A DNA stretch of 64,000 nucleotides from Pseudobutyrivibrio ruminis CF1b. GTDB lineage: Bacteria; Bacillota; Clostridia; Lachnospirales; Lachnospiraceae. The translations under genes and the position numbers were made by a program. Shown one piece after another: positions 1 to 64,000 of the stretch. Numbering within the stretch: position 1 is the stretch's first letter; each line of letters begins with the position of its first letter. The notes beneath the pieces were generated by a model, which was given only the letters and a program-made list of their open reading frames with translations, searched no databases and was not told the origin of the DNA. The DNA lies in assembly GCF_000424005.1 (NCBI RefSeq), contig NZ_AUJB01000012.1, positions 1-64,000 of the forward strand, read 5' to 3'.

Positions 1-308
1 AGGTACTCTGTCCTAATTATGGCATTAGGTGAATTATCAACATCAGAAATAAAGGACGACATAATCTCGTCCTGAAGTGTTTCCAGCTGCTGAATATCAT
101 CTGTTATATCTATAAGTAAAGGTATCTGTCTGTCTTTTACAAATCCCTTAGAATTGTCCGCTTCTTCACCAGTATGGGTGTCGTCATTTACAAAAGCCTC
201 AAATGCCTTCATAAGAGAATCTGACATAGCAAGAAATTTCTCATAATGCTCTCGGCATGCCTCAAAGTACGCTATTACCTTACTGGTATTCCATTCAATA
301 TTTCCCAT
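1..308 (-). CDS. LXG-domain-like protein, N-terminal part, cut by window edge
   Basis: The open reading frame starts at ATG 308 and runs off the left edge, giving about 102 residues (MGNIEWNTSKVIAYFE...). The first half looks helical. The stretch KGFVKDRQIPLLIDITDDI followed by FISDVDNSPNAIIRTEYL resembles the later half of LXG domains, where a helix leads to a VD-S-NAVI-x-L signature. LXG proteins are polymorphic toxins or other substrates of the type VII secretion system in Firmicutes. The ribosome binding site is weak (AGGG), but a TATAAT lies at 326-331, so the gene probably has its own promoter downstream of the ruvB terminator. The C-terminal, possibly toxic, part is not visible. The family call is by pattern recognition only. 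Confidence 0.5.
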   Translation of the reverse strand, partial: MGNIEWNTSKVIAYFEACREHYEKFLAMSDSLMKAFEAFVNDDTHTGEEADNSKGFVKDRQIPLLIDITDDIQQLETLQDEIMSSFISDVDNSPNAIIRTEY

Positions 309-355
309 ATTTATATTCCCTACTAATTATAATAAATCGACCATAACTATAACAT

Positions 356-392
356 CAAAAAAAGAGCCTGGTAAAGTGAAACCTGGCTCTTT
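356..392 (-). terminator. Rho-independent terminator after ruvB
   Basis: A 12-bp inverted repeat (AAAGAGCCTGGT / ACCTGGCTCTTT, one mismatch) is followed on the minus strand by a run of T. It ends the ruvB transcript and separates it from the LXG-like gene. Confidence 0.8.
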
Positions 393-478
393 TTGAAACA
401 TTCTACAATTATCGTGTTTTACGTTAAATCATGTGTGGATTATTTGTAAAGTTGCACAATCAAGAAGTGATGCTTAAG

Positions 479-1489
479 CTACATATTCTCTGGCACTGGT
501 AAATTGAAATGTTCGTAAGCTTCTTTAGTTGCAACTCTACCCTTTGGAGTTCGGATAATCAAACCATGCTGCAAAAGGTATGGCTCATAAACATCTTCGA
601 TTGTACCAGAATCTTCTCCAACAGTGGCTGCAAGATTATCCAAACCTACCGGACCACCGTTAAAACGCTCTATGATAGCAAGCAAAATATTTCTATCATT
701 ATTATCAAGTCCTAAAGTATCTACCTCAAGTGAATCAAGAGTAGCTGATGCTACCTCTTTTGTAATCTCTCCGTCATAACGAACCTCAGCATAATCTCGT
801 ACACGCTTTAGATATCTATTAGCAAGACGAGGGGTTCCTCTGGAACGAAGGGCTATCTGATAAGCTCCCTCATAATCAATAGGTGCATTAAGCTTAGCAG
901 CAGATGCTGTAACGATTGTAGATAGCTCCTCCGGTGTGTAGTAATCCATATGTCCGATGATTCCAAAACGATCCCTGAGGGGTGCTGAAAGCAGACCTGG
1001 TCTGGTGGTGGCACCAATAAGAGTGAATCGCGGAAGCTTTGTATGAATTGAACGGGCTGTAGTATCTTTTCCCATGACAATATCTACAGCAAAATCCTCC
1101 ATAGCTGAGTAAAGTGTCTCCTCTACTGGCTTTGAAAGACGATGAATCTCATCTATGAATAAGATATCTCCATCTTTAAGTGTCATGAGCACAGCAACAA
1201 TTTCACCTGGAATGGTAATAGCTGGACCAGATGTCACCTTTATATTTGACCCCATCTCTCCTGCTACAATACCAGCAAGTGTAGTCTTTCCAAGACCTGG
1301 AGGACCATATAAAAGCACATGATCCAAGGCATCACCACGATTCTTGGCTGCCTCAATATATATTTTCATGTTTTCCTTAACCTTAGTCTGGCCTATGTAG
1401 CCATCAAATGACTTTGGTCTAAGGGCATTATCATTAACAAGATCTTCATGACTTGCTATTGTTGATGTGATTTGTTTATTTGATAACAT
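479..1489 (-). CDS. ruvB: Holliday junction branch-migration DNA helicase RuvB
   Basis: This is the AAA+ motor of the RuvAB complex, which drives branch migration of Holliday junctions in recombinational repair. The Walker A motif [11 protein letters not shown], Walker [10 protein letters not shown] and sensor I IGATTRPG are present, and a winged-helix domain closes the protein. I chose ATG 1489 ([10 protein letters not shown]) because GGGAG lies just upstream and it gives 336 residues, the family's usual length. An in-frame start at 1558 would add 23 atypical residues and overlap ruvA. It follows ruvA by 37 bases and is the last gene of the operon, before a clear terminator. No LexA box is visible next to ruvAB. 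Confidence 0.97.
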
Positions 1490-1526
1490 TGTAAAACTCC
1501 CTGAATTTTTGATAAAATTATCTATC

Positions 1527-2144
1527 CTATAAGAACGACATCTGTTTAAGTGTGTCACTCAAAAGCTGCTCTGTAGTGGTAGATTCGGTGATTGTCATTT
1601 TATCAAGAGCACGGGCCGCATTGCTAGCTGAATAGCCCAGCGATACCAACGCTTCCAGAACTTCTTCTTTTACGGAAATAGCAGGCGTAGCTGATTTCTT
1701 GCCTGATAAATCTGAAGTAATCTTAGCTTCAAACGCACCAATTATATCAACCTTATCCTTAAGATCGATAATTGCACGCTCTGCAGTCTTTTTACCAATT
1801 CCAGGACATGCCGCAAAAGCCTTTGCATCTGCACCAGCAACTGCGAATTGAATATCGCTAACTGTCATGTTGCTAAGGATGGCAAGAGCTCCCTTTGGAC
1901 CAATTCCACTAACTGAAAGAAGAAGCTCAAACATCTTAAGCTCCTCCTTATCATAAAATCCATATAAAGTAAGAGAATCTTCCTTTGGAATGAGCTTTGT
2001 ATTGAGCTTTATCTCTGAACCGATATTAGGCAGCTGCCTGATAGTGCTCATAGAAGAACTAATGGCATAGCCCACTCCGTTATTCTCTATTATTACAATA
2101 TTCTCATCAATATCTGAAAGTGTGCCGCGAACGTAAGCAAACAT
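1527..2144 (-). CDS. ruvA: Holliday junction DNA helicase subunit RuvA
   Basis: RuvA binds four-way junctions as a tetramer and loads RuvB. The 205-residue product has the N-terminal OB-fold ([12 protein letters not shown]), two helix-hairpin-helix motifs ([13 protein letters not shown] and [13 protein letters not shown], near residues 80 and 115) and a C-terminal RuvB-binding domain after a short linker. The length is normal. It lies between miaB (19 bases upstream) and ruvB in one transcription unit. No RuvC gene is in the window, which is common in Firmicutes, where RecU can serve as resolvase. Confidence 0.97.
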
Positions 2145-2163
2145 ACACTCTCCCCCTTGTTGT

Positions 2164-3597
2164 TTATTCAGAGATTTCGCCGATAAAATAAAATCCCTTA
2201 CAACAGTTTAACTTAACTTTAACGATTTTTCCAATCATAGATTCATCTCCTGGGAAATGAACTGTGACGTTATTAGCAAGTTTACCTGAAACAAGGCTGG
2301 CATCCTGCTCATTTACCTCTTCCACAAGAACTTCCTGAACAGTGCCCTCAAGTGACTGAACCTTATCATGTCCATGTTTCTGTACAAGAGCAAGAAGTCT
2401 GTCGAAACGATCCTTCACAACATCTTCAGGAACCTGATTCTCCATAGCAGCTGCAGGAGTACCAGTTCTCTTTGAATAGATGAATGTGAATGCTGAATCG
2501 TAATGTACCTTATCAACTACATCCATAGTATCAAGGAAATCTTCCTCTGTCTCGCCAGGGAAACCAACGATGATATCAGTAGTGATAGCAACATCTGGAA
2601 TACGCGCACGAAGCTTCTCAACTAATCCAAGATAGTGCTCCTTTGTGTAGCGACGATTCATCTTCTTAAGGATTTCTGTGCTTCCTGACTGAAGTGGAAG
2701 ATGCATATGATGGCAAACCTTATCACATGTAGCCATAGCCTCAATTAAATCATCAGATAAATCCTTTGGGTGAGGAGTCATAAAACGAATACGCTTTAAG
2801 CCCTCGATATCATTTACCATACGAAGAAGATCAGCAAATGTTACCTTTTCTTCAAGACCAACGCCGTATGAGTTAACATTCTGACCAAGAAGCATAACTT
2901 CTACTACGCCATCTGCTACAAGCTCTTTAATCTCAGCTACGATGTCCTCTGGCTTTCTTGAACGCTCACGACCACGAACATAAGGAACGATACAGTATGA
3001 GCAGAAGTTGTTGCAGCCAAAGCTAATATTTACACCTGACTTAAATGGGTATTTACGAGAAATTGGAAGGTTCTCTACGATTTTATCTGTGTCCTTCCAG
3101 ATATCAATAATCATGCCCTTTTTATTGAGAAGAGCTGTTGTAAATAATTCTGCAAACTTATAAAGATTGTGTGTACCGAAAATAAGGTCTACGAACTTGT
3201 AATTTGCTTTAAGGTGCTCGATTACAGTAGGCTCCTGCATCATACATCCGCAGAGACCAATCATCATATCCTTATTCTTTTTCTTATAACCGTGAAGGAT
3301 ACCAAGATGACCATATACTTTATTGTTGGCATTTTCACGAACAGTACATGTGTTGTAGATAACAAAATCTGCGTTCTCGCTCTCTGTCTCCACATAACCA
3401 ATCTGTTTTAAAATACCGAGAAGCTTCTCAGAATCTCTGGCATTCATCTGACAGCCGAAAGTAGTAACGCAGCATGTAAGCTTACGTCCCTTTTCCTGCT
3501 CCTTCTTTGCAACAATCTTCTTTGCTTCCTCAATAAAATAATATTGACGCTCTGGCTCCTGATTTGGAGCATTGTTTAATAAATCTGTAATACTCAT
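2164..3597 (-). CDS. miaB: tRNA-2-methylthio-N6-dimethylallyladenosine synthase MiaB
   Basis: This radical-SAM methylthiotransferase converts i6A37 to ms2i6A37 in tRNAs reading UNN codons. The UPF0004 domain carries three cluster cysteines (Cys49 in TTFGCQMN, Cys84 in YNTCTVRENA, Cys118 in LCGCMMQ). The radical-SAM motif is Cys195-x3-Cys199-x2-Cys202 (FGCNNFCSYC), followed by the family signature PYVRGRERSR, and a TRAM domain lies at the C-terminus. The length of 477 residues fits clostridial MiaB, which has an N-terminal extension of about 40 residues. AGGAT precedes ATG 3597. It sits 13 bases downstream of proA. Confidence 0.96.
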   Translation of the reverse strand: MSITDLLNNAPNQEPERQYYFIEEAKKIVAKKEQEKGRKLTCCVTTFGCQMNARDSEKLLGILKQIGYVETESENADFVIYNTCTVRENANNKVYGHLGILHGYKKKNKDMMIGLCGCMMQEPTVIEHLKANYKFVDLIFGTHNLYKFAELFTTALLNKKGMIIDIWKDTDKIVENLPISRKYPFKSGVNISFGCNNFCSYCIVPYVRGRERSRKPEDIVAEIKELVADGVVEVMLLGQNVNSYGVGLEEKVTFADLLRMVNDIEGLKRIRFMTPHPKDLSDDLIEAMATCDKVCHHMHLPLQSGSTEILKKMNRRYTKEHYLGLVEKLRARIPDVAITTDIIVGFPGETEEDFLDTMDVVDKVHYDSAFTFIYSKRTGTPAAAMENQVPEDVVKDRFDRLLALVQKHGHDKVQSLEGTVQEVLVEEVNEQDASLVSGKLANNVTVHFPGDESMIGKIVKVKLNCCKGFYFIGEISE

Positions 3598-3609
3598 ATA
3601 AATCCTATC

Positions 3610-4854
3610 TTACTTTCTAATCTGACCATCACCGTAGATGGTGTATTTATAACTTGTTAATGCTAAAAGTCCCATTGGACCTCTAGCGTGAAGCTTCTGA
3701 GTGCTTATTCCAATCTCAGCACCAAAGCCAAATTCGAATCCATCAGTAAATCTGGTGGAAGCATTTACATAAACACAGGCTGCGTCAATTCCACTTAAGA
3801 ATTTCTCTGCATTTTCCTTATCATTTGTGATGATAGATTCAGAATGACCTGTATTGTATTTATTGATATGGGCAATTGCCTCATCAACATCTGAAACTGT
3901 TTTTACAGAGATGATGTAATCTAAGTACTCTGTACCGAAATCATCTTCTGTAGCTGCATCTGAGCCTTCCATAAAAGCTCTTGATTTCTCATCTGCAAAT
4001 ATTTGAACAACATGTTCTTTGAGCTTTTTATTTAAAGCAGGAAGAAGTGTTGGTGCGATTTTCTCATTTATAACAAGAGACTCGCATGCATTGCAAACGC
4101 CAATACGCTGTGTCTTGGCATTTTCGATAATGCTGATAGCCATATCGATATCTGCATCATAATCTACATATATATGGCAGTTGCCTGACCCTGTCTCGAT
4201 AACAGGAACAGAAGCATTTTCTACTACTGACTTAATAAGGCCGGCACCACCTCTTGGGATAAGCACATCAATGTATTCATTCATGCGCATCATCTGATTG
4301 GTAGACTCTCTTGTGGTATCTTCTATAAGTGTTATGGCATCCACTGGAAGTCCTTCTGATTCAAGTGCCTTTTTGATAACCTTTACAATTTCTTTATTTG
4401 ATTCTAAGGCGTCACTGCCACCTTTAAGAATAACAGCATTTCCTGTCTTAAAGCAAAGCCCAAAAACATCAGCTGTAACATTAGGTCTGGCCTCATAAAT
4501 AACACCTACAACACCAATGGGAACAAGACGCTTTTTAATCTTTAATCCATTAGGTCTTTCAAATTCTTCTGTAATCTTTCCGATTGGGTCTTCAAGCTCA
4601 ACAATAGCTCTAAGACCATCAGCTATTCCTTTGATACGGCTTTCATCAAGCTTCAATCGATCTAAAAGTCCCTGATTAAGTCCTTTTTTTTCACCATTTG
4701 CCATATCGATAGCATTGGCACTGATAATCTGGGCACTATTTTTCTCTAGTGCATCAGCTGCCGCTAAAATAGCTTTGTTTTTAACCTCTGTGGAAAGTTG
4801 TGCAATCTCGTACTTTGCTGCTTTTGCCTTTGATGCCAGTTCAATTAATGTCAT
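3610..4854 (-). CDS. proA: Gamma-glutamyl phosphate reductase ProA
   Basis: ProA reduces gamma-glutamyl phosphate to glutamate-5-semialdehyde with NADPH, the second step of proline synthesis. The aldehyde-dehydrogenase fold is recognisable, with the active-site cysteine in VCNACESLV and the conserved [10 protein letters not shown] and GDGQIRK blocks. The 414-residue length is normal. Its ATG lies inside the end of the preceding 5-FCL gene (14-base overlap), with GGAGAACAGG as ribosome binding site, so translation is likely coupled. ProB, the previous enzyme, is encoded two genes upstream in the same operon. Confidence 0.97.
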
Positions 4855-5440
4855 AACCTGTTCTCCTTATGATGCGCCTGTCAGTAACAACTAAATCCAT
4901 TGGAACATCATGTTCCTCTGGAATAATTTCATTATTGATTTGGGTGTTGAAGCAAAGACCAATTTTGGTAACATCACTGTTTTGATGGAAAAATCTGTCG
5001 TAGTATCCAGCTCCATAGCCCAAACGATTAAGGTTAGTATCGAAAACAAGTCCCGGTGTAAATACGATGGCGTCTCCATCATTATTATAAACCGGAAGCT
5101 CTTCATTTGGCTCCATAATATCGTAAGCACCCTTATGGAAATCTGAAGATAAATTAGAAACCTTTCTAAATATCAATTCATGATTCTCTTTGTCAGACAC
5201 AGGAAAATAAAGCTCTTTTCCTTTATCTAAAAGCTGCTTGTAAAGAAGAAGAACATCTACTTCTGAGCCAAATGGATAGTAGCATAAAAAAATATTAGCT
5301 CTTTCAAAATCAGATTCTAAAAGAGCTTTTAAACTAATAACGATTTGCTGAGATAGAAACTGCCTGTCCTGTAGCTCAATACTATCTCTCATCAATTTGT
5401 TTTGTTTTCTAAGATTAGCGTTATTTTGACTTCTTTCCAT
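4841..5440 (-). CDS. 5-formyltetrahydrofolate cyclo-ligase
   Basis: The enzyme converts 5-formyl-THF to 5,10-methenyl-THF with ATP, rescuing this dead-end folate. The 5-FCL family pattern is clear: the N-terminal basic block [12 protein letters not shown], the substrate loop [19 protein letters not shown] and the signature [12 protein letters not shown] chose ATG 5440 (199 residues). A TTG at 5452 in the same frame is possible, and neither start has a strong ribosome binding site, so translation is probably coupled to the overlapping upstream YnzC-like gene. It overlaps proA by 14 bases. Its insertion between proB and proA has no obvious metabolic logic. Confidence 0.93.
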
Positions 5441-5642
5441 ATTTTTCGCCAAGGTTCTCTACCTTGCCATTTTCATCTACAATGTCAATATTATCTAGCT
5501 GAGCACGGACATTTCCCTTGATAGCATCGATATATGCTCTTCTAAGCTTTGCCTGCTCTTCCTTTTCTGCGTCAGTAAGGCCTTCTGCCTTGCTCTTGTG
5601 ATATAATTCGTTGATTCTTGCAATATCTTTCTCTGTAATCAT
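5421..5642 (-). CDS. DUF896 / YnzC-family small protein
   Basis: This 73-residue protein matches the DUF896 family, to which Bacillus YnzC belongs: an N-terminal helical hairpin (ITEKDIARINELYHKSKAEG, then LTDAEKEEQAKLRRAYIDAI) followed by a short conserved tail LDNIDIVDENG. The biochemical role is unknown; some members are SOS-linked in Bacillus. It starts one base after the proB stop region with GAGGATTAAA as ribosome binding site, and its end overlaps the start of the 5-FCL gene, so it is embedded in the proline operon. Confidence 0.92.
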   Translation of the reverse strand: MITEKDIARINELYHKSKAEGLTDAEKEEQAKLRRAYIDAIKGNVRAQLDNIDIVDENGKVENLGEKYGKKSK

Positions 5643-5643
5643 T

Positions 5644-6477
5644 TTAATCCTCTAATAAATCTAAGACTCGGACATCATCACGCTTGTTTGCAACAAATAA
5701 TGTGCCCTTATCCTTGTTTTCAAAAATACGGTGTATATTACCGATGTGTGCGCCATTTGTAATAACCATATCAGCGCCACTGTATGTAGCAATCTGAGCT
5801 GCGCGAAGCTTTGCAGTCATGCCACCGGTGCCAACATTTGATGTGCTTTCCTCTGATGCCATATCCATAACAGAATCCAAATCCTCTACAATAGGAACAA
5901 ACTCCGCATCTGGATTTGTATTAGGATTATCTGTATAAAGACCATCTATATCTGAAAGCAATACAAGAGCATCAGCCTTAACAAGAGCGGTAACGATAGC
6001 CGAAAGTGAATCGTTATCACCAAACTGAATCTCGTGTGTGGCAACAGTATCATTTTCATTTACAACAGGAATAACGCCAAGGGCGAAAAGCTGCTCGAAG
6101 GTGTTACGCGCATTCTCTCTGGACTCTGGGTCAGTCATAGTCTTCTTAGTCATAAGAATCTGACCAGCTCGTTGATTATACTCAGAAAAAAGCTTCTGAT
6201 AAACCGACATCAAATAAGCCTGCCCAATAGAGGCGCAAGCCTGCTTTGTAGCCAAATCCTTAGGGCGTTCCTTAAGGCCAATGGCATAACGACCAACTGC
6301 GATGGCACCAGATGAAACAAGACATACATCCTTGCCCTGAGCTCGCAAATCACAAAGCTGTCGAACTAAACGCTCCAGCTTAGTGTAATCAATGTTACCT
6401 GTAGCTTCATGTGTAATAGTGGATGAACCAACCTTAACTATAACACGCTTCTTCTTAGTAAAATCATGTCCGTACAT
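5644..6477 (-). CDS. proB: Glutamate 5-kinase ProB, short form without PUA domain
   Basis: ProB phosphorylates glutamate at the gamma carboxylate, the committed and usually proline-inhibited step of proline synthesis. The amino-acid-kinase fold shows VIVKVGSSTIT, LVSSGAIAVG, NENDTVA and the GTGGMTAKLRAA loop. The protein ends soon after the kinase domain, so the C-terminal PUA domain found in E. coli ProB is absent, a known family variant. ATG 6477 is preceded by AGGAGAAGCGCT and gives 277 residues. An upstream in-frame start would add an unlikely hydrophobic tail. It is the first gene of the proB-to-ruvB run. Confidence 0.96.
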   Translation of the reverse strand: MYGHDFTKKKRVIVKVGSSTITHEATGNIDYTKLERLVRQLCDLRAQGKDVCLVSSGAIAVGRYAIGLKERPKDLATKQACASIGQAYLMSVYQKLFSEYNQRAGQILMTKKTMTDPESRENARNTFEQLFALGVIPVVNENDTVATHEIQFGDNDSLSAIVTALVKADALVLLSDIDGLYTDNPNTNPDAEFVPIVEDLDSVMDMASEESTSNVGTGGMTAKLRAAQIATYSGADMVITNGAHIGNIHRIFENKDKGTLFVANKRDDVRVLDLLED

Positions 6478-6505
6478 AGCGCTTCTCCTATTTATATTCC
6501 CCGAT

Positions 6506-6535
6506 ATCATACCACTTACCATTACGTTAAAGCAA
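6506..6535 (-). promoter_or_regulatory. Candidate sigma-A promoter of the proB operon
   Basis: On the minus strand TATGAT (6506-6511) lies 18 bases from TTGCTT (6530-6535). The -10 box is good and the -35 box is weak. It falls between the rnfB terminator and the proB ribosome binding site, where a promoter is expected. Confidence 0.45.
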
Positions 6536-6552
6536 GGTAAAAGTATATAAGA

Positions 6553-6649
6553 CAAAAAAATACCTCGTAACTATCAAGCTCTTGAAAATACTTTAGCGAG
6601 ACATGTTAGTCGAGCGGAGTATTTCAAGGCTTGAGAGTGTAACGAGGTT
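6553..6649. repeat. Long imperfect hairpin, copy 1 of a two-copy structured element; acts as rnfB terminator
   Basis: The arms ACCTCGT (6562-6568) and ACGAGGT (6642-6648) close a stem of about 30 pairs. Inside, CTATCAA faces TTGAGAG with one A.G mismatch, next to an asymmetric loop formed by GTAAC, and a small apical hairpin GAC/GTC sits at the tip. On the minus strand the stem is followed by seven T, so it can terminate rnfB transcripts. The same layout recurs at 13044-13140 with different paired bases. Confidence 0.7.
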
Positions 6650-6660
6650 CTTAGTTTAAA

Positions 6661-7452
6661 TTATAAAATTATATGTCTTGGACATACTTCTGCGCACTTT
6701 CCACATGAAGTACATTTGCTCTGATCGATGTGAGCAAAGAATCCATCTACTGTGATTGCACCGAATTCACAAGTCTTCTCGCACTTGTGACATCCGATAC
6801 AACCTACCTTGCAGACAGCCATTACATCTTTGCCCTTGTCATTGTTGTGGCAGCGAACTGCATGACCAGCCTCATAAGGAATAAGCTCGATAAGGTGATT
6901 TGGACAGGTATCCACACACTTACCGCAGGCCTTGCAGGCTTCCTTATCTACTACTGCAACTCCATCGATGATGTGAATTGCATCAAATGGACAAGCCTTT
7001 ACGCAGGAACCAAATCCCATACATCCATAAGAGCAGGCCTTAGGGCCGCCTCCAGGAACAAAGGCCATAGCCTTACAATCTTCTACACCTGTGTAGTCGT
7101 AAAGCTGAGTAGCATGATCACATGTACCGTGACACATTACAAATGCAACCTTACGTCCACCTTCCTCTGCTTCGACACCCATGATTTCTGAAACGAATGC
7201 AGCCACTGGAGCTCCACCGACAGGACATCCATTAACAGGTGCCTCTCCTTTGGCAATTGCAGCAGCAAGACCTGAACATCCAGCGTATCCACAACCACCA
7301 CAGTTATTCCCAGGAAGAACTGCAAGTACAGCCTCCTCCTTAGGATCAACTGCTACCTTAAACTTCTCAGATGCGAAACAAAGGAAAAATCCAATAATAC
7401 AACCGGTAGCGCCAACAATGACTGCTGCCAGTAAAATTCCCGCAATACTCAT
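6661..7452 (-). CDS. rnfB: Rnf electron transport complex subunit RnfB
   Basis: RnfB is the polyferredoxin subunit of the Rnf complex, which couples electron flow between ferredoxin and NAD+ to Na+ or H+ export. An N-terminal membrane anchor (residues 2-27) is followed by the 4Fe-4S motif NNCGGCGYAGC and then several ferredoxin-like motifs (CSYGCMGFGSCVKACPFDAI, CKACGKCVDTC, CIGCHKCEKTC and CTSCGKCAEVC). GGAGGGCTGACGT precedes ATG 7452. It is the last gene of rnfCDGEAB and ends before a long terminator hairpin. Confidence 0.97.
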   Translation of the reverse strand: MSIAGILLAAVIVGATGCIIGFFLCFASEKFKVAVDPKEEAVLAVLPGNNCGGCGYAGCSGLAAAIAKGEAPVNGCPVGGAPVAAFVSEIMGVEAEEGGRKVAFVMCHGTCDHATQLYDYTGVEDCKAMAFVPGGGPKACSYGCMGFGSCVKACPFDAIHIIDGVAVVDKEACKACGKCVDTCPNHLIELIPYEAGHAVRCHNNDKGKDVMAVCKVGCIGCHKCEKTCEFGAITVDGFFAHIDQSKCTSCGKCAEVCPRHIIL

Positions 7453-7465
7453 ACGTCAGCCCTCC

Positions 7466-8050
7466 TTAAATTACTCCTGAGAATCCAAGGAATGCCATTG
7501 CCATAAGTCCTGCTGTAACAAGAACTATAGCTGAGCCCTTGAAAGTCTCTGGAATATCGTTGTATTCAATTTTCTCACGAATACCAGCCATGATTACTAT
7601 AGCAATTGTGAAACCAACTGCAACACCAAAACCATTTATAACTGATTCGAGAATATCATAGTTGTTAGTTACGTTATTAATTGCTGTACCAAGAACTGCG
7701 CAGTTTGTTGTAATCAAAGGAAGATATACACCGAGTGAATTGTAAAGTGATGGCACATTCTTCTTTAATACCATCTCTACAAACTGAACAAGTGCAGCAA
7801 TAACAAGGATGAATACAATTGTCTGCATGTATTCAAATCCTGTAGGTGCAAGAATAAATTTGTAAATCAGCGAAGCAACAAATGATGCTATCGTAATTAC
7901 GAATATAACTGCACCGCCCATGCCGGCTGCTGTCTCAACTCTCTTGGAAACACCAAGGAAAGGACACAGACCAAGGAACTGAGAAAGAACAACGTTGTTA
8001 ACGATTGCCGATGCAACCAGTAAAAGAACTAATCCTGTAAAATAGCCCAT
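7466..8050 (-). CDS. rnfA: Rnf electron transport complex subunit RnfA
   Basis: An integral membrane subunit of Rnf with six predicted transmembrane helices over 194 residues. It is homologous to RnfE and NqrD/NqrE and has the conserved LGLCPFLGV segment, whose cysteine is thought to help ligate a membrane-embedded iron-sulfur cluster between RnfA and RnfE. Its ATG overlaps the rnfE stop codon (TAATG), so the two similar subunits are translationally coupled. RnfB follows after 13 bases. Confidence 0.97.
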   Translation of the reverse strand: MGYFTGLVLLLVASAIVNNVVLSQFLGLCPFLGVSKRVETAAGMGGAVIFVITIASFVASLIYKFILAPTGFEYMQTIVFILVIAALVQFVEMVLKKNVPSLYNSLGVYLPLITTNCAVLGTAINNVTNNYDILESVINGFGVAVGFTIAIVIMAGIREKIEYNDIPETFKGSAIVLVTAGLMAMAFLGFSGVI

Positions 8051-8913
8051 TACTTATCTTCCCCCTTTCCCTGAATATCATCATCTGCATAAGAAGAATC
8101 AGATCCAGATTTTTCTACATCTTCTACATTCTTAGCATTTGCAGTATGCTTAACCTCCTGCTTAACCATCTGTGGCTTTGCCACATCCTTAGGATTTACT
8201 GGAGGAAGCTCCTCTACATGATGTACTAATGATTTACCAGTACAAGCACTTGAAAGTGAACATCCTGAGCAATCACCGCCGAGACATCCCTGAACTGCAG
8301 GAAGTGGCTTGCCTTTTGCTTCCATATTTCTTCTTACAATATTCATTATTGCAACAAGGAAACCAAGTACAAAGAATGCTCCAGGAGCAAGTCCAAATAA
8401 TGTAATGTGATAATCATTTAATGCTGTAATAGTATTTCCGAAGAAAGAACCATTACCTAAGATTTCACGAACCATACCTATAAGTGTAAGGCCTACTGTG
8501 AATCCAAGTCCCATACCGATACCATCAAACATAGATGGAATGATAGGATTCTTAGATGCGTAGCTCTCTGCACGTCCTAAGATGATACAGTTTACTACGA
8601 TAAGTGGAATGTAAATTCCAAGTGATTCGTAAAGTGAAGGTGTGAAGCCTTCCATCAAGAACTGTACGATTGTAACGAAGGATGCAACAACAACAATGAA
8701 TGCTGGCATTCTTACTCTATCAGGAATGAGATTTCTAAGAGCGGAAATCATCATATTTGATAGTACAAGTACCACTGTAGTGGAAAGACCCATACCAATA
8801 CCATTGATAGCGGATGTGGTAACAGCAAGTGTTGGACACATACCAAGCATCAATACAAAGGTAGGATTTTCTTTCCAGAGTCCGTTATATAATCTCTCAA
8901 GATACTTATTCAT
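8050..8913 (-). CDS. rnfE: Rnf electron transport complex subunit RnfE with cysteine-rich C-terminal extension
   Basis: The first 200 or so residues are the usual six-helix RnfE/NqrD membrane subunit (LGMCPTLAVTTSA, LGRAESYASKNP). Unusually, a hydrophilic tail of about 75 residues follows. It begins with LGGDCSGCSLSSAC, which could bind a metal or iron-sulfur cluster, and ends in a charged, lysine- and aspartate-rich stretch. Typical RnfE ends near 200-230 residues. I chose ATG 8913 because AGGAGG lies at proper distance; an in-frame GTG at 8922 is too close to it. The start overlaps the rnfG stop by 8 bases. Confidence 0.95.
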   Translation of the reverse strand: MNKYLERLYNGLWKENPTFVLMLGMCPTLAVTTSAINGIGMGLSTTVVLVLSNMMISALRNLIPDRVRMPAFIVVVASFVTIVQFLMEGFTPSLYESLGIYIPLIVVNCIILGRAESYASKNPIIPSMFDGIGMGLGFTVGLTLIGMVREILGNGSFFGNTITALNDYHITLFGLAPGAFFVLGFLVAIMNIVRRNMEAKGKPLPAVQGCLGGDCSGCSLSSACTGKSLVHHVEELPPVNPKDVAKPQMVKQEVKHTANAKNVEDVEKSGSDSSYADDDIQGKGEDK

Positions 8914-9529
8914 TAGCTGCACCTCCTACCAAATAATTGAAGTAGGTAACACCTGCATTCACACCATTTGTAACAGCCCTTGATGTAATTGTAGCTGCTG
9001 AAATGGCATCAATCTCAGAAGATGAAGATGCACCATTTTTTGTAACTGTAAATATCTCAGCTTTTCTGTCAACAAACTGGGAAGAGAATGTTCCGTCGCC
9101 TGTATCTCTTGCTTTCATACCAAGACCTGCTGTCTCGGAAATGCTGGTGATGGAATATCCGTTAATCACACTGTCATTGGTGATACCCATAGAGAATGTG
9201 ATCTTTCCGCCGTATCCAGCATTAGATGTAACAGTGATAATGTATCCCACCTGATTGCCATTTGCATCCCAGGCTGTAACACAGTTATCAATTGTGTCAT
9301 CAGGGAAACCAGCTTCCTGAACTATTGCTGTGGCCTTCTCAGAATCGAATCCCTCTAAAGGCTCGTAGGCTTCAGCTGTAGAATAAACTGTCTGATAAGC
9401 TTTATTTAAAGCATCTTCCTGAGCCTTAGCAATAGGAGCTTTTGTGATTTCGTATACCAAACCAAGGGCGAAACCAGCAACAACTGTAATACCTGTAAGA
9501 ACCAAAGCATCTTTAACTAATTTATTCAT
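8906..9529 (-). CDS. rnfG: Rnf electron transport complex subunit RnfG (FMN-binding)
   Basis: RnfG has one N-terminal membrane helix (residues 7-27) and an extracytoplasmic FMN-binding domain. The covalent flavin motif is near the C-terminus, in DAISAATITSRAV, where the threonine of S-A-A-T would carry FMN by a phosphoester bond. GKITFSMGI and ETAGLGMKA are other conserved family blocks. AGGAGGTGAAGGCTA precedes ATG 9529, and the start overlaps the rnfD stop by 8 bases in the same ATGAATAA arrangement seen at rnfG-rnfE. Confidence 0.97.
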   Translation of the reverse strand: MNKLVKDALVLTGITVVAGFALGLVYEITKAPIAKAQEDALNKAYQTVYSTAEAYEPLEGFDSEKATAIVQEAGFPDDTIDNCVTAWDANGNQVGYIITVTSNAGYGGKITFSMGITNDSVINGYSITSISETAGLGMKARDTGDGTFSSQFVDRKAEIFTVTKNGASSSSEIDAISAATITSRAVTNGVNAGVTYFNYLVGGAANE

Positions 9530-10478
9530 TAGCCTTCACCTCCTTTGGTTTTCTCTCGCGCTCAATGCCGAAAGCTCTAGGGACAGTCACTCTCTCAATA
9601 AGTGGAACAAGAAGGTTACTGAAGATGATTGCGAAGCTGACACCTTCTGCACTGTTTCCAAATATTCTGAAGAGACCTGTGAGAACACCAAGGCAAATAC
9701 CAAATATGACTTTGCCTAAAGGTGTAATAGGTGATGTGACATAATCTGTAGCCATGAAGAATGCACCAAGCATAAGTCCGCCACCACAAAGGTGAGCAAC
9801 GATGTATGTAGTGTCAAAGCCATGACCACCGAATAAAACGATGAATACAACAAAACTTAGGATGTAAACACCAGGAATTGTTAAATCGATTACTCCTAAA
9901 AGAATAAGAATAATAGCACCAATCAAAATGCAAAGAGCACTTGTTTCACCGATGGTACCACCAGTACGTCCAATAAGCATATCAAGAGTGTTTACCATCT
10001 CGCCATTTTTAAGACAAGCGAGAGGTGTGGCTCCAGCTACGCCATCATATTCGAAATGAGTCATTGTAGCTGCGAAAGAAATAACAAGGAATGCTCTTCC
10101 GCCAAGTGCTGGGTTCATGAAATTCTGTCCCAATCCACCAAAAAGCATCTTAACAACGACTATCGCAAATACGGAACCAATAACTGCCTGCCAAACAGGA
10201 AGTGTGCTTGGTAAGTTAAGTGCAAGTAAAAGACCTGTAACAGCAGCACTTAAATCCTTAATAGTGCTTTTCTTACCAACTGCCTTTTCAAATAATAATT
10301 CTGAAACTACACATGTTAGAATACACACTGCAACAAGTAATAATGCTCTAAGGCCAAAATTTATAATACCAAAAATCGTTGTTGGCATAAGGGCAAGGAT
10401 TACATAAAGCATGATACGGCTTGTATCGTCTTTGGCTCTAACATGTGGAGATGAAGAAACCTTTAATAAATTGCTCAT
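9522..10478 (-). CDS. rnfD: Rnf electron transport complex subunit RnfD
   Basis: RnfD is a multi-spanning membrane subunit homologous to NqrB and binds FMN covalently. The 318-residue product has about nine hydrophobic segments. The conserved VAGATPLACLKNG contains the likely flavin-carrying threonine, and GGLGQNFMNPALGGRAFL and FMATDYVTSPITPLG are family hallmarks. The start at 10478 (MSNLLKVSSSPHV) is preceded by a GGAAAGG-type ribosome binding site 16 bases after rnfC. It is probably the core of the ion pathway. Confidence 0.97.
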   Translation of the reverse strand: MSNLLKVSSSPHVRAKDDTSRIMLYVILALMPTTIFGIINFGLRALLLVAVCILTCVVSELLFEKAVGKKSTIKDLSAAVTGLLLALNLPSTLPVWQAVIGSVFAIVVVKMLFGGLGQNFMNPALGGRAFLVISFAATMTHFEYDGVAGATPLACLKNGEMVNTLDMLIGRTGGTIGETSALCILIGAIILILLGVIDLTIPGVYILSFVVFIVLFGGHGFDTTYIVAHLCGGGLMLGAFFMATDYVTSPITPLGKVIFGICLGVLTGLFRIFGNSAEGVSFAIIFSNLLVPLIERVTVPRAFGIERERKPKEVKANE

Positions 10479-10494
10479 GTTTTGCCTTTCCTTT

Positions 10495-11814
10495 CTACTT
10501 TTTTCTCTTATCTGCCAGAACCATCTTCTTCATGGTCTTAATTGCCTGTGCAAGAGGCTGACGAGCTGGGCATGCGAAGCTGCAGCTACCACACTCTATA
10601 CACTCAAGGCCGTACCATTTTTCGAATTGTTCCTTATCGCCATGATCAGAAAACTTAGAAAGTCGAGAAGGAATAAGATTTTCAGGACAGGCTTCTACAC
10701 ATCTGCCGCAGTTAATGCAGGCAGTAGTCTCGAACTTAGAAACCTCATCCTCAGATAATGCTACAAGGGCACCAGATGTCTTTGTAGTAGGAACATTGAC
10801 ATCCATCAGAGCAAATCCCATCATAGGACCGCCAGAGATAAGCTTCTGTGGCTCTCTTACATATCCTTCTGCAGCTTCAAGTATTTCCTTGTAGCTTGTA
10901 CCGATGCAAATACGGAAGTTACGTGGTTCCATAATCGCATCACCTGTGATAGTGAAAATTCTGTCCATAACAGGCTTGCCCTCTACAACTGCTGTGTAGA
11001 CAGCATTAATAGTGGCAACATTATCTACGATACAACCTGCATCAGCAGGAAGCTTCTTTGAATTAATTTCTCTACCCGTGCAGGCTTTGATAAGCTGACG
11101 CTCACCACCCTGAGGGTACTTTGTCATAAGTGGAACTACCTCGAGACGAGGTTCTTTTTCACAGAGCTTAGACAGAGATTCGATAACATCACTCTTATTA
11201 TCTTCTATTCCAAGAAGTCCCTTTGCTTTTGGAAACAGCTGAAGAATAATCTTCATTCCAGTAATGAGTTTTTCAGGCTCTTCAACCATTGATCTGTAGT
11301 CAGATGTAAGATAAGGCTCACACTCTGCACAGTTTGCAATGATGAACTCAATGCTCTCTGGATTTTTTGGTGACAGTTTTACATGGGTAGGGAATCCGGC
11401 TCCACCCATACCAACAATTCCAGCGTCCTGAATCTTTTTAATGAGTTCTTCTTTAGAAAGCTTTGTGTAGTCTTCGCAACCCTCAAAGCCTTTCTCAATA
11501 AATTTTCCATCGCTTTCGATGACGATGGAGTTCACCATGTCTCCCGTAGGTACTCGCCTAGGCTCTATTGCTCTAATAGTGCCCGATACAGAAGAATATA
11601 TAGGTGCAGAAACAAAACCTCCCGCATCAGCAATCTTCTGACCTCTAAGTACAGTATCACCTACTGAAACGCAGGCTACTGCTGGCGCACCAATGTGTTG
11701 TGACAATGGATAAACCATTTCTCCCTGTGGTACTAAATCCTTTATAGGCTTTTCCTTTGAAAGGTCCTTGCCGTCGTAAGGATGAACACCACCTTTGAAT
11801 GTCTTAAGGCCCAT
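10495..11814 (-). CDS. rnfC: Rnf electron transport complex subunit RnfC
   Basis: RnfC is the peripheral NADH-side subunit, with an N-terminal barrel-sandwich domain (MGLKTFKGGVHP), a Rossmann-like NADH/FMN domain (GMGGAGFPTHVKL) and two 4Fe-4S motifs (CINCGRCVEACP and CIECGSCSFACP). I chose ATG 11814 because GAGGGG lies upstream and the protein then begins with the family's usual TFKGGVHP. This gives 439 residues; an earlier start at 11847 is in frame but less likely. It is the first gene of the rnf operon. Confidence 0.96.
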   Translation of the reverse strand: MGLKTFKGGVHPYDGKDLSKEKPIKDLVPQGEMVYPLSQHIGAPAVACVSVGDTVLRGQKIADAGGFVSAPIYSSVSGTIRAIEPRRVPTGDMVNSIVIESDGKFIEKGFEGCEDYTKLSKEELIKKIQDAGIVGMGGAGFPTHVKLSPKNPESIEFIIANCAECEPYLTSDYRSMVEEPEKLITGMKIILQLFPKAKGLLGIEDNKSDVIESLSKLCEKEPRLEVVPLMTKYPQGGERQLIKACTGREINSKKLPADAGCIVDNVATINAVYTAVVEGKPVMDRIFTITGDAIMEPRNFRICIGTSYKEILEAAEGYVREPQKLISGGPMMGFALMDVNVPTTKTSGALVALSEDEVSKFETTACINCGRCVEACPENLIPSRLSKFSDHGDKEQFEKWYGLECIECGSCSFACPARQPLAQAIKTMKKMVLADKRKK

Positions 11815-11860
11815 GTACTTTACCCCTCTTTTGAAAATTTGTTTCATAACACTTATCTAA

Positions 11861-11869
11861 ATTGTATCA
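11861..11869 (-). promoter_or_regulatory. Candidate extended -10 promoter of the rnf operon
   Basis: On the minus strand TGATACAAT forms an extended -10 element about 45 bases before rnfC. No good -35 box is seen at 17 bases. The 134-base gap to the divergent yprB-like gene must hold promoters for both directions; I could not settle the yprB one. Confidence 0.4.
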
Positions 11870-11981
11870 TTTTGCTGGAAACAAAAGATAAATATTATCA
11901 TTTATTTTGTATATTTTTAAGTACAAAAATGTTAAAGTAGTTGTGTTGTTTGTGCAAATCATAATAAAAACGGAGTAATAA

Positions 11982-13040
11982 ATGGAAATTCTAGAATATA
12001 GCTATGACATAGATAATATAAGCTACTCTTTAGATAAATATTTCGATGAGAACACTGTATTTTTCGATATAGAATGTACTGGTCTCTCACCTCGCAAGGC
12101 CTTTATTTATTTAATTGGCTATGCAGTCAGACTTGGAAATAAAATCACTATCACTCAGCTTTTAGCTAACAACGAAGCTGAGGAGCTGGAAGTTCTTGAA
12201 GAATTTGAAAGAGTTATTTGTAAATACGATAATTTGCTGGGCTTTAATTCCACCAGATTTGATGAAGCATTTATAGTAGAAAGATGCAGAAAATATAAGT
12301 TTAATACCACTATTAAGTCAAAGCATCATGTCGATATGTATCTTACTACCACAAAGGCAAAATGCCTTCTCGATCTTCCCAATTACAAGCAAAAGACTAT
12401 TGAGGAATTCTTAGGCCTGCACCGTGATGATAAATATAATGGTGGCGAGCTTATCCCTGTATATCAGCACTATTCTCTTATGGGTGACCAGGAGTCAAAA
12501 GACCTTATTTTGCTTCATAATTTTGAAGATATTAAGGGTATGATTTATATCTCAGATATTATGGCATATACGGATTTACTTACTTCGGATTTACGGTATA
12601 TAAGCCATGAAAGTGATGAAAATAAGCTTAGATTTGAGGTGGAAACTTCCATAAATCTGCCTAATTCTATCAATAAAATTCGTGAATACGGTATGTATAT
12701 TATAAAAGGAAATCGTATTTACGTTACATTGAATCTGTTTAAGGGTTCACTTTTTACATTCCTGCCAGATTACAGAAATTACTACTATCTCATTAATGAA
12801 GATATTATTGTGCCTAAATCAATTGGGGAAAGCATCGATAAAAGCTGCCGCAGACCAGCAAGCCGTCAGGATTGTAAAGTATCTGCTGAAGGCTCTTTCG
12901 TAGCTCTACCAAGGGGATTTGATGTTGGGAACACTCGAGTATTCAAACCTGAGTACAACTCTAAGGAGGCATACGTATCCGTAACAGATATTAAAGAAGA
13001 TATTTTTATCAAAATTACTAGATATATGTTAAAGCATTAA
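11982..13040 (+). CDS. YprB-like ribonuclease H-fold exonuclease domain protein
   Basis: The 352-residue protein has the predicted RNase H-like exonuclease domain of the YprB family (RNase_H_2). The first acidic motif is FFDIECTGLSP (about residues 27-37), followed by LLGFNSTRFDEAFI and, near residue 180, LLHNFEDIKGM, which supply the acidic metal-binding residues of a DEDD-type nuclease. The substrate is not known. The C-terminal third (residues 210-352) is a basic region without a recognised domain. CGGAG lies six bases before ATG. It is divergent from rnfC and convergent with cheR. Confidence 0.82.
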   Translation: MEILEYSYDIDNISYSLDKYFDENTVFFDIECTGLSPRKAFIYLIGYAVRLGNKITITQLLANNEAEELEVLEEFERVICKYDNLLGFNSTRFDEAFIVERCRKYKFNTTIKSKHHVDMYLTTTKAKCLLDLPNYKQKTIEEFLGLHRDDKYNGGELIPVYQHYSLMGDQESKDLILLHNFEDIKGMIYISDIMAYTDLLTSDLRYISHESDENKLRFEVETSINLPNSINKIREYGMYIIKGNRIYVTLNLFKGSLFTFLPDYRNYYYLINEDIIVPKSIGESIDKSCRRPASRQDCKVSAEGSFVALPRGFDVGNTRVFKPEYNSKEAYVSVTDIKEDIFIKITRYMLKH

Positions 13041-13043
13041 AAA

Positions 13044-13140
13044 GAGCTATGGTAGCTATCAATCTCTAAGTGTTGCTCAAGGAGAGCTTTCTTCAGCTCG
13101 ACGAAGCAATATCTTAGGATTGAGAGCGTAACCGTAGCTC
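13044..13140. repeat. Long imperfect hairpin, copy 2 of the structured element; bidirectional terminator
   Basis: GAGCTATGGT (13044-13053) pairs with ACCGTAGCTC (13131-13140). Inside are the same CTATCAA / TTGAGAG segment with an A.G mismatch, the same GTAAC asymmetric loop and an apical hairpin GAGC/GCTC ending in TCGACG. Four to six T flank it on either strand, so it can terminate both yprB-like and cheR transcripts. It starts four bases after the yprB-like stop. Compare 6562-6648. Confidence 0.7.
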
Positions 13141-13152
13141 GTTGTATATTTT

Positions 13153-13926
13153 TTATACTTTCTCGTAATAGAAGGAATATCTTCTCTTATATCCAAGTTC
13201 TTTGTAGTCTATTACCTGTTCTGTAGATCCAATGAATAGGATTCCTCCAGTTCTAAGGGATTTGCAGAACTTGTCATAAACTTCTGTCTTAGCCTCATCA
13301 GTAAAGTAAATCAATACATTTCGACATACAATCATGTCATAGTTTGTAGGATATGCATCTCTAAGGAGATTGTGCTCCTTAAACTCTACGCATCTCTTTA
13401 CTTCATCACTAATCTGGAAAGAACTTCCTACAGGTGTAAAGAATTTCTTCTTAAGATCAGCTGGAACATTGGCTATACTCTTTGCACTGTAAAGTCCAAC
13501 CTTTGCAGTAGCAATAACCTGTTTATCAAGATCAGTAGCTAAAATCTTAATCTTATTAAGTGGAATATGCTGTGACAAACACATTACTAATGAATATGGC
13601 TCATCACCTGTAGAACAAGCAGCACTCCAAATCTTAAGGTTCTGTCCTGACTTCTTCATAAGCTCTGGAATAAATTCCTTGCTCATAAGTTCCCACTGCT
13701 CTGGGTTTCTGTAGAACTCAGAAACATTTATTGTTAGGAAATTTACAAATTCGTCAAAGACTTCCTTGTCATTTTTCAGAAGCATTACATATTCGTGATA
13801 CTCTTTGCACTTATGCTTAGTAACCAGAGAATCAATTCGACGACGCATCTGTTTCTCTTTGTAGGAACTAAGATCAATCTTAGTAAGACTGAGTACTTCC
13901 TGCTTGAATCCTTCGTAATTATCCAT
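13153..13926 (-). CDS. cheR: Chemotaxis protein methyltransferase CheR
   Basis: CheR methylates glutamates of chemoreceptors with S-adenosylmethionine during adaptation. The N-terminal helical domain (YEGFKQEVLSLTKIDLSSYK) is followed by the SAM-binding domain with IWSAACSTGDEPYS, KILATDLD and MIVCRNVLIYF. ATG 13926 has GAGGAG upstream and gives 257 residues; an in-frame start at 14040 would add a hydrophobic 38-residue tail and has no good ribosome binding site. It stands alone, away from other chemotaxis genes, though a CheV lies at 54561. Confidence 0.95.
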   Translation of the reverse strand: MDNYEGFKQEVLSLTKIDLSSYKEKQMRRRIDSLVTKHKCKEYHEYVMLLKNDKEVFDEFVNFLTINVSEFYRNPEQWELMSKEFIPELMKKSGQNLKIWSAACSTGDEPYSLVMCLSQHIPLNKIKILATDLDKQVIATAKVGLYSAKSIANVPADLKKKFFTPVGSSFQISDEVKRCVEFKEHNLLRDAYPTNYDMIVCRNVLIYFTDEAKTEVYDKFCKSLRTGGILFIGSTEQVIDYKELGYKRRYSFYYEKV

Positions 13927-14035
13927 ATTACACTCCTCAATAGTATAAATTTCTATCCTAAGAATAGATATCACCACTTTGAACAGATTCATTATACTGA
14001 TTATTTGTGTATTTATTGTTATATTTCTACGAATA

Positions 14036-14072
14036 AACAAAAAATAAGACCTGGAACTAATCCAGGTCTTAT
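14036..14072 (-). terminator. Rho-independent terminator after rpsA-like gene
   Basis: A perfect 12-bp stem (ATAAGACCTGGA / TCCAGGTCTTAT) with a 5-base loop is followed on the minus strand by a T-rich run. Confidence 0.85.
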
Positions 14073-14084
14073 GAATAATTAATT

Positions 14085-15209
14085 TTATTCCTCTGAAGCA
14101 GCTACTTCTTCGATGTTTACATCAGCAACCTCTGCCTCATCAGCCTCAGCTGTCTCTGGCTCAAGAAGTGCCTTCATTGAAAGGCTGATCTTCTTCTCAT
14201 CGTCATTGAACTCAACAACCTTTGCCTCGATATCCTGTCCGATTGTAAGAACATCAGAAGGCTTCTCGATACGCTCCTTAGAAATCTGAGAAACGTGAAG
14301 AAGTGCATCAATACCAGGTGCAAGCTCTACGAAAGCACCGAAGTCCTTCATACGAACAACCTTACCCTTAACAACAGAGCCTACTGCATACTTGTCTGAA
14401 GCACCATTCCATGGGTTCTCATTGTCAAACTTGCAAGAAAGAGCAATCTTTCCGTCCTTGATTTCCTTAACAAATACCTTAATTGTATCGCCAACGTTAA
14501 GAGTCTTTGTAGGATTCTCAACACGACCCCAGCTCATCTCTGAGATGTGAAGAAGACCATCAGCACCACCTAAATCGATGAATGCACCAAAGTCCTTAAC
14601 ATTCTTAACTGTTCCTTCGAACTCCTGACCTACAGCGATCTTAGACATGAGCTCTTCCTGAGCCTTTGCTCTATCAGCAACAAGAAGTGTCTTTCTGTTA
14701 CCAATGATTCTACGACGCTTTGGATCGAATTCTGTAATAATAAAGCTGATTTCCTGACCCTGGTACTTTCCAAGATCCTTCTCATATACGTCTGATACGA
14801 ATGAAGCTGGGATAAATACTCTTGCTTCATCAACAACAACTGTAAGGCCACCCTTAAGAACCTTATCAACAGTAGCTGTAAGAACCTCACCGTTCTCAAA
14901 TGCCTCTGCTAATCTCTCATTACCCTTTTCCTGAACAAGTCTCTTATAAGATAAGAGAACCTGGCCCTCGCCATCATTAACCTTTACAACAATAGCTGAA
15001 AGTGGGTCGCCAACCTTAACAACAGTAGTAAGATCTACGTTTGACTCGTTGGTGTACTCAGAACGTGTAATAATACCATCTGACTTGTAACCGATGTTTA
15101 AAACGATTTCATCAGGCTTAACACTGATAACAGTACCGTCTACGACCTCTCCATTGTGTATAGTTTTAAATGATTCCTCTAGCATTTGTTCAAAACTCAT
15201 TTCTGACAT
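14085..15209 (-). CDS. rpsA: S1 RNA-binding domain protein (ribosomal protein S1-like)
   Basis: Four S1 domains make up most of the 374 residues (starting near 16, 102, 188 and 273), with the typical blocks GTVKNVKDFGAFIDLGGADGLLH and GKVVRMKDFGAFVELAPGI. The acidic tail ends in EAEVADVNIEEVAASEE. In Firmicutes such proteins resemble short ribosomal protein S1 and may aid mRNA binding at the ribosome. The first ATG (15209) has GAGGAGG upstream. Its start overlaps the end of ispH by 13 bases; in many clostridia these two genes are fused, but here they are separate and out of frame. Confidence 0.93.
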   Translation of the reverse strand: MSEMSFEQMLEESFKTIHNGEVVDGTVISVKPDEIVLNIGYKSDGIITRSEYTNESNVDLTTVVKVGDPLSAIVVKVNDGEGQVLLSYKRLVQEKGNERLAEAFENGEVLTATVDKVLKGGLTVVVDEARVFIPASFVSDVYEKDLGKYQGQEISFIITEFDPKRRRIIGNRKTLLVADRAKAQEELMSKIAVGQEFEGTVKNVKDFGAFIDLGGADGLLHISEMSWGRVENPTKTLNVGDTIKVFVKEIKDGKIALSCKFDNENPWNGASDKYAVGSVVKGKVVRMKDFGAFVELAPGIDALLHVSQISKERIEKPSDVLTIGQDIEAKVVEFNDDEKKISLSMKALLEPETAEADEAEVADVNIEEVAASEE

Positions 15210-16042
15210 TTCTTTTGAACCTCCTCGATAATATTGTTTGGGGTGGAAGCCCCTGCGGTAATACCTACACTTTCAATGGAACTAAGGCCAGAAAGCTGTA
15301 AATCATCAGCTGTCTGTATATAGTAAGTATCGTTGCATTTTGTTTTGCATATCTCATACAATTTCTGCGTGTTGGAAGAATTTTTACTTCCTATGACTAT
15401 CATGGCGTCTACATTGGAAGCGATTTCAGCCGCCTCAACCTGTCGCTTATTAGTCGCATCGCATATTGTATTCAAAACAATAATATGATAACCTTTTTGC
15501 TTTATAATTTCAACTAATTCTTGAAATTTATTATGATTAAAGGTGGTTTGAGACACAATACAAATACCCGCGTGAGTATTAACTGAAAAATCCACAGCCG
15601 CCTTCTCATCAGGAATTACTGTGTAATCATCACCATTAATCCAGCCAACAATGCCTCTTACTTCAGGGTGATCTGGGTTTCCAATAATGACGATATGCTC
15701 TCCTGCCTTTGAATGTTCATCAACTGCACGATGAATCTTTTTAACAAAAGGACATGTGGCATCGATAATATTGTGACCCTTTGATTTTAAATCTTCCTCA
15801 ACGGATCTGGTGACACCATGTGAGCGAATGATAACTGTGCCTGCTGGATAAGATTCATCTGAATCCTCTTCCATTACCTTTACACCATTTGCCTCGAAGC
15901 CCTTAACAACTTCTTCATTATGAATGATTGGGCCGTATGTGTATAATGGTGCGGCGCCTTCGCTGATTTGTTTTTCTACTACATCTACTGCTCGCTGAAC
16001 ACCGAAGCAGAAACCTGCGGATTTGGCTAGTGTGACCTTCAT
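15197..16042 (-). CDS. ispH: 4-hydroxy-3-methylbut-2-enyl diphosphate reductase IspH
   Basis: IspH is the last enzyme of the MEP isoprenoid pathway, forming IPP and DMAPP with a 4Fe-4S cluster. The three cluster cysteines are in GFCFGVQRAV (Cys12), ATCPFVKKIH (near 96) and TICDATNKRQ (near 194), and the catalytic glutamate region SQTTFN and final GASTPNNIIEEV are present. Its 281 residues are normal for the stand-alone form. It follows cmk by 9 bases and overlaps the start of the S1-like gene. Confidence 0.97.
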   Translation of the reverse strand: MKVTLAKSAGFCFGVQRAVDVVEKQISEGAAPLYTYGPIIHNEEVVKGFEANGVKVMEEDSDESYPAGTVIIRSHGVTRSVEEDLKSKGHNIIDATCPFVKKIHRAVDEHSKAGEHIVIIGNPDHPEVRGIVGWINGDDYTVIPDEKAAVDFSVNTHAGICIVSQTTFNHNKFQELVEIIKQKGYHIIVLNTICDATNKRQVEAAEIASNVDAMIVIGSKNSSNTQKLYEICKTKCNDTYYIQTADDLQLSGLSSIESVGITAGASTPNNIIEEVQKKCQK

Positions 16043-16051
16043 AGAATACCT

Positions 16052-16711
16052 CTACTTATTACATAATTTTATAATTGTATCGACAACCTCATCAATAGTC
16101 ATGTTTGAGCTATCTACGAGTGTTGCATCATCTGCCTGCTTAAGTGGGCTGATTTCTCTGTGGCTGTCGCGGTAGTCGCGCTCTTCGATATCCTTTGCAA
16201 TCTGATCGAAGTCTGCTTCCTGTCCCTTTGCGACAAGCTCATCATATCTTCTCTTTGCTCTGCACTCCACTGATGCTGTAAGGAAAACCTTAACATCTGC
16301 ATTAGGAAGAACTACTGTACCGATATCACGGCCATCCATAATAACATCTGTAGTCTTTGCAAGCTCCTGCTGTAAAGCAACAAGCTTTGTTCTAACTGGA
16401 CCGTAAACAGATGTAGCGCTGGCCATGTTTCCAACCTCTTCTGTACGGATAAGACCAGTAACATCCTCACCGTTAAGGATTACGTGCTGAGCTCCATCCT
16501 CATATTTAATAGAAACGTTAATATCATCAACTACTGAAGAAATCTTAGCCTCATCATCCTTTGAGATATTAGAACGAAGGAAGAATAAAGCCATAGCTCT
16601 ATACATAGCTCCAGTATCCACATAAACATATCCTAATTTCTTTGCAATAGCCTTTGCTATTGTAGACTTTCCAGCACCAGCTGGTCCATCGATTGCAACA
16701 TTCATTGCCAT
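16052..16711 (-). CDS. cmk: Cytidylate kinase
   Basis: Cmk phosphorylates CMP and dCMP. The P-loop is IDGPAGAGKSTIAKAIA (residues 7-23), the CMP-binding block is YVDTGAMYRA, and GRDIGTVVLPNADVKVFLTAS is a strong family signature. The 219-residue length is usual. GGAGGATATTTTATT precedes ATG 16711. The gene order flavoprotein-cmk-ispH-S1 is a familiar arrangement in clostridia, and close spacing suggests one transcript. Confidence 0.97.
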   Translation of the reverse strand: MAMNVAIDGPAGAGKSTIAKAIAKKLGYVYVDTGAMYRAMALFFLRSNISKDDEAKISSVVDDINVSIKYEDGAQHVILNGEDVTGLIRTEEVGNMASATSVYGPVRTKLVALQQELAKTTDVIMDGRDIGTVVLPNADVKVFLTASVECRAKRRYDELVAKGQEADFDQIAKDIEERDYRDSHREISPLKQADDATLVDSSNMTIDEVVDTIIKLCNK

Positions 16712-16732
16712 AATAAAATATCCTCCAAGATT

Positions 16733-17962
16733 TTATATTGATAACCCGGCCAGGTAACCTGTAGACCAGGCAATTTGCAAATTAAATCCTCCTGTGAAGG
16801 CGTCCAAATCAAGAACTTCTCCAACGAATGAAAGACCATTTATATTTTTACATTTTAAGGTAGATGGGTCAATATCTTTCACAGAAACTCCACCTTGTGT
16901 CACTATGGCCTCATTGTAATCACGAAGCCCTGAAATAGTGAATGGAAAAGCTTTCAATAAATCGAGAAGCTGACCTCTCTCTTCCTTTGTAACAGAATTA
17001 ATCTGACGACTGTCATCAAAATCCATAATCTCAATAAATACAGGAACCATTGAACTAGGAAGCAAGCCGCGCAAAACTGAGCTTAAGTGCTTGTTCATGT
17101 TTTCATTGAAATCTCTAAGGATTCTGTTTTCAAGCTCCTCTCTGGAAAGAGCTGGCTTTAAATCTACAACGGCTTTCAGGCTTCCCTTCTTTTGAAGAGT
17201 CTTTCCTATTATAGAGCTGGCTGAAAGTACCAGCGGGCCGCTGACACCAAAGTGAGTGAAAAGCATCTCACCGAAGCTGTCATAAAGCTTTTTCTTTTCA
17301 TCAAAAATTGTGAGATTAACATTTTTAAGGGCAAGGCCCTGCATTGTAGGGATGTATGCCTCTTTTGTATTAAGTGGAACAAGAGCTGGTCTGGTCTCTG
17401 TCACATTAAGACCTGCCTTCTTTGCCCATTTTAATCCGTCGCCTGTAGAACCTGTAGTCCTGTATGAAAGTCCACCAGTGGCAACTACCACATGGTCGCA
17501 GTCCATTTTAGTACCATCCTTTAAAAGGACGCCTGTAACAGTGCCTTCATCAATAAGAAGCTCCTGGACTTCTGTGTGGAGCTTTATCTTTACTCCGTAC
17601 TCTTTTAATGCTTTTTCCAAAGCCTTCGTGATATCCGAAGCATGGTCTGAAACTGGAAAAGCTCTGTTTCCACGCTCTACTTTTGTAGGAGTGCCATTCA
17701 TCTCGATGAAATCAATCATGGATTCAGGTCCAAAAGTATACAGTGAGCTGTACAAGAACTTTGGATTGCTAACTATATTTTTAAAGAAGTCTTCTATATC
17801 GCAGGCGTTTGTAAAATTACATCTTCCTTTTCCTGTGATATAGATCTTCTTTCCTAATTTCTCGTTTTTCTCAAGAAGTGTGACTGTATGACCACACATT
17901 CCTGCTGCGTATGCCGCCATCATTCCTGCAGCGCCACCGCCAACAACAATAACATTTGCCAT
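16733..17962 (-). CDS. HI0933/BaiN-family NAD(P)/FAD-dependent oxidoreductase
   Basis: A 409-residue flavoprotein with an N-terminal dinucleotide-binding motif VVGGGAAGMMAAYAAG (residues 5-20), GRCNFTNAC, VVVATGGLSYRTTGSTGDGL and a C-terminal FAD-contacting block VGEVLDLDAFTGGFNLQIAWSTG. This is the HI0933-like family (YhiN, BaiN). The physiological substrate is unknown for most members; some relatives act on bile-acid intermediates, which cannot be inferred here. It begins one base into the end of the RpiR-family gene, suggesting coupling, and lies 21 bases before cmk. Confidence 0.92.
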   Translation of the reverse strand: MANVIVVGGGAAGMMAAYAAGMCGHTVTLLEKNEKLGKKIYITGKGRCNFTNACDIEDFFKNIVSNPKFLYSSLYTFGPESMIDFIEMNGTPTKVERGNRAFPVSDHASDITKALEKALKEYGVKIKLHTEVQELLIDEGTVTGVLLKDGTKMDCDHVVVATGGLSYRTTGSTGDGLKWAKKAGLNVTETRPALVPLNTKEAYIPTMQGLALKNVNLTIFDEKKKLYDSFGEMLFTHFGVSGPLVLSASSIIGKTLQKKGSLKAVVDLKPALSREELENRILRDFNENMNKHLSSVLRGLLPSSMVPVFIEIMDFDDSRQINSVTKEERGQLLDLLKAFPFTISGLRDYNEAIVTQGGVSVKDIDPSTLKCKNINGLSFVGEVLDLDAFTGGFNLQIAWSTGYLAGLSI

Positions 17963-18876
17963 TAAGATTCTCCTGGATAGAACATTTTAATAGAATCATC
18001 AACCATATCAATTTCATCATTCTCGTAAAACTGATATTCTGACCAGACATTTTCAACCATATCAAGTGTATTGGCCACCTCTGCCTGTCTTCGATTGCAA
18101 AGCTCGACAATCAGCGCATTTATAACTGAAAGTGGAGCAACTAATGAATCCACTACCGAATGCATGTCGCTTTCTGCGATGAGATTGCATGAGCTGTAAA
18201 GATTCATTGGTGAATGAATAGAATCGGTTATTGTAATTACGTTAGCCTGTCTATTGTTTGCAAACTCCAATGCCTTTAAAGTACGCATAGAATATCTAGG
18301 GAAAGATATTCCGATAATACAGTCATCCTCATTGATATGAATCATCTGCTCGAAAAGCTCAGATGCAGATGATGTCTGGAGATTTACCACATTGTCAAAG
18401 ATAAGATTTAAGTAAAATGACAGAAATGATGCAAGGGGAGCGCAGCTGCGAATACCAACCACGTAAATCCTTTTAGCCTTAAGCAACGCCTCCACCGCAT
18501 TATAAAAAGCTGCCTCATCCATATTTTCCATAGTATTCTTAATCTTTAAAGCATCAGAAGTAAGGACCTCTCTGAGGACACCGTTTTGCTCGATACCACC
18601 TTTTGTCACCTCTACTCTGTCACTGGTATTAAGCTTTGTTCTGACCATCGCCTCTAAAGCCTGCTGGAACTCTGGATATCCGCTATAGCCGATAAATGAA
18701 GCAAATCTTACAACTGTAGATTCTGAGATCCCAAGGATATCTCCAAGCTTTGCGGCAGTGAGAAATACAGCCTTATCGTAATTATCGATGATGTAATTGG
18801 CCAAAAGCTTCTGGCCTTTTGACATCCTTCCGTATTTTTCATTAATTTTTGAATTTAAATCTGTTGTAGTAGCCAT
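17962..18876 (-). CDS. MurR/RpiR-family transcriptional regulator
   Basis: The 304-residue protein has an N-terminal RpiR helix-turn-helix domain (residues 1-80; AAKLGDILGISESTVVRFASFIGYSGYPEFQ) and a SIS sugar-phosphate-sensing domain (about residues 125-260). Members usually sense sugar phosphates and control sugar catabolism. The target genes cannot be told from the sequence; the adjacent flavoprotein-cmk-ispH run is likely only co-transcribed. The gene has its own promoter overlapping the upstream oadA terminator. Confidence 0.93.
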   Translation of the reverse strand: MATTTDLNSKINEKYGRMSKGQKLLANYIIDNYDKAVFLTAAKLGDILGISESTVVRFASFIGYSGYPEFQQALEAMVRTKLNTSDRVEVTKGGIEQNGVLREVLTSDALKIKNTMENMDEAAFYNAVEALLKAKRIYVVGIRSCAPLASFLSFYLNLIFDNVVNLQTSSASELFEQMIHINEDDCIIGISFPRYSMRTLKALEFANNRQANVITITDSIHSPMNLYSSCNLIAESDMHSVVDSLVAPLSVINALIVELCNRRQAEVANTLDMVENVWSEYQFYENDEIDMVDDSIKMFYPGES

Positions 18877-18920
18877 AAGTCACCTTTATTCAAATATATA
18901 AAAACCACTTTTAGACCATA

Positions 18921-18949
18921 ATTATACGATACAAAAAAAGGCAATGCAA
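18921..18949 (-). promoter_or_regulatory. Promoter of the RpiR-family gene, embedded in oadA terminator
   Basis: On the minus strand TTGCAT (18944-18949) is 17 bases from a perfect TATAAT (18921-18926). The -35 box is inside the hairpin arm of the preceding terminator. Confidence 0.55.
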
Positions 18950-18965
18950 GAAATCTTGCATTGCC
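18932..18965 (-). terminator. Rho-independent terminator of the decarboxylase operon
   Basis: A perfect 11-bp stem GGCAATGCAAG / CTTGCATTGCC with a 4-base loop is followed by seven T on the minus strand, 16 bases after the oadA-like stop. Confidence 0.9.
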
Positions 18966-18980
18966 ATAATTTCAAAAATA

Positions 18981-20399
18981 TTATACAGGATAAGCCTTGT
19001 TAGCCTTGTCAGCCTTAGCTGGATCAACCTGTGTCTGCTGAGCCTCACGATACTCGAAGAACTCTGTAGCAACCTTTGGGAAAAGAGCATATGTAAGAAC
19101 GTCTTCATCCTGCTGCTTCCACTGCTTGCATTCCTCCTCAAACTTAGCAAGACCTGGCTCAATCAAATCTGCTGGACGGCATGTGATTGCCTTATCCTTA
19201 TCAGCACCAAGAGCCTTCTCAACAACCTCTGGGTTGAATGGCTTTACAGTCTGACCATACTTACCAAGAAGGATATCCTTAGTCTGCTCTGTTACAACCT
19301 TGTATCTTTCACCCATAAGTACATTGAACACAGCCTGTGTACCTACAATCTGAGATGAAGGAGTAACAAGTGGTGGCTCGCCGAGATCCTTACGTACACG
19401 AGGTACCTCTTCAAGAACCTCACGAAGCTTATCTTCCTTACCCTGTTCCTTTAACTGGCTGATAAGGTTTGAAAGCATACCACCTGGTACCTGATAACGA
19501 AGTGTATTGATGTTAACGCCAAGTACCTTTGTAGAAAGAAGACCGTTCTCGATGCACTCTTCTCTGTATGGTCTGAAGTAATCAGCGATTTCTGAAAGAA
19601 GCTCCTGATCAAAACCTGTAGCGTATGGTGTGCCTTCGAATGCAGCAGCCATAACTTCTGTTGCAGGCTGTGATGTACCAAGAGCGAATGGAGACATAGC
19701 ACAGTCGATGATGTCTGCACCAGCCTCAACAGCCTTCATATATGTCATTGAAGCTACACCAGATGTGTAGTGTGTATGCATTTCGATAGGAAGTGATGTA
19801 GACTCCTTAAGAGCTGTAACAAGCTCGTAAGCCTTAGCTGGAACAAGAAGACCAGCCATATCCTTGATACAGATTGAATCTGCACCCATCTCCTCGATAC
19901 GCTTTGCAATATCCTTCCAGTAATCAAGTGTATAAGCCTCACCAAGTGTGTAAGAAAGAGCAACCTGAGCGTGTCCCTTCTCCTTGTTTGTAGCCTTTAC
20001 AGCTGTCTGAAGGTTTCTGATATCGTTGAGACAGTCGAAAATACGAATGATATCGATACCATTTGCAATTGACTTCTGAACAAAGTACTCAACAACATCA
20101 TCTGGATACTGGCTGTATCCTAAGATATTCTGGCCTCTGAAAAGCATCTGAAGCTTTGTGTTCTTGAAGCCATCACGAAGCTTTCTAAGTCTCTCCCATG
20201 GATCTTCCTTAAGGAAACGAAGTGAAGCATCGAATGTAGCACCACCCCAGCACTCTACTGCGTTGTAACCAACCTTATCCATCTTATCTACGATAGGAAG
20301 CATCATAGAGGTTGGCATACGAGTTGCAATAAGAGACTGATGTGCATCTCTAAGTATTGTCTCAGTTATTTTAACTGGCTTTGGACTAATATCTGCCAT
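18981..20399 (-). CDS. 5S-type carboxyltransferase / oxaloacetate decarboxylase alpha subunit without biotin domain
   Basis: This 472-residue protein matches the pyruvate/oxaloacetate carboxyltransferase domain. The metal and substrate blocks are TETILRDAHQSLIATRM, the carbamylated-lysine region SICIKDMAGLL, and the metal ligands in EMHTHYTSG; the conserved PGGMLSNL follows. It ends after the PYC_OADA domain, so it lacks the C-terminal biotin domain of classical OadA and resembles the 5S subunit of transcarboxylase. The separate biotin carrier at 21675 would serve it. CTAGGAGG precedes ATG 20399. It is the last gene of its operon. Confidence 0.93.
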   Translation of the reverse strand: MADISPKPVKITETILRDAHQSLIATRMPTSMMLPIVDKMDKVGYNAVECWGGATFDASLRFLKEDPWERLRKLRDGFKNTKLQMLFRGQNILGYSQYPDDVVEYFVQKSIANGIDIIRIFDCLNDIRNLQTAVKATNKEKGHAQVALSYTLGEAYTLDYWKDIAKRIEEMGADSICIKDMAGLLVPAKAYELVTALKESTSLPIEMHTHYTSGVASMTYMKAVEAGADIIDCAMSPFALGTSQPATEVMAAAFEGTPYATGFDQELLSEIADYFRPYREECIENGLLSTKVLGVNINTLRYQVPGGMLSNLISQLKEQGKEDKLREVLEEVPRVRKDLGEPPLVTPSSQIVGTQAVFNVLMGERYKVVTEQTKDILLGKYGQTVKPFNPEVVEKALGADKDKAITCRPADLIEPGLAKFEEECKQWKQQDEDVLTYALFPKVATEFFEYREAQQTQVDPAKADKANKAYPV

Positions 20400-20428
20400 T
20401 TATTTTATCCTCCTAGTTTACTAATTGA

Positions 20429-20515
20429 AGAAGTGCCATTAAAAATTGCCTTCGGCAATGGGCACTTCTGGGTAATAAGGAATCCTCCCACTAATAGTGG
20501 GTCCCTCCTTATTAC
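20429..20515. repeat. Double-hairpin element copy 1, abutting the oadB stop codon
   Basis: Hairpin one pairs AGAAGTGCC with GGCACTTCT around ATTGCCTTCGGCAAT. Hairpin two pairs GTAATAAGG (20472-20480) with CCTTATTAC (20507-20515) around an inner hairpin CCCACTAATAGTGGG. The outer end contains the oadB stop codon. The same layout with other paired bases occurs at 38631-38714. It lies between oadB and the oadA-like gene and could set their relative expression. Confidence 0.75.
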
Positions 20516-21660
20516 ACGCCAAATATTGCCATGAATACACCGGCTGCAACGGCAGTTCCGATAACACCAGCAACGTTTGGTCCCATAGCATGCATAAGAA
20601 GGAAGTTTGTAGGATCCTCTTCTGCACCGACCTTTTGTGAAACACGTGCTGCCATAGGAACAGCAGAAACACCAGCTGAACCGATAAGTGGATTAATCTT
20701 ACCACCAGTAATGTGGCAAAGAATCTTACCAAATAATACACCGGCTGCTGTACCGAAAACGAAAGCAACAAGACCAAGAACTACGATCTTGAGTGTAGCT
20801 GCATTTAAGAATGCCTCTGCAGATGTTGAAGCACCTACTGATGTACCAAGAAGAATAACTACGATGTACATAAGAGCATTAGATGCAGTCTCTGTAAGCT
20901 GATTTACAACACCAGACTCCTTGAAAAGGTTACCAAGCATAAGCATACCAACAAGTGGAGCTGTTGTAGGTAAGATCAAACATACAATAATAGTAACAAC
21001 GATTGGGAAGAGAATCTTCTCAAGTTTTGATACTGGGCGAAGCTGAGCCATCTTAATAGAACGCTCCTGCTTTGTTGTAAGTGCCTTCATGATTGGAGGC
21101 TGAATAATTGGAACCAATGACATATAAGAATATGCTGCAACGGCAATAGGTCCCATAAGTGCTGATTGTCCTAATTTACCAGCAAGGAAAATAGATGTAG
21201 GTCCGTCTGCACCACCGATGATAGATACTGCAGCAGCTGCCTGATCTGAGAATCCAAGAAGGATTGCAAGAAGGTAAGCTGTGAAAATACCAATCTGTGC
21301 AGCAGCACCAAGCCAGAAGCTGATTGGATTTGCAATAAGTGGACCGAAATCTGTCATAGCTCCAACACCCATGAAAATAAGTGATGGAAGAATTGAATAC
21401 TCATCAAGAGTATAGAAATAATAAAGCAAGCCGCCTACTCCATTGGAGGTTTCCTCTGGAGATGCAATGATGTCAGGGTAAATGTTAACCAACAACATAC
21501 CAAATGCAATAGGTAATAAAAGAAGTGGTTCGTATCCCTTTTTAATTGCAAGGTAAAGGAAAACACAGGCAACCGCTATCATGACAAAGTTACCCCAGGT
21601 CAGATTGAAAAATGCAGTCTGATGAGCCAGGTTTAACAATGTCTCTCCAACGTAACTCAT
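20512..21660 (-). CDS. oadB: Sodium-ion-translocating decarboxylase beta subunit
   Basis: The 382-residue membrane protein is the ion-pumping subunit of the oxaloacetate / methylmalonyl-CoA / glutaconyl-CoA decarboxylase family. It has about ten hydrophobic segments, the conserved re-entrant block GGADGPTSIFLAGKLG with the key aspartate, the region YSYMSLVPIIQPPIMKAL, and GSAGVSAVPMAARVSQKVG near the C-terminus. It decarboxylates carboxybiotin and exports Na+. The subunit cannot by itself show which acid is used, so the symbol is generic. It starts 14 bases after the biotin carrier gene. Confidence 0.94.
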   Translation of the reverse strand: MSYVGETLLNLAHQTAFFNLTWGNFVMIAVACVFLYLAIKKGYEPLLLLPIAFGMLLVNIYPDIIASPEETSNGVGGLLYYFYTLDEYSILPSLIFMGVGAMTDFGPLIANPISFWLGAAAQIGIFTAYLLAILLGFSDQAAAAVSIIGGADGPTSIFLAGKLGQSALMGPIAVAAYSYMSLVPIIQPPIMKALTTKQERSIKMAQLRPVSKLEKILFPIVVTIIVCLILPTTAPLVGMLMLGNLFKESGVVNQLTETASNALMYIVVILLGTSVGASTSAEAFLNAATLKIVVLGLVAFVFGTAAGVLFGKILCHITGGKINPLIGSAGVSAVPMAARVSQKVGAEEDPTNFLLMHAMGPNVAGVIGTAVAAGVFMAIFGV

Positions 21661-21674
21661 GTGTAATCCTCCTA

Positions 21675-22034
21675 TTAGTTCATAGTTGCGAGTAATGCGC
21701 CAGCTTCAACCTGCTGACCTTCGTTGCAGTTGATTGATGCAACAGTACCATCCTGAGGTGCAACAACAGGTGTCTCCATCTTCATAACCTCAAGAACAAC
21801 AACAGGGTCACCCTTCTTTACAGAAGTGCCTGCAGCAGCTGCAATCTTAACAACCTTACCAGCAGCACCTGCCTCAATCTTAACACCACCAGCAGCGCCT
21901 GTAGCAACTGGAGCAGCTGGAGCAGCAGCCTTTGGAGCTGCAGCAGGAGTAACTGGAGAAACGCCAGAGCCTCCCTTATCTTCTACAGTAACATCGTATA
22001 CTGTTCCATTAACAGTGATTGTATAATTTTTCAT
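21675..22034 (-). CDS. Biotin carrier protein (biotinyl/lipoyl domain)
   Basis: This 119-residue protein has an N-terminal segment (MKNYTITVNGTVYDVTVED), an alanine/proline-rich linker (about residues 27-55) and a biotinyl domain with the attachment motif EVMKMETP, whose lysine is near residue 87. It matches the gamma/1.3S carriers of sodium-pumping decarboxylases and transcarboxylase. It would shuttle CO2 between the carboxyltransferases at 18981 and 22866 and the beta subunit. The alanine linker probably lets the domain swing. Confidence 0.95.
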   Translation of the reverse strand: MKNYTITVNGTVYDVTVEDKGGSGVSPVTPAAAPKAAAPAAPVATGAAGGVKIEAGAAGKVVKIAAAAGTSVKKGDPVVVLEVMKMETPVVAPQDGTVASINCNEGQQVEAGALLATMN

Positions 22035-22052
22035 GGATATTTCCTCCTAAGT

Positions 22053-22847
22053 CTAAAATCTTTTCTTGATGGAACGTACTACAAATGAATCTGTAGAAGC
22101 TCCTGTGCTTGCAGCGATTGCTGCAGCAATAACAGCAACAAGCTGTAAATCGTCTGTCTCGTTCTTTGCGGATGTAGCAACTGGTGCAGCTGCAGTAGCA
22201 GCAACAGCCTGTGGCTCTTCCTTCTTTTCCTTTGCTCTCTTCTCGAGCTTAGGTATAATCTCGAAGCACTTGATTACACCAGACATAACAACAAGCATCG
22301 CAAATACAATAAGGATACCCATTACTGTATTAAGTGCTGCCTTCTGCATTGTCTCACCTAATGTGTAAACTGGCTCAATATCAACTGCTGTAGGACCAGC
22401 ATCAACATCGTTTGCATTGTAAACGAATGTTGTCTTTAAATCTCTAACTGTAAAATCAGTAATCATTGTGGCTGTGATTGTCTTACCAGACTTCTCAACC
22501 TCAACCTTACCAAAGTCAACAAAATCTCCTACCTTAACATCCTTAATATCTTTGTAGCTATTAAGAAGACTATCGAAACCTACAAAGCTTGTAGATAAGA
22601 ACTTAGGAAGACCAGCTTCTTTTACTGCATCGCCGTACTGGCCAAGGCCATTAGCCATGAAGTACTCAGTAGCTTGTTCATACTCTGCTTCATCTAAGCT
22701 AAGAGCATAATTCATATAGAGCTTTGCGATAGTATCGTAAGCTTCTGTATCGTATCCTCCGTAAGTGTTATCCTTCTTGCCACCACAGGCAACAAGACTA
22801 AGAGCAAGGATTAAGGTAGTGAAAACTACTAAAATTCTTTTTTTCAT
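22053..22847 (-). CDS. OadG-type membrane subunit fused to an extracytoplasmic lipoprotein domain
   Basis: The N-terminus is a lipoprotein signal (MKKRILVVFTTLILALSLVACGG, lipobox LVAC, Cys21). Residues 30-165 form an extracytoplasmic domain of unknown role. A single membrane helix follows (about 172-195, MGILIVFAMLVVMSGVIKCF), then a charged segment and the OadG/delta-like tail ending in VAVIAAAIAASTG and FVVRSIKKRF. Classical OadG is only about 80-100 residues, so the N-terminal part is an addition. OadG-type subunits hold the decarboxylase complex together at the membrane. It sits 18 bases after the carboxyltransferase. Confidence 0.85.
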   Translation of the reverse strand: MKKRILVVFTTLILALSLVACGGKKDNTYGGYDTEAYDTIAKLYMNYALSLDEAEYEQATEYFMANGLGQYGDAVKEAGLPKFLSTSFVGFDSLLNSYKDIKDVKVGDFVDFGKVEVEKSGKTITATMITDFTVRDLKTTFVYNANDVDAGPTAVDIEPVYTLGETMQKAALNTVMGILIVFAMLVVMSGVIKCFEIIPKLEKRAKEKKEEPQAVAATAAAPVATSAKNETDDLQLVAVIAAAIAASTGASTDSFVVRSIKKRF

Positions 22848-22865
22848 AAATTCACCTTCCTGCTC

Positions 22866-24200
22866 TTAAAAGAACATCTCAAATCCTGCAATAATGTATT
22901 TTCTAGCATCTGCTGTAGAAACGATTCTGTCAATGTGACCGTGTGCTGCAGCTGTAAGTGCACTATCCTGAAGCTGAGCATAATCCTTTTCGATAGCAGC
23001 TGCGTCTGTTCCATTTTCGCTTAAGATTCTAGCAGCCTTAGCAGCTTCCATAGCACCAACTGATGCTGTCTCGAAAGCGTAAACTAAATCTGCACCAAGT
23101 GACTTAGAGTTCATAAGAACATATGGAGAACCATAAGCCTGCTTAGTAATAAGATTAATCTTTGGAATACTTGCATCAACAAATCTCTGTGTCATCTGAG
23201 CAAGAGCACGTGGTAAACGCTTCTCCTGACATACACAAGACTTGAATGCAGCTACATTAGTAATAGAAAGAACTGGGATTTCGTACATATCGCAAAGATC
23301 GACAAAATCAGCTGCTTTCTCGCAACCAGCTGCAGAAAGGAAAGCTTCTCCGTCAACTTCTCTATTACCTACTACACCAATTGTTACTCCATCAAGCTTC
23401 ATAAGACCTGTAACCATTTCCTTTGCGAAACCAGCCTTAAGCTCGATAAATTCTCTGTTATCAGCAATCTCTGTAGCAACTGCTGCTGCGTCACCCACCT
23501 TAGACTCGAGACCTTCTGATGCTCTGTTAAGATCATCTGTAGCCTCTGTAATGTCGTTAGGAATCATTGAGATAACCTGTCTCATAGAAGCAACAACCTC
23601 TGAAAGAGATCCGTGCATATCTACTGTACCAGCTTCTTCAAACTGGAATGCTGCTGAAGATGAATCGCACTCTTCTGCTCTGTTGCCTTTAATAGCATCT
23701 GGAGAGTTATAGAAAAGTGAAGCACCATCAACCATGAATGTGAAATCAGCAAGTGAAGGAAGAACTGAAAGTCCACCACCACAATTACCTGCTACACACA
23801 TAAGCTGTGGAATAACACCCTTTACATCAGCTGCTCGCTCGATTACAGAACCAAGAGCTTCAAGAGCATCAAAAGACTCCTGAAGACGAACACCACCACA
23901 ATCGATAAATCCGATGACAGGAGCACCTACTTTAAGTGCCATGTCATAAAGTGACAGAATCTTCTTAGCATGCATCTCACCAATAGTACCGCCCAAAACC
24001 TCGGCATTCTGGCTGAAAACGAACACTAATGTGCCATCCACAAGACCATGACCAATAATAACTCCATCTGATGGTTCTTTCTTTGCATCAAGGTTAAAAT
24101 CTGTGTTGCGTGACATTACTAATGACTGAAGCTCAACAAAGCTGTTGTCATCAAGCAATGCGTTAATTCTAGCCTGAGCTTGACTTAAATCATTACCCAT
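22866..24200 (-). CDS. 12S-like acyl-CoA carboxyltransferase subunit (MmdA-related)
   Basis: The 444-residue protein has the two crotonase-like halves of the acyl-CoA carboxyltransferase family: FVFSQNAEVLGGTIGEMHAKK, PVIGFIDCGGVRLQE and VAGNCGGGLSVLPSL in the first half, and VTIGVVGNREVDGE and LITKQAYGSPYVLM in the second. It is shorter than usual MmdA/PccB (about 510 residues), and several motifs are degenerate, so its acyl-CoA specificity is uncertain. It opens an operon with a biotin carrier, a Na+ pump beta subunit and a 5S-type carboxyltransferase. The start at 24200 has GGAGG upstream. Confidence 0.88.
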   Translation of the reverse strand: MGNDLSQAQARINALLDDNSFVELQSLVMSRNTDFNLDAKKEPSDGVIIGHGLVDGTLVFVFSQNAEVLGGTIGEMHAKKILSLYDMALKVGAPVIGFIDCGGVRLQESFDALEALGSVIERAADVKGVIPQLMCVAGNCGGGLSVLPSLADFTFMVDGASLFYNSPDAIKGNRAEECDSSSAAFQFEEAGTVDMHGSLSEVVASMRQVISMIPNDITEATDDLNRASEGLESKVGDAAAVATEIADNREFIELKAGFAKEMVTGLMKLDGVTIGVVGNREVDGEAFLSAAGCEKAADFVDLCDMYEIPVLSITNVAAFKSCVCQEKRLPRALAQMTQRFVDASIPKINLITKQAYGSPYVLMNSKSLGADLVYAFETASVGAMEAAKAARILSENGTDAAAIEKDYAQLQDSALTAAAHGHIDRIVSTADARKYIIAGFEMFF

Positions 24201-24247
24201 CTCATACCTCCATTTATATAAAATATTTCAAATTTCTCGCAAGTCTA

Positions 24248-24276
24248 ATAATAGAGTATTTTCGTGCCCTTTTCAA
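24248..24276 (-). promoter_or_regulatory. Promoter of the decarboxylase operon
   Basis: On the minus strand TTGAAA (24271-24276) is exactly 17 bases from TATTAT (24248-24253). It lies about 48 bases before the first gene and is one of the best promoter matches in the window. Confidence 0.7.
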
Positions 24277-24288
24277 CGTAAATACGTT
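24275..24288. promoter_or_regulatory. Perfect 14-bp palindrome at the -35 box, possible operator
   Basis: AACGTAAATACGTT is an inverted repeat (AACGTA / TACGTT, 2-base spacer) touching the -35 box of the decarboxylase promoter. The position suits a repressor or activator site. I do not recognise the binding protein. Confidence 0.4.
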
Positions 24289-24301
24289 AAAAAATTGTCA
24301 T

Positions 24302-24333
24302 AAAAAACCGCCCAAAATTTTGGGCGGTTTTTT
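24302..24333 (-). terminator. Rho-independent terminator after scpB
   Basis: A perfect palindrome centred on CCGCCCAAAATTTTGGGCGG, flanked by A-runs and T-runs on both sides, lies 31 bases after the scpB stop. Confidence 0.92.
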
Positions 24334-24363
24334 GTCGATTTTTACTTGATTTTTTTAATTATT

Positions 24364-24936
24364 TTATATCGTAACTTCAACGTTATTTGCTTCGTTTTCT
24401 GCCTCGATTTTAAACTCCTCAATCTGAGTCTGTGAAAGTTCTGGAAGTTCTTCGATAGAGCTTACACCAAATGAACGTAAGAACTCTTCTGTAGTACCAA
24501 AAAGCATTGGTCTACCTGGTGCATCAAGACGTCCAAGCTCAGCACATAAGCCAAATTCAACAAGCTTTGAAACGGCGAAATCACAGGAAACTCCTCTGAT
24601 TTTCTCGATTTCTGATTTTGTGATTGGCTGCTTGTAAGCAATAATTGAAAGTGTCTCAAGGAGAACATCAGTCAATACGTATTTACGTGGCTGCTTTGCA
24701 ATTCTGATAAGGTATTCGTAAATCTCTGGATTAGTGCACATCTGATATGCTCCATCAATCTCAGTGATTGTGATACCGCGATTGTCAGCAGCGTATGATT
24801 CCTTAAGGGAATTGATAGCTTCTACAACCTGCTTTTCTTCTATCTCAAGAGCCTTTGCAATCTTGGAAGCCTCAACTGTGCCACCCATTGCAAACAAAAT
24901 GCCCTCAACTATATTTTCAATCTCTTTTAATTCCAT
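24364..24936 (-). CDS. scpB: Segregation and condensation protein ScpB
   Basis: ScpB forms the kleisin-associated part of the SMC-ScpAB condensin that organises and segregates chromosomes. The 190-residue product shows two winged-helix domains with the family blocks IVEGILFAMGGTVEASKIA and LETLSIIAYKQPITKSEIEKIRGV, followed by an acidic tail. GGAGTAAATAATT precedes ATG 24936. It lies 20 bases after scpA, the usual partner order. Confidence 0.96.
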   Translation of the reverse strand: MELKEIENIVEGILFAMGGTVEASKIAKALEIEEKQVVEAINSLKESYAADNRGITITEIDGAYQMCTNPEIYEYLIRIAKQPRKYVLTDVLLETLSIIAYKQPITKSEIEKIRGVSCDFAVSKLVEFGLCAELGRLDAPGRPMLFGTTEEFLRSFGVSSIEELPELSQTQIEEFKIEAENEANNVEVTI

Positions 24937-24956
24937 AATTATTTACTCCGTCGATA

Positions 24957-25712
24957 TTAGGCTGCGATTCTGGATTCAATCATAATATCAGTGAAGGTAT
25001 CCTCCTGTGTGATATTAATCTGACCAGCCTTCATCATCTCTAAAATACAAAGGAATGTAACGATAACCTCTGTCTTTGAATGTGCGGCTTCAAGAAGATT
25101 TCTGAAACTGAAGGTATTATGTGCCTTCGCAAATGCGATAGTCCACTCCATCTTCTGCTCAAGGGAAACCTCTTCCTTTTTAATCTTTCCAAATGTGGAA
25201 CGAATTGGATCCCTTCTATTGTCCTGACGCTTAAGCACCTGCTGGAAAATATCATTAAGCTTGTTAAGTGTAAGGTCTGCCATAAGCTCTTCAAGGTCAA
25301 CTGGCTGCTGATACTTTAACACCTCATCAGGGATGGTAGGCTCCTTGTAGAAAACAAGGCTGGCATCCAGCTGTCTGTCCCTAAGCTGATAAGAGATAGT
25401 CTTGTACATCTTGTACTCCAACAGTTGCTGAACAAGCTCTGCACGTGGATCCTCTGGCTCCTCGCCCTCTTCAGTCTTCTCTTCCTGTGGTAATAACATA
25501 CGGCTCTTGATATCAAGAAGTGTGGTAGCCATAAGAAGGAACTCTGACATAACATCCAAATCGCTGTTATCCATAGCACGTACATACTCCATGTACTGGT
25601 CTGTGATTTCCACAATAGGGATGTCGTAAATATCAACTTTGTTCTTATCAATCAAATGTAATAGTAAATCTAAAGGCCCTTCGAAAACCTGTAGTTTAAC
25701 ATTCATTTCCAT
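24957..25712 (-). CDS. scpA: Segregation and condensation protein ScpA
   Basis: ScpA is the kleisin that bridges SMC heads. The 251-residue product has the characteristic start VKLQVFEGPLDLLLHLIDKNKVDIYDIPIVEIT, the block LDVMSEFLLMATTLLDIKSRMLLP and a C-terminal winged helix (VIVTFLCILEMMKAGQINITQ). AGGAGAAAATGT precedes ATG 25712. It is the first gene of a two-gene unit with scpB, separated from icd by a terminator. Confidence 0.96.
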   Translation of the reverse strand: MEMNVKLQVFEGPLDLLLHLIDKNKVDIYDIPIVEITDQYMEYVRAMDNSDLDVMSEFLLMATTLLDIKSRMLLPQEEKTEEGEEPEDPRAELVQQLLEYKMYKTISYQLRDRQLDASLVFYKEPTIPDEVLKYQQPVDLEELMADLTLNKLNDIFQQVLKRQDNRRDPIRSTFGKIKKEEVSLEQKMEWTIAFAKAHNTFSFRNLLEAAHSKTEVIVTFLCILEMMKAGQINITQEDTFTDIMIESRIAA

Positions 25713-25733
25713 ACATTTTCTCCTAATAAAGGC

Positions 25734-25768
25734 AAAAAAATAATCTCATGCCTATAACATGAGATTAT
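25734..25768 (-). terminator. Rho-independent terminator after icd
   Basis: ATAATCTCAT / ATGAGATTAT form a perfect 10-bp stem with a 9-base loop, followed on the minus strand by seven T. Confidence 0.85.
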
Positions 25769-25832
25769 TATAATAGACTATATAGTACAAGTCAATAAAC
25801 GAAACCACAAGATTTAGTGTTTTCAGACTATT

Positions 25833-27038
25833 TTAAAGAGATTCGAGAGTTTTACGAATTTCGATGATGAAATCCCTTGAATTAAGGACTGTTGGGTTCT
25901 CAATTGATGTAATGAGAGCCAAATCCTTTGTCATTTTTCCATCCTCGATAGTCTTGATACAAGCCTTCTCAAGCTTGTCTGCGAAAGCTGAGAGCTCAGG
26001 AATGTTATCAAGCTCGCCGCGCTTTCTAAGAGCACCTGTCCAAGCAAAAATTGTAGCTACAGAGTTTGTAGATGTCTCCTCGCCCTTTAAGTGTTTGTAG
26101 TAGTGACGCTGTACTGTTCCGTGAGCAGCCTCGTACTCATAGTAACCAGCCGGGCTAACAAGCACTGATGTCATCATAGCAAGTGAACCAAATGCAGATG
26201 AAATCATATCAGACATAACATCACCATCGTAGTTCTTGCATGCCCAGATGAATCCGCCCTCAGACTTCATAACACGAGCTACTGCATCATCGATAAGTGT
26301 GTAGAAGTACTCGATGCCTGCAGCATCAAATGCATCCTTGTATTCCTTGTCAAAAATCTCCTGGAAAATATCCTTAAATGTATGGTCATACTTCTTAGAA
26401 ATAGTATCCTTTGTAGCAAACCATAAATCCTGCTTTGTATCCAAAGCATATTTAAAACAGCTATGAGCAAAGCTTTCGATTGAATCGTTAAGATTGTGCT
26501 GGCCCTGAACAACGCCTGGTCCGTTGAATGTGTGAACAAGTGCGCGTTCTTCCTTACCATCCTCAGATGTGTAAACAAGCTCAACCTTACCAGCTGCTGG
26601 GATTACCATCTCAGTGTTTTTGTAAACATCACCGTATGCATGACGTGCAATTGTAATAGGCTTCTTCCATGTCTTAACATTTGGGTCGATTCCTTTTACA
26701 ACGATAGGTGCACGGAAAACTGTACCATCAAGGATTGCTCTGATTGTTCCGTTAGGGCTCTTCCACATCTCCTTAAGGTTGTACTCTGTCATGCGTGCTG
26801 CGTTAGGAGTGATTGTGGCACACTTAACAGCAACTCCATATTTCTTTGTAGCCTCTGCAGACTCTACAGTAACCTTGTCATCTGTCTCATTTCTGTGCTC
26901 AAGGCCAAGGTCATAGTACTCAGTCTTTAAATCGATGAAAGGAAGAAGAAGCTCGTCCTTAATCATCTGCCAGAGGATGCGTGTCATCTCATCGCCGTCC
27001 ATCTCTACTAAAGGGGTTGTCATTTGAATTTTGCTCAT
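25833..27038 (-). CDS. icd: NADP-dependent isocitrate dehydrogenase
   Basis: This enzyme oxidises isocitrate to 2-oxoglutarate and CO2, making NADPH and feeding glutamate synthesis. The 401-residue protein is of the dimeric type otherwise common in eukaryotes: [11 protein letters not shown] at the N-terminus, [36 protein letters not shown], the metal-binding block [12 protein letters not shown] and the NADP site [27 protein letters not shown] precedes ATG 27038. It is probably monocistronic, lying between the leuS hairpin and its own terminator. Confidence 0.96.
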
Positions 27039-27072
27039 AACGTATTCTCCTTATCATATAACTTTTATAGAA

Positions 27073-27097
27073 TAAGCCTGCCGCGATGGCAGGCTTA
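27073..27097 (-). terminator. Hairpin after leuS, probable terminator
   Basis: AAGCCTGCC and GGCAGGCTT form a GC-rich 9- to 10-bp stem just past the leuS stop. The T-run on the minus strand is interrupted (TTATTCTAT), so termination may be partial. Confidence 0.6.
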
Positions 27098-27101
27098 AGT
27101 C

Positions 27102-29507
27102 TTATTTAACTACAAGGTTAACAATCTTGTTTGGAACATAGATTTCTTTAACGAGATTCTTGCCCTCGATTGCGCCAGCAACTGAAGCGTCAGCCTTTGC
27201 AATAGAGAGAGCCTCATCCTTCTCGCATCCGTTAGGAATCTTGATAGTAGCCTTAAGCTTACCATTTACCTGTACAGCGATTTCGATAGTCGACTCAACA
27301 ATCTTAGCTGGGTCAAACTCTGGCCAAGCTGAAAGTGATACATATCCCTCACCGCCAAGCTCAGCATACATTTCCTCACAAAGGTGTGGAGCAAATGGAG
27401 CTAAGATCTTAACAAGTAATACAAGATTATCCTTAGTAATATGTCCCTCTGTAATGATATCGTTAAGAAGTCCCATCATAGCTGCAATAGCTGTGTTGTA
27501 CTTCATAGCCTCGATATCCTCAGAAACCTTTTTAATTGTCTTATGAATTCCAGTCTCAATAGACTCGCTGTTAGCCTCATCAGTAACGATATCTGTAAGA
27601 CCTGCGAATCTCTCAAGGAATCTCTTACATCCACGAACAGATGCATCTGACCAAGGAGCAGCTGCGCCGTAATCACCCATGAATAATACGTAAGTACGAA
27701 GTGTGTCTGCACCGTAAGCATCTACAATATCAAGTGGGTCAATAACGTTTCCACGAGACTTAGACATCTTCTGTCCGTCCTCGCCAAGAATCATACCCTG
27801 CGCACTTCTCTTCTTATATGGCTCTGGAGTATTAACTACACCAAGGTCATAAAGGAAATGATGCCAGAAACGTGAATAAATCAAGTGACGTGTAACGTGC
27901 TCCATACCACCGTTGTACCAGTCAACTGGCATCCAGTAGTTGAGCTTGTCCATAGCTGCGAACTCGTTATCATTGTGTGGATCAATGTAACGTAAGAAGT
28001 ACCATGATGAACCAGCCCACTGAGGCATAGTATCAGTCTCTCTCTTAGCGTCAGCACCACACTTAGGGCACTTGCAGTTTACAAAGCTGTCAATCTTTGC
28101 AAGTGGTGATTCTCCGTCTGTACCTGGCTCGAAGTTCTCGAGAACTGGTAACTTAAGTGGAAGCTCCTCAAATGGAACTGCTACATCACCACATGTTGGA
28201 CAGTGAACGATTGGAATAGGCTCGCCCCAGTAACGCTGTCTGTTGAATGCCCAGTCCTTCATCTTGAACTGAACACCAGCCTTACCACAGCCAAGCTTCT
28301 CAAGCTCCTGAATCATTCTGTCGATTGAGTCCTTCTTATTGTTAAGACCGTTAAGGAACTCAGAGTTAATCATGTTACCTTCGCCTGTGTAAGCTTCCTT
28401 AGTAACATCTCCACCCTCGATAACAGGGATAATATCAATACCGAACTTTGTAGCGAAGTCCCAGTCACGCTGATCGTGAGCAGGAACAGCCATGATAGCA
28501 CCAGTACCATAACCCATCATTACATAATCAGAAATGAATACTGGAATCTTCTTTCCAGTGATAGGGTTGATTGCATCGAAGCCCTCAACTCTAACACCAG
28601 TCTTGTCCTTAGAAACAAGCTGTGTACGCTCGAACTCAGACTTCTTCTGGCACTCGGCTCTGTAAGCTAAAATAGCGTCCATGTTAGAAATCTTGTCTGC
28701 ATACTCATCGATATATGGATGCTCTGGAGCAATAACCATAAATGTAACACCACAAAGAGTATCTGGTCTTGTAGTGTAAATCTCAAGCTTCTTATCTATA
28801 CCATCAAGTGTGAAATTAACGAAAGCACCCTTCGACTTACCAATCCAGTTTACCTGCTGCTGCTTGATATTCTCAGGGAAATCTACCTCATCGAGACCCT
28901 GGAGGAGCTTATCAGCGTACTCTGTAATACGAAGGTACCAAACGTCCTTCTCCTTCTGGATTACATCGCTGTCACAGATATCGCACTTACCGCCCTGTGA
29001 ATCCTCGTTTGAAAGTACTACCTTACAATGTGGGCAGTAGTTTACAAGAGTCTTATCTCTGAATACAAGACCCTTCTCGAACATCTTAAGGAAAATCCAC
29101 TGTGTCCACTTGTAGTAATCCTCCTGAGTAGTGTCGATTGTACGACTGTAATCAAAAGAAAAACCTACGCTCTTAAGCTGTGTAGTGAACTTTTTGATAT
29201 TGTCATCAGTGATCTTTCTAGGATGTGTGTTTGTCTTGATAGCGTAATTCTCTGTAGGAAGACCGAAAGCATCGAAACCGATTGGGAATAATACATTATA
29301 TCCCTGCATACGGCGCTTTCTGGAAACTACCTCTACTGAAGAATATGCCTTGATATGTCCAACGTGCATACCTGCACCTGATGGATATGGGAACTCAACC
29401 AAGCCGTAGAATTTTGGCTTGTCAGAACCATCGACAGCCTTAAAGATGTCATCTTTTTCCCAGGCTGACTGCCATTTTTTCTCAATTGCTTTAAAATTGT
29501 GCTTCAT
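27102..29507 (-). CDS. leuS: Leucyl-tRNA synthetase
   Basis: A class I aminoacyl-tRNA synthetase charging tRNA-Leu. The HIGH motif is YPSGAGMHVGHIKAY (about residues 42-56), and the CP1 editing domain includes TTRPDTLCGVTFMVIAPEH and YGTGAIMAVPAHDQRD. The KMSKS motif is GQKMSKSRGNV, and an anticodon-binding domain and C-terminal extension follow. ATG 29507 with GAGGTGAG upstream gives 801 residues, normal for clostridia; an in-frame start 60 bases earlier is unlikely. There is no room upstream for a T-box leader. Confidence 0.97.
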   Translation of the reverse strand: MKHNFKAIEKKWQSAWEKDDIFKAVDGSDKPKFYGLVEFPYPSGAGMHVGHIKAYSSVEVVSRKRRMQGYNVLFPIGFDAFGLPTENYAIKTNTHPRKITDDNIKKFTTQLKSVGFSFDYSRTIDTTQEDYYKWTQWIFLKMFEKGLVFRDKTLVNYCPHCKVVLSNEDSQGGKCDICDSDVIQKEKDVWYLRITEYADKLLQGLDEVDFPENIKQQQVNWIGKSKGAFVNFTLDGIDKKLEIYTTRPDTLCGVTFMVIAPEHPYIDEYADKISNMDAILAYRAECQKKSEFERTQLVSKDKTGVRVEGFDAINPITGKKIPVFISDYVMMGYGTGAIMAVPAHDQRDWDFATKFGIDIIPVIEGGDVTKEAYTGEGNMINSEFLNGLNNKKDSIDRMIQELEKLGCGKAGVQFKMKDWAFNRQRYWGEPIPIVHCPTCGDVAVPFEELPLKLPVLENFEPGTDGESPLAKIDSFVNCKCPKCGADAKRETDTMPQWAGSSWYFLRYIDPHNDNEFAAMDKLNYWMPVDWYNGGMEHVTRHLIYSRFWHHFLYDLGVVNTPEPYKKRSAQGMILGEDGQKMSKSRGNVIDPLDIVDAYGADTLRTYVLFMGDYGAAAPWSDASVRGCKRFLERFAGLTDIVTDEANSESIETGIHKTIKKVSEDIEAMKYNTAIAAMMGLLNDIITEGHITKDNLVLLVKILAPFAPHLCEEMYAELGGEGYVSLSAWPEFDPAKIVESTIEIAVQVNGKLKATIKIPNGCEKDEALSIAKADASVAGAIEGKNLVKEIYVPNKIVNLVVK

Positions 29508-29550
29508 TTTTCTCACCTCGTATATATAACTATTCGAAATTATAATAAAA

Positions 29551-29581
29551 GCTGTGTAGTTTTGCAATAAAACTACACAGC
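29551..29581 (-). terminator. Hairpin terminator between the 112-residue gene and leuS
   Basis: GCTGTGTAGTTTT / AAAACTACACAGC form a 13-bp stem with a 5-base loop; TTTTATTATAATTT follows on the minus strand. Confidence 0.75.
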
Positions 29582-29614
29582 AAAAATGGTTTTTATTGAA
29601 AATTCTGCGGTGAA

Positions 29615-29953
29615 CTATGCTATCACTGACATCATTGCAAGCATTCCTAAATTAGTGATATAGGTTCTACCTTCTTCGATATTCCAATATTTTTCTTCTA
29701 CTGATTTGATATTAAGGAATTCCCCATAATTTAATGGTGCTACATTCCCATCAGCCACGAACGGAACTACATATTTTCCTGAATCATCATCCTTATATAC
29801 ACAGATTCCTGCTTCATCCGGGTTATTTATGTCTATAGTCTGACTAAATGATATTAACTCATCAAGAGTACCAGCCTCTGCCTCAAAGAAATAATACTCC
29901 TCTGCTTCTGCTTCCTCTTGCTCTATAAATTCTACATTGTATTCAATAATCAA
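29615..29953 (-). CDS. Hypothetical protein, 112 residues
   Basis: I do not recognise a family. The protein is acidic, with an EQEEAEAEEYYFFEAEAGTLDEL segment near the N-terminus, several alternating aspartate-rich turns and a short hydrophobic C-terminus (LGMLAMMSVIA). No signal peptide is visible. It lies alone between leuS and the EF-G-like gene, with a terminator hairpin behind it. The ribosome binding site before ATG 29953 is weak (GAGGATAATG). The layout supports a real gene, but expression is untested. Confidence 0.6.
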   Translation of the reverse strand: MIIEYNVEFIEQEEAEAEEYYFFEAEAGTLDELISFSQTIDINNPDEAGICVYKDDDSGKYVVPFVADGNVAPLNYGEFLNIKSVEEKYWNIEEGRTYITNLGMLAMMSVIA

Positions 29954-30073
29954 TTACATTATCCTCTCATTCTAAAAAGTGCTTTGATATAGTAGCACGT
30001 CTTCCCCTCAGACTCTACATGCAAGTTTTTTAGAATGTCCGTTAAGTAACCGAATTTGAAAAATTATAGAAAA

Positions 30074-30105
30074 AAAGACTGATGAAGCAAGCCTCATCAG
30101 TCTTT
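30074..30105 (-). terminator. Rho-independent terminator after EF-G-like gene
   Basis: AAAGACTGATGA and TCATCAGTCTTT form a perfect 12-bp stem with an 8-base loop; seven T follow on the minus strand. Confidence 0.88.
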
Positions 30106-30127
30106 CTAATCTACTTATTTTAACTGT

Positions 30128-32224
30128 TTACTCCTCATCCACATCCTTAATCTTATTAGCACGTCGCTCAACTTCCTTAGCCTGAACATCTGAAGGAACC
30201 TGCTCGTAACGGGCTAATTCATAAGAGAATGTACCGTAGCCACCAGTCATAGAACGAAGTGTTGTGTCATAGCCATAAAGCTCAGCCATAGGAACTTCTG
30301 CCATAACCTCAGTCTTTCCACCAGTTTCTGTAGGGTTCATACCAAGAACACGTCCACGTCTCTTGTTCAAATCACCCATTACATCACCAGTGTAGCTATC
30401 TGGAACTACAACCTTAAGTGTCTCGATAGGCTCAAGAAGGATTGGATTAGCCTTCATGATGCCATCCTTGAAAGCGCCCTTAGCTGCAACCTTGAATGCC
30501 ATTTCTGAAGAATCAACTGGATGATAGCTTCCATCATAAAGATTAGCATGTACACCAACTACAGGATAAGCTGCAAGTGGTCCTGCAAGAACAGCTTCTG
30601 ACAGTCCCTTCTCAACAGCTGGGAAGTAGTTCTTTGGAACTGCACCACCAACTACAGACTCTGTAAAGTTGTAATGCTCTTCCATATTTCCAGAAGGCTC
30701 AAATGTCATTTTAACGTGACCATACTGACCATGACCACCAGTCTGCTTCTTATACTTATACTCGACATCAGCCTTTCCTCTAATTGTCTCTTTAAATGCA
30801 ATCTTCGGCTGGCTAAGCTCGATGTCTACTTTGTACTTCTCATTAAGCTTCTGAACAAGCATATCAATATGTCTGTCGCCGATACCATAAAGAAGTGACT
30901 GGCTGTTCTCGCCGTCGTTGACAGCCTTGATTGTTAAGTCTTCAGCACAAAGCTTAGAAAGTGCCTGTGCAATTTTATCTTCATCTCCCTTGTTTTTAGC
31001 CTTATATCTCTTGTATGTATAAGGAACTGAAAGTGGTGTTCTGATGTAAAGGATTGGATTAGCCTTTGTAGAAAGGGAATCTGTTGTAGCAACCTTCTGA
31101 AGCTTAGAAAGTGCACAGATATCTCCAGCATGTACCTCGGGAACTTCCTCAGCCTTGCTTCCTGTTAAGATGTAAAGCTTACCAATCTTCTCCTCAGACT
31201 CTTTATGCTTGTTATAAAGCAAATCATCTGTCTTAAGAACACCTGAATTAACCTTGATAAGAGAATACTTACCAACGAATGGATCAACGATTGTCTTAAA
31301 TACATAAGCACTCTTTGGCTTAGAGAAGTCATAGTTTGCTTCGTAAACTTCATTCGTATTTGCGTTAATTCCTGTAATCTTGCAATCAGCTGGTGAAGGA
31401 AGATACTTAACAACGTCAGTAAGCATTGTATACTGGCCTCTGTTAGTAAGGTTTGAACCCATCATAACAGGAACAATATCACCAGATGCTACGTTTACAC
31501 GAAGTGCCTGACGAATCTCATCCTCTGAGAATTCTTCACCACCGAAATATCTATCCATGAATTCCTCTGATGTCTCAGCAACTGATTCCATTAAAGCTTC
31601 ACGATATTTCTCCAAATATTCCTGACTGTAATCAGGTACATCAGAGTGTTCAACTGTTCCATCAGCCTTCCAGCGCTTACCTATCTGCTGAATAACATTT
31701 ACATAGCCAACAAACTCTCCATTTTCTCTTATTGGAAGATGGAAAGGAGCAATCTTCTTTCCGTACAAACTCTGAAGCTCCTCAACGATTTCTCTATAGC
31801 TGGCATCATCTATATCCATGTCAGTTACAAATACCATTCTAGGAAGATTAAATTTGTCGCACATCTCCCAAGCTCTCTTTGTACCAACCTCAATTCCGCT
31901 TTTACCTGAAATAACAATAATAGCCGCATCAGCTGCAGAAACAGCCTCCTCAGCTTCTCCGACGAAATCAAAATAACCTGGTGTGTCTAGGAAATTAATC
32001 TTAGTATCGCCCCAAATGATTGGAACTAAAGAAGTGTAGATAGAAAATTTGTTTTTTGTCTCCAGTTTGTCGTAGTCACTAATGGTATTACCAGCCTCGA
32101 TAGTGCCCGGCTTGCTGATCTGACCAGCTAGAAAAGCCATTGATTCGATGAGACTGGTTTTGCCCGCCCCGCTGTGACCAAGCAACACAACGTTCCTGAT
32201 TTTGTCCGTAGTAAATACCTTCAT
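30128..32224 (-). CDS. Elongation factor G-like GTPase with altered G motifs
   Basis: The 698-residue protein has the EF-G layout: G domain, domain II, domain III, domain IV (FTESVVGGAVPKNYFPAVEKG) and C-terminal domain V. The P-loop GHSGAGKTSL is intact. The G3 motif is FLDTPGYFDF, so the histidine that activates water in EF-G (DTPGH) is tyrosine, and the G4 motif NKMD reads TDMD. It is therefore a paralogue, not the main FusA, and may hydrolyse GTP slowly or have another role. GGGAGG precedes ATG 32224. It is divergent from tyrA. Confidence 0.88.
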   Translation of the reverse strand: MKVFTTDKIRNVVLLGHSGAGKTSLIESMAFLAGQISKPGTIEAGNTISDYDKLETKNKFSIYTSLVPIIWGDTKINFLDTPGYFDFVGEAEEAVSAADAAIIVISGKSGIEVGTKRAWEMCDKFNLPRMVFVTDMDIDDASYREIVEELQSLYGKKIAPFHLPIRENGEFVGYVNVIQQIGKRWKADGTVEHSDVPDYSQEYLEKYREALMESVAETSEEFMDRYFGGEEFSEDEIRQALRVNVASGDIVPVMMGSNLTNRGQYTMLTDVVKYLPSPADCKITGINANTNEVYEANYDFSKPKSAYVFKTIVDPFVGKYSLIKVNSGVLKTDDLLYNKHKESEEKIGKLYILTGSKAEEVPEVHAGDICALSKLQKVATTDSLSTKANPILYIRTPLSVPYTYKRYKAKNKGDEDKIAQALSKLCAEDLTIKAVNDGENSQSLLYGIGDRHIDMLVQKLNEKYKVDIELSQPKIAFKETIRGKADVEYKYKKQTGGHGQYGHVKMTFEPSGNMEEHYNFTESVVGGAVPKNYFPAVEKGLSEAVLAGPLAAYPVVGVHANLYDGSYHPVDSSEMAFKVAAKGAFKDGIMKANPILLEPIETLKVVVPDSYTGDVMGDLNKRRGRVLGMNPTETGGKTEVMAEVPMAELYGYDTTLRSMTGGYGTFSYELARYEQVPSDVQAKEVERRANKIKDVDEE

Positions 32225-32316
32225 GTGTCGTACCTCCCAATAATTTTTCGACGCCTTAACCCCGCCGCGCCGTGATGTTATAAAACTTATATATATTATA
32301 TTTAATATTCAGACTA

Positions 32317-32345
32317 TTTACAACGGATAAATGTGATATTATATA
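32317..32345 (+). promoter_or_regulatory. Promoter of tyrA-aroA
   Basis: TTTACA (32317-32322) and TATATA (32340-32345) are separated by 17 bases, about 55 bases before tyrA. The match is good for a sigma-A promoter. Confidence 0.6.
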
Positions 32346-32399
32346 AATATATTCTCGCTTTAAAGTATTAAAGCATCAAATGTTTTGGGAGACTTAATT

Positions 32400-33500
32400 A
32401 TGAAGACAAAAACTATCGGATTTGTAGGACTTGGACTTATTGGAGGCAGTATCGCAAAAGCGATATTAAACGTATATCCGAATACAAGAATATTAGCAAC
32501 AGCTTCTAGAGAATCTACTATCGAAGCTGCTTTTGAGGAGCGCCTTATCGACAACAATGGCCTTCTCAAAATTCATCAGTTTGGTCAGTGCGACATTATC
32601 TTTCTTTGCAGCCCTGTAAAGATTAACTGCGACTATTTAAGACAGCTTAAAGATGTGGTAAAACCTGACTGCATTATCACAGATGTAGGTTCTGTAAAGG
32701 GCGACATCACTGCAGTTGCCAGAGAGCTTGGCATGACAAATCAGTTTATCGGTGGTCATCCAATGACAGGTTCAGAGCTTACAGGTCTCGAGCATTCCAA
32801 TGCTCTTCTTCTTGAAAATGCTTACTACATTCTCACTGCAGATTCTGAAATGAATCCAGAAACTTACGATGAGTTTGCTTCATATATTGGAAGTCTTGGT
32901 GCTATTCCTATCAAGCTTACACCTGAGGAGCATGACGATGCCACTGCAGCAGTTTCTCATTTGCCACACGTTATCGCAGCTTCCCTTGTAAATCTTGTTC
33001 AGGATACCGATGATGAGCGTTCTATATGCAAGACTATTGCAGCAGGTGGCTTCAAGGACATTACCAGAATCGCATCTGGCTCACCTACCATGTGGCAGCA
33101 CATTTTTCTTAGCAACAGAGATGCTTTGATTAAGCTTTTAGATATTTATAAGGATGAGCTTGAAAGCTTTAGAAATGCCATATTAAAATCAGATGCAGAC
33201 GAACTTTTAAAGCTTTGGACAAAAGCAAAGGATTACAGAGATTCAATTACAATTCCTGACAATGCTTTACTTCGTTTTTACGAATTGTATTGTGATATTG
33301 ATGATAAACCAGGTACACTTGTGGGTGTTCTTCAGTTACTTGCCGATGCAGAAATCAGTGTAAAGAACATCGATATTATCCATAACAGAGAATTCGAGCC
33401 TGGTGTTCTTCGAATCGAATTCTACACTGATGAGGCTATGAAAAATGCCCAGACTATTTTGACACATAATAACTACTACGTAAGACAGAGGACAAACTAA
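32400..33500 (+). CDS. tyrA: Prephenate dehydrogenase with C-terminal ACT domain
   Basis: TyrA converts prephenate to 4-hydroxyphenylpyruvate with NAD(P)+ in tyrosine synthesis. The dinucleotide-binding motif is GFVGLGLIGGSIAKAI (residues 6-21); IITDVGSVKGDI, GGHPMTGSELTG and VSHLPHVIAASL are family blocks. An ACT domain (about 295-366, starting DKPGTLVGVLQLLADAEIS) probably senses tyrosine. ATG 32400 is preceded by GGGAGAC at good spacing; a TTG at 32385 is the alternative. It is followed after one base by aroA, so the two are translated together. Confidence 0.96.
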   Translation: MKTKTIGFVGLGLIGGSIAKAILNVYPNTRILATASRESTIEAAFEERLIDNNGLLKIHQFGQCDIIFLCSPVKINCDYLRQLKDVVKPDCIITDVGSVKGDITAVARELGMTNQFIGGHPMTGSELTGLEHSNALLLENAYYILTADSEMNPETYDEFASYIGSLGAIPIKLTPEEHDDATAAVSHLPHVIAASLVNLVQDTDDERSICKTIAAGGFKDITRIASGSPTMWQHIFLSNRDALIKLLDIYKDELESFRNAILKSDADELLKLWTKAKDYRDSITIPDNALLRFYELYCDIDDKPGTLVGVLQLLADAEISVKNIDIIHNREFEPGVLRIEFYTDEAMKNAQTILTHNNYYVRQRTN

Positions 33501-33501
33501 T

Positions 33502-34782
33502 ATGCCAATCGTAAAAGCCAAAAGTTTAAAAGGAGAAATAAAGGTTCCTGGAGATAAATCCATCAGCCACCGCGGTGTTATGTTCGGTGCCATTTCAGAA
33601 GGTGTTACCGAGCTTACAGGTTTCCTTGACGGCGCTGACTGCCGCTCTACCATCGGCTGCTTCAGAGCCATGGGAATCGATGTAAATCAGGAACATGACC
33701 ATGTAGTGATTCACGGAAAAGGCCTTCATGGACTTTCTGCACCACAGCAGGTTCTTGATGTGGGAAACAGTGGTACCACTACCCGACTTATTTCAGGAAT
33801 TCTTGCTGGCCAATCATTTGTCAGCACATTAAATGGCGATGAATCAATCCAGAAGCGTCCAATGGGCAGAATCATCACTCCTCTCACTCAGATGGGAGCT
33901 TATATTAAATCCGTAAAGAACAATAACTGTGCTCCACTTGAGGTAGGCGGTGTTCCACTTATGCCCCTTCGCTACGATTCACCTGTAGCCAGCGCTCAGG
34001 TAAAATCCTGCGTACTTCTTGCTGGTCTCTATGCAGATGGAGTCACTTCCGTTACAGAGCCTGTTGTATCTCGTAATCACACAGAGCTTATGCTTTCAGG
34101 CTTTGGTGCAGATATCAAGTCAGAAGGACTTACCGCTACTGTTGTAGGCGGTCCTAAGCTTGTTGGCCAGAAAATCGAAGTGCCGGGTGATATTTCATCA
34201 GCAGCATACTTTATCGTGGCTGGTCTCATCTGCCCTAATGCAGATTTATTAATTAAAAACGTAAATACGAATCCAACCAGAGCAGGTATTATAAAAGTTG
34301 CTCAGAACATGGGTGGAAATATTGAACTTGTCAATGAAAGAATTGTAAGCGGTGAGCCTGTAGCCGATATTCACGTCACTACAAGCGACTTACATGGCTG
34401 TGAAGTTTCAGGAGATATCATTCCTACTCTTATCGATGAGCTCCCAGTAATCGCTGTTATGGCTGCCTGCGCATCAGGCACCACTGTTATCAAGGATGCA
34501 GCAGAATTAAAGGTAAAAGAAAGCGACCGTATCGCTACAGTCACTGAGAATCTTAAAAATATGGGTTGTGACATCACTCCTACTGAAGATGGAATGATAA
34601 TCAATGGAGGAATGCCTCTCACCGGCACATTGATTAAGACATACCTGGATCACCGCATTGCAATGTCATTTGCAGTGGCAGGGCTTGTAGCAGATGGTGA
34701 GACCACATTCGACAACGAGGATTGCTGTTGTATTTCATATCCAGATTTCTTTAAAACAATTGGAGCTATCGTAAACCGATAG
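33502..34782 (+). CDS. aroA: 3-phosphoshikimate 1-carboxyvinyltransferase (EPSP synthase)
   Basis: AroA condenses shikimate-3-phosphate with PEP, the sixth shikimate-pathway step. The 426-residue sequence shows KVPGDKSISHRGVMFGAI near the N-terminus, the PEP-binding NSGTTTRLISGILAG, KRPMGRIITPL and the C-terminal TYLDHRIAMSFAVAGL. It resembles the class II enzymes of Gram-positive bacteria. Its ATG follows the tyrA stop by one base. The stop codon lies inside a 10-bp hairpin that probably terminates transcription. Confidence 0.97.
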   Translation: MPIVKAKSLKGEIKVPGDKSISHRGVMFGAISEGVTELTGFLDGADCRSTIGCFRAMGIDVNQEHDHVVIHGKGLHGLSAPQQVLDVGNSGTTTRLISGILAGQSFVSTLNGDESIQKRPMGRIITPLTQMGAYIKSVKNNNCAPLEVGGVPLMPLRYDSPVASAQVKSCVLLAGLYADGVTSVTEPVVSRNHTELMLSGFGADIKSEGLTATVVGGPKLVGQKIEVPGDISSAAYFIVAGLICPNADLLIKNVNTNPTRAGIIKVAQNMGGNIELVNERIVSGEPVADIHVTTSDLHGCEVSGDIIPTLIDELPVIAVMAACASGTTVIKDAAELKVKESDRIATVTENLKNMGCDITPTEDGMIINGGMPLTGTLIKTYLDHRIAMSFAVAGLVADGETTFDNEDCCCISYPDFFKTIGAIVNR

Positions 34783-34786
34783 CTCC
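34762..34786. terminator. Hairpin over aroA stop codon, shared convergent terminator
   Basis: GGAGCTATCG / CGATAGCTCC form a perfect 10-bp stem with a 5-base loop, and the aroA TAG is in the right arm. It is also 6 bases after the convergent GH43 gene. T-runs are short on both sides. Confidence 0.6.
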
Positions 34787-34792
34787 ATAATT

Positions 34793-36298
34793 TTATGTAG
34801 TAAATATTAAATTTCTAAAGTCTGCCATTCCACCAAGCTCTTTGGTGCCATATGAAAATACGCCTATACGATATCCCACAAATACATCAAGAGTAAATGC
34901 CATTTCTAGTGCATCTCCCAACTGAATAAACTCAGAGCCATCTACTGAATAATAGAAATATGCCTTGTCATCATTTTCAAAATCAAAGACTATTCTAAAC
35001 CATACGTTTTCAGCATTAAATCCTTGCAATTCTGAAGCAGCTATCTTCTTTTCCACTCCATCAAATCGCTTAAGTGTAATGAAAAACTCACCATTTTCCT
35101 TTGACACTCCAATGGTACCAAATCTTCCCATGAAAGCTGTAAGGCCGGCATAGTCACCATCCTTAAGTCCTGAGAAATCTCCTTCTATCGTATATACGGA
35201 TTTTGGAGTAACTGTTCTTTCTGTAAGAGTATTTCTTGCATCCATAATAGATGTGGCAAGCTGCATATTCTTAAGTCGTAAATATCCTGGACGTTCTGTA
35301 AATGACCAGCCTTCCTTGATAGGATTGTGATTCCACTGGAACTGCAGAAGCATTTTGTCACTGAAGTGATTGAAAGAATCACTGGTAACTAGTGGTGCTG
35401 TAGGAACCTCATTCATTGGAATATCAAGCTCCTCTGGAGTCTTGCCATCCACACCGATAACTGGCCAGTCATTTTCCCATGTCATTGGAATAAGATAAGG
35501 AATTCTACCTACAGCCCCATGGTCTTGAAACAACATACTGTACCATTTATTATCGTAGCCTTCTATTAGAACACCTTGAGCAATACCTCTATTATTATCC
35601 CCCATATCATCATCGAATATAATTTGTCTTTCAAAAGGGCTTTCTAAGGTTTTTGACCTATAGCAAATTTCTCGTCTTCTGAAATTTCCATTACCTTCTG
35701 ATGGCCATTCAATAAAACAAAGATAGATATATCCATTTCTGACATAAGCTCTGCAGCCTTCACATCTAAGCATGATTCCATCATCTTTTCCAGGAGTGGA
35801 AAACAAAAGCTTTTTTAATCCATCTTCTTTTAAGCCAGTCAAATCTGCATTTAATTCAGCTATAAAAATATCACCATTACCATACACTAAGAAAACTCGA
35901 TTATCCCAGAAAAGGAAGCTCATATCATGAAAGATTCCATCAAGCTCATGCTGCTTCCAAAATGATTTTTCAATATCATCTGTAGAGTATATAAAGGTCT
36001 TTTTCAAATCATTACATACAAACGCAGCGTAAAATATGCCATTGTGGTAAGCAAGTGATGTAGCCCACTGCCCTGCACCATAAGCATTTTTTCCATTCTT
36101 TAAATTGTGAATATCGTTATCTGCAATAGTGTCAAAAATATAAGAGACAATTTCCCAATTCTTTAAGTCTTTAGACCTAAGAATTGGTCCACCTGGCATA
36201 AAAAACATGGTAGTACTTACCATATAGTAATAGCCATTTGCCTTAATTACATCCATATCTGGCATATCCATTTTTAAAACTGGGTTTATAACTTTCAA
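34793..36298 (-). CDS. Glycoside hydrolase family 43 enzyme (beta-xylosidase / arabinofuranosidase type)
   Basis: The N-terminal 300 residues fit the five-bladed GH43 fold: the catalytic-base region MPDMDVIKANGYYYM, the middle acidic block GIFHDMSFLFWDN and EGCRAYVRNGYIYLC with the probable acid glutamate. Residues 310-501 form a concanavalin-like C-terminal domain typical of GH43 xylosidases (TERPGYLRLKN, AGLTAFMGRFGT, GVFSYGTKELG). There is no signal peptide, so it probably acts on imported xylo- or arabinoxylo-oligosaccharides in the cytoplasm. It lies 23 bases after an esterase gene, suggesting joint action on substituted xylan fragments. Confidence 0.9.
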   Translation of the reverse strand: MKVINPVLKMDMPDMDVIKANGYYYMVSTTMFFMPGGPILRSKDLKNWEIVSYIFDTIADNDIHNLKNGKNAYGAGQWATSLAYHNGIFYAAFVCNDLKKTFIYSTDDIEKSFWKQHELDGIFHDMSFLFWDNRVFLVYGNGDIFIAELNADLTGLKEDGLKKLLFSTPGKDDGIMLRCEGCRAYVRNGYIYLCFIEWPSEGNGNFRRREICYRSKTLESPFERQIIFDDDMGDNNRGIAQGVLIEGYDNKWYSMLFQDHGAVGRIPYLIPMTWENDWPVIGVDGKTPEELDIPMNEVPTAPLVTSDSFNHFSDKMLLQFQWNHNPIKEGWSFTERPGYLRLKNMQLATSIMDARNTLTERTVTPKSVYTIEGDFSGLKDGDYAGLTAFMGRFGTIGVSKENGEFFITLKRFDGVEKKIAASELQGFNAENVWFRIVFDFENDDKAYFYYSVDGSEFIQLGDALEMAFTLDVFVGYRIGVFSYGTKELGGMADFRNLIFTT

Positions 36299-36321
36299 AA
36301 TAATTTCTCCTATAAGCTCTT

Positions 36322-37920
36322 CTATCTAGTAAATTTCGAAATAAACTTCCAAGCCTCCTCAATGGAATGCTCGCGACATTCGTGAATCTGGCCACTAACA
36401 CTGCCAAAGGCTGTTCTACATACACCATCTTCGCTATTGTAATAGTTTACAGTTAAAACACTTCCTCTGGAAGGATCTAAAATCTTTTCTACTCTGTCTC
36501 CTGGAACGCCATAAATAGAATCTTTCCAGTTGCTCTTATTAGCATAATCCACATCAAAATTTACTGTGAGCTTATTTACCTTCGCTGCGTATTTGATTCT
36601 ATCAAGAGATGTTTCATCTTGGAATGGGAGTTCTGGAAGTACAGATTCCTCACCACCTGAATAAAACATTGGAACAGATATAGTCATATTCATACGTGGA
36701 TCTCCAAGAGATAAACCAAAAGGATTATCCTTTATAGGGAATAATGCACTGGTAGGCGCAAGTCCAGCAAACACTTCTGGATACTCCTGGAACATATCCC
36801 AAGTTTTTGCACTTCCCATTGAGAATCCAGTAGCGTAAATTCTATGTTCATCAATATCGTATTTACGTTTTAAATCTTCAATAACATCTATGGCCTCTGT
36901 TGGAGTTACATTCTGGTGATTTTCAATACCTACATAGAGGAAGTTAAACTTATGGCAAACCTCCCACCATCCTGAAACAAAAGTAAGATACATAGAAGAA
37001 TCGCCGCCACCATGGAAGCCTACGACAAGTGGAACCGGGCCATTATCAAAAAGTCCCTTGTTGTAATAAACAAAATATCCAACCTTATGCGTTGGCACGT
37101 CTTTATACTTTGCTTTATGGTCAGGTGATGTTTTTACTTCTGTGTAATCTCTTTTTTCTACCATGTTAAGGGCATCAAAATCTGGCTCAAATTCAATCTG
37201 ACCACACCACATTTTGAACTTTCTTACAAAGCTATAAAAATCAGCCTTATAATCGGCTTTTTCCTTAATAAGAAGATTCTCGCAGCCATCAAAGAACTTA
37301 TTGATTTCATCAGGATTATCTACGGATAAAACAGCTATATCCGTTCGCTGTACATCAGGAACAACTGAGAGACCTTCCATAGAAATCATAGCTGGTGTAA
37401 TCTCACCTGGCCCCCAAAGATATTCGCCATTGATTGTTTTTAATAAATGCTTTGCACAATAATCTGCTGACTGTCCAAAGCTATAGATATCAGCTCTAAA
37501 AATAGCGCCGCGAATAAAATACCCCTTAAATTCTTTATCAAAGAAATTAGTGTATTCAACAATACCATCTGAATATATAGGGTCTATTTTTGTCTCTGCT
37601 ATAAGCTCCTGATAAAGAGACACATCTGCTCTGTCCCAGCCGCCTTCACAGGTTGGATAAACAAATAAAACAGTTGAATCGTTAGCAGAAGCAATCGATG
37701 CCAAGCCTGAAGTTTCTGCAAATTCTATTGCTTTTTCTTCTGTTAATCTTTCTTCTTCGAAAACTAAAAGTAATGGAGCTCTAAAGCCATAATTATGAAC
37801 CTCGCCATCAATATCTGTCGTAGGCACATATGCTTTTAAATGAAAATTATTATATGTATGCTCCCAGAACTTACCACCGTTGTCCAACGTTTTTACAACT
37901 GGTCTTGTAAAAATTCCCAT
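36322..37920 (-). CDS. Alpha/beta hydrolase esterase with an additional degenerate N-terminal hydrolase-like half
   Basis: The C-terminal half (about residues 265-532) is an active-looking esterase of the feruloyl-esterase / PHB-depolymerase type, with oxyanion block VGFHGGGDSS and nucleophile elbow ATGFSMGSAKTWD. The N-terminal half resembles a second copy: APLLLVFEEE, VLFVYPTCEGGWDRADV and YSFGQSADYCAKHLL, but its elbow has no clear G-x-S-x-G. The second copy also ends normally. No signal peptide is seen, so it is cytoplasmic and may remove acyl or feruloyl groups for the GH43 partner. AGGGGG precedes ATG 37920 and lies in a hairpin. Confidence 0.82.
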   Translation of the reverse strand: MGIFTRPVVKTLDNGGKFWEHTYNNFHLKAYVPTTDIDGEVHNYGFRAPLLLVFEEERLTEEKAIEFAETSGLASIASANDSTVLFVYPTCEGGWDRADVSLYQELIAETKIDPIYSDGIVEYTNFFDKEFKGYFIRGAIFRADIYSFGQSADYCAKHLLKTINGEYLWGPGEITPAMISMEGLSVVPDVQRTDIAVLSVDNPDEINKFFDGCENLLIKEKADYKADFYSFVRKFKMWCGQIEFEPDFDALNMVEKRDYTEVKTSPDHKAKYKDVPTHKVGYFVYYNKGLFDNGPVPLVVGFHGGGDSSMYLTFVSGWWEVCHKFNFLYVGIENHQNVTPTEAIDVIEDLKRKYDIDEHRIYATGFSMGSAKTWDMFQEYPEVFAGLAPTSALFPIKDNPFGLSLGDPRMNMTISVPMFYSGGEESVLPELPFQDETSLDRIKYAAKVNKLTVNFDVDYANKSNWKDSIYGVPGDRVEKILDPSRGSVLTVNYYNSEDGVCRTAFGSVSGQIHECREHSIEEAWKFISKFTR

Positions 37921-37923
37921 AAA

Positions 37924-37975
37924 AAATCCCCCTTACTAAAATAGATGTTGAATCTATTCTAGCATCCGGGGGATA
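37924..37975 (-). promoter_or_regulatory. Imperfect hairpin masking the esterase ribosome binding site
   Basis: ATCCCCC at one end faces GGGGGAT at the other, and AATAGAT / ATCTATT form the inner stem. On the minus strand the AGGGGG ribosome binding site of the esterase gene is in the paired arm. The inner repeat alone could also be a protein operator. Confidence 0.5.
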
Positions 37976-38016
37976 CTATAAACACCGATAAACTATTAAT
38001 AATAGGGTGTCAAATC

Positions 38017-38523
38017 TTATTTCTTTCCGCAGCAGAACTTGTACTTCTTTCCTGAACCGCATGGACATGGATCGTTACGTCCAACCTTCTTTTCTGTACG
38101 GATGATTGTGTGCATGTTCTTAGCTTCCTTTGTAAGGTTCTTAAGAGTGTCTGCATCAAAAATCTTCTCCCACTGTGGAAGACCGTAAAGCCAGTCAGCC
38201 TTAGCATCAATCATGTTCTTGTAAAGCTTTTCCTTATCGAACTTAAGAGAAACTACTGTATCCTCTTCCATTGTGTCGATTGGGTTTGGCTCAACAAGTG
38301 AATCGTTGATTCCATCAAGGAAACCAACCATTGGCATAACTTCGATCTTATATTTCTCAGCAAGCTCTTTAACTGTTCCCTTAACCTCTGTATCAGGATC
38401 ATCAAGAAGCTGCTCGTAAATGCCCTTCTCTAAAAGAAAATAATTCTGCCAGAATCTCTGTAAATCAGCCTGAGACTGGTTCTGATTGTAGGCAATCTTT
38501 TGCCACTGTTCAAGTAAACTCAT
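38017..38523 (-). CDS. SEC-C motif protein
   Basis: The 168-residue protein ends in a SEC-C zinc motif, [21 protein letters not shown], with four metal ligands (C-x-C and C-C). The same motif ends SecA, where it binds zinc and SecB, but here it is on a small unrelated protein. Residues 1-140 are mostly helical and not recognised ([42 protein letters not shown]). GGAGAGGAATATAAA precedes ATG 38523. The function is unknown; a chaperone-adapter role is possible. Confidence 0.88.
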
Positions 38524-38630
38524 TTTATATTCCTCTCCAATAAATAAATCAATATCGTGGTAAAAACCACCTCGTTTATTTTAACATAAAAATTAACTAT
38601 AAGGTAGATAAAAATCCACAAAAACGGGAA

Positions 38631-38714
38631 AACTCACACCATGCAAATTGCCTCCGGCAATGGTGTGAGTTGTGGCAAACAGGCAACTCCCTTAAAGGGA
38701 ACCCTCCTGTTTGC
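38631..38714. repeat. Double-hairpin element copy 2, abutting the NlpC-gene stop codon
   Basis: AACTCACACC pairs with GGTGTGAGTT around ATTGCCTCCGGCAAT, then GCAAACAGG (38675-38683) pairs with CCTGTTTGC (38706-38714) around TCCCTTAAAGGGA. The last base is in the stop codon of the NlpC/P60 gene. The layout equals that at 20429-20515 although the stem bases differ. Confidence 0.75.
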
Positions 38715-39784
38715 TAGTCGTAAATAACACGAACACACTTGATAGGTGTACGGTACATGTAATTTGAAATCTTGATTCCATCACGTCTATTAGATGCGTG
38801 AACAATCTGTCCACCACCGATGTAAATGGCAACATGATTGATATAGCTACCCTTGCCGTAGAAAATCAAATCACCAGGCTTTAAATCTGATGTGCTAATC
38901 TTTGTACCTTCATTAGCCTGCGCTCTTGATGAGTGGCTGAGATAAACACCGTACTGTCTCATAATCTGCATAGTGAAACCAGAACAGTCAACACCATTTG
39001 TAAGGGATGTACCACCCCAAACATAACGATTACCAACATACTGAAGTGCATTATCACAAATTGCCATACGAACATCAGAAACGCCAGCACCATATCTTGC
39101 CTCAGTAAGTGTCATGGCAGTTCGAAGAGAAAGATCTACATCTACGTATTCTGCGCAAACATAACCCTCATCACCATCGACATCTACCTTAATCCACTCA
39201 TCATCCTGAGTGTTATCAAGGATAGCTATTTCTTCGCCCTCAGCAAGCTGATAGATAATCTCTGATTCAGTGTTGCCTTCGGCACGAACTCTAAGACCAC
39301 CAGTCTTTGAAGTAGCAACATACTCTGCAAGCTCGATAGCCTTGTCCCAAGCCTCATCACCTATAATAAGGTATTCGGAGCTAACATAACCCTCTACCTC
39401 GCCAGACTTAATATGGCTCCATTCTCCATCAGTATCAAGAATCTCGCAGGCAGCCTCTGCTGGAAATTTACCAACAAGCTTAGCATCACCAGAAGCAGAC
39501 TCTCTAATATTAAGATTTCCTTCTGATACATTACAGATACCGATGTTATCGTAGCCATAAATATCACCAAGTGATTTGGCTGTAGCGATAGCATTAGAAT
39601 CACTAACTGAAAGCTTTTCTATTGCAGACAAATCAACAGCGGCAACAGAAACTGCACCTGCTACTGCTGAAGCATTGTCATTAGTGTTGTTTTTATCTAT
39701 GTATGTACGTGTATCAACGCAATAATCAAACAAAATCGCTGTACAACATACTAGCGTGAATGCTGAAACAATACGTTTCTTCAT
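38714..39784 (-). CDS. Secreted SH3-domain NlpC/P60 cell-wall hydrolase
   Basis: Residues 1-25 are a signal sequence (MKKRIVSAFTLVCCTAILFDY). Two bacterial SH3 domains follow (about 80-135, CNVSEGNLNIRES..., and 155-205, TGGLRVRAEGNTES...), then a C-terminal NlpC/P60 peptidase domain with the catalytic cysteine in NGVDCSGFTMQIMRQYG and histidine in INHVAIYIGGGQIVHAS. It should cleave peptidoglycan stem peptides outside the cell. Length 356 residues. A strong promoter lies at 39827-39855, so it is likely a single-gene unit. Confidence 0.93.
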   Translation of the reverse strand: MKKRIVSAFTLVCCTAILFDYCVDTRTYIDKNNTNDNASAVAGAVSVAAVDLSAIEKLSVSDSNAIATAKSLGDIYGYDNIGICNVSEGNLNIRESASGDAKLVGKFPAEAACEILDTDGEWSHIKSGEVEGYVSSEYLIIGDEAWDKAIELAEYVATSKTGGLRVRAEGNTESEIIYQLAEGEEIAILDNTQDDEWIKVDVDGDEGYVCAEYVDVDLSLRTAMTLTEARYGAGVSDVRMAICDNALQYVGNRYVWGGTSLTNGVDCSGFTMQIMRQYGVYLSHSSRAQANEGTKISTSDLKPGDLIFYGKGSYINHVAIYIGGGQIVHASNRRDGIKISNYMYRTPIKCVRVIYD

Positions 39785-39826
39785 AAATCCTCCAATAACA
39801 AAAACAAAAAATACGAAACTTTAGAA

Positions 39827-39855
39827 AGTATAGCAAGAATTAGAAAATTTGTCAA
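39827..39855 (-). promoter_or_regulatory. Consensus promoter of the NlpC/P60 gene
   Basis: A perfect TTGACA (39850-39855) is 17 bases from TATACT (39827-39832) on the minus strand, about 43 bases before the ATG. It is the clearest sigma-A promoter in the window. Confidence 0.82.
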
Positions 39856-39880
39856 TCAAACGTAACATTTCTGTAATATT

Positions 39881-40801
39881 CTACTTCTTGTTAAAGTAAT
39901 TTTTAGCCTTTGTTTTATCAATGTTCATCTGATTTGTAAGCTCCTCGATAGAACCAAATTTCATCTCAGGTCTAAGGAAGCTTTGGAATGTAACTTTAAC
40001 GAATTTCCCGTATAAATCACCGTTGTAATCAAGAATGTGAGTCTCAATACCAACAACGTTTTCATTGGAAACAGATGGCTTGGTGCCCACATTTGTAACA
40101 CCGTGATAAATCCTTCCGTCAAAATCTATTGTAGTGACATACACACCAAACTTTGGAACAAGCTTTGTCTTTGCTGGCATGATATTGATGGTAGGGATGC
40201 CGATGGTGTGGCCCAGGTGAGCACCGTGTACCACCTCTCCCCAAACAAAATATTCATATCCAAGCATATCGTTTACAGAGTCGATATGGCCCAAACTAAG
40301 CTCTTCTCTAATGTATGTACTACTGATATCTCTATTATTCTGTTTTATTTTCTCAATGACTTTGTACTCGAATCCCAGCTCTTTTGAAAGCTCTGTAAGA
40401 AGCTGTACATTTCCTGCACCCTTATGACCAAATGTGAAATCCGGGCCGGAAATCATATATTTCATATTGAGATTTGATACCAAAAACTCAATAAAGCTTC
40501 TGGCATCTGTCTGCATTAAGCGCTCATCAAAAGGGCACTCGATAAGATAATCGAGGCCGTTATTATCAAGCATAAACATTCGCTCTTTATTTGTAATCAG
40601 ACATGGCATCTGATCTTCTTTTAATAAAAAACGGGGTGAATTGGTAAAAGTGATAAGGCAGGACTTTAAGCCCGATGCCTTTTTTGAAATGATATCTGTA
40701 GTCAAAAGATTATGACCCCTGTGGATACCATCGAATTTTCCAACAGTCACCGCTGTAGGCTCTGAAATTTTCGTGTCAAATAAAGAATGTAAATACTCCA
40801 T
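39881..40801 (-). CDS. ribF: Bifunctional riboflavin kinase / FAD synthetase RibF
   Basis: RibF makes FMN and FAD from riboflavin. The N-terminal FAD-synthetase domain has TVGKFDGIHRGHNLLT and the later block SSTYIREELSLGHIDSVNDMLG; the C-terminal kinase domain has GHTIGIPTINI, KFGVYVTTID and HGVTNVGTKPS. The 306-residue length is normal. Its ATG follows the truB stop by two bases, so it ends the rimP-to-ribF operon, an order conserved in Firmicutes. No FMN riboswitch is seen. Confidence 0.95.
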   Translation of the reverse strand: MEYLHSLFDTKISEPTAVTVGKFDGIHRGHNLLTTDIISKKASGLKSCLITFTNSPRFLLKEDQMPCLITNKERMFMLDNNGLDYLIECPFDERLMQTDARSFIEFLVSNLNMKYMISGPDFTFGHKGAGNVQLLTELSKELGFEYKVIEKIKQNNRDISSTYIREELSLGHIDSVNDMLGYEYFVWGEVVHGAHLGHTIGIPTINIMPAKTKLVPKFGVYVTTIDFDGRIYHGVTNVGTKPSVSNENVVGIETHILDYNGDLYGKFVKVTFQSFLRPEMKFGSIEELTNQMNIDKTKAKNYFNKK

Positions 40802-40803
40802 AA

Positions 40804-41709
40804 TTATTCCAAAAACATTTTCTCCAAAATAAACTGAGATTCCTCATATACGTAAATCCCAAGGAATCTGTTGTCAGGTAAGAAGATACGATATCTCTCA
40901 CCATCTTCAAAGCTACTAACCGCCTCTGCGAAAACATTGGCAGCTGGTATCTTTCCGCCGTTGATAGCCTGCTTAAGTGCTTCCTCAGTAGGAATCACAA
41001 AAACAGTACCTAAGCCGTCGAATACCGAGGCTATTGGCAACATTATACCATCTAATTTGCCATTTTTAACTATTCTTTCAATTTCATCTAAAGTTTTTGC
41101 ATCAGAAATGTCGAATTGGCTGACTCTGGTGCGTACCAAAGACTTCATTGCGCAGCCACAACCAAGGACTTCTCCCACATCATGGCAAAGGGAACGGATA
41201 TATGTACCCTTGCTGCAATGAATCCTGATGGAAACCTCAGGAAGATTCATTGAAAGAACATCGATGCTAAAAATTGTAACAGGGCGAGGCTTACGCTCAA
41301 CCTCCTTGCCCTCTCTTGCAAGCTCATAAAGCTTTTTACCGTTGACCTTTAAGGCCGAATACATAGGTGGAACCTGCATGATATCTCCAACAAATGAAGA
41401 TAATGCTTCCTGTACCTGCTCTTCGCTCACATCAACAGACTTCTTTTCCAAGATACGACCACTCATGTCGTAAGTGTCTGTCTCTACACCGAGAAGCATT
41501 ACGCACTCATAAACCTTATCCTTGTCGGTAAGCATATCGCAAAGCTTTGTAGCTTTACCTATACAAACAGGAAGCACACCTGTCGCATCAGGATCAAGTG
41601 TGCCAGTATGACCTATTTTCTTTATTTTTAAAATGCCACGAAGCTTGGCAACCACATCAAAGGATGTGAACCCCGCCTCCTTATAGACATTGATAATGCC
41701 ACTATTCAT
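40804..41709 (-). CDS. truB: tRNA pseudouridine-55 synthase TruB
   Basis: TruB isomerises U55 in the T-loop of tRNAs. The catalytic aspartate is in HTGTLDPDATGVLPVCIG (near residue 38), with QVPPMYSALKVNGKKLYELARE, CSKGTYIRSLCHD and a C-terminal domain. It is 301 residues, normal. Its start overlaps the nrnA stop by one base, and ribF follows directly. Membership in the nusA-infB operon matches the usual Firmicutes order. Confidence 0.96.
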   Translation of the reverse strand: MNSGIINVYKEAGFTSFDVVAKLRGILKIKKIGHTGTLDPDATGVLPVCIGKATKLCDMLTDKDKVYECVMLLGVETDTYDMSGRILEKKSVDVSEEQVQEALSSFVGDIMQVPPMYSALKVNGKKLYELAREGKEVERKPRPVTIFSIDVLSMNLPEVSIRIHCSKGTYIRSLCHDVGEVLGCGCAMKSLVRTRVSQFDISDAKTLDEIERIVKNGKLDGIMLPIASVFDGLGTVFVIPTEEALKQAINGGKIPAANVFAEAVSSFEDGERYRIFLPDNRFLGIYVYEESQFILEKMFLE

Positions 41710-42686
41710 TAGTTAATTCCTAACTCATTAAATTGTTTTTTTACCATTTCAACTATCTCATCGACAATCTTCCATGGCTCTTTTGTTGTAACGGAAAATC
41801 CTGCAGCCTTTTTATGTCCGCCGCCACCGTAAACACCAGTGATAACTGTAAGATCTACATCTCCGCTGGCTCTTGTGCTTCCCTTGAAATCGCCATCTTC
41901 AAGCTCGTAAAGGAAAATCGCAACCTCAACACCTGTAGTGTCACGTAGCTGCTGAACAATACCCTCTAAATGCTTGCTCTGTGCACCGAATTCTGCCATA
42001 TCTTCTGCTGTAATAACTGCAGCAATAATCTTGCCGTCTTCGAATGTCTTGCAGCCCAGTAAAGCCTTTCCAAGCATTCTGTTCTGAATCATAGTCTTGG
42101 CATAATATGTGTCAGTGCAAATCTTAGAGTAATCGATTCCCTTTGTCATAAGGAAGCCTGCAGCATCCATTGTGGATTCTGTAGTGCAGGAATACTGAAA
42201 TACACCTGTATCATGGATAATACCTGTATAAAGACATTCTGCAATGTCCTTAGTGATTTTATCCTTACCAAACTGATTGAAAACAAGCTCACAGGTAGAG
42301 CTGTCATCAGGAATAATATAACTAAACTCAGCAAAACCGCCGTTTGTCATGTGATGATCGATACAAACGGTGTGTGTTGCCTTCTCGAAGAATGGGTAAA
42401 CATCCCCAAGTCTTCCACCATCGCTACAATCTAAAGCGATGAATAAATCAAAATGCTTATCTGCTGAAACAGTATGAATGTCTTCAATCTTGTCAGCATT
42501 TTTGAAGAATTTAAAAATATTAGGAATAGGATCAAGATAGACATGAACTTCTATCTCTGGGTAGTAGGTGACAATGTAATTGTACATGGCCATAGTAGAG
42601 CCTACACAGTCGCCGTCTGGGCGGATGTGGCCTCCTATTCCTACTACCTTTGATTCAGATAAAAGTTCGTTAAAGTTGTCTATCAT
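41709..42686 (-). CDS. nrnA: DHH/DHHA1 phosphoesterase, NrnA-type nanoRNase / pAp phosphatase
   Basis: The 325-residue protein has the DHH metal motifs (GGHIRPDGDCVGST, LDCSDGGRLGD and VCIDHHMTNGGF) and the C-terminal DHHA1 block GVYGGGGHKKAAGF. NrnA degrades 2-5-mers of RNA and dephosphorylates pAp. AAAGGAGACAGGACT precedes ATG 42686. It sits between rbfA and truB, the standard place in Firmicutes. Confidence 0.94.
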   Translation of the reverse strand: MIDNFNELLSESKVVGIGGHIRPDGDCVGSTMAMYNYIVTYYPEIEVHVYLDPIPNIFKFFKNADKIEDIHTVSADKHFDLFIALDCSDGGRLGDVYPFFEKATHTVCIDHHMTNGGFAEFSYIIPDDSSTCELVFNQFGKDKITKDIAECLYTGIIHDTGVFQYSCTTESTMDAAGFLMTKGIDYSKICTDTYYAKTMIQNRMLGKALLGCKTFEDGKIIAAVITAEDMAEFGAQSKHLEGIVQQLRDTTGVEVAIFLYELEDGDFKGSTRASGDVDLTVITGVYGGGGHKKAAGFSVTTKEPWKIVDEIVEMVKKQFNELGIN

Positions 42687-42700
42687 AGTCCTGTCTCCTT

Positions 42701-43075
42701 TTACTCTTCTTCCTTAGCGTGAAGAGGTGCATTTACCTCATCAATAAGTTTGCTCATCTTTGCAGCGTAAGCAATTGACTGGTCGCTTACGAATGTAATC
42801 TCAGGAGTATTTCTGAGATTGATTCTGTGAGCAAGCTCACGGCGGATGAATCCAGCTGAGCTCTTAAGACCCTCGAGAGTCTTCTTAACTGCCTCATCAT
42901 CCCCGAGAACTGAAATATATGCCTTGCAAGTCTTTAAGTCTGGGGCAACCTCCACAGATACCACCGATGTAACTGGTGATATACGTGGATCCTTAACCTC
43001 AAGACGAATGATATTGCTAAGCTCTCGCATAACTTCTTCGTTAATGCGGGTATTTTTAACTGAATTTTTTCTCAT
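42701..43075 (-). CDS. rbfA: 30S ribosome-binding factor RbfA
   Basis: RbfA helps mature the 16S rRNA 5' end and 30S subunit. The 124-residue protein has the KH-like core with RINEEVMRELSNIIRLEVKDPRI, VVSVEVAPDLKTCKAYISVLG and HRINLRNTPEITFVSD. The start overlaps the infB stop (TAATG), so translation is coupled. Confidence 0.96.
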   Translation of the reverse strand: MRKNSVKNTRINEEVMRELSNIIRLEVKDPRISPVTSVVSVEVAPDLKTCKAYISVLGDDEAVKKTLEGLKSSAGFIRRELAHRINLRNTPEITFVSDQSIAYAAKMSKLIDEVNAPLHAKEEE

Positions 43076-45753
43076 TATCTTGGTACCTCAACCATAATGT
43101 ATGCCTCGATGATATCCATCTCCTGAACATCATTGAAGTCTTCAATAACAAGACCACACTCGAAGTTTGTCTTAACTTCCTTAACGTCATCCTTGAATCT
43201 CTTAAGAGAACCAAGCTTTCCTTCGTGGATAAGATTTCCTTCACGTGTGACACGAACCATACAATCTCTCTGGAAGTAACCATCTGTTACATATGAACCA
43301 GCGATGTTACCAACACCTGAAGCCTTGAAGATCTGACGAACCTCAGCATGACCGATAACCTTCTCCTCGAAGATTGGATCGAGCATACCCTTCATAGCAG
43401 ACTCAACATCGTTGATTGCATCGTAGATTACCTTGTAGAGACGAAGATCTACGCCTTCTCTGTCAGCTGTCATCTTAGCCTGTGGATCAACACGAACGTT
43501 GAAACCGATGATGATAGCGTTTGAAGCAGATGCAAGAACTACATCGGACTCGTTGATTGTACCAACACCGCCGTGGATAGTCTTAACAACAACTTCCTCG
43601 TTAGAAAGCTTCTCAAGTGACTGCTTAACAGCCTCAACAGAACCCTGAACGTCAGCCTTAACGATGATATCAAGTTCCTTAAGGTTACCTGACTCAATCT
43701 CGCTGAAGAGAGCGTCAAGAGACATCTTAGACTTAGTCTGCTCAACGAGCTTGTTCTTGTGCTCTGCAACGAATGTATCAGCAAATGAGTGAGCTTCCTT
43801 CTCAGAATCAAATGACATTAATACTTCACCAGCGTTTGGAACCTCAGAAAGACCAAGGATCTCAACTGGAACTGAAGGACCTGCACTCTTAACACGTGCG
43901 CCTGTATCATCAAGCATAGCTCTAACCTTACCATAGCAGCTACCGCAGGCAACAGGATCACCAACGTGAAGTGTACCCTTCTGAACAAGTACTGTAGCTA
44001 CAGCACCACGTCCCTTATCAAGCTGTGCCTCGATAACAAGACCACGAGCCTTACGGTTTGGATTAGCTCTAAGCTCAAGTACTTCTGCTGTAAGAAGAAT
44101 CATCTCGAGAAGGTTGTCGATACCTTCCTTAGTGTGAGCTGAAACTGGACAGAATACTGTGCTTCCGCCCCAATCCTCAGGAATAAGCTGGTACTCAGAA
44201 AGTTCCTGCTTAACTCTGTCGATGTTTGCGTTTGGCTTATCAATCTTGTTGATAGCAACGATGATTTCGATGCCAGCAGCCTTAGCATGGTTGATAGCTT
44301 CTACTGTCTGAGGCATAACACCGTCATCAGCAGCTACTACAAGGATAGCGATATCTGTAGAGTTAGCACCACGCATACGCATTGCTGTGAAGGCCTCATG
44401 ACCTGGTGTATCAAGGAATGTAATATCCTGATCATTAATAGAAACTGTATAAGCACCGATGTGCTGTGTGATACCACCAGCCTCACGGTCTGTAACCTTT
44501 GTATCACGGATAGCATCAAGGAGTGATGTTTTACCGTGGTCAACGTGACCCATTACGCAGACAACAGGTGGACGTGATGGGAAGTTAGTTGTATCCTCTT
44601 CCTCTTCCTTAAGAAGCTCAGCGATAACATCTACCTTTTCTTCCTCTTCACAGATACAGTTGAACTCAAGAGCGATCTCAGAAGCCTCATCAAAATCAAC
44701 CTCCTGGTTTACAGTAACCATCTTGCCCTTCATGAAAAGAGTCTTAACAACTGCAGATGACTGAACCTTCATCTTATCTGCAAGGTCTTTGATTGTAATT
44801 CTATCTGGAATTGTGATAGTAAGAACTTCGTCCATATTACGCTCTGGAGCCTTTGGAGCATTGTTCTTTTTCTTCTTTCCACCATTCTTCTCAAGATTGA
44901 TGTAACGCTCCTGCTTCTTGCCGCCTAAGTTGTTCTCTCTATCGTTATTTCCGTTCTTCTTTTTCTTGTCGTCACGACGTCCGCCCTTAGCGTTTGAAGA
45001 AGGTGCCATATCTGGAGCAGCATTCTGTGATGGACGAGAATTTCTGTCACCACGGTTATCTGGTCTTGCTGGTCTGTCACCTCTGTCGTTTCTCTCTGGA
45101 CGCTTTCCAGCTGGTCTGTCGCCTCTTGCTGGTCTGTCGCCACCGTCTCTGTTTGGACGCTCCTGTCTGTTGTCGCGTCTTTCTGGACGATCATTTCTCT
45201 CTGGACGCTCTGAACGCTCTGGACGTTCCTTTCTTGCTGGACGCTCCTGAACTTCCTCAGCATTGTTCTTCTTTGATACGAACTCTGTATCCTGAGACTG
45301 AGCACTGGCTCTCTGTGATGGACGAACACCATCAGCAAATGAACGAGGTCTGATTGGGCCTCTTGGCTGAGCCTGCTGTGCTGGAGCCTTCTTCTGTCCA
45401 TTATTGTTATCTCTGTTTTCGTTTCTTGAAGAATCAGAACCACGTCTTCTTCTGTCATCTCTGTCACGAGTAACTACGAATACGTTTTTCTTCTTCTTTA
45501 CTGGATTTCCATCCTTGTCAACAGGACGAGCCTTCTTAACAGGATTTCCCTCTTTATCAACATGAGCCTTCTTTGGCTCTGCCTTCTTATCTGCATTTGC
45601 AGCACCAAAATTAGATCTGACCTTTGCAGCCATATCCTCCTCGATACCACTCATTGCTTTTGCTTCTATGCCATTTGACTCAAGAAAAGCGATGACGTCC
45701 TTGCTTTCCTTACCAAGCTCCTTGGCTAATTCATGTACTTTAATTTTTGCCAT
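43075..45753 (-). CDS. infB: Translation initiation factor IF-2
   Basis: IF-2 delivers initiator tRNA to the 30S subunit and promotes subunit joining. The 892 residues comprise an N-terminal IF2N motif ([20 protein letters not shown]), a long disordered region rich in Arg, Asp, Glu and Pro (about residues 75-300, many RPER and RPAR repeats), a second IF2N domain (near 320), the G domain ([28 protein letters not shown]) and domains II-IV. The Arg-rich region is a low-complexity insert longer than in many relatives. It lies between ylxQ and rbfA. Confidence 0.97.
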
Positions 45754-45769
45754 CTAATATCCTCCTCAT

Positions 45770-46075
45770 CTACTTCAGTATCTTATCTAGAATGCTTAAG
45801 GATAAATTTTCATCGCACACTACAATGGATGCCCGATATTCTTTACCAATTGCATGACCTAAAGATTCTTTGGTTCCGTATTCTACGTATCTAACGTCGT
45901 AGAATTCACAGGAATTTGAAAATGATTTCTTAGTATTAGCTGATGCGTCTGTAGCAACAATGCACAAACTTCCAAGACCTTCTTTAATAGCCTGCTCGCA
46001 TGCGAACTCGCCGCTGACAAGACGACCGGCCTTCATAGCCATGCTAATCATGTTTAGTCCTTTATCTACTGCCAT
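45770..46075 (-). CDS. L7Ae-family ribosomal protein, YlxQ type
   Basis: This 101-residue protein has the L7Ae/L30e/S12e fold that recognises kink-turn RNA (LNMISMAMKAGRLVSGEFACEQAIKEG, LCIVATDASANTKKSF, GTKESLGHAIGKEYRASIVVCD). Bacillus YlxQ has this position in the nusA-infB operon. Its role is not settled. It overlaps the preceding rnpM/ylxR-like gene by 14 bases, so translation is coupled. Confidence 0.93.
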   Translation of the reverse strand: MAVDKGLNMISMAMKAGRLVSGEFACEQAIKEGLGSLCIVATDASANTKKSFSNSCEFYDVRYVEYGTKESLGHAIGKEYRASIVVCDENLSLSILDKILK

Positions 46076-46331
46076 TTTCTAACTCCATTTTTATGCTGTT
46101 AATCACCTCTCCAGAAACAAGTCCCCTTAACGCTCTGTTAAATGACTTTTTCTTTTCAGCAAGGGCAACGCACTCATTTTTCTTACAAACATAAGCGCCG
46201 CGGCCCTGAGCCTTATAGCTTAAATCAAGCTGTGCCTGACCATCGATTTTGACCACGCGAAATAGCTGGTCCTTTGGAATCATCTGGCCACAGGCAACAC
46301 ATTTTCTGAGAGGTAACACTTTACCAGTCAT
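46062..46331 (-). CDS. rnpM: YlxR / RnpM-family RNA-binding protein
   Basis: This 89-residue protein has the YlxR signature: LRKCVACGQMIPKDQLFRVV and QGRGAYVCKKNECVALA, including the paired cysteines of a zinc-like or RNA-binding site. The family has been described as a modulator of RNase P. Its ATG follows directly after the nusA stop codon. It lies in the conserved nusA-rnpM-ylxQ-infB order. Confidence 0.94.
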   Translation of the reverse strand: MTGKVLPLRKCVACGQMIPKDQLFRVVKIDGQAQLDLSYKAQGRGAYVCKKNECVALAEKKKSFNRALRGLVSGEVINSIKMELENGSR

Positions 46332-47531
46332 TTACTCTTCCTCTGAAGACTCTTCTGACTCAGACTCCTCGTACTCCTCTTCGTACTCAGCATCCTCATC
46401 ATACTCGCCATCCTCATCGTAGTACTCTTCCTCATCATAGTACTCGTCATCATCATATTCCTCATCGTAATCAAGGAAGTCACCAGCTTCTTTAGCCTGT
46501 GTCTCACTCTTGATATCGATCTTGAAGCCTGTAAGACGAGCTGCAAGACGAGCATTCTGACCTTCCTTACCAATAGCAAGTGAAAGCTGATAATCTGGAA
46601 CAACTACACGAGCTGTCTTCTCATCTGCGTCAGCGATAACTGCAACAACCTTTGCAGGTGAAAGTGCATTCTCAATGAGGTAAGCAGGGTTCTCATCCCA
46701 CTCAACGATATCAATCTTCTCACCGCGAAGCTCGTTAACGATAGCATTAACACGTGCACCGTTCTGACCTACGCAAGCACCTACTGGATCTACATCCTCA
46801 TCGTTTGACCAAACAGCAATCTTTGTACGGCTGCCAGCCTCACGAGAGATAGACTTGATCTCAACGATGCCATCTCTAACCTCTGAAACCTCTTCCTCGA
46901 AAAGCTTCTTAACGAGCTCTGGATGAGTACGAGAAACAAGGATACGTGGTCCCTTGTTAGATGTCTTAACTTCAACAATGTATACCTTAATACGGTCCTG
47001 TGGCTTGTAGTACTCGCCCTTAACCTGCTCAGACTCTGAAAGGAAGCCTTCAAGCTTACCAAGGTTAACGTGAATGTTGTTTCCTGAGAAACGTGTAACA
47101 ACACCAGTAACAACCTTGTGCTGAAGCTCATAGTACTCCTCGTAAAGTACCTTGCGCTCTTCCTCACGAATCTTCTGTGTAATAGTGTTCTTAGCTGCTG
47201 TAGCTGCGATACGACCGAAGTCCTTAGACTTAACCTCGATACGTGCGATATCGCCTACCTGTAACTTTCCATCAAGGTTCTGGGCCTCTGGAAGAGAAAT
47301 CTCCTCAACTGGATCCATAACCTCATCAACTACTGTCTTAGCAAGATATACGTGATACTCGCCAGTAGCTCTGTCGATTTCAACTGATGCATTATCAGCC
47401 TTTCCATAATTGTTCTTACATGCAATGAGAAGCGAATTCTCGATAGTCTCGATTAAAACATCCATGCTGATGTTTTTCTCTTTTGCAAGATCTGTAAGGG
47501 CTTCCCAAAAATCATTTGTATTTGCTGCCAT
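46332..47531 (-). CDS. nusA: Transcription termination/antitermination factor NusA
   Basis: NusA binds RNA polymerase and nascent RNA and controls pausing and termination. It has the N-terminal RNA polymerase-binding domain (DFWEALTDLAKEKNISMDVLIETIENSLL), an S1 domain (VVTGVVTRFSGNNIHVNLGKLEGFL) and two KH domains (CVGQNGARVNAIV and LAIGKEGQNARLAARL). A strongly acidic tail (about residues 355-399), mostly Glu, Asp and Tyr, is unusual. AGGAGGAAAT before ATG 47531 decides the start; an in-frame GTG at 47549 overlaps the rimP stop. The product has 399 residues. Confidence 0.96.
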   Translation of the reverse strand: MAANTNDFWEALTDLAKEKNISMDVLIETIENSLLIACKNNYGKADNASVEIDRATGEYHVYLAKTVVDEVMDPVEEISLPEAQNLDGKLQVGDIARIEVKSKDFGRIAATAAKNTITQKIREEERKVLYEEYYELQHKVVTGVVTRFSGNNIHVNLGKLEGFLSESEQVKGEYYKPQDRIKVYIVEVKTSNKGPRILVSRTHPELVKKLFEEEVSEVRDGIVEIKSISREAGSRTKIAVWSNDEDVDPVGACVGQNGARVNAIVNELRGEKIDIVEWDENPAYLIENALSPAKVVAVIADADEKTARVVVPDYQLSLAIGKEGQNARLAARLTGFKIDIKSETQAKEAGDFLDYDEEYDDDEYYDEEEYYDEDGEYDEDAEYEEEYEESESEESSEEE

Positions 47532-47548
47532 ATTTCCTCCTATATTCA

Positions 47549-48019
47549 CTAAAAATCTATTGATAATCTGACTTGTGCAACATCTGATCTGTTAAATACT
47601 TCTGTGCCATCCTCAAACTCAATTGTAAGAGTGTCCTTATCGAAGGCCTTAAGAGCTCCTGTGAACTCCTTGGCACCATTAACAGGCTTGTAGGTTTTAA
47701 TATCTACATCAAGTCCTATAGCTTTTTCAAAATGCTTATCCTTTTTAAGAATGCGGCCAAGACCTGGTGAGCTGACTTCGAAAATGTAACCTTCGTCACC
47801 GCCAATCTGTGGCTCTGCATCAAGTAACTCATTCATGCGACGACTAACGTCTACGCAATCATCAATTGTGATTCCACCTTCCTTATCGATGTAGGCTCTA
47901 AGATAATAATCTGCGCCCTCCTTAACGTATTCAACGTCATAGAGCTCGAAGCCTAACTCGTCAAGAATAGGAGTAATCAATTCTTCCGTACGTTTTTCGT
48001 AATCGGTGTGTTTTGACAT
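47549..48019 (-). CDS. rimP: Ribosome maturation factor RimP
   Basis: RimP assists 30S subunit maturation. The 156-residue protein shows ITPILDELGFELYDVEYVKEG, YLRAYIDKEGGITIDDCVDVSRRMNELLD and YIFEVSSPGLGRILKKDKHFEKAIG, all strong family blocks. ATG 48019 has AGGAGGACATT upstream. An upstream in-frame start at 48118 would extend it with 33 atypical residues across a hairpin region. It begins the rimP-nusA-infB operon. Confidence 0.96.
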   Translation of the reverse strand: MSKHTDYEKRTEELITPILDELGFELYDVEYVKEGADYYLRAYIDKEGGITIDDCVDVSRRMNELLDAEPQIGGDEGYIFEVSSPGLGRILKKDKHFEKAIGLDVDIKTYKPVNGAKEFTGALKAFDKDTLTIEFEDGTEVFNRSDVAQVRLSIDF

Positions 48020-48281
48020 AATGTCCTCCTTATTCAGTTGTAAGACTGCATTAAGCATCAGCTTAATGTAGTCTGTATATGGCAGCATATTTTGAAAAAA
48101 ATATGCTGTCTGCTGCAAGCAGATTTAAATGCTGCCTTCCTTTGCAGCATTTAAACCCTTTGGAAAAGAACATAAACAAAGAGAGAGCAAATATTGCTCT
48201 CTCTTCAGTCGCTCTCTTCAATAACAATGCTATTATATCAGAAAATACGATATTTGCAAGCATTTTGGACATTTTAAATGA
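48020..48281. other. Hairpin-rich 262-base leader between purH and rimP
   Basis: No gene is visible. Four strong hairpins follow each other: 48044-48073 (13-bp stem GACTGCATTAAGC / GCTTAATGTAGTC with one G.U pair), 48083-48108 (11-bp stem, GAAA loop on the plus strand), 48124-48155 (12-bp stem TTTAAATGCTGC / GCAGCATTTAAA) and 48179-48205. A short CTGCT/AGCAG hairpin links the second and third. The last one probably terminates purH; the first sits just 25 bases upstream of rimP and could act in its leader. Confidence 0.6.
48179..48205 (-). terminator. Probable terminator after purH
   Basis: AAGAGAGAGCAA and TTGCTCTCTCTT form a perfect 12-bp stem with a 3-base loop. CTTTGTTTATG follows on the minus strand. 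Confidence 0.6.
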
Positions 48282-49460
48282 TTAGTGGTGGAAAAGACGA
48301 AGGCCTGTGAACGACATAACCATGTTATATTTGTTACATGTCTCAATTACATTGTCATCTCTTACAGAACCACCTGGCTGAGCAACATACTGAACACCTG
48401 ACTTGTGTGCTCTCTCGATGTTGTCGCCGAATGGGAAGAATGCATCACTACCTACAGAAACACCTGTAAGCTTATCAAGCCATGCACGCTTTTCAGCTCT
48501 TGTAAACTCGCTTGGACGAGTCTTGAAAGTCTTCTGCCATACGTCATCACCAATAACATCCTCAAACTCATCTCCGATGTAAAGGTCGATTGCATTATCT
48601 CTGTCAGCACGCTTAATTCCATCAACGAAATCAAGACCAAGTACCTTTGGAGACTGACGAAGCCACCAGTTGTCTGCCTTCTGACCTGCAAGTCTTGTAC
48701 AGTGGATACGTGACTGCTGACCAGCACCGATACCGATTGCCTGACCATCTTTTACATAACATACTGAATTTGACTGTGTATACTTAAGAGTGATCATTGC
48801 GATAGCAAGATCTATCTTGGCCTGTTCAGTAAGTTCTTTATTATCAGTAACAATATTAGCGAAGAAATCATCATTAATCACCAACTCATTTCTACCCTGC
48901 TCAAAAGTGATACCAAAAACTTCCTTGCGCTCAAGCTGCTTTGGAACATAATTTGGATCAATCTTGATAACTGCATAGTTTCCGTTCTTCTTAGCCTTTA
49001 AGATTTCAAGGGCCTCTGGCTCGTAACCTGGTGCGATAACACCATCAGAAACCTCTCTCTTAATAAGCTTTGCAGTTGCAACATCACAAACGTCTGAAAG
49101 AGAAATGAAATCACCGAATGAAGACATTCTGTCTGCGCCTCTTGCTCTTGCGTAAGCATTTGCAAGTGGAGTGAACTCCATATCTAAATCATCACACCAG
49201 TAGATTTTTCTTTCAACATCTGAAAGAGGAAGTCCCACAGCAGCACCTGCTGGTGAAACATGTTTAAAAGATGTAGCAGCTGGAAGACCTGTAGCCTTCT
49301 TAAGCTCTGAAACTAACTGCCAACCATTAAATGCATCTAAGAAATTGATGTAACCTGGCTTTCCTGAAAGCACCTCAATTGGAAGTTCTCCCTCTTCCAT
49401 AAAAATTCTTGAAGGCTTCTGATTAGGGTTACAACCATACTTTAACTCCAATTCTTTCAT
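48282..49460 (-). CDS. purH: AICAR transformylase, stand-alone (PurH without IMP cyclohydrolase domain)
   Basis: This enzyme adds the formyl group to AICAR to give FAICAR, the penultimate step of IMP synthesis. The 392-residue product begins with LKYGCNPNQKPSRIF and has the catalytic SFKHVSPAGAAVGLP, TPLANAYARARGADRMSSFGDF, TLKYTQSNSVCYVKDGQAIGIGAGQQSR and the end AQPGGSVRDDNVIETCN. The N-terminal MGS-like IMP cyclohydrolase domain of ordinary PurH is absent, but the neighbouring PurO-type gene supplies that activity. The two are 14 bases apart, so one operon. Confidence 0.95.
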   Translation of the reverse strand: MKELELKYGCNPNQKPSRIFMEEGELPIEVLSGKPGYINFLDAFNGWQLVSELKKATGLPAATSFKHVSPAGAAVGLPLSDVERKIYWCDDLDMEFTPLANAYARARGADRMSSFGDFISLSDVCDVATAKLIKREVSDGVIAPGYEPEALEILKAKKNGNYAVIKIDPNYVPKQLERKEVFGITFEQGRNELVINDDFFANIVTDNKELTEQAKIDLAIAMITLKYTQSNSVCYVKDGQAIGIGAGQQSRIHCTRLAGQKADNWWLRQSPKVLGLDFVDGIKRADRDNAIDLYIGDEFEDVIGDDVWQKTFKTRPSEFTRAEKRAWLDKLTGVSVGSDAFFPFGDNIERAHKSGVQYVAQPGGSVRDDNVIETCNKYNMVMSFTGLRLFHH

Positions 49461-49474
49461 AGCATTACTTCTCC

Positions 49475-50194
49475 TTAATTTCTAATATTTTTATTTACGA
49501 TACGGGTTTCCTTAGCACCTGTAGCGATATCAATGTAGCGCACGAAAAGTGAAACCTTATTCTCTGAATTAAGATTTGTCCAAATCATATCGGTGAACTC
49601 ATCGATATTTCCTGATATTTCAATTGGTGTAGGCTCGCCTTCATATGAAGGAAGTGGATTTCCATCGCCCATATAAGTGTGAATAAAACGACCTGAACCG
49701 GCCTTAGGATTAGAATAATCAAAGGTGTATCTATTACATGAATCAGAATCACCCATGTTAGATTTAAGAATTGACATCATATAAGAAAACTGTCCGTTTT
49801 CAAGGTGAAGAAGACCTGAAATACGAGGTGTGAAATTAGGGCCGTCTGGCTCAAACTCTCTTCTTCTAAGTGTCTGCTCAAATGTCTCACCAGACTTCAT
49901 ATACTCATAGATTGTGTCAGTCTGATCTCCGTTTGTAACTATGGTGTCGTTTCCAAGTACTCGAACTGGTGCATAGATAATGAGACTTGGGTCTGTAAGC
50001 TTTGAAGGGTCGAATGCCTCTGTGCGGATGCCTTCCCCTTCCTCAACAAATACTCTGTTTCTGGAATTCTCAGAACGTCCCATAATAAAATAGGCAGTGA
50101 CAGCCTTGGTTCCATCCGACGATCTACCAATGACAATGCCTCTGCCTGGGTAACTGGTTTCTGATAATTCTCTAGCTAAAGATTTTACTACCAT
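49475..50194 (-). CDS. purO: Archaeal-type IMP cyclohydrolase (PurO family)
   Basis: The 239-residue protein matches the IMP cyclohydrolase family (PurO type), with YPGRGIVIGRSSDGTKAVTAYFIMGRSENSRNR and the later GLLHLENGQFSYMMSILKSN and YMGDGNPLPSYEGEP. It closes FAICAR to IMP, the last step, and pairs with the adjacent single-domain transformylase. GGAGGAACCC precedes ATG 50194. A CCGAAC box like the PurR-binding PurBox is in its promoter region. Confidence 0.93.
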   Translation of the reverse strand: MVVKSLARELSETSYPGRGIVIGRSSDGTKAVTAYFIMGRSENSRNRVFVEEGEGIRTEAFDPSKLTDPSLIIYAPVRVLGNDTIVTNGDQTDTIYEYMKSGETFEQTLRRREFEPDGPNFTPRISGLLHLENGQFSYMMSILKSNMGDSDSCNRYTFDYSNPKAGSGRFIHTYMGDGNPLPSYEGEPTPIEISGNIDEFTDMIWTNLNSENKVSLFVRYIDIATGAKETRIVNKNIRN

Positions 50195-50226
50195 GGGTTC
50201 CTCCTTAATTACATTTTCCGCCCAAA

Positions 50227-50253
50227 ATTATAACCGAACCCTGGTAATAAGTC
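50227..50253 (-). promoter_or_regulatory. Promoter of purO-purH with possible PurBox
   Basis: TATAAT is on the minus strand at 50227-50232. The best -35 candidates are TAGACT at 17 bases or TTGTAG at 20 bases, both weak. Between them ATAACCGAACCCT (50230-50242, plus strand) contains CCGAAC, the invariant core of the Gram-positive PurR box. Only one box is seen; two are usual. Confidence 0.4.
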
Positions 50254-50266
50254 TACAAAAAATTGC

Positions 50267-51040
50267 TTATGTACTCTGATCAAATTTGCTTACAATATCA
50301 TCTGCAGATAATGAGTAAGAGCCCTGACTTGTGTAGGACTTTTTGCCTGTAATATCTGCAAGTGAAGTGCTGGCATATGAATTAGTCATAGATGCCTTTG
50401 TGGCAATTTGGTATGCATAACTGCCAGTGCCACTGAACAAATCTTTAACGTATGTCATAGTTGCTTTATTTTTTAAGAAATCCTCATCAACATTCAGATG
50501 ATTCTTGCTGTCGATGGTGATTCCCGCCTTGCCAAGTGTAGAAGCTGCTTTCTGAGATGTGGTAACCATTGCAGCCACCTGTGTAAGGACACCCATGCCC
50601 TCAGCTTCCTGACCACTGTCTACAAGGTCGTTATAAGCCTTCGCAAAATTATTTATTGCATTATAGATTTTATCTTTGTCGTAATCCTTGGTAACTTTGC
50701 CATCAGCATCTTCTGTTTCAACCTGCTCCCAGATTGAATTCTTGCCCTTGGCTAAAAGAACATCTGTAGCTTTATTAAGGCTAGATGCATCATTTCTGAT
50801 ACCACTGAGATTAGAAACCTTCTCTTTTGATTTAACGCTGGAATCGGATTTCAGATTTCCCTCAGAATCATATTTTGCATAGTAGGACTTAACCAGCTTT
50901 GCATATGAACCTGATCTAATCTGTGCGAGATTGTTAATTGATGCTTCCAAGCCACCAAAAATAGAGCTTGAGCTGTTGGAAGAACCGCCAAACAATGAAT
51001 AAATAGATTCGCTTCCAAAAGAATTAACAGTTAAAGACAT
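50267..51040 (-). CDS. FliD-like protein, orphan
   Basis: The 257-residue protein has no signal peptide and no transmembrane segment. Residues 80-257 resemble the C-terminal part of flagellar cap protein FliD: IYNAINNFAKAYNDLVDSGQ, LGKAGITIDSKNHLNVDEDFLKN and VKDLFSGTGSYAYQIATKAS. The N-terminal part is serine-rich (SLFGGSSNSSSSIFGG). Full FliD is longer than 400 residues, so this may be a shortened relative. AAAGGAG before ATG 51040 fixes the start; ATG 51049 is an alternative. It follows its own promoter and is not in a flagellar operon here. Confidence 0.6.
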   Translation of the reverse strand: MSLTVNSFGSESIYSLFGGSSNSSSSIFGGLEASINNLAQIRSGSYAKLVKSYYAKYDSEGNLKSDSSVKSKEKVSNLSGIRNDASSLNKATDVLLAKGKNSIWEQVETEDADGKVTKDYDKDKIYNAINNFAKAYNDLVDSGQEAEGMGVLTQVAAMVTTSQKAASTLGKAGITIDSKNHLNVDEDFLKNKATMTYVKDLFSGTGSYAYQIATKASMTNSYASTSLADITGKKSYTSQGSYSLSADDIVSKFDQST

Positions 51041-51101
51041 AAACATCACTCCTTTGAATTATAAACCTGAACATCCTGTTCCCATCATGTCTATAGTTTT
51101 C

Positions 51102-51129
51102 ATTATAATACAATAATAATGTGTAAAAA
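51102..51129 (-). promoter_or_regulatory. Promoter of the FliD-like gene
   Basis: TATAAT (51102-51107) on the minus strand is 16 bases from TTTTTA (51124-51129), weak as a -35. A flagellar sigma-28 motif was not found. The palindrome GAACAGGATGTTC at 51069-51081 lies between promoter and ribosome binding site. Confidence 0.5.
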
Positions 51130-51138
51130 CTGTTAATT

Positions 51139-51897
51139 CTATAACCTCACTGGTATGCTATTGTCCCTTAAATAACGCTTGAGGTCTAAGATTTCCATTT
51201 CTTTGTAGTGGAATAATGAAGCTGCAAGTGCTGCCTCTGCTCCACCCACTGTGAGAGCTTCTTTAAAATGCTCCATTGTACCTGCTCCGCCGGAAGCGAT
51301 AACTGGAATATTTACAGATGATGAAATAGCTTTTGTAAGCTCGATATCAAAGCCGGCCTTTGTTCCATCCTGATCCATAGATGTAAGAAGAATCTCGCCA
51401 GCTCCTAATTTTTCTACCTGAATAGCCCATTCGACTGCATCGATACCACAGTCAAGACGACCACCGTGCTTATAAATGTTGAAACCGCCATCTTCTCTTC
51501 TTTTTGCATCAATGGCAACTACAACACACTGACTTCCAAATTTGTCAGCTGCATCAGCCACAAGCTGAGGATTGTCAATGGCTGCTGAGTTAACTGCGAT
51601 TTTATCTGCTCCCTCTCTGAGAAGAGCTTTGAAATCATCTACAGTACGGATACCACCGCCTACTGTAAATGGAATGAATACCTGCTCTGCCACACGGCGA
51701 ACCATATCAACTACTGTGTTTCTGTGGTCTGAAGATGCAGTGATATCCAAAAATACCACCTCATCTGCGCCGGCCTTATCATAGGCTGCGGCTATTTCTA
51801 CCGGGTCTCCTGCGTCACGTAGGTTGACGAAGTTGACACCTTTAACGACACGCCCATCTTTTACATCTAAACAAGGAATAATTCTCTTAGTAAACAT
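51139..51897 (-). CDS. hisF: Imidazole glycerol phosphate synthase cyclase subunit HisF
   Basis: HisF uses ammonia from HisH to form imidazole glycerol phosphate and AICAR. The TIM-barrel shows [60 protein letters not shown] and [15 protein letters not shown]. It is 252 residues, normal. Its ribosome binding site GAGGTG comes from the end of a repeat element between hisH and hisF. The AICAR it releases is the substrate of PurH encoded nearby. Confidence 0.97.
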
Positions 51898-51902
51898 TTT
51901 AA

Positions 51903-51989
51903 CACCTCATCCGCCCCTGCGGGGCACCTTCCCTTCGCCAGGGTGGCAGATAATGCTAAAGCATCATCTCAGCCCCTCAAGGGGAAGGC
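51903..51989 (-). repeat. Multi-hairpin intergenic repeat ending in the hisF ribosome binding site
   Basis: On the minus strand it begins at the hisH stop codon with CCTTCCCC TTGA GGGG, then AGATGATGC / GCATTATCT, CCCT / AGGG, and GCCCC / GGGGC, and ends GGATGAGGTG. The start CCTTCCC also pairs with GGGAAGG near the end. It resembles a widespread class of Clostridia repeats ending GGATGAGGTG. It is more GC-rich than its surroundings. Confidence 0.75.
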
Positions 51990-52594
51990 TATAATCTAGC
52001 AAAGTTTTTAAGTATCTGAAGTCCCACTGTTGATGATTTTTCCGGGTGGAACTGGCATGCAAAAATATTGTCCTTTTCAACTGAGGCATGAATGTGGCAG
52101 CCGTATTCTGTGGTGGCCTTTACAATAGAAAGATCTGCTGCCTCAAGATAATATGAATGCACAAAATATACAAAGCTTCCTTCGTCAATTCCTTCAAAAA
52201 GCTTGCCCTTATTTGGGAAATCCAATGAATTCCAGCCAATATGAGGAACCTTAATACCAGGTCCGTCAGGAATTCTCTTTACCACGCCGTCGAGAAGGTG
52301 TAATCCTTCTACTCCAGGTGACTCCTCACTGGATTCGAATAAAAGCTGAAGACCAAGGCAGATTCCAATAAATGGCTTGCCGCTTTGAACATAGTCTTTT
52401 ATAGCCTTATCCAATTCATATTTTTTCAGATGCTCCATAGCATCAGCAAAAGAGCCGACTCCTGGTAATACCAGGCGGTCGGCCTTTTCAATTACACTAA
52501 AATCCCTGGTGAGGATAGTCTCCTCACCAAGGATTCCAAATGCTTTTTCTACACTTTTAATATTTCCTGCATCGTAATCAAGTATTGCTATCAT
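51989..52594 (-). CDS. hisH: Imidazole glycerol phosphate synthase glutaminase subunit HisH
   Basis: HisH is a class I glutaminase. It has IAILDYDAGNIKSVEKAF, the oxyanion and nucleophile block PFIGICLGLQLLF with the catalytic cysteine, and CQFHPEKSS with the His-Glu pair. It is 201 residues, normal. Its ATG overlaps the stop of the upstream 634-residue membrane protein gene in an ATGA arrangement, so it is coupled to an unrelated protein. It pairs with HisF downstream. Confidence 0.97.
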   Translation of the reverse strand: MIAILDYDAGNIKSVEKAFGILGEETILTRDFSVIEKADRLVLPGVGSFADAMEHLKKYELDKAIKDYVQSGKPFIGICLGLQLLFESSEESPGVEGLHLLDGVVKRIPDGPGIKVPHIGWNSLDFPNKGKLFEGIDEGSFVYFVHSYYLEAADLSIVKATTEYGCHIHASVEKDNIFACQFHPEKSSTVGLQILKNFARL

Positions 52595-54495
52595 GTGTCC
52601 GGTAACCCTAGCTTTCTAAGCACTTTTCTAAGTTCGATTGTATAATAATGTCGGTTTGGTTGCTTATAAATAGCCATGGCCTCGTCCACAGTGAGACCGA
52701 AGTCCTGCTCCAGCTCGATAATAATACTATTACCGAATGCATCGTACTCATCTGCGATACCATATTCAACGGCATCATCTTTATACTTCTCGTATCTACC
52801 TAATCCCTTAATCAATGAGTCTAACGCGTAGTTATACATCTTGTAGTTCATAAAGGTAGTATACTCGTCCTGGCACTGTTGTAAGTCTGCCAGAGTTCTG
52901 GACTGATTTCGAAGAAGCTCAACCTTTTCATCGGATCTGAAATCATAACCATTAAGCTTCTCGTAAGCCGCAATATAATTACCCTGATCAAACAACTCTC
53001 TTGCCTGAGCCATATGACGCTTCAAACCTGTGAAGGTCATTCCAACCAATACAACACCAATTATTGATATTGATAATACCAAAAATGTTGCAATAATGGA
53101 AATAGGAATTTTAGGAGAATTGTCAGGTTCTTTAGGTTTCTTTTCCTTTTTTGGCTTAGGCGGCTTGGCAGGCTTCTCTTTTTTAGCTGCATCCTTTTCC
53201 TTCTTTGCAGCTTCTTTCTCCTTCTTGGCAGCCTCTTTTGCAGCCTTCTTCTCTTCTTTTTCTCGCTTTTTCTTTTCCTTTGGATCCTCAGGAACACCGC
53301 CCTCAGGAATTATTGGATTACCTTCCTCATCATAGGTAATTTCCACTGTAGCTGCAGCTGCTGCGGCAGCCTCTGCCTCCGCTTCAGCTATTTCATCCTC
53401 ATCAGGTGCACCAAAGATAAGTAGTAAAAGCTTCTCTAAAAATGGATTAGGCTTCTTTTCGCCCTTTTCCTTCTTTTTCTTTTCTTTCTTATCTTTTTTC
53501 TTTTTGTCCTTCTTGCCTCCATCACCTGCTGGCTCCTCAGCGGCAGCTTCCGCTGATTCATCTATTTCGCCAGCTTCAGGAGCGCCTTCCTCGTCACCAC
53601 TTAACAGTGACTGAATATCCATAAGGTCGTCATCGCCCTCTAAGATATTATCAAGGTCCAAATCACCTTCACCAGAAAGATCCGGCTCTTCGCCCTCTCC
53701 ATACTCTGCCTCATCCAATGCATCCATTTCATCAGGCATAAATTCCTTCATGGATTCATCGAGAGGTTCCTCCTCAGCAGAGTCATCTAACGCATCATCA
53801 AGTGAAAATCCAAAGTCATCATCCTCAGACTCGCCAGCATCTTCGCCAGCGTCCCCTGATTCCTCATCCTCATCAGATTCTTCTATAAACTGAGATAAAT
53901 CAATGTCATCGTCATCAGGAAGCTTTAAATCATCACCATCATCTTCCTGTTCTTCTCCAGCCTCACCTGAATCAGAATCCTCTGTCAGCTCAGGGAATGC
54001 ATCCAGCTGCTCTTCAGCCTCGCCACCAGCATCTTCTGCAGCTTCCGATTCTTCTGCTGGCTCTTCAGCCTCTTCCATTTTCTTGGCTTCTGTATTTACA
54101 ACATCATCAATATCATTGATGAGCTTATCTACAACATCTTCGTTATCAAGTCCGCTTCCTGTATTTTCAAAAAGCTGCTCTTCATTGTCGATTTCCTGCT
54201 CAAACTCTGACAGGAACAAATCAACATCCTCATGTTCCAGTTCTTCTTCAAATTTGCGCAAGAAATCCTCCTCAGAAAGTATTTTCCTGAGGTAAGGATG
54301 TGAGCTTTTACCTTTTGTTTGTTGAACGTCAATACCTGTTGCTGTAAAGAAATCTTCATCGGGTGCTACCTGCTGCCTGTTTTCAACAAATTCCTGTTGC
54401 TTTCTTTCAGCATTTTCCTTGACCTGTTCAGCATCAGTCTTAGCCTTGTTTATTGAATTTAATAGTCCATCTAAGTAGTCCTCAGCCTGAGACAT
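52591..54495 (-). CDS. Large acidic/basic membrane protein with extracytoplasmic helical tail
   Basis: I do not recognise the family. Residues 1-330 are strongly acidic and low-complexity (long Glu/Asp runs such as ESDEDEESGDAGEDAGES). A lysine-rich stretch (about 330-460, many KKEK and KEAAKK repeats) follows, then one membrane helix (about 463-488, PISIIATFLVLSISIIGVVL) and a C-terminal region of about 145 residues with TPR-like helices (AQARELFDQGNYIAAYEKLNG). ATG 54495 has GGGAGG upstream. The long charged domain is probably cytoplasmic. The start of hisH overlaps its stop. Confidence 0.75.
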   Translation of the reverse strand: MSQAEDYLDGLLNSINKAKTDAEQVKENAERKQQEFVENRQQVAPDEDFFTATGIDVQQTKGKSSHPYLRKILSEEDFLRKFEEELEHEDVDLFLSEFEQEIDNEEQLFENTGSGLDNEDVVDKLINDIDDVVNTEAKKMEEAEEPAEESEAAEDAGGEAEEQLDAFPELTEDSDSGEAGEEQEDDGDDLKLPDDDDIDLSQFIEESDEDEESGDAGEDAGESEDDDFGFSLDDALDDSAEEEPLDESMKEFMPDEMDALDEAEYGEGEEPDLSGEGDLDLDNILEGDDDLMDIQSLLSGDEEGAPEAGEIDESAEAAAEEPAGDGGKKDKKKKDKKEKKKKEKGEKKPNPFLEKLLLLIFGAPDEDEIAEAEAEAAAAAAATVEITYDEEGNPIIPEGGVPEDPKEKKKREKEEKKAAKEAAKKEKEAAKKEKDAAKKEKPAKPPKPKKEKKPKEPDNSPKIPISIIATFLVLSISIIGVVLVGMTFTGLKRHMAQARELFDQGNYIAAYEKLNGYDFRSDEKVELLRNQSRTLADLQQCQDEYTTFMNYKMYNYALDSLIKGLGRYEKYKDDAVEYGIADEYDAFGNSIIIELEQDFGLTVDEAMAIYKQPNRHYYTIELRKVLRKLGLPDT

Positions 54496-54522
54496 CTTAA
54501 ATCCTCCCAATATATTTAAAAT

Positions 54523-54547
54523 AAGGGGTATGCTTGGCATACCCCTA
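54523..54547 (-). terminator. Rho-independent terminator after cheV
   Basis: AGGGGTATGC / GCATACCCCT form a perfect 10-bp stem with a 3-base loop, followed by TTATTTTAAAT on the minus strand. Confidence 0.8.
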
Positions 54548-54560
54548 AGATTTTAAATTT

Positions 54561-55490
54561 CTAATTTCCACCACCGTTACGAGCACTCTCGTACTTAGCA
54601 ACCAAATCGTCTACCACGGCGATAAGTTTACCAATTTCCGGCTTGGTAAGCTGGGCATCTGCACCAAGGCTTTCACCCTTACGTCTAATCTCGTCATTAA
54701 TAAGAGATGAGAAAATGATAAGAGGAATGTTCTTCATCGTGTCATTCTCTTTAACCAGCTTACAGAGTCTGTGACCATCCATAAGAGGCATCTCAATATC
54801 AGTAATGATAAGATGAACATCCTGAAGAACTGTTCCTTTCTTGTGCATCTCAACAAGCTTGTCCCAACCTTCCTGACCGTTCATATTTACGATAAGGTTT
54901 GTATAACCCGCCTTCTTCAAACACTCAACAATAAGCTTTGAAAGAAGTGGTGAATCCTCGCAGAGAAGGATAGGTGACTTACTTCTGTCACGAGTCTCGT
55001 AATCATCCATTTCTGAAACCTTAAGACCAGTCTCCGGATTAATATCTGTAACGATTTTCTCGAAATCGAGAATAACTACTAATCTGTCTTCAAGTTTGAT
55101 AACACCTGTAGATACACCAGATTCATCAGAAGAGATTGTTGCATCAGGTTTAATAATGTCTTCCCATGATACACGATGGATACCAAGTACCTCGTCTACG
55201 TGGAACGCTGTATTCAAACTGTTAAAGTTTGTGATGATGAAAAGACCATCTGTTTCTGCCTCGTCCTGTATGTTGAGACACTTACGAAGAGAGATAACAG
55301 AAATCATAATATCTCTTGGCATGAAAATTCCTTCAATACAAGGATGTGCATTAGGCAATGGAGTAACCTGCTGGTATAACAAAATTTCCCTAATCTTGGC
55401 AACGTTAATTCCATAGAAATTCTTGCCAACCTTGAACTCAAGGACTTCTAGTTCGTTAGTACCTGATTCCAATAAAATATTAGTATCCAT
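54561..55490 (-). CDS. cheV: CheV-type chemotaxis coupling protein (CheW plus receiver domain)
   Basis: The 309-residue protein has an N-terminal CheW domain (about 1-155: LEVLEFKVGKNFYGINVAKIREIL, VISLRKCLNIQ, VLGIHRVSWEDIIKP) and a C-terminal response-regulator receiver domain (about 170-300) with the phospho-aspartate in LIITDIEMPLMDGH. CheV couples receptors to CheA and is itself phosphorylated. ATG 55490 has GAGGAG upstream. It lies after the lipoprotein gene and ends its unit at a terminator. Confidence 0.94.
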   Translation of the reverse strand: MDTNILLESGTNELEVLEFKVGKNFYGINVAKIREILLYQQVTPLPNAHPCIEGIFMPRDIMISVISLRKCLNIQDEAETDGLFIITNFNSLNTAFHVDEVLGIHRVSWEDIIKPDATISSDESGVSTGVIKLEDRLVVILDFEKIVTDINPETGLKVSEMDDYETRDRSKSPILLCEDSPLLSKLIVECLKKAGYTNLIVNMNGQEGWDKLVEMHKKGTVLQDVHLIITDIEMPLMDGHRLCKLVKENDTMKNIPLIIFSSLINDEIRRKGESLGADAQLTKPEIGKLIAVVDDLVAKYESARNGGGN

Positions 55491-55524
55491 AAAATCTCCT
55501 CTCATTTAAATCAAAAAATATGAT

Positions 55525-56325
55525 TTATAATGGTTTTACTTCTGCCCCTCTGGTTGCACCTTCGTTGGTTACATATAACTCAACTGATGATATATTTTCA
55601 ACCGCCGAATTGCTGAAAGAAAATACAATCACGAATGATTTTTTTTCTTTACCAGACATCGTTCCTTTGTAGGAAGATAAATCGTTCGGTAGCATAGTAA
55701 TTTGAGCCTTCGATTTTTCCCCTCCGTTGAGGGATAAACTATAAGTTCTGCCTGAATACTGTGAAAAATCAATCGTTCCATCAGTAGTATTCTCAGCATC
55801 GATATATAAAATCAGATATTTCTTTCCATTTGCTGGTTTCATGAAGAAGGATGATGTCTTATAATCGCTTGAAACATCAAATTTTGAACAGGTAAATTCA
55901 ACGCCTGCAATATCCACAGCATTTGTAAAGGAATAGCCTGACTCAACAGAAACATCCTCCTGAGTCTGTTCTGCGGCACCATCGCCCTGTGCTTCAGAAT
56001 TCTCACCAGATTCATTCTCTGGAGGAATCACTTCCCCAGTTTCTGGATCAATTGTCTCACCTGTGTTTTCTTCCCCTACTGCTTCGTCCTCAGTTTGGCC
56101 TTCTTCATCAGGTTCATAATCCTCTTCTAACTCTCCCTTTTTTACGCGGGCATTAGCGATTCCCACAACCTGATTTTTGTTAAATTTCGCAACCGCTTTC
56201 GAAGCATATAAGCTTATTATAGCCTCTTCCTCACTAGTCATTTCATATAGCGGTTCTCCACAACCAGTGGCTAATAGAGAAAAACACAACACAGAAATTG
56301 CTAAAAAAATTCTGTTAGTTTTCAT
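55525..56325 (-). CDS. Lipoprotein with DUF4352-like domain
   Basis: The N-terminus is a lipoprotein signal (MKTNRIFLAISVLCFSLLATGCG, lipobox LATGC with Cys22). Residues 55-120 are an acidic, low-complexity linker rich in Glu and Gly (EDYEPDEEGQTEDEAVGEEN). The C-terminal 140 residues look like a DUF4352-like beta-sandwich (YLILYIDAENTTDGTIDFSQY). Substrate and role are unknown. ATG 56325 with AGGAGAAGGC decides the start. It lies between the sensor kinase and cheV, preceded by a nested hairpin with a T-run. Confidence 0.75.
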   Translation of the reverse strand: MKTNRIFLAISVLCFSLLATGCGEPLYEMTSEEEAIISLYASKAVAKFNKNQVVGIANARVKKGELEEDYEPDEEGQTEDEAVGEENTGETIDPETGEVIPPENESGENSEAQGDGAAEQTQEDVSVESGYSFTNAVDIAGVEFTCSKFDVSSDYKTSSFFMKPANGKKYLILYIDAENTTDGTIDFSQYSGRTYSLSLNGGEKSKAQITMLPNDLSSYKGTMSGKEKKSFVIVFSFSNSAVENISSVELYVTNEGATRGAEVKPL

Positions 56326-56339
56326 GCCTTCTCCTAAAA

Positions 56340-56389
56340 AATACACTAATCATTAATGGTATATTAGCATTAAAATGTGTATTCTTCAA
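56340..56389 (-). promoter_or_regulatory. Nested hairpin plus T-run upstream of the lipoprotein ribosome binding site
   Basis: AATACAC / GTGTATT (56340-56346 and 56377-56383) enclose TTAATG / CATTAA. Six T follow on the minus strand just before AGGAG. This could be a terminator or attenuator. The same stretch also holds a promoter candidate, TTGAAG (56384-56389) 17 bases from TAATAT (56361-56366). Confidence 0.45.
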
Positions 56390-56408
56390 TGTGAAAAATC
56401 AGAAAATT

Positions 56409-57920
56409 CTATGAATTTTCTTTGATTTTTGTGTCTTTTGCCAAAGATAACTCAAACCAAAATTCAACTCCATCTGGGATGTTTTCCACTCCGAATTTTT
56501 CGTGTAATAAATCCATTGTTGCCTTTACAACAGAAAGACCTATTCCGCTGCCGCCATACTCACGACTTCTGGCCTTATCAGCTTTGTAAAACTTATCCCA
56601 AATATGCTTAATATCTTTCTTTCCGATATTATTTCCTGAATTGAATACAATAATGCGAACCTTTCCTTTTTTTACGAAATCATAGCGAACTGTAACTATG
56701 TTTTCATTCTGAACATAATGGATTGCATTACTAATGAAATTAGTCACAACCTGCTCTACTAAGAACTCATCCGCATGTACGTAGCAGTCCTGCTTATTAA
56801 TGAACTCGTAGCTGATATTCTGGGCCTCGAAATTTATACGATTGCTGTCAATAACACTGTCAATCATCTCGGTAACATTGAAATCAACCATATCCATGTT
56901 CATCTGACCAGCTTCAAGCTGATTAAGAATAAGCATTTCCCTAACAAGTCGATTCATCTTATTGGCTTCATCAATGATGATATCAAGGTAAATCTGTCTG
57001 CTGACCTCATCATCCATGATACCTTCCTGAAGACCTTCGGCGTAACCCTGAATAAGAGCGATTGGGGTTTTCAATTCGTGAGAAACATTTGAAACGAATT
57101 CCTTTCTCATGTTCTCAGTCTCTTCCTTCAACTCCAGATCATGCTTCAAGTTGTCGTTGGCAAGTCGAAGCTGTTCGATAGCTCTCTTAAGGGTGGTGGA
57201 CATCTCATTTACATGCTCGCCCAAATCATCCATTTCGTTGTACATTTTCTGGGGATGATAGGTAGCCTCAAAATCAAAGTTTGAGATTCTCTTTGTAATA
57301 TTTATAAGCTCAAATAATGGCTTGGTAAGCTTTGCAATAAAGTATCTACCTACAATTACACTGATAATAGAACCAATAAAAACCATCATTAAGAAAAACT
57401 TATTGGTAATAGATGCAGTCTGCTCCAGGGCAGATGCTGTAGCCTTGATAAAAACAATATTTCCATCAGGCAATACTCCAATAAGCACAAGAAAAGTATC
57501 TTCAAACTCTGGAAATTTCTGTTTGAAAATCTTGTAGTTTTCTGTAGTTTTAATTAATTCATTATTGGCATCATTTGAAAGCAATGAATAATTAAGTTGA
57601 TTTATTAAAAGATCTGAATCAACTGAAGATGTTATATAAGATTGTCCGTCAGCTCCTGTTACAACAACAGCTACGTTAAATTGTTCAAATAATGCGATGT
57701 TTCCAGGGAGATACTCGTTGCCGTACAGCTCCCCGGCTTCACATTTCTCAGAGAGAATTGAAAAGAGTGTCTTCATATCTTTTCGCTTCTCATAAATATA
57801 ATAATCGCCTAAAAAGCAGGATGTTATGATGCTAACAACTATTAGCGAAACTAATACTATAGCACCTAACAATCCTACAATTTGGCGATTAATTTTACTA
57901 GGCCTTTGCGTCAACTTCAA
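56409..57920 (-). CDS. Two-component sensor histidine kinase (HAMP type)
   Basis: The 503-residue membrane kinase has two membrane helices (about 15-38 and 170-190), an extracytoplasmic sensor region between them, a HAMP domain (about 192-245), the phosphorylated histidine in EFVSNVSHELKTPIALIQGYAEG, an N box QVVTNFISNAIHYVQ and a G2 box GGSGIGLSVVKATMDLL. The G1 box is NSGNNIG, as in many VanS-like kinases. Its start overlaps the response regulator end by 23 bases. The signal is unknown. The partner regulator gene carries a stop codon. Confidence 0.94.
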   Translation of the reverse strand: MKLTQRPSKINRQIVGLLGAIVLVSLIVVSIITSCFLGDYYIYEKRKDMKTLFSILSEKCEAGELYGNEYLPGNIALFEQFNVAVVVTGADGQSYITSSVDSDLLINQLNYSLLSNDANNELIKTTENYKIFKQKFPEFEDTFLVLIGVLPDGNIVFIKATASALEQTASITNKFFLMMVFIGSIISVIVGRYFIAKLTKPLFELINITKRISNFDFEATYHPQKMYNEMDDLGEHVNEMSTTLKRAIEQLRLANDNLKHDLELKEETENMRKEFVSNVSHELKTPIALIQGYAEGLQEGIMDDEVSRQIYLDIIIDEANKMNRLVREMLILNQLEAGQMNMDMVDFNVTEMIDSVIDSNRINFEAQNISYEFINKQDCYVHADEFLVEQVVTNFISNAIHYVQNENIVTVRYDFVKKGKVRIIVFNSGNNIGKKDIKHIWDKFYKADKARSREYGGSGIGLSVVKATMDLLHEKFGVENIPDGVEFWFELSLAKDTKIKENS

Positions 57921-58587
57921 ATTTATACCCCATGCCCCAAATAGTCTTGATGTAATTTCCCTTATCGTCTAACTTGCTACGAAGCTTTTTAACGTGAGTA
58001 TCGATTGTTCTTGCATCTCCAAAATAATCATAATCCCACACATGATTGAGAATCTTTTCTCTTGAAAGCGCAATACCTTCATTATTAATGAAATAATAAA
58101 GGAGCTCAAATTCTTTAACCGACAACTCAACAGGGTTACCATCATTAGTGGCAACATGAGCATCTACATCTAACTGGATACCGCCTGCCTCAACAACTTT
58201 CTTGCCAAGAGAATCGTCTGTGCTTCTGCGAAGAACAGCGTTAACTCTTGCCATAAGAATCTTTGGTGAAAATGGCTTATTGATGTATTCATCAGCTCCG
58301 AGCTCGAAGCCGTTGAGAACATCATTCTCTTCTCCCTTAGCTGTAAGCATTAAAACAGGAATAGATGAGGTTTCTCTGATTTCTTTCAAAACAGCAAAAC
58401 CGTCAACCTTTGGCATCATGACATCCAAAATGATAAGCGAAATTTCACTATCCATATAGAACATATCAAGAGCCTGTTCACCGTTTTCAGCTTCTACAAC
58501 TTCGTAATCCTATCTTACCAAATAGTCTCTGATAAGTTTCCTCATTCGGCTTTCATCATCAGCCACAAGAATTTTGTTTTTTGACAT
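57898..58587 (-). pseudogene. OmpR/PhoB-family response regulator interrupted by an in-frame TAG
   Basis: Reading from ATG 58587 gives MSKNKILVADDESRMRKLIRDYLVR, then TAG (58510-58512), then in the same frame DYEVVEAENGEQALDMF and a full receiver and winged-helix DNA-binding domain (LIILDVMMPKVDGFAVL, KILNHVWDYDYFGDARTIDTHVKKLRSKL) ending at 57898. Only one base change (for example AAG or CAG to TAG) separates it from an intact 229-residue regulator. A restart at ATG 58464 would give 188 residues without the N-terminal acidic pair needed for phosphorylation. It could also be a sequencing error. Confidence 0.88.
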
Positions 58588-58617
58588 AACACCCAACCCC
58601 ATCCTTGAATTTTGTTA

Positions 58618-59328
58618 TTAGTTACCTTCTATACCACTGACTCCTGACTCCCTGGCATCAAGTTCGGCTTCACGTTCGTTAAGCTCTCGCTCGCGCTCGT
58701 CAAGCTGCTGTTTCCAGGAAGAGTATTCGTCAGTAATAGCCTCTTTGTAATTTAGTATCGTAGGACTGTTAATAGTCGTACTAACGTAAAACATGCCCAA
58801 CACGCAAAGTAACAAGGTAAAAACACATACAATCAAAAAGCTGTTCACCAACCTCAACTTTTTGATTACCCCAGCATCATCTTCTGATATCGCCGTATTC
58901 TTTTTATCGGCTTTTTCTTTTCTGAGTTTAGTGAGCTTTCTGGCTTTCTTTTCCTTAACCGGCTTTTCCTTAGCAGGCGCTGTTTCTGCAGCTGCTTCCT
59001 TTTGAACCTGTGGCTCAGAAGCTTCTTTCTTTTCCGGCTTACTTTCTGCCTTTGGTGGTTCGTCAACCGAATAAATAGGTGGAATCTGGTCTTCATCAAA
59101 TACCCCTGTCGCAACCAGATTCTGCCTAAGCTGATTAAGGAAACCCATACCTATCTGAGTAGAAAAAAGCCTTTGAGAAATAATCTTCTTGTATATCTTG
59201 AGAACCTCCTGCTCATCAGCAGTCTTCATCTGCCCAAGAATATACTCAACAGCCTTTAGCTCCTTAGCAGCTTTCTTAGCACTATTCTCATCGTTAAAGA
59301 TATATCCACCAATGTTATATTTAGCCAT
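58618..59328 (-). CDS. Membrane protein with basic linker and extracytoplasmic coiled coil
   Basis: I do not recognise the family. The 236-residue protein has an N-terminal cytoplasmic helical part (1-90, YIFNDENSAKKAAKELKAVEYIL), a lysine/alanine-rich linker (about 95-150), a membrane helix (about 162-184, LVNSFLIVCVFTLLLCVLGMF) and a short C-terminal tail with coiled-coil character (QQLDERERELNEREAELDARES). The N-terminal helical region may bind a partner. The promoter candidate is TTGATT (59372-59377) 18 bases from TATATA (59348-59353). It lies before the response regulator. Confidence 0.7.
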   Translation of the reverse strand: MAKYNIGGYIFNDENSAKKAAKELKAVEYILGQMKTADEQEVLKIYKKIISQRLFSTQIGMGFLNQLRQNLVATGVFDEDQIPPIYSVDEPPKAESKPEKKEASEPQVQKEAAAETAPAKEKPVKEKKARKLTKLRKEKADKKNTAISEDDAGVIKKLRLVNSFLIVCVFTLLLCVLGMFYVSTTINSPTILNYKEAITDEYSSWKQQLDERERELNEREAELDARESGVSGIEGN

Positions 59329-59395
59329 ATCTTTCTCTCACTATATGTATATAGTTATTTTAGCAATTTGTAATCAAAAAATCTATCTTAAATAA

Positions 59396-60628
59396 TTATT
59401 TTTGTTCATTAATTCTGACTAGTCCCAAAATTGCGACAATAACACCTACAAAAGTCACCAATGTAGCAAAATATAATGTTGCTGAAACTCCAAGCAAATT
59501 TATAATAATTCCACCTAAGACACTGCCTATCAAACTGCTTAGTGACATGGCAATTGTAACGAAGGCCTGGCCCTTTACCGCATCCTTCTCAGACATAATT
59601 TCATCTACAAAATGAACTGATGCCGGAATAAAAAGTGCAAATGCCAATGACTGGAAAAGCATACTAAAGTAAAGCATTCCAATGGTAGATGCAATTGCAG
59701 TAAAAAATATTTTAACCAGATAAAATACTCCTGAAGTGGCAAGCAACAGCTTTGATCCAAATTTCTCTCTGAGAGCAGAGAAGAAAATCATGGCCGGGAG
59801 CTCCACAATGGCCTGCACAGCCAGTAAGCCTCCGTTTGTAGCCTCATTTCCCCCTACATTTACTGCTATCTGGTACAGGAAGTTGTTTACGATGATATGG
59901 CCGAAGAATACGCAAACAACGCCAATCAGGTAAACAAAGAACATTTTATATTTTATTACAAATTCTCTTGCGCTCTTGTAATCAACGCCTTCAGCCTTGT
60001 CTTCGTCTAAAGGATCATATTCTCTGTCTGTGCTAATACCGCCTTCTTTTAGCTCGTTGTAAATCCATGAAATCAAACCAACAAACAATACCGATACAAT
60101 AAAGCCTAACATCGGGGCTGCTTTTGGCGATACCGTCTTCATAAAGAATCCTGCAATAAGACTCATAAGGAAGAAGAAAAATGAACCTGACGCTCTTGCT
60201 ACGCCATAATTCATATTTATTCCCTGTCTTTGGATATGGAAATTCAATGCATTAAGGAATGGCTGAATAATAGTGGCAATCATGGCACCAATTAAAAATG
60301 TGACACTGATTACAAAACCCTTTTCACAGCTGGTGATGGCAATCATCAAATCAAGGATGATTAAACCACCCAATATTATCAGTACATCCAAAACATTAAA
60401 CTTGGTAGAACTGTCTGTGGCTGTTGAAAGCACCTGCTGAACAATTGCAGCGAATAAATAAGCAAAAGCAAATAAAACACCAATTGAAAATGTAGAATAT
60501 CCTCGATTAGAGAGATATGCACTACCCATGCTAATGGTGCAGCATACAATCATCCAGTATGCTCCCTGGGCAAAGGTGTACAAAGTATTCAATCTAAACT
60601 CTCTGGATTTTTCAAACATTTCAATCAT
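59396..60628 (-). CDS. Major facilitator superfamily transporter
   Basis: The 410-residue protein has 12 predicted membrane helices and matches the MFS_1-like group (related to sugar and nucleoside carriers): LNTLYTFAQGAYWMIVCCTISMGSAYLSNRGYS at the start, with a hydrophilic loop (ISTDREYDPLDEDKAEGVDYKSARE) between the two halves. The substrate cannot be told. GGAGCGACATC before ATG 60628 fixes the start. It is the last gene of the run from the Hsp70-like gene and lies 13 bases after the 401-residue protein. Confidence 0.9.
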   Translation of the reverse strand: MIEMFEKSREFRLNTLYTFAQGAYWMIVCCTISMGSAYLSNRGYSTFSIGVLFAFAYLFAAIVQQVLSTATDSSTKFNVLDVLIILGGLIILDLMIAITSCEKGFVISVTFLIGAMIATIIQPFLNALNFHIQRQGINMNYGVARASGSFFFFLMSLIAGFFMKTVSPKAAPMLGFIVSVLFVGLISWIYNELKEGGISTDREYDPLDEDKAEGVDYKSAREFVIKYKMFFVYLIGVVCVFFGHIIVNNFLYQIAVNVGGNEATNGGLLAVQAIVELPAMIFFSALREKFGSKLLLATSGVFYLVKIFFTAIASTIGMLYFSMLFQSLAFALFIPASVHFVDEIMSEKDAVKGQAFVTIAMSLSSLIGSVLGGIIINLLGVSATLYFATLVTFVGVIVAILGLVRINEQK

Positions 60629-60641
60629 GATGTCGCTCCTT

Positions 60642-61847
60642 TCAAGCCTTTATTTTTGTGCTGGCACTGGTTCCGCATAATTTGTCCACGGATTTGATAA
60701 TCTCCTGTATCTCAGGGAGATAATGCTCGTGTCTGGTCATCAGCCTGTCAATTTCATCTCGTTCTTCCTGAACGATTTTGCGATGGTCTTCAAGTCTGTC
60801 TCTAATCTTCTTTCTTCTTACAACCAGTCTGTGTCTGCAATCTGACATATCCTGCTTGTTAATCAGAGCATTGACCTGATTCATCCAGATCTTATCATCT
60901 GCAAGACCAATACTTCCAAGAATTCTCTCAAGCTTGTCACTGTAGAATTCCAAATCATCGTTATTTTCAATATATCGCTGCTGATCTCTGACTTTGTCCT
61001 GGTACTGCTCCCAGATATACTGAAGCTCAGCTGCGGTCTTTACATAATATTTGTCCTTTGAATACTCAATGCTGTTTGTAACATTAACATACTTCATACG
61101 TTCTACATTCAGCATGCTAATGGCCTGATTAAGTCGGATGAGAGCCATCCGGGATTCCCTTGTAATGGTATTCTGACGCAGGAAAATAATAAATCCACTA
61201 ACTGCGCAAATAAACAATACAAGATAAATCCATAAAGAAATATCAACTGTAGCTACGCTGTACATAACATACAGTAAAATTAACAAAGTGGTAAAGGAAG
61301 TCAGTACGGCGATGGCCATACGTCTAAAGATTTTTCCCTGAGCCAAAAGCTCTTCCCTTTCAATTTCCCATCTGCTTTTTTCACCCTCAAGATAAGATAG
61401 ACTCTTCTTGAGTTTAGCCTGATAGATTTCGTCAGAGGCAAACCTGTTAATAATCTCAGGCATATCCTCTTCCTCATCAGCTATGACGGTAAACTGCTCA
61501 TCGGAAATATTTCTTGTGATGTTTCGAGATTCAAGAATATTTTGCTCCAATTCGCATATACGTGATGCAGTGGTTCGCAAATCCTTTGCGGTGTCTTTAG
61601 GAAGATTTTCTATCGCTTTAATATCGTTAAGATATCTGGTGACAATTCTGTATTCCATCTTCTGGCGTTCCATTGCCTTAGTGGAAGCGATAATCTGCTC
61701 GCAGGAATCAAGAATATAGTGTTCAAGCTTCTTAGGGTCCTCCCAGCTGTCTATATCCTCAATTTGAGAATAGACTCTGTTGAATGCGTCATCAATCTTG
61801 GCTGCCCTAATTTCTTTTTTTGTTTTGCGTTTTGTAAAAAATCCCAT
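60642..61847 (-). CDS. Coiled-coil protein with two membrane helices
   Basis: I do not recognise the family. The 401-residue protein has a basic N-terminus (MGFFTKRKTKKEIRAAK), helical coiled-coil segments (about 40-180), two adjacent membrane helices (about 185-205 and 210-230, AIAVLTSFTTLLILLYVMY and ISLWIYLVLFICAVSGFIIFL) and a further coiled-coil half (about 240-395). With only a few residues between the helices, both halves face the cytoplasm. It is between the TPR-like and MFS genes with 13- and 27-base gaps, so one operon. Confidence 0.75.
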   Translation of the reverse strand: MGFFTKRKTKKEIRAAKIDDAFNRVYSQIEDIDSWEDPKKLEHYILDSCEQIIASTKAMERQKMEYRIVTRYLNDIKAIENLPKDTAKDLRTTASRICELEQNILESRNITRNISDEQFTVIADEEEDMPEIINRFASDEIYQAKLKKSLSYLEGEKSRWEIEREELLAQGKIFRRMAIAVLTSFTTLLILLYVMYSVATVDISLWIYLVLFICAVSGFIIFLRQNTITRESRMALIRLNQAISMLNVERMKYVNVTNSIEYSKDKYYVKTAAELQYIWEQYQDKVRDQQRYIENNDDLEFYSDKLERILGSIGLADDKIWMNQVNALINKQDMSDCRHRLVVRRKKIRDRLEDHRKIVQEERDEIDRLMTRHEHYLPEIQEIIKSVDKLCGTSASTKIKA

Positions 61848-61874
61848 AGTAAAATCTCCCCAATGAATTACTAA

Positions 61875-62708
61875 TTATATTTTACAATACTTAATATACT
61901 CGTCTTTCCAGTTCTTTACTACACTACTAACAGCATTTACTGTCCCTTCTCGTTTATAGTCATCATTAACAAGTTCGTTTATAGCCCTGTCGAACTCTAA
62001 AATATTTTCATTGGCTGTGGCTGTAGATACTGTACTTAAAACCTGATCCACATTCTCCTTTGAAACAAGGTATTTTGATACATACTGGTCAAAGGCTAAT
62101 TTATCCTTCGCACATCTTGCGGCGTACAAAAGACAATGAAGGCTTTGCTTTTTCTGATTGCGCTTGTAGGCCTCGTCGAAACACTGCATTGCTTCTGTAA
62201 AAAAGAATAATCGTGAAAAGGCGCAACCTAAATTGTGATAAACATCTCCCTCCACTATCTTAGGCATGGTCTTTGCCACATCATCTGCAAGGAGCGTCTC
62301 ATACTCATAGATAGCATCAACCAGTTTATCCTTAGCCATAAGTCTGTCAGCTCTCAGCTTCTTTCGCTCTGCCTCAGATTTATTTTCGAAGGTGGCTATG
62401 ATAGCTAAAATATCTTTTATCTCTTTGTTAGAGGCATAACCATTAGAACCAAGAATATGTCCAACAAAGATGTGAAGAGGTGCATTGTTCTGAACTAATC
62501 CCTGAAGCTCGGCAGCAAGCTTTGGCTCTTTAAGTTCTCTTCCAACCCAGTTGCAAAGCTCCGGACTCATCAGTTTCGAAGAAAGCAAATAAACGTTGTT
62601 AAGAATATAATAACTTAGCTCCTCCAAAGAATAAACATTAAGAGCAGCCTCTTCGATATAATATGGCGTTGCTGATAACGCATTTTTGCAATAGATTAAT
62701 GTGCTCAT
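61875..62708 (-). CDS. TPR-like helical protein
   Basis: The 277-residue protein has no signal peptide. Residues 120-215 contain tetratricopeptide-like helices (AIYEYETLLADDVAK and DVYHNLGCAFSRLFFFTEAMQCFDEAYKRN). The N-terminal part (1-100, NALSATPYYIEEAALNVYSLEELSYYIL) is helical and unrecognised. Its start is 6 bases after the DUF5716 gene, so the two are co-translated. In related Lachnospiraceae I associate such a gene with the Hsp70-like DUF5716 partner, but the role is not known. Confidence 0.78.
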   Translation of the reverse strand: MSTLIYCKNALSATPYYIEEAALNVYSLEELSYYILNNVYLLSSKLMSPELCNWVGRELKEPKLAAELQGLVQNNAPLHIFVGHILGSNGYASNKEIKDILAIIATFENKSEAERKKLRADRLMAKDKLVDAIYEYETLLADDVAKTMPKIVEGDVYHNLGCAFSRLFFFTEAMQCFDEAYKRNQKKQSLHCLLYAARCAKDKLAFDQYVSKYLVSKENVDQVLSTVSTATANENILEFDRAINELVNDDYKREGTVNAVSSVVKNWKDEYIKYCKI

Positions 62709-62714
62709 ATATTC

Positions 62715-63950
62715 CTACTCTGTGGTAATAGTGTGTTCCCAGCTCTTGCCAGATGCTGGTGATATTTCTCCAAATCCCAAATCTGTAATGGTGATTGAGA
62801 CAGCCACATCAGAAACCGGCCTTGCCTCGATACGAAGACGGGTGGTTCTGTTTTCACGTTTTGGCATGTCTGTAAGCTCCAAAACCTCCGAATGTGCTTC
62901 CCTTGATTCTGGTCGCTGGATAAAGAATTCTATTTCAGGCTCTCCGTCCAGGATTACCTCGCATTCGCCTTTAACGTCATACCAGCTTTCACCGGCATCG
63001 ATTAAGGTGAAAAACTTCATAACATTGTTTTCTAATATTTTAATTGAAAGATTAAGCTTTAGGTCGTTGTCTCCAATGTAGATAAACGGCCAGTCTCTCT
63101 TTCCATCCTTTATAAAGCCGCCGTAGCAGGCGCCTTTTGAATAAAGATTCTTGCCAAGGAATACCTTTCTTCCCTTGCAAAGATGGGAAAGACTCACCTT
63201 CATCCATTCTCCATCAAAGCCATCTCCCACCAGATAAACTGATGAGTAAAGGTTGCTTCCAAATGTGTCTGAGATAACCTCATCAAAAAGCTCATCCCTG
63301 TTATCGGTGATTTCACCGTGATTGGTAACATTAAGATTAATCAACTGAGGGCGTGTAGTCTGATTACGGTGAAGTGTGCAGGACACCATATTGGTACCGC
63401 TGTAATCAAACAATGCCACGTTGTAAAGAAACAGCTCAGGCTTCTGTGACAGTGCATAGTAATAGAAGCATTCACTTCTGTCTATAAGCATCACATGGTT
63501 TTGATCAATACCAAGCTTTGAAGCCACATGATTCATCAGCTCCATCACCTCAAGATTAATCTGCTCCACGCAGATAACAAGCTTTTCCACCTCGCTAAGG
63601 GCAGCCATTGGCCCTGGAATGGAAAACAGTTTCTTGAAGAAAATGGTAAGCAAATCTCTGGCGCCATAAGTGTCAGAATCGATTACTATCTGACCGTCGC
63701 GAAGGGCCAGGTTAAAAAGCTCCTCAACAAGAACGGCTTCCTTAAGCCTGCTCATCTTGATAGCTTCCTCACCGAAGAACCACTGGCCCATACCTATTCT
63801 CTTGGCCAGCACAGTAGGGATGGAATAATTTTCCTCACCCAAGATTGTGCTTATAGTAGCAGGCTCATCCATATTCGAATTGTAAATGCTAAGAACTGTA
63901 TTCCTTGAACTAATATCAATTCCTACATATGTGCCCTCTGTAGTTCCCAT
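62715..63950 (-). CDS. Hsp70/actin-like ATPase-fold protein, DUF5716 family
   Basis: The 411-residue protein begins with an actin-like phosphate motif (TYVGIDISSRNTVLSIYNSN) and continues with segments recalling the Hsp70 nucleotide-binding domain (YSIPTVLAKRIGMGQWFFGEEAI, LFDYSGTNMVSCTL, SVYLVGDGFDG). The C-terminal 110 residues are beta-rich. I recall a DUF5716 family for this type; confidence in the name is moderate. AAGGAG precedes ATG 63950. It is followed by TPR-like, membrane coiled-coil and MFS genes. Confidence 0.8.
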   Translation of the reverse strand: MGTTEGTYVGIDISSRNTVLSIYNSNMDEPATISTILGEENYSIPTVLAKRIGMGQWFFGEEAIKMSRLKEAVLVEELFNLALRDGQIVIDSDTYGARDLLTIFFKKLFSIPGPMAALSEVEKLVICVEQINLEVMELMNHVASKLGIDQNHVMLIDRSECFYYYALSQKPELFLYNVALFDYSGTNMVSCTLHRNQTTRPQLINLNVTNHGEITDNRDELFDEVISDTFGSNLYSSVYLVGDGFDGEWMKVSLSHLCKGRKVFLGKNLYSKGACYGGFIKDGKRDWPFIYIGDNDLKLNLSIKILENNVMKFFTLIDAGESWYDVKGECEVILDGEPEIEFFIQRPESREAHSEVLELTDMPKRENRTTRLRIEARPVSDVAVSITITDLGFGEISPASGKSWEHTITTE

Positions 63951-63958
63951 AAAACTCC

Positions 63959-64000
63959 TTAAATAATTGAAAATAAATCTCTGGTCACAGCATCAAGTCC
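63959..64000 (-). CDS. 3' end of an upstream gene, 13 codons
   Basis: The minus strand reads GLDAVTRDLFSII then TAA at 63959-63961. The stop lies 8 bases before the DUF5716 ATG, and the AAGGAG ribosome binding site of that gene overlaps it, so the operon continues beyond the window. The product cannot be identified. Confidence 0.6.
   Translation of the reverse strand, partial: GLDAVTRDLFSII

Follow-up and report, generated by a model that had tools for sequence, protein, structure and literature searches.

REP and BIME sequences are dispersed palindromes, often paired, which lie between genes and for which roles in mRNA stabilisation and in termination have been hypothesised; their CGTC class is also without a dedicated transposase, and the excerpt of the source used here places GTAG repeats in Proteobacteria, Cyanobacteria and Chloroflexi, the term 'Firmicutes' being absent from that text (PMC3733652). 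MIRU, as described in the excerpted part of a second source, are short, apparently mobile repeats with a precise placement at gene boundaries, and their open reading frame becomes coupled to the next start codon (PMC12548453). For bacteria with runaway transcription, the partial text of a third source reports intrinsic-terminator hairpins located a few nucleotides past the stop codons (PMC7858274).

Measured against these excerpts, the element of Pseudobutyrivibrio ruminis CF1b described here resembles REP and BIME in consisting of dispersed palindromes between genes, often in pairs, but it is composed of two unlike hairpins, tightly abuts stop codons and carries no consistent GTAG or CGTC tag (of 128 copies, 14 have GTAG near the tail and 9 have it ahead of hairpin 1; CGTC was found once at each place). 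It is like MIRU in being a short, apparently mobile repeat set precisely at gene boundaries, but it lies against the stop codon of the gene upstream, and its structure shows covariation. With the terminators of runaway-transcription bacteria it has in common a hairpin a few nucleotides from the stop codon; unlike these, its GGAGGG-type copies have no U-tract, many of them are operon-internal, and they form one repeat family with conserved loops.

The element is about 90 nt long and consists of two successive bulged hairpins. Two copies, both with the minus strand as coding strand, are located in the analysed stretch of 64,000 nucleotides (the window), and their parts and neighbouring genes are as follows:

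18981..20399, minus strand: oadA-like gene (Pfam PYC_OADA and HMGL-like), downstream of copy 1
20429..20469, minus strand: hairpin 2 of copy 1, outer stem AGAAGTGCC/GGCACTTCT, with a 7-nt bulge
20459-20445, minus strand: inner hairpin of hairpin 2, copy 1, ATTGCC-GAA-GGCAAT
20473..20514, minus strand: hairpin 1 of copy 1, outer stem TAATAAGG/CCTTATTA, with AGGAGGG on the 5' side
20501-20487, minus strand: inner hairpin of hairpin 1, copy 1, CCCACTATTAGTGGG
20512..21660, minus strand: oadB (Pfam OAD_beta), upstream of copy 1
38625..38630, minus strand: tail 3' of hairpin 2, copy 2, TTCCCG, common to many copies (TTCAAT at the same place in copy 1)
38631..38671, minus strand: hairpin 2 of copy 2, outer stem AACTCACACC/GGTGTGAGTT
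38661-38647, minus strand: inner hairpin of hairpin 2, copy 2, ATTGCC-GGA-GGCAAT
38675..38714, minus strand: hairpin 1 of copy 2, outer stem GCAAACAGG/CCTGTTTGC, with AGGAGGG
38699-38689, minus strand: inner hairpin of hairpin 1, copy 2, CCCTTTAAGGG
38714..39784, minus strand: NlpC/P60 and SH3-domain gene, upstream of copy 2

Besides an outer stem and an inner hairpin, each of these hairpins contains an internal loop or bulge. Both copies are present where the preliminary description had placed them and fold as it claimed, with folding energies of -40.6 kcal/mol (copy 1) and -42.0 kcal/mol (copy 2) and z-scores of -5.2 and -5.1, respectively. The exact core ATTGCCNNCGGCAAT occurs eight times in the whole genome and a reversed control pattern not at all; as, in addition, none of 200 shuffles folded as low, chance hairpins were rejected as an explanation. 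Matches of the covariance model (R1) cover 20422-20472 in copy 1 (E=2.6e-19), 22 nt before the start of the oadA-like gene, and 38625-38674 in copy 2 (E=8.5e-16). The contact with the stop codon is direct in both cases: bases 1-3 of hairpin 1 of copy 1 are the TAA of oadB (20514-20512), and in copy 2 the stem of hairpin 1 opens with the G of the TAG (38716-38714) of the preceding gene. The earlier statement that copy 2 follows a single gene was wrong, a same-strand gene beginning about 100 nt downstream. No U-tract follows the hairpin in either window copy, so that neither has the form of an intrinsic terminator.

In this genome, a covariance model of hairpin 2 yielded 17 matches at E<=0.01, 13 of them below E=1e-6. 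Across the genus, which is probably Pseudobutyrivibrio to judge by a Pseudobutyrivibrio ruminis MAG with a 99% identical oadB protein, 28 of 29 genomes were positive, with a total of 309 matches at the E<=0.01 cutoff and 2-31 in each positive genome; tandem copies occur. The 128 copies that were read out of these 309 matches are, for the other genomes, chiefly top-scoring ones, and diverged copies are thus under-represented. No match to a named family emerged from Rfam: there was none in the window at the gathering score and, at relaxed E, none over the element in eight loci of this genome and ten of other genera, for which reason a known Rfam family was dropped as a candidate; a description of the element was likewise not found in the open-licence papers searched. 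Carriage on phages or plasmids is unsupported, as searches of IMG/VR (two exact patterns), PLSDB (with copy 1 only as query) and phage records (with copy 2 only as query) were empty.

The preliminary description had taken the position beside stop codons as characteristic, and the copies are in fact strongly tied to gene ends. Of the 128 copies read, 115 could be measured; 94 of these have the base of hairpin 1 at -8 to +11 nt relative to a stop codon on the same strand, and 81 of the 94 start within -4 to +3 nt. By a coarser measure, a stop codon is present on the sense side of 93 of the 128 copies and an antisense one at the far end of 13, compared to 4.8% for random points. Ordinary terminators of the same loci (15 detected at 87 reading-frame ends) lie a median 15 nt away from the stop codon, with 5/15 within -8 to +11 nt and 0/15 within -4 to +3 nt. 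The genes concerned are diverse, in agreement with the earlier view that no single function is involved: 98 of the 128 copies have a stop codon at most 75 nt upstream, and these fall into 55 upstream-gene groups. From its mostly sense placement at gene ends, the element would be transcribed into 3' untranslated regions or intercistronic spacers.

When the copies are aligned, the stems covary strongly. The outer stems had been noticed to differ between the window copies and yet to pair in both. In 59 full elements, both bases vary without loss of pairing at 22 of 27 pairs, and the covariation score is 0.390 vs 0.128 for shuffled alignments (0/500 shuffles); for hairpin 2, represented by 98 distinct rows, the corresponding values are 13 of 15 pairs and 0/500 shuffles on four of five measures. 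When arms were swapped among 101 arm pairs, cognate arms gave -15.2 and non-cognate ones -7.5 kcal/mol; the cognate partner ranked first in just 19/101 cases because related copies have stems in common. The compensatory stem changes expected of a structured RNA element are therefore present. A strand test comparing G-U with A-C cells was dominated by one pair and confounded by misalignment. The outer stems vary, but the internal loop of hairpin 1 (AGGG/AGGA) and the hairpin-2 tip (ATTGCC-GNA-GGCAAT) are conserved, and GG-type hairpins 1 recur in other genera, as might be expected if loop and tip were recognised in trans, as an RNA-binding-protein site or regulon signal. Such a role is very unlikely given that the upstream genes are unrelated, that presence at orthologues is patchy, and that one group of permease genes, alike in their C-termini (L013, L074, L077, L117, L136, L142), has hairpin 1 of mixed types.

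Types of hairpin 1 were distinguished by pattern rules, some assignments being doubtful (e.g. L015). A terminator type with A-tract and T-tract is found in 23 of 128 copies; the GGAGGG type, which includes both window copies, has no U-tract, and in 39 of 64 copies of this type the next start codon follows within 60 nt of the match. Among collapsed loci, 20/35 of the GG type but only 2/12 of the terminator type are operon-internal (p=0.02); to judge from the sequences, many operon-internal copies have a non-terminator hairpin 1, and in other settings hairpin 1 is often a terminator. If the family as a whole served as transcription terminators or attenuators, this would agree with the 23 terminator-type copies, with the convergent gene faced by 12 of the 19 such copies that lie after a close stop codon, and with the degenerate state of the native terminator at the NlpC/P60 locus in four of five element-bearing genomes (by eye). 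We nevertheless regard this explanation as very unlikely in view of the GGAGGG-type copies with their missing U-tract and close downstream starts, the separate downstream terminator detected in 4/8 convergent GG-type copies, and genome G307, in which the native terminator is intact downstream of the element (by eye). Hairpin 2 of terminator-type copies lies beyond the U-tract, yet its stem is kept although it is perhaps not transcribed from the upstream gene, which favours a DNA-level or mobility role for this hairpin.

The alternative proposal of the preliminary description, a mobile palindromic repeat, is supported with respect to dispersal. One 49-nt hairpin 2 is present in seven copies behind three unrelated upstream genes in different genomes, and both window loci have empty sites or remnants elsewhere: of 28 genomes readable at the NlpC/P60 locus, 5 have the full element and at least 4 a remnant (by eye), and at the oadB locus the full element occurs in 6 of 27 genomes, other orthologues in the genus showing a remnant or nothing. 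Of 80 oadB loci retrieved in a further search, 37 were read. Since most genomes have no element at either locus, it is dispensable there. A consistent target duplication was not found in the genus. Over the 128 genus copies, the mean longest repeat was 5.09 nt for cognate vs 4.83 nt for non-cognate combinations; repeats of at least 7 nt flank 18 copies vs about 9.5 expected, tandem copies and orthologues included, and clear direct repeats are found at the tandem or partly tandem copies L123, L128, L347 and L348. Direct repeats ending in GGAGG were rejected as a duplication (cognate 8.11 vs non-cognate 7.85 of 14; 66 copies). A general target duplication is unsupported, as cognate values are barely above non-cognate ones and a MITE used as control was positive. 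A Y1 (RAYT-type) transposase (PF01797, E<=1e-5) was matched in 10 of the 29 genus genomes, this one not among them, and with neither such a match here nor a consistent tag the element is not assigned to the RAYT/REP system.

The control, the GTAACTGTTCAG MITE of other genera, showed perfect 8-bp repeats in 21/26 cases. Many of its copies contain hairpin 2 with the same bulge and tip, but it has terminal inverted repeats and 8-bp target duplications, neither of which the genus element possesses. Its GTAA ends and 8-bp duplications presumably point to IS66; IS66 as its mobiliser is not established, as a search of three genomes that had been examined for exact MITE ends matched PF03050 in G250 but in neither G222 nor G276.

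Full elements also occur in about 15 other genera of the family (by eye). Outside the genus, 22 genomes match the full model, and a clear GG-type hairpin 1 was recognised in 15 of the 19 that were read (by eye); the matches in G180 and G136 seem to be false or of a different kind, those in G236 and G100 have a different hairpin 1, and those in G003, G222 and G276 are MITE-like loci. Hairpin 2 matches 44 of 299 genomes, the genus included, and those in other genera comprise many MITE copies. A class-wide sample contained no full element outside the family, and within the searched range the element appears restricted to one bacterial family, by inference the Lachnospiraceae. Some copies of other genera are located at most 1 nt from tRNA genes, in either orientation, and antisense copies against tRNA 5' ends are left unexplained by a stop-codon function.

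These tRNA-flush copies, the 2-31 matches per genome with their patchy loci, the identical hairpin 2 at unrelated genes and the tandem copies would all be accounted for by a purely selfish REP-, BIME- or MITE-like repeat that inserts or survives at safe gene-end sites and has no host function. We consider this possible rather than probable, as consistent target duplications are missing in the genus, Y1 matches are so restricted, and the context-dependent hairpin 1 together with the sense bias of 93 vs 13 suggests selection on the RNA. A bolder and, in our estimate, unlikely variant would be a gene-end docking element which integrates directionally at stop codons and tRNA termini by a structure-guided route involving neither RAYT nor a known DDE transposase, perhaps via RNA or single-stranded DNA, and whose hairpin 1 is then exchanged between terminator and non-terminator to suit the operon, resulting in a spreading kit for 3' ends and protein ratios.

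The reading to which we give about an even chance is that a dispersed element resembling REP has been kept as an mRNA structure at 3' ends or between cistrons. Copies would spread, presumably by copying, and then settle or be kept flush with gene ends, mostly in sense orientation. Hairpin 1 may re-form beside the stop codon after the last ribosome has departed, and both hairpins could then block 3' exonucleases and separate the upstream from the downstream message, operon-internal copies doing so without ending transcription; at operon ends, hairpin 1 would often be a U-tract terminator instead. Points against this reading are the hairpin-2 stem preserved beyond U-tracts, the occurrence of hairpin 2 within a separate MITE, the antisense copies beside tRNA 5' ends and the dispensability of the element at both window loci in most genomes. 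The mRNA processing or stability signal initially considered remains plausible, judging from sense orientation, stop-codon abutment, covariation and the context-dependent hairpin 1.

The element sits flush with stop codons and tRNA ends, more tightly than the ordinary terminators measured alongside, and adds a repeat family, undescribed in the libraries and papers searched, to an abundant rumen and gut family. If functional, it would be a portable intercistronic element, testable at oadB-oadA by mRNA half-life and subunit ratio; if selfish, it raises the question of how a repeat without a recognised transposase finds gene ends.

In both copies of the window, the element has the same order on the coding (minus) strand, namely a first hairpin (hairpin 1), a three-base linker and a second hairpin (hairpin 2).

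20429-20514, minus strand: copy 1, following oadB
38631-38714, minus strand: copy 2, following the NlpC/P60 gene

Hairpin 1 is composed of an outer stem, a purine-rich internal loop containing AGGAGGG and an inner hairpin, and hairpin 2 of a variable outer stem, a 6-7 nt bulge and an inner ATTGCC-GNA-GGCAAT hairpin. In copy 1, hairpin 1 opens with the three bases of the oadB stop codon, and in copy 2 its stem opens with the G of the TAG stop codon of the NlpC/P60 gene (both genes named by Pfam). Predicted folding was much more stable than that of shuffled sequence (z = -5.2 for one copy and -5.1 for the other).

The core pattern occurred eight times in the genome and its reversed control pattern not at all. 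With a threshold of E ≤ 10, a covariance model of hairpin 2 gave 24 matches in the source genome, of which 13 had E below 1e-6; at E ≤ 0.01, it matched 28 of 29 genomes of the genus, with 309 matches in sum and 17 in the source genome. For further analysis, 128 copies were extracted, comprising all 17 of the source genome and mostly the best-scoring ones of the others. In a sample of the family, 44 of 299 genomes matched at E ≤ 0.01, many of them via a miniature mobile repeat (MITE) of other genera, and 24 of 299 matched a full two-hairpin model at E ≤ 0.001. Two of these 24 belong to the same genus; among the 22 others, 19 were read and a clear GG-type hairpin 1, which lacks a U-tract, was recognized by eye in 15. 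Under stricter filters (E ≤ 1e-5), the hairpin 2 model matched three of 391 genomes of a class-wide sample, all from the same family, and the queries used found no copy in phage, plasmid and viral collections.

The position relative to gene ends could be measured for 115 of the 128 copies, in which both a hairpin 1 base and a sense reading frame upstream (60 codons or longer) were assignable. Relative to the stop codon's end, the hairpin 1 stem starts at -8 to +11 nt in 94 of the 115 copies, and at -4 to +3 nt in 81 of these 94. For ordinary terminators of the same loci (15 found at 87 reading-frame ends), the median distance from stop codon to terminator start was 15 nt, with 5/15 in the wider and 0/15 in the tighter range. 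By a simpler measure, sense-side abutment within 16 nt was observed for 93/128 copies versus 4.8% of random points of the same loci, and 13/128 had an antisense stop codon no more than 16 nt from the element's far end. In the source genome, 14 of 17 copies begin within 12 nt of a stop codon, the exceptions being L012, L025 and L021, which adjoins a tRNA-Leu gene. Copies of other genera lie at most 1 nt from tRNA genes in 6 of 14 loci examined, either in sense after the tRNA 3' end (L297, L300, L301, L308) or in antisense against the 5' end (L321, L314); within the genus, L021 and L085 lie close to a tRNA 5' end in antisense orientation, and hairpin 2 of L164 is followed by tRNA-Leu 5 nt on. 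Since copies adjoin tRNA genes, the placement rule is better described as flush with a gene end than by the stop codon alone. A full element at L347 is also flush with a tRNA gene.

The genes upstream of the copies are diverse (55 groups). Pfam names for the ten proteins submitted were OAD beta subunit, PYC_OADA (downstream), NlpC/P60, Fe-only hydrogenase, two ABC permeases, sigma-70 factor, FliE, FtsX-like permease and xanthine/uracil permease. Pattern rules divided hairpin 1 of the 128 copies into 64 of GGAGGG type, 23 of terminator type (with A-tract and T-tract) and 41 others. The following gene on the same strand begins no more than 60 nt from the match in 39/64 GGAGGG-type but only 2/23 terminator-type copies (p=1.6e-5, orthologues included); when the classes were made stricter and each gene group and type was represented once, the counts were 20/35 versus 2/12 (p=0.02). 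In the source genome, a divergent gene pair is flanked by two terminator-type copies (L014 and L018, G000 C2, 122106-122962), one at either outer end; they lie on opposite strands with about 760 nt between them and face away from each other.

In an alignment of 59 full elements, 22 of 27 pairs changed on both sides with pairing kept, and the covariation score was 0.390 versus 0.128 for shuffled alignments (0/500) and at most 0.116 with the partners slid; for hairpin 2 (98 distinct rows, fitted to the model), 13 of 15 pairs changed on both sides with pairing kept, and shuffles gave 0/500 on four of five measures and 53/500 on the fifth. An alignment-free swap of the outer arms of hairpin 2 (101 distinct arm pairs) gave a mean of -15.2 kcal/mol with the own partner and -7.5 kcal/mol with those of other copies, the own partner being best of all in 19/101 and in the top 5% in 60/101. 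Because the copies are related to one another, the figures of all three comparisons overstate the number of independent events. Judged from these comparisons, the structure of the element is under selection.

The NlpC/P60 locus matched in 29 of 29 genomes of the genus and was readable in 28. By eye, five carry the full element (G000, G324, G299, G310, G307) and at least four a remnant (G153, G318, G319, G323); in the remaining genomes, the site is either empty or unclear, and a native terminator mostly stands right after the stop codon. The element of G307 sits between the stop codon and a native terminator that is intact; in the other four carriers, this terminator is degenerate. The remnant in G323 (L271), TAGCAAACAGGAGG, is located immediately 5' of the next gene, and its AGGAGG seems to be the ribosome binding site of that gene. 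Between oadB and oadA, the full element is present in 6 of 27 genomes having the gene (G000, G304, G307, G308, G311, G313), with outer stems that differ between genomes yet pair; G324 retains a 3'-arm remnant, G317 a short piece like the start of the element, and all others have short spacers. The site is empty in a P. ruminis metagenome-assembled genome whose oadB protein is 99% identical. The oadB-oadA spacer of Lachnospira sp. UBA5912 (L215) contains a tandem repeat of another kind, whose inner hairpin (ATTGCC-ATA-GGCAAT) resembles that of the element. One 49-nt hairpin 2 sequence is identical in seven copies at three unrelated genes of different genomes; therefore, copies have spread between loci. 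Neither a consistent target-site duplication among the genus copies nor a general flanking repeat was found. Tandem or partly tandem copies spaced 41-100 nt recur (L348 in G208 C59, L347 in G220 C110, L112, L114, L123, L083, L162), and the last partial unit of L348 provides an apparent Shine-Dalgarno sequence for the next gene.

In several other genera, hairpin 2 is carried within a MITE that measures about 133 bp and has GTAACTGTTCAGTA ends; this MITE showed perfect 8-bp target duplications in 21 of 26 copies from fetched loci, some of them without hairpin 2. The MITE is high-copy, with exchangeable inner modules, one being hairpin 2 of the element, and with copies of 40 to 144 bp (L038, L040, L042, L378-L407 and L410-L413; G222, G250, G276 and others). 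Its GTAA ends and 8-bp duplications are reminiscent of IS66, but an IS66 transposase was found in G250 only, of three genomes with exact MITE ends. Three observations speak against a role of the element in the transcript and fit a mobile element whose structure serves its own spread: hairpin 2 is retained even behind a terminator-like hairpin 1, antisense copies adjoin tRNA genes and the same hairpin 2 is carried in a MITE. That the element is selfish in this sense we regard as possible but less likely than a role for the host.

Membership of the element in the REP/RAYT elements or the MITEs, and identity of the window copies with plain terminators, was rejected by the tests made in this analysis. 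Set against the systems described in the comparison papers (PMC3733652, PMC12548453, PMC7858274, PMC2267715), the element would be nearest to REP elements in its way of working, and in placement it is nearest to MIRUs. In a role for the host, the element would act as a 3'-end or intercistronic transcript structure protecting or insulating the upstream message. Such a role fits the preference for the sense orientation, the flush placement, the strongly covarying stems and a hairpin 1 that is exchanged according to context, and on these sequence features we consider it about evenly balanced that the element serves its hosts in this manner.
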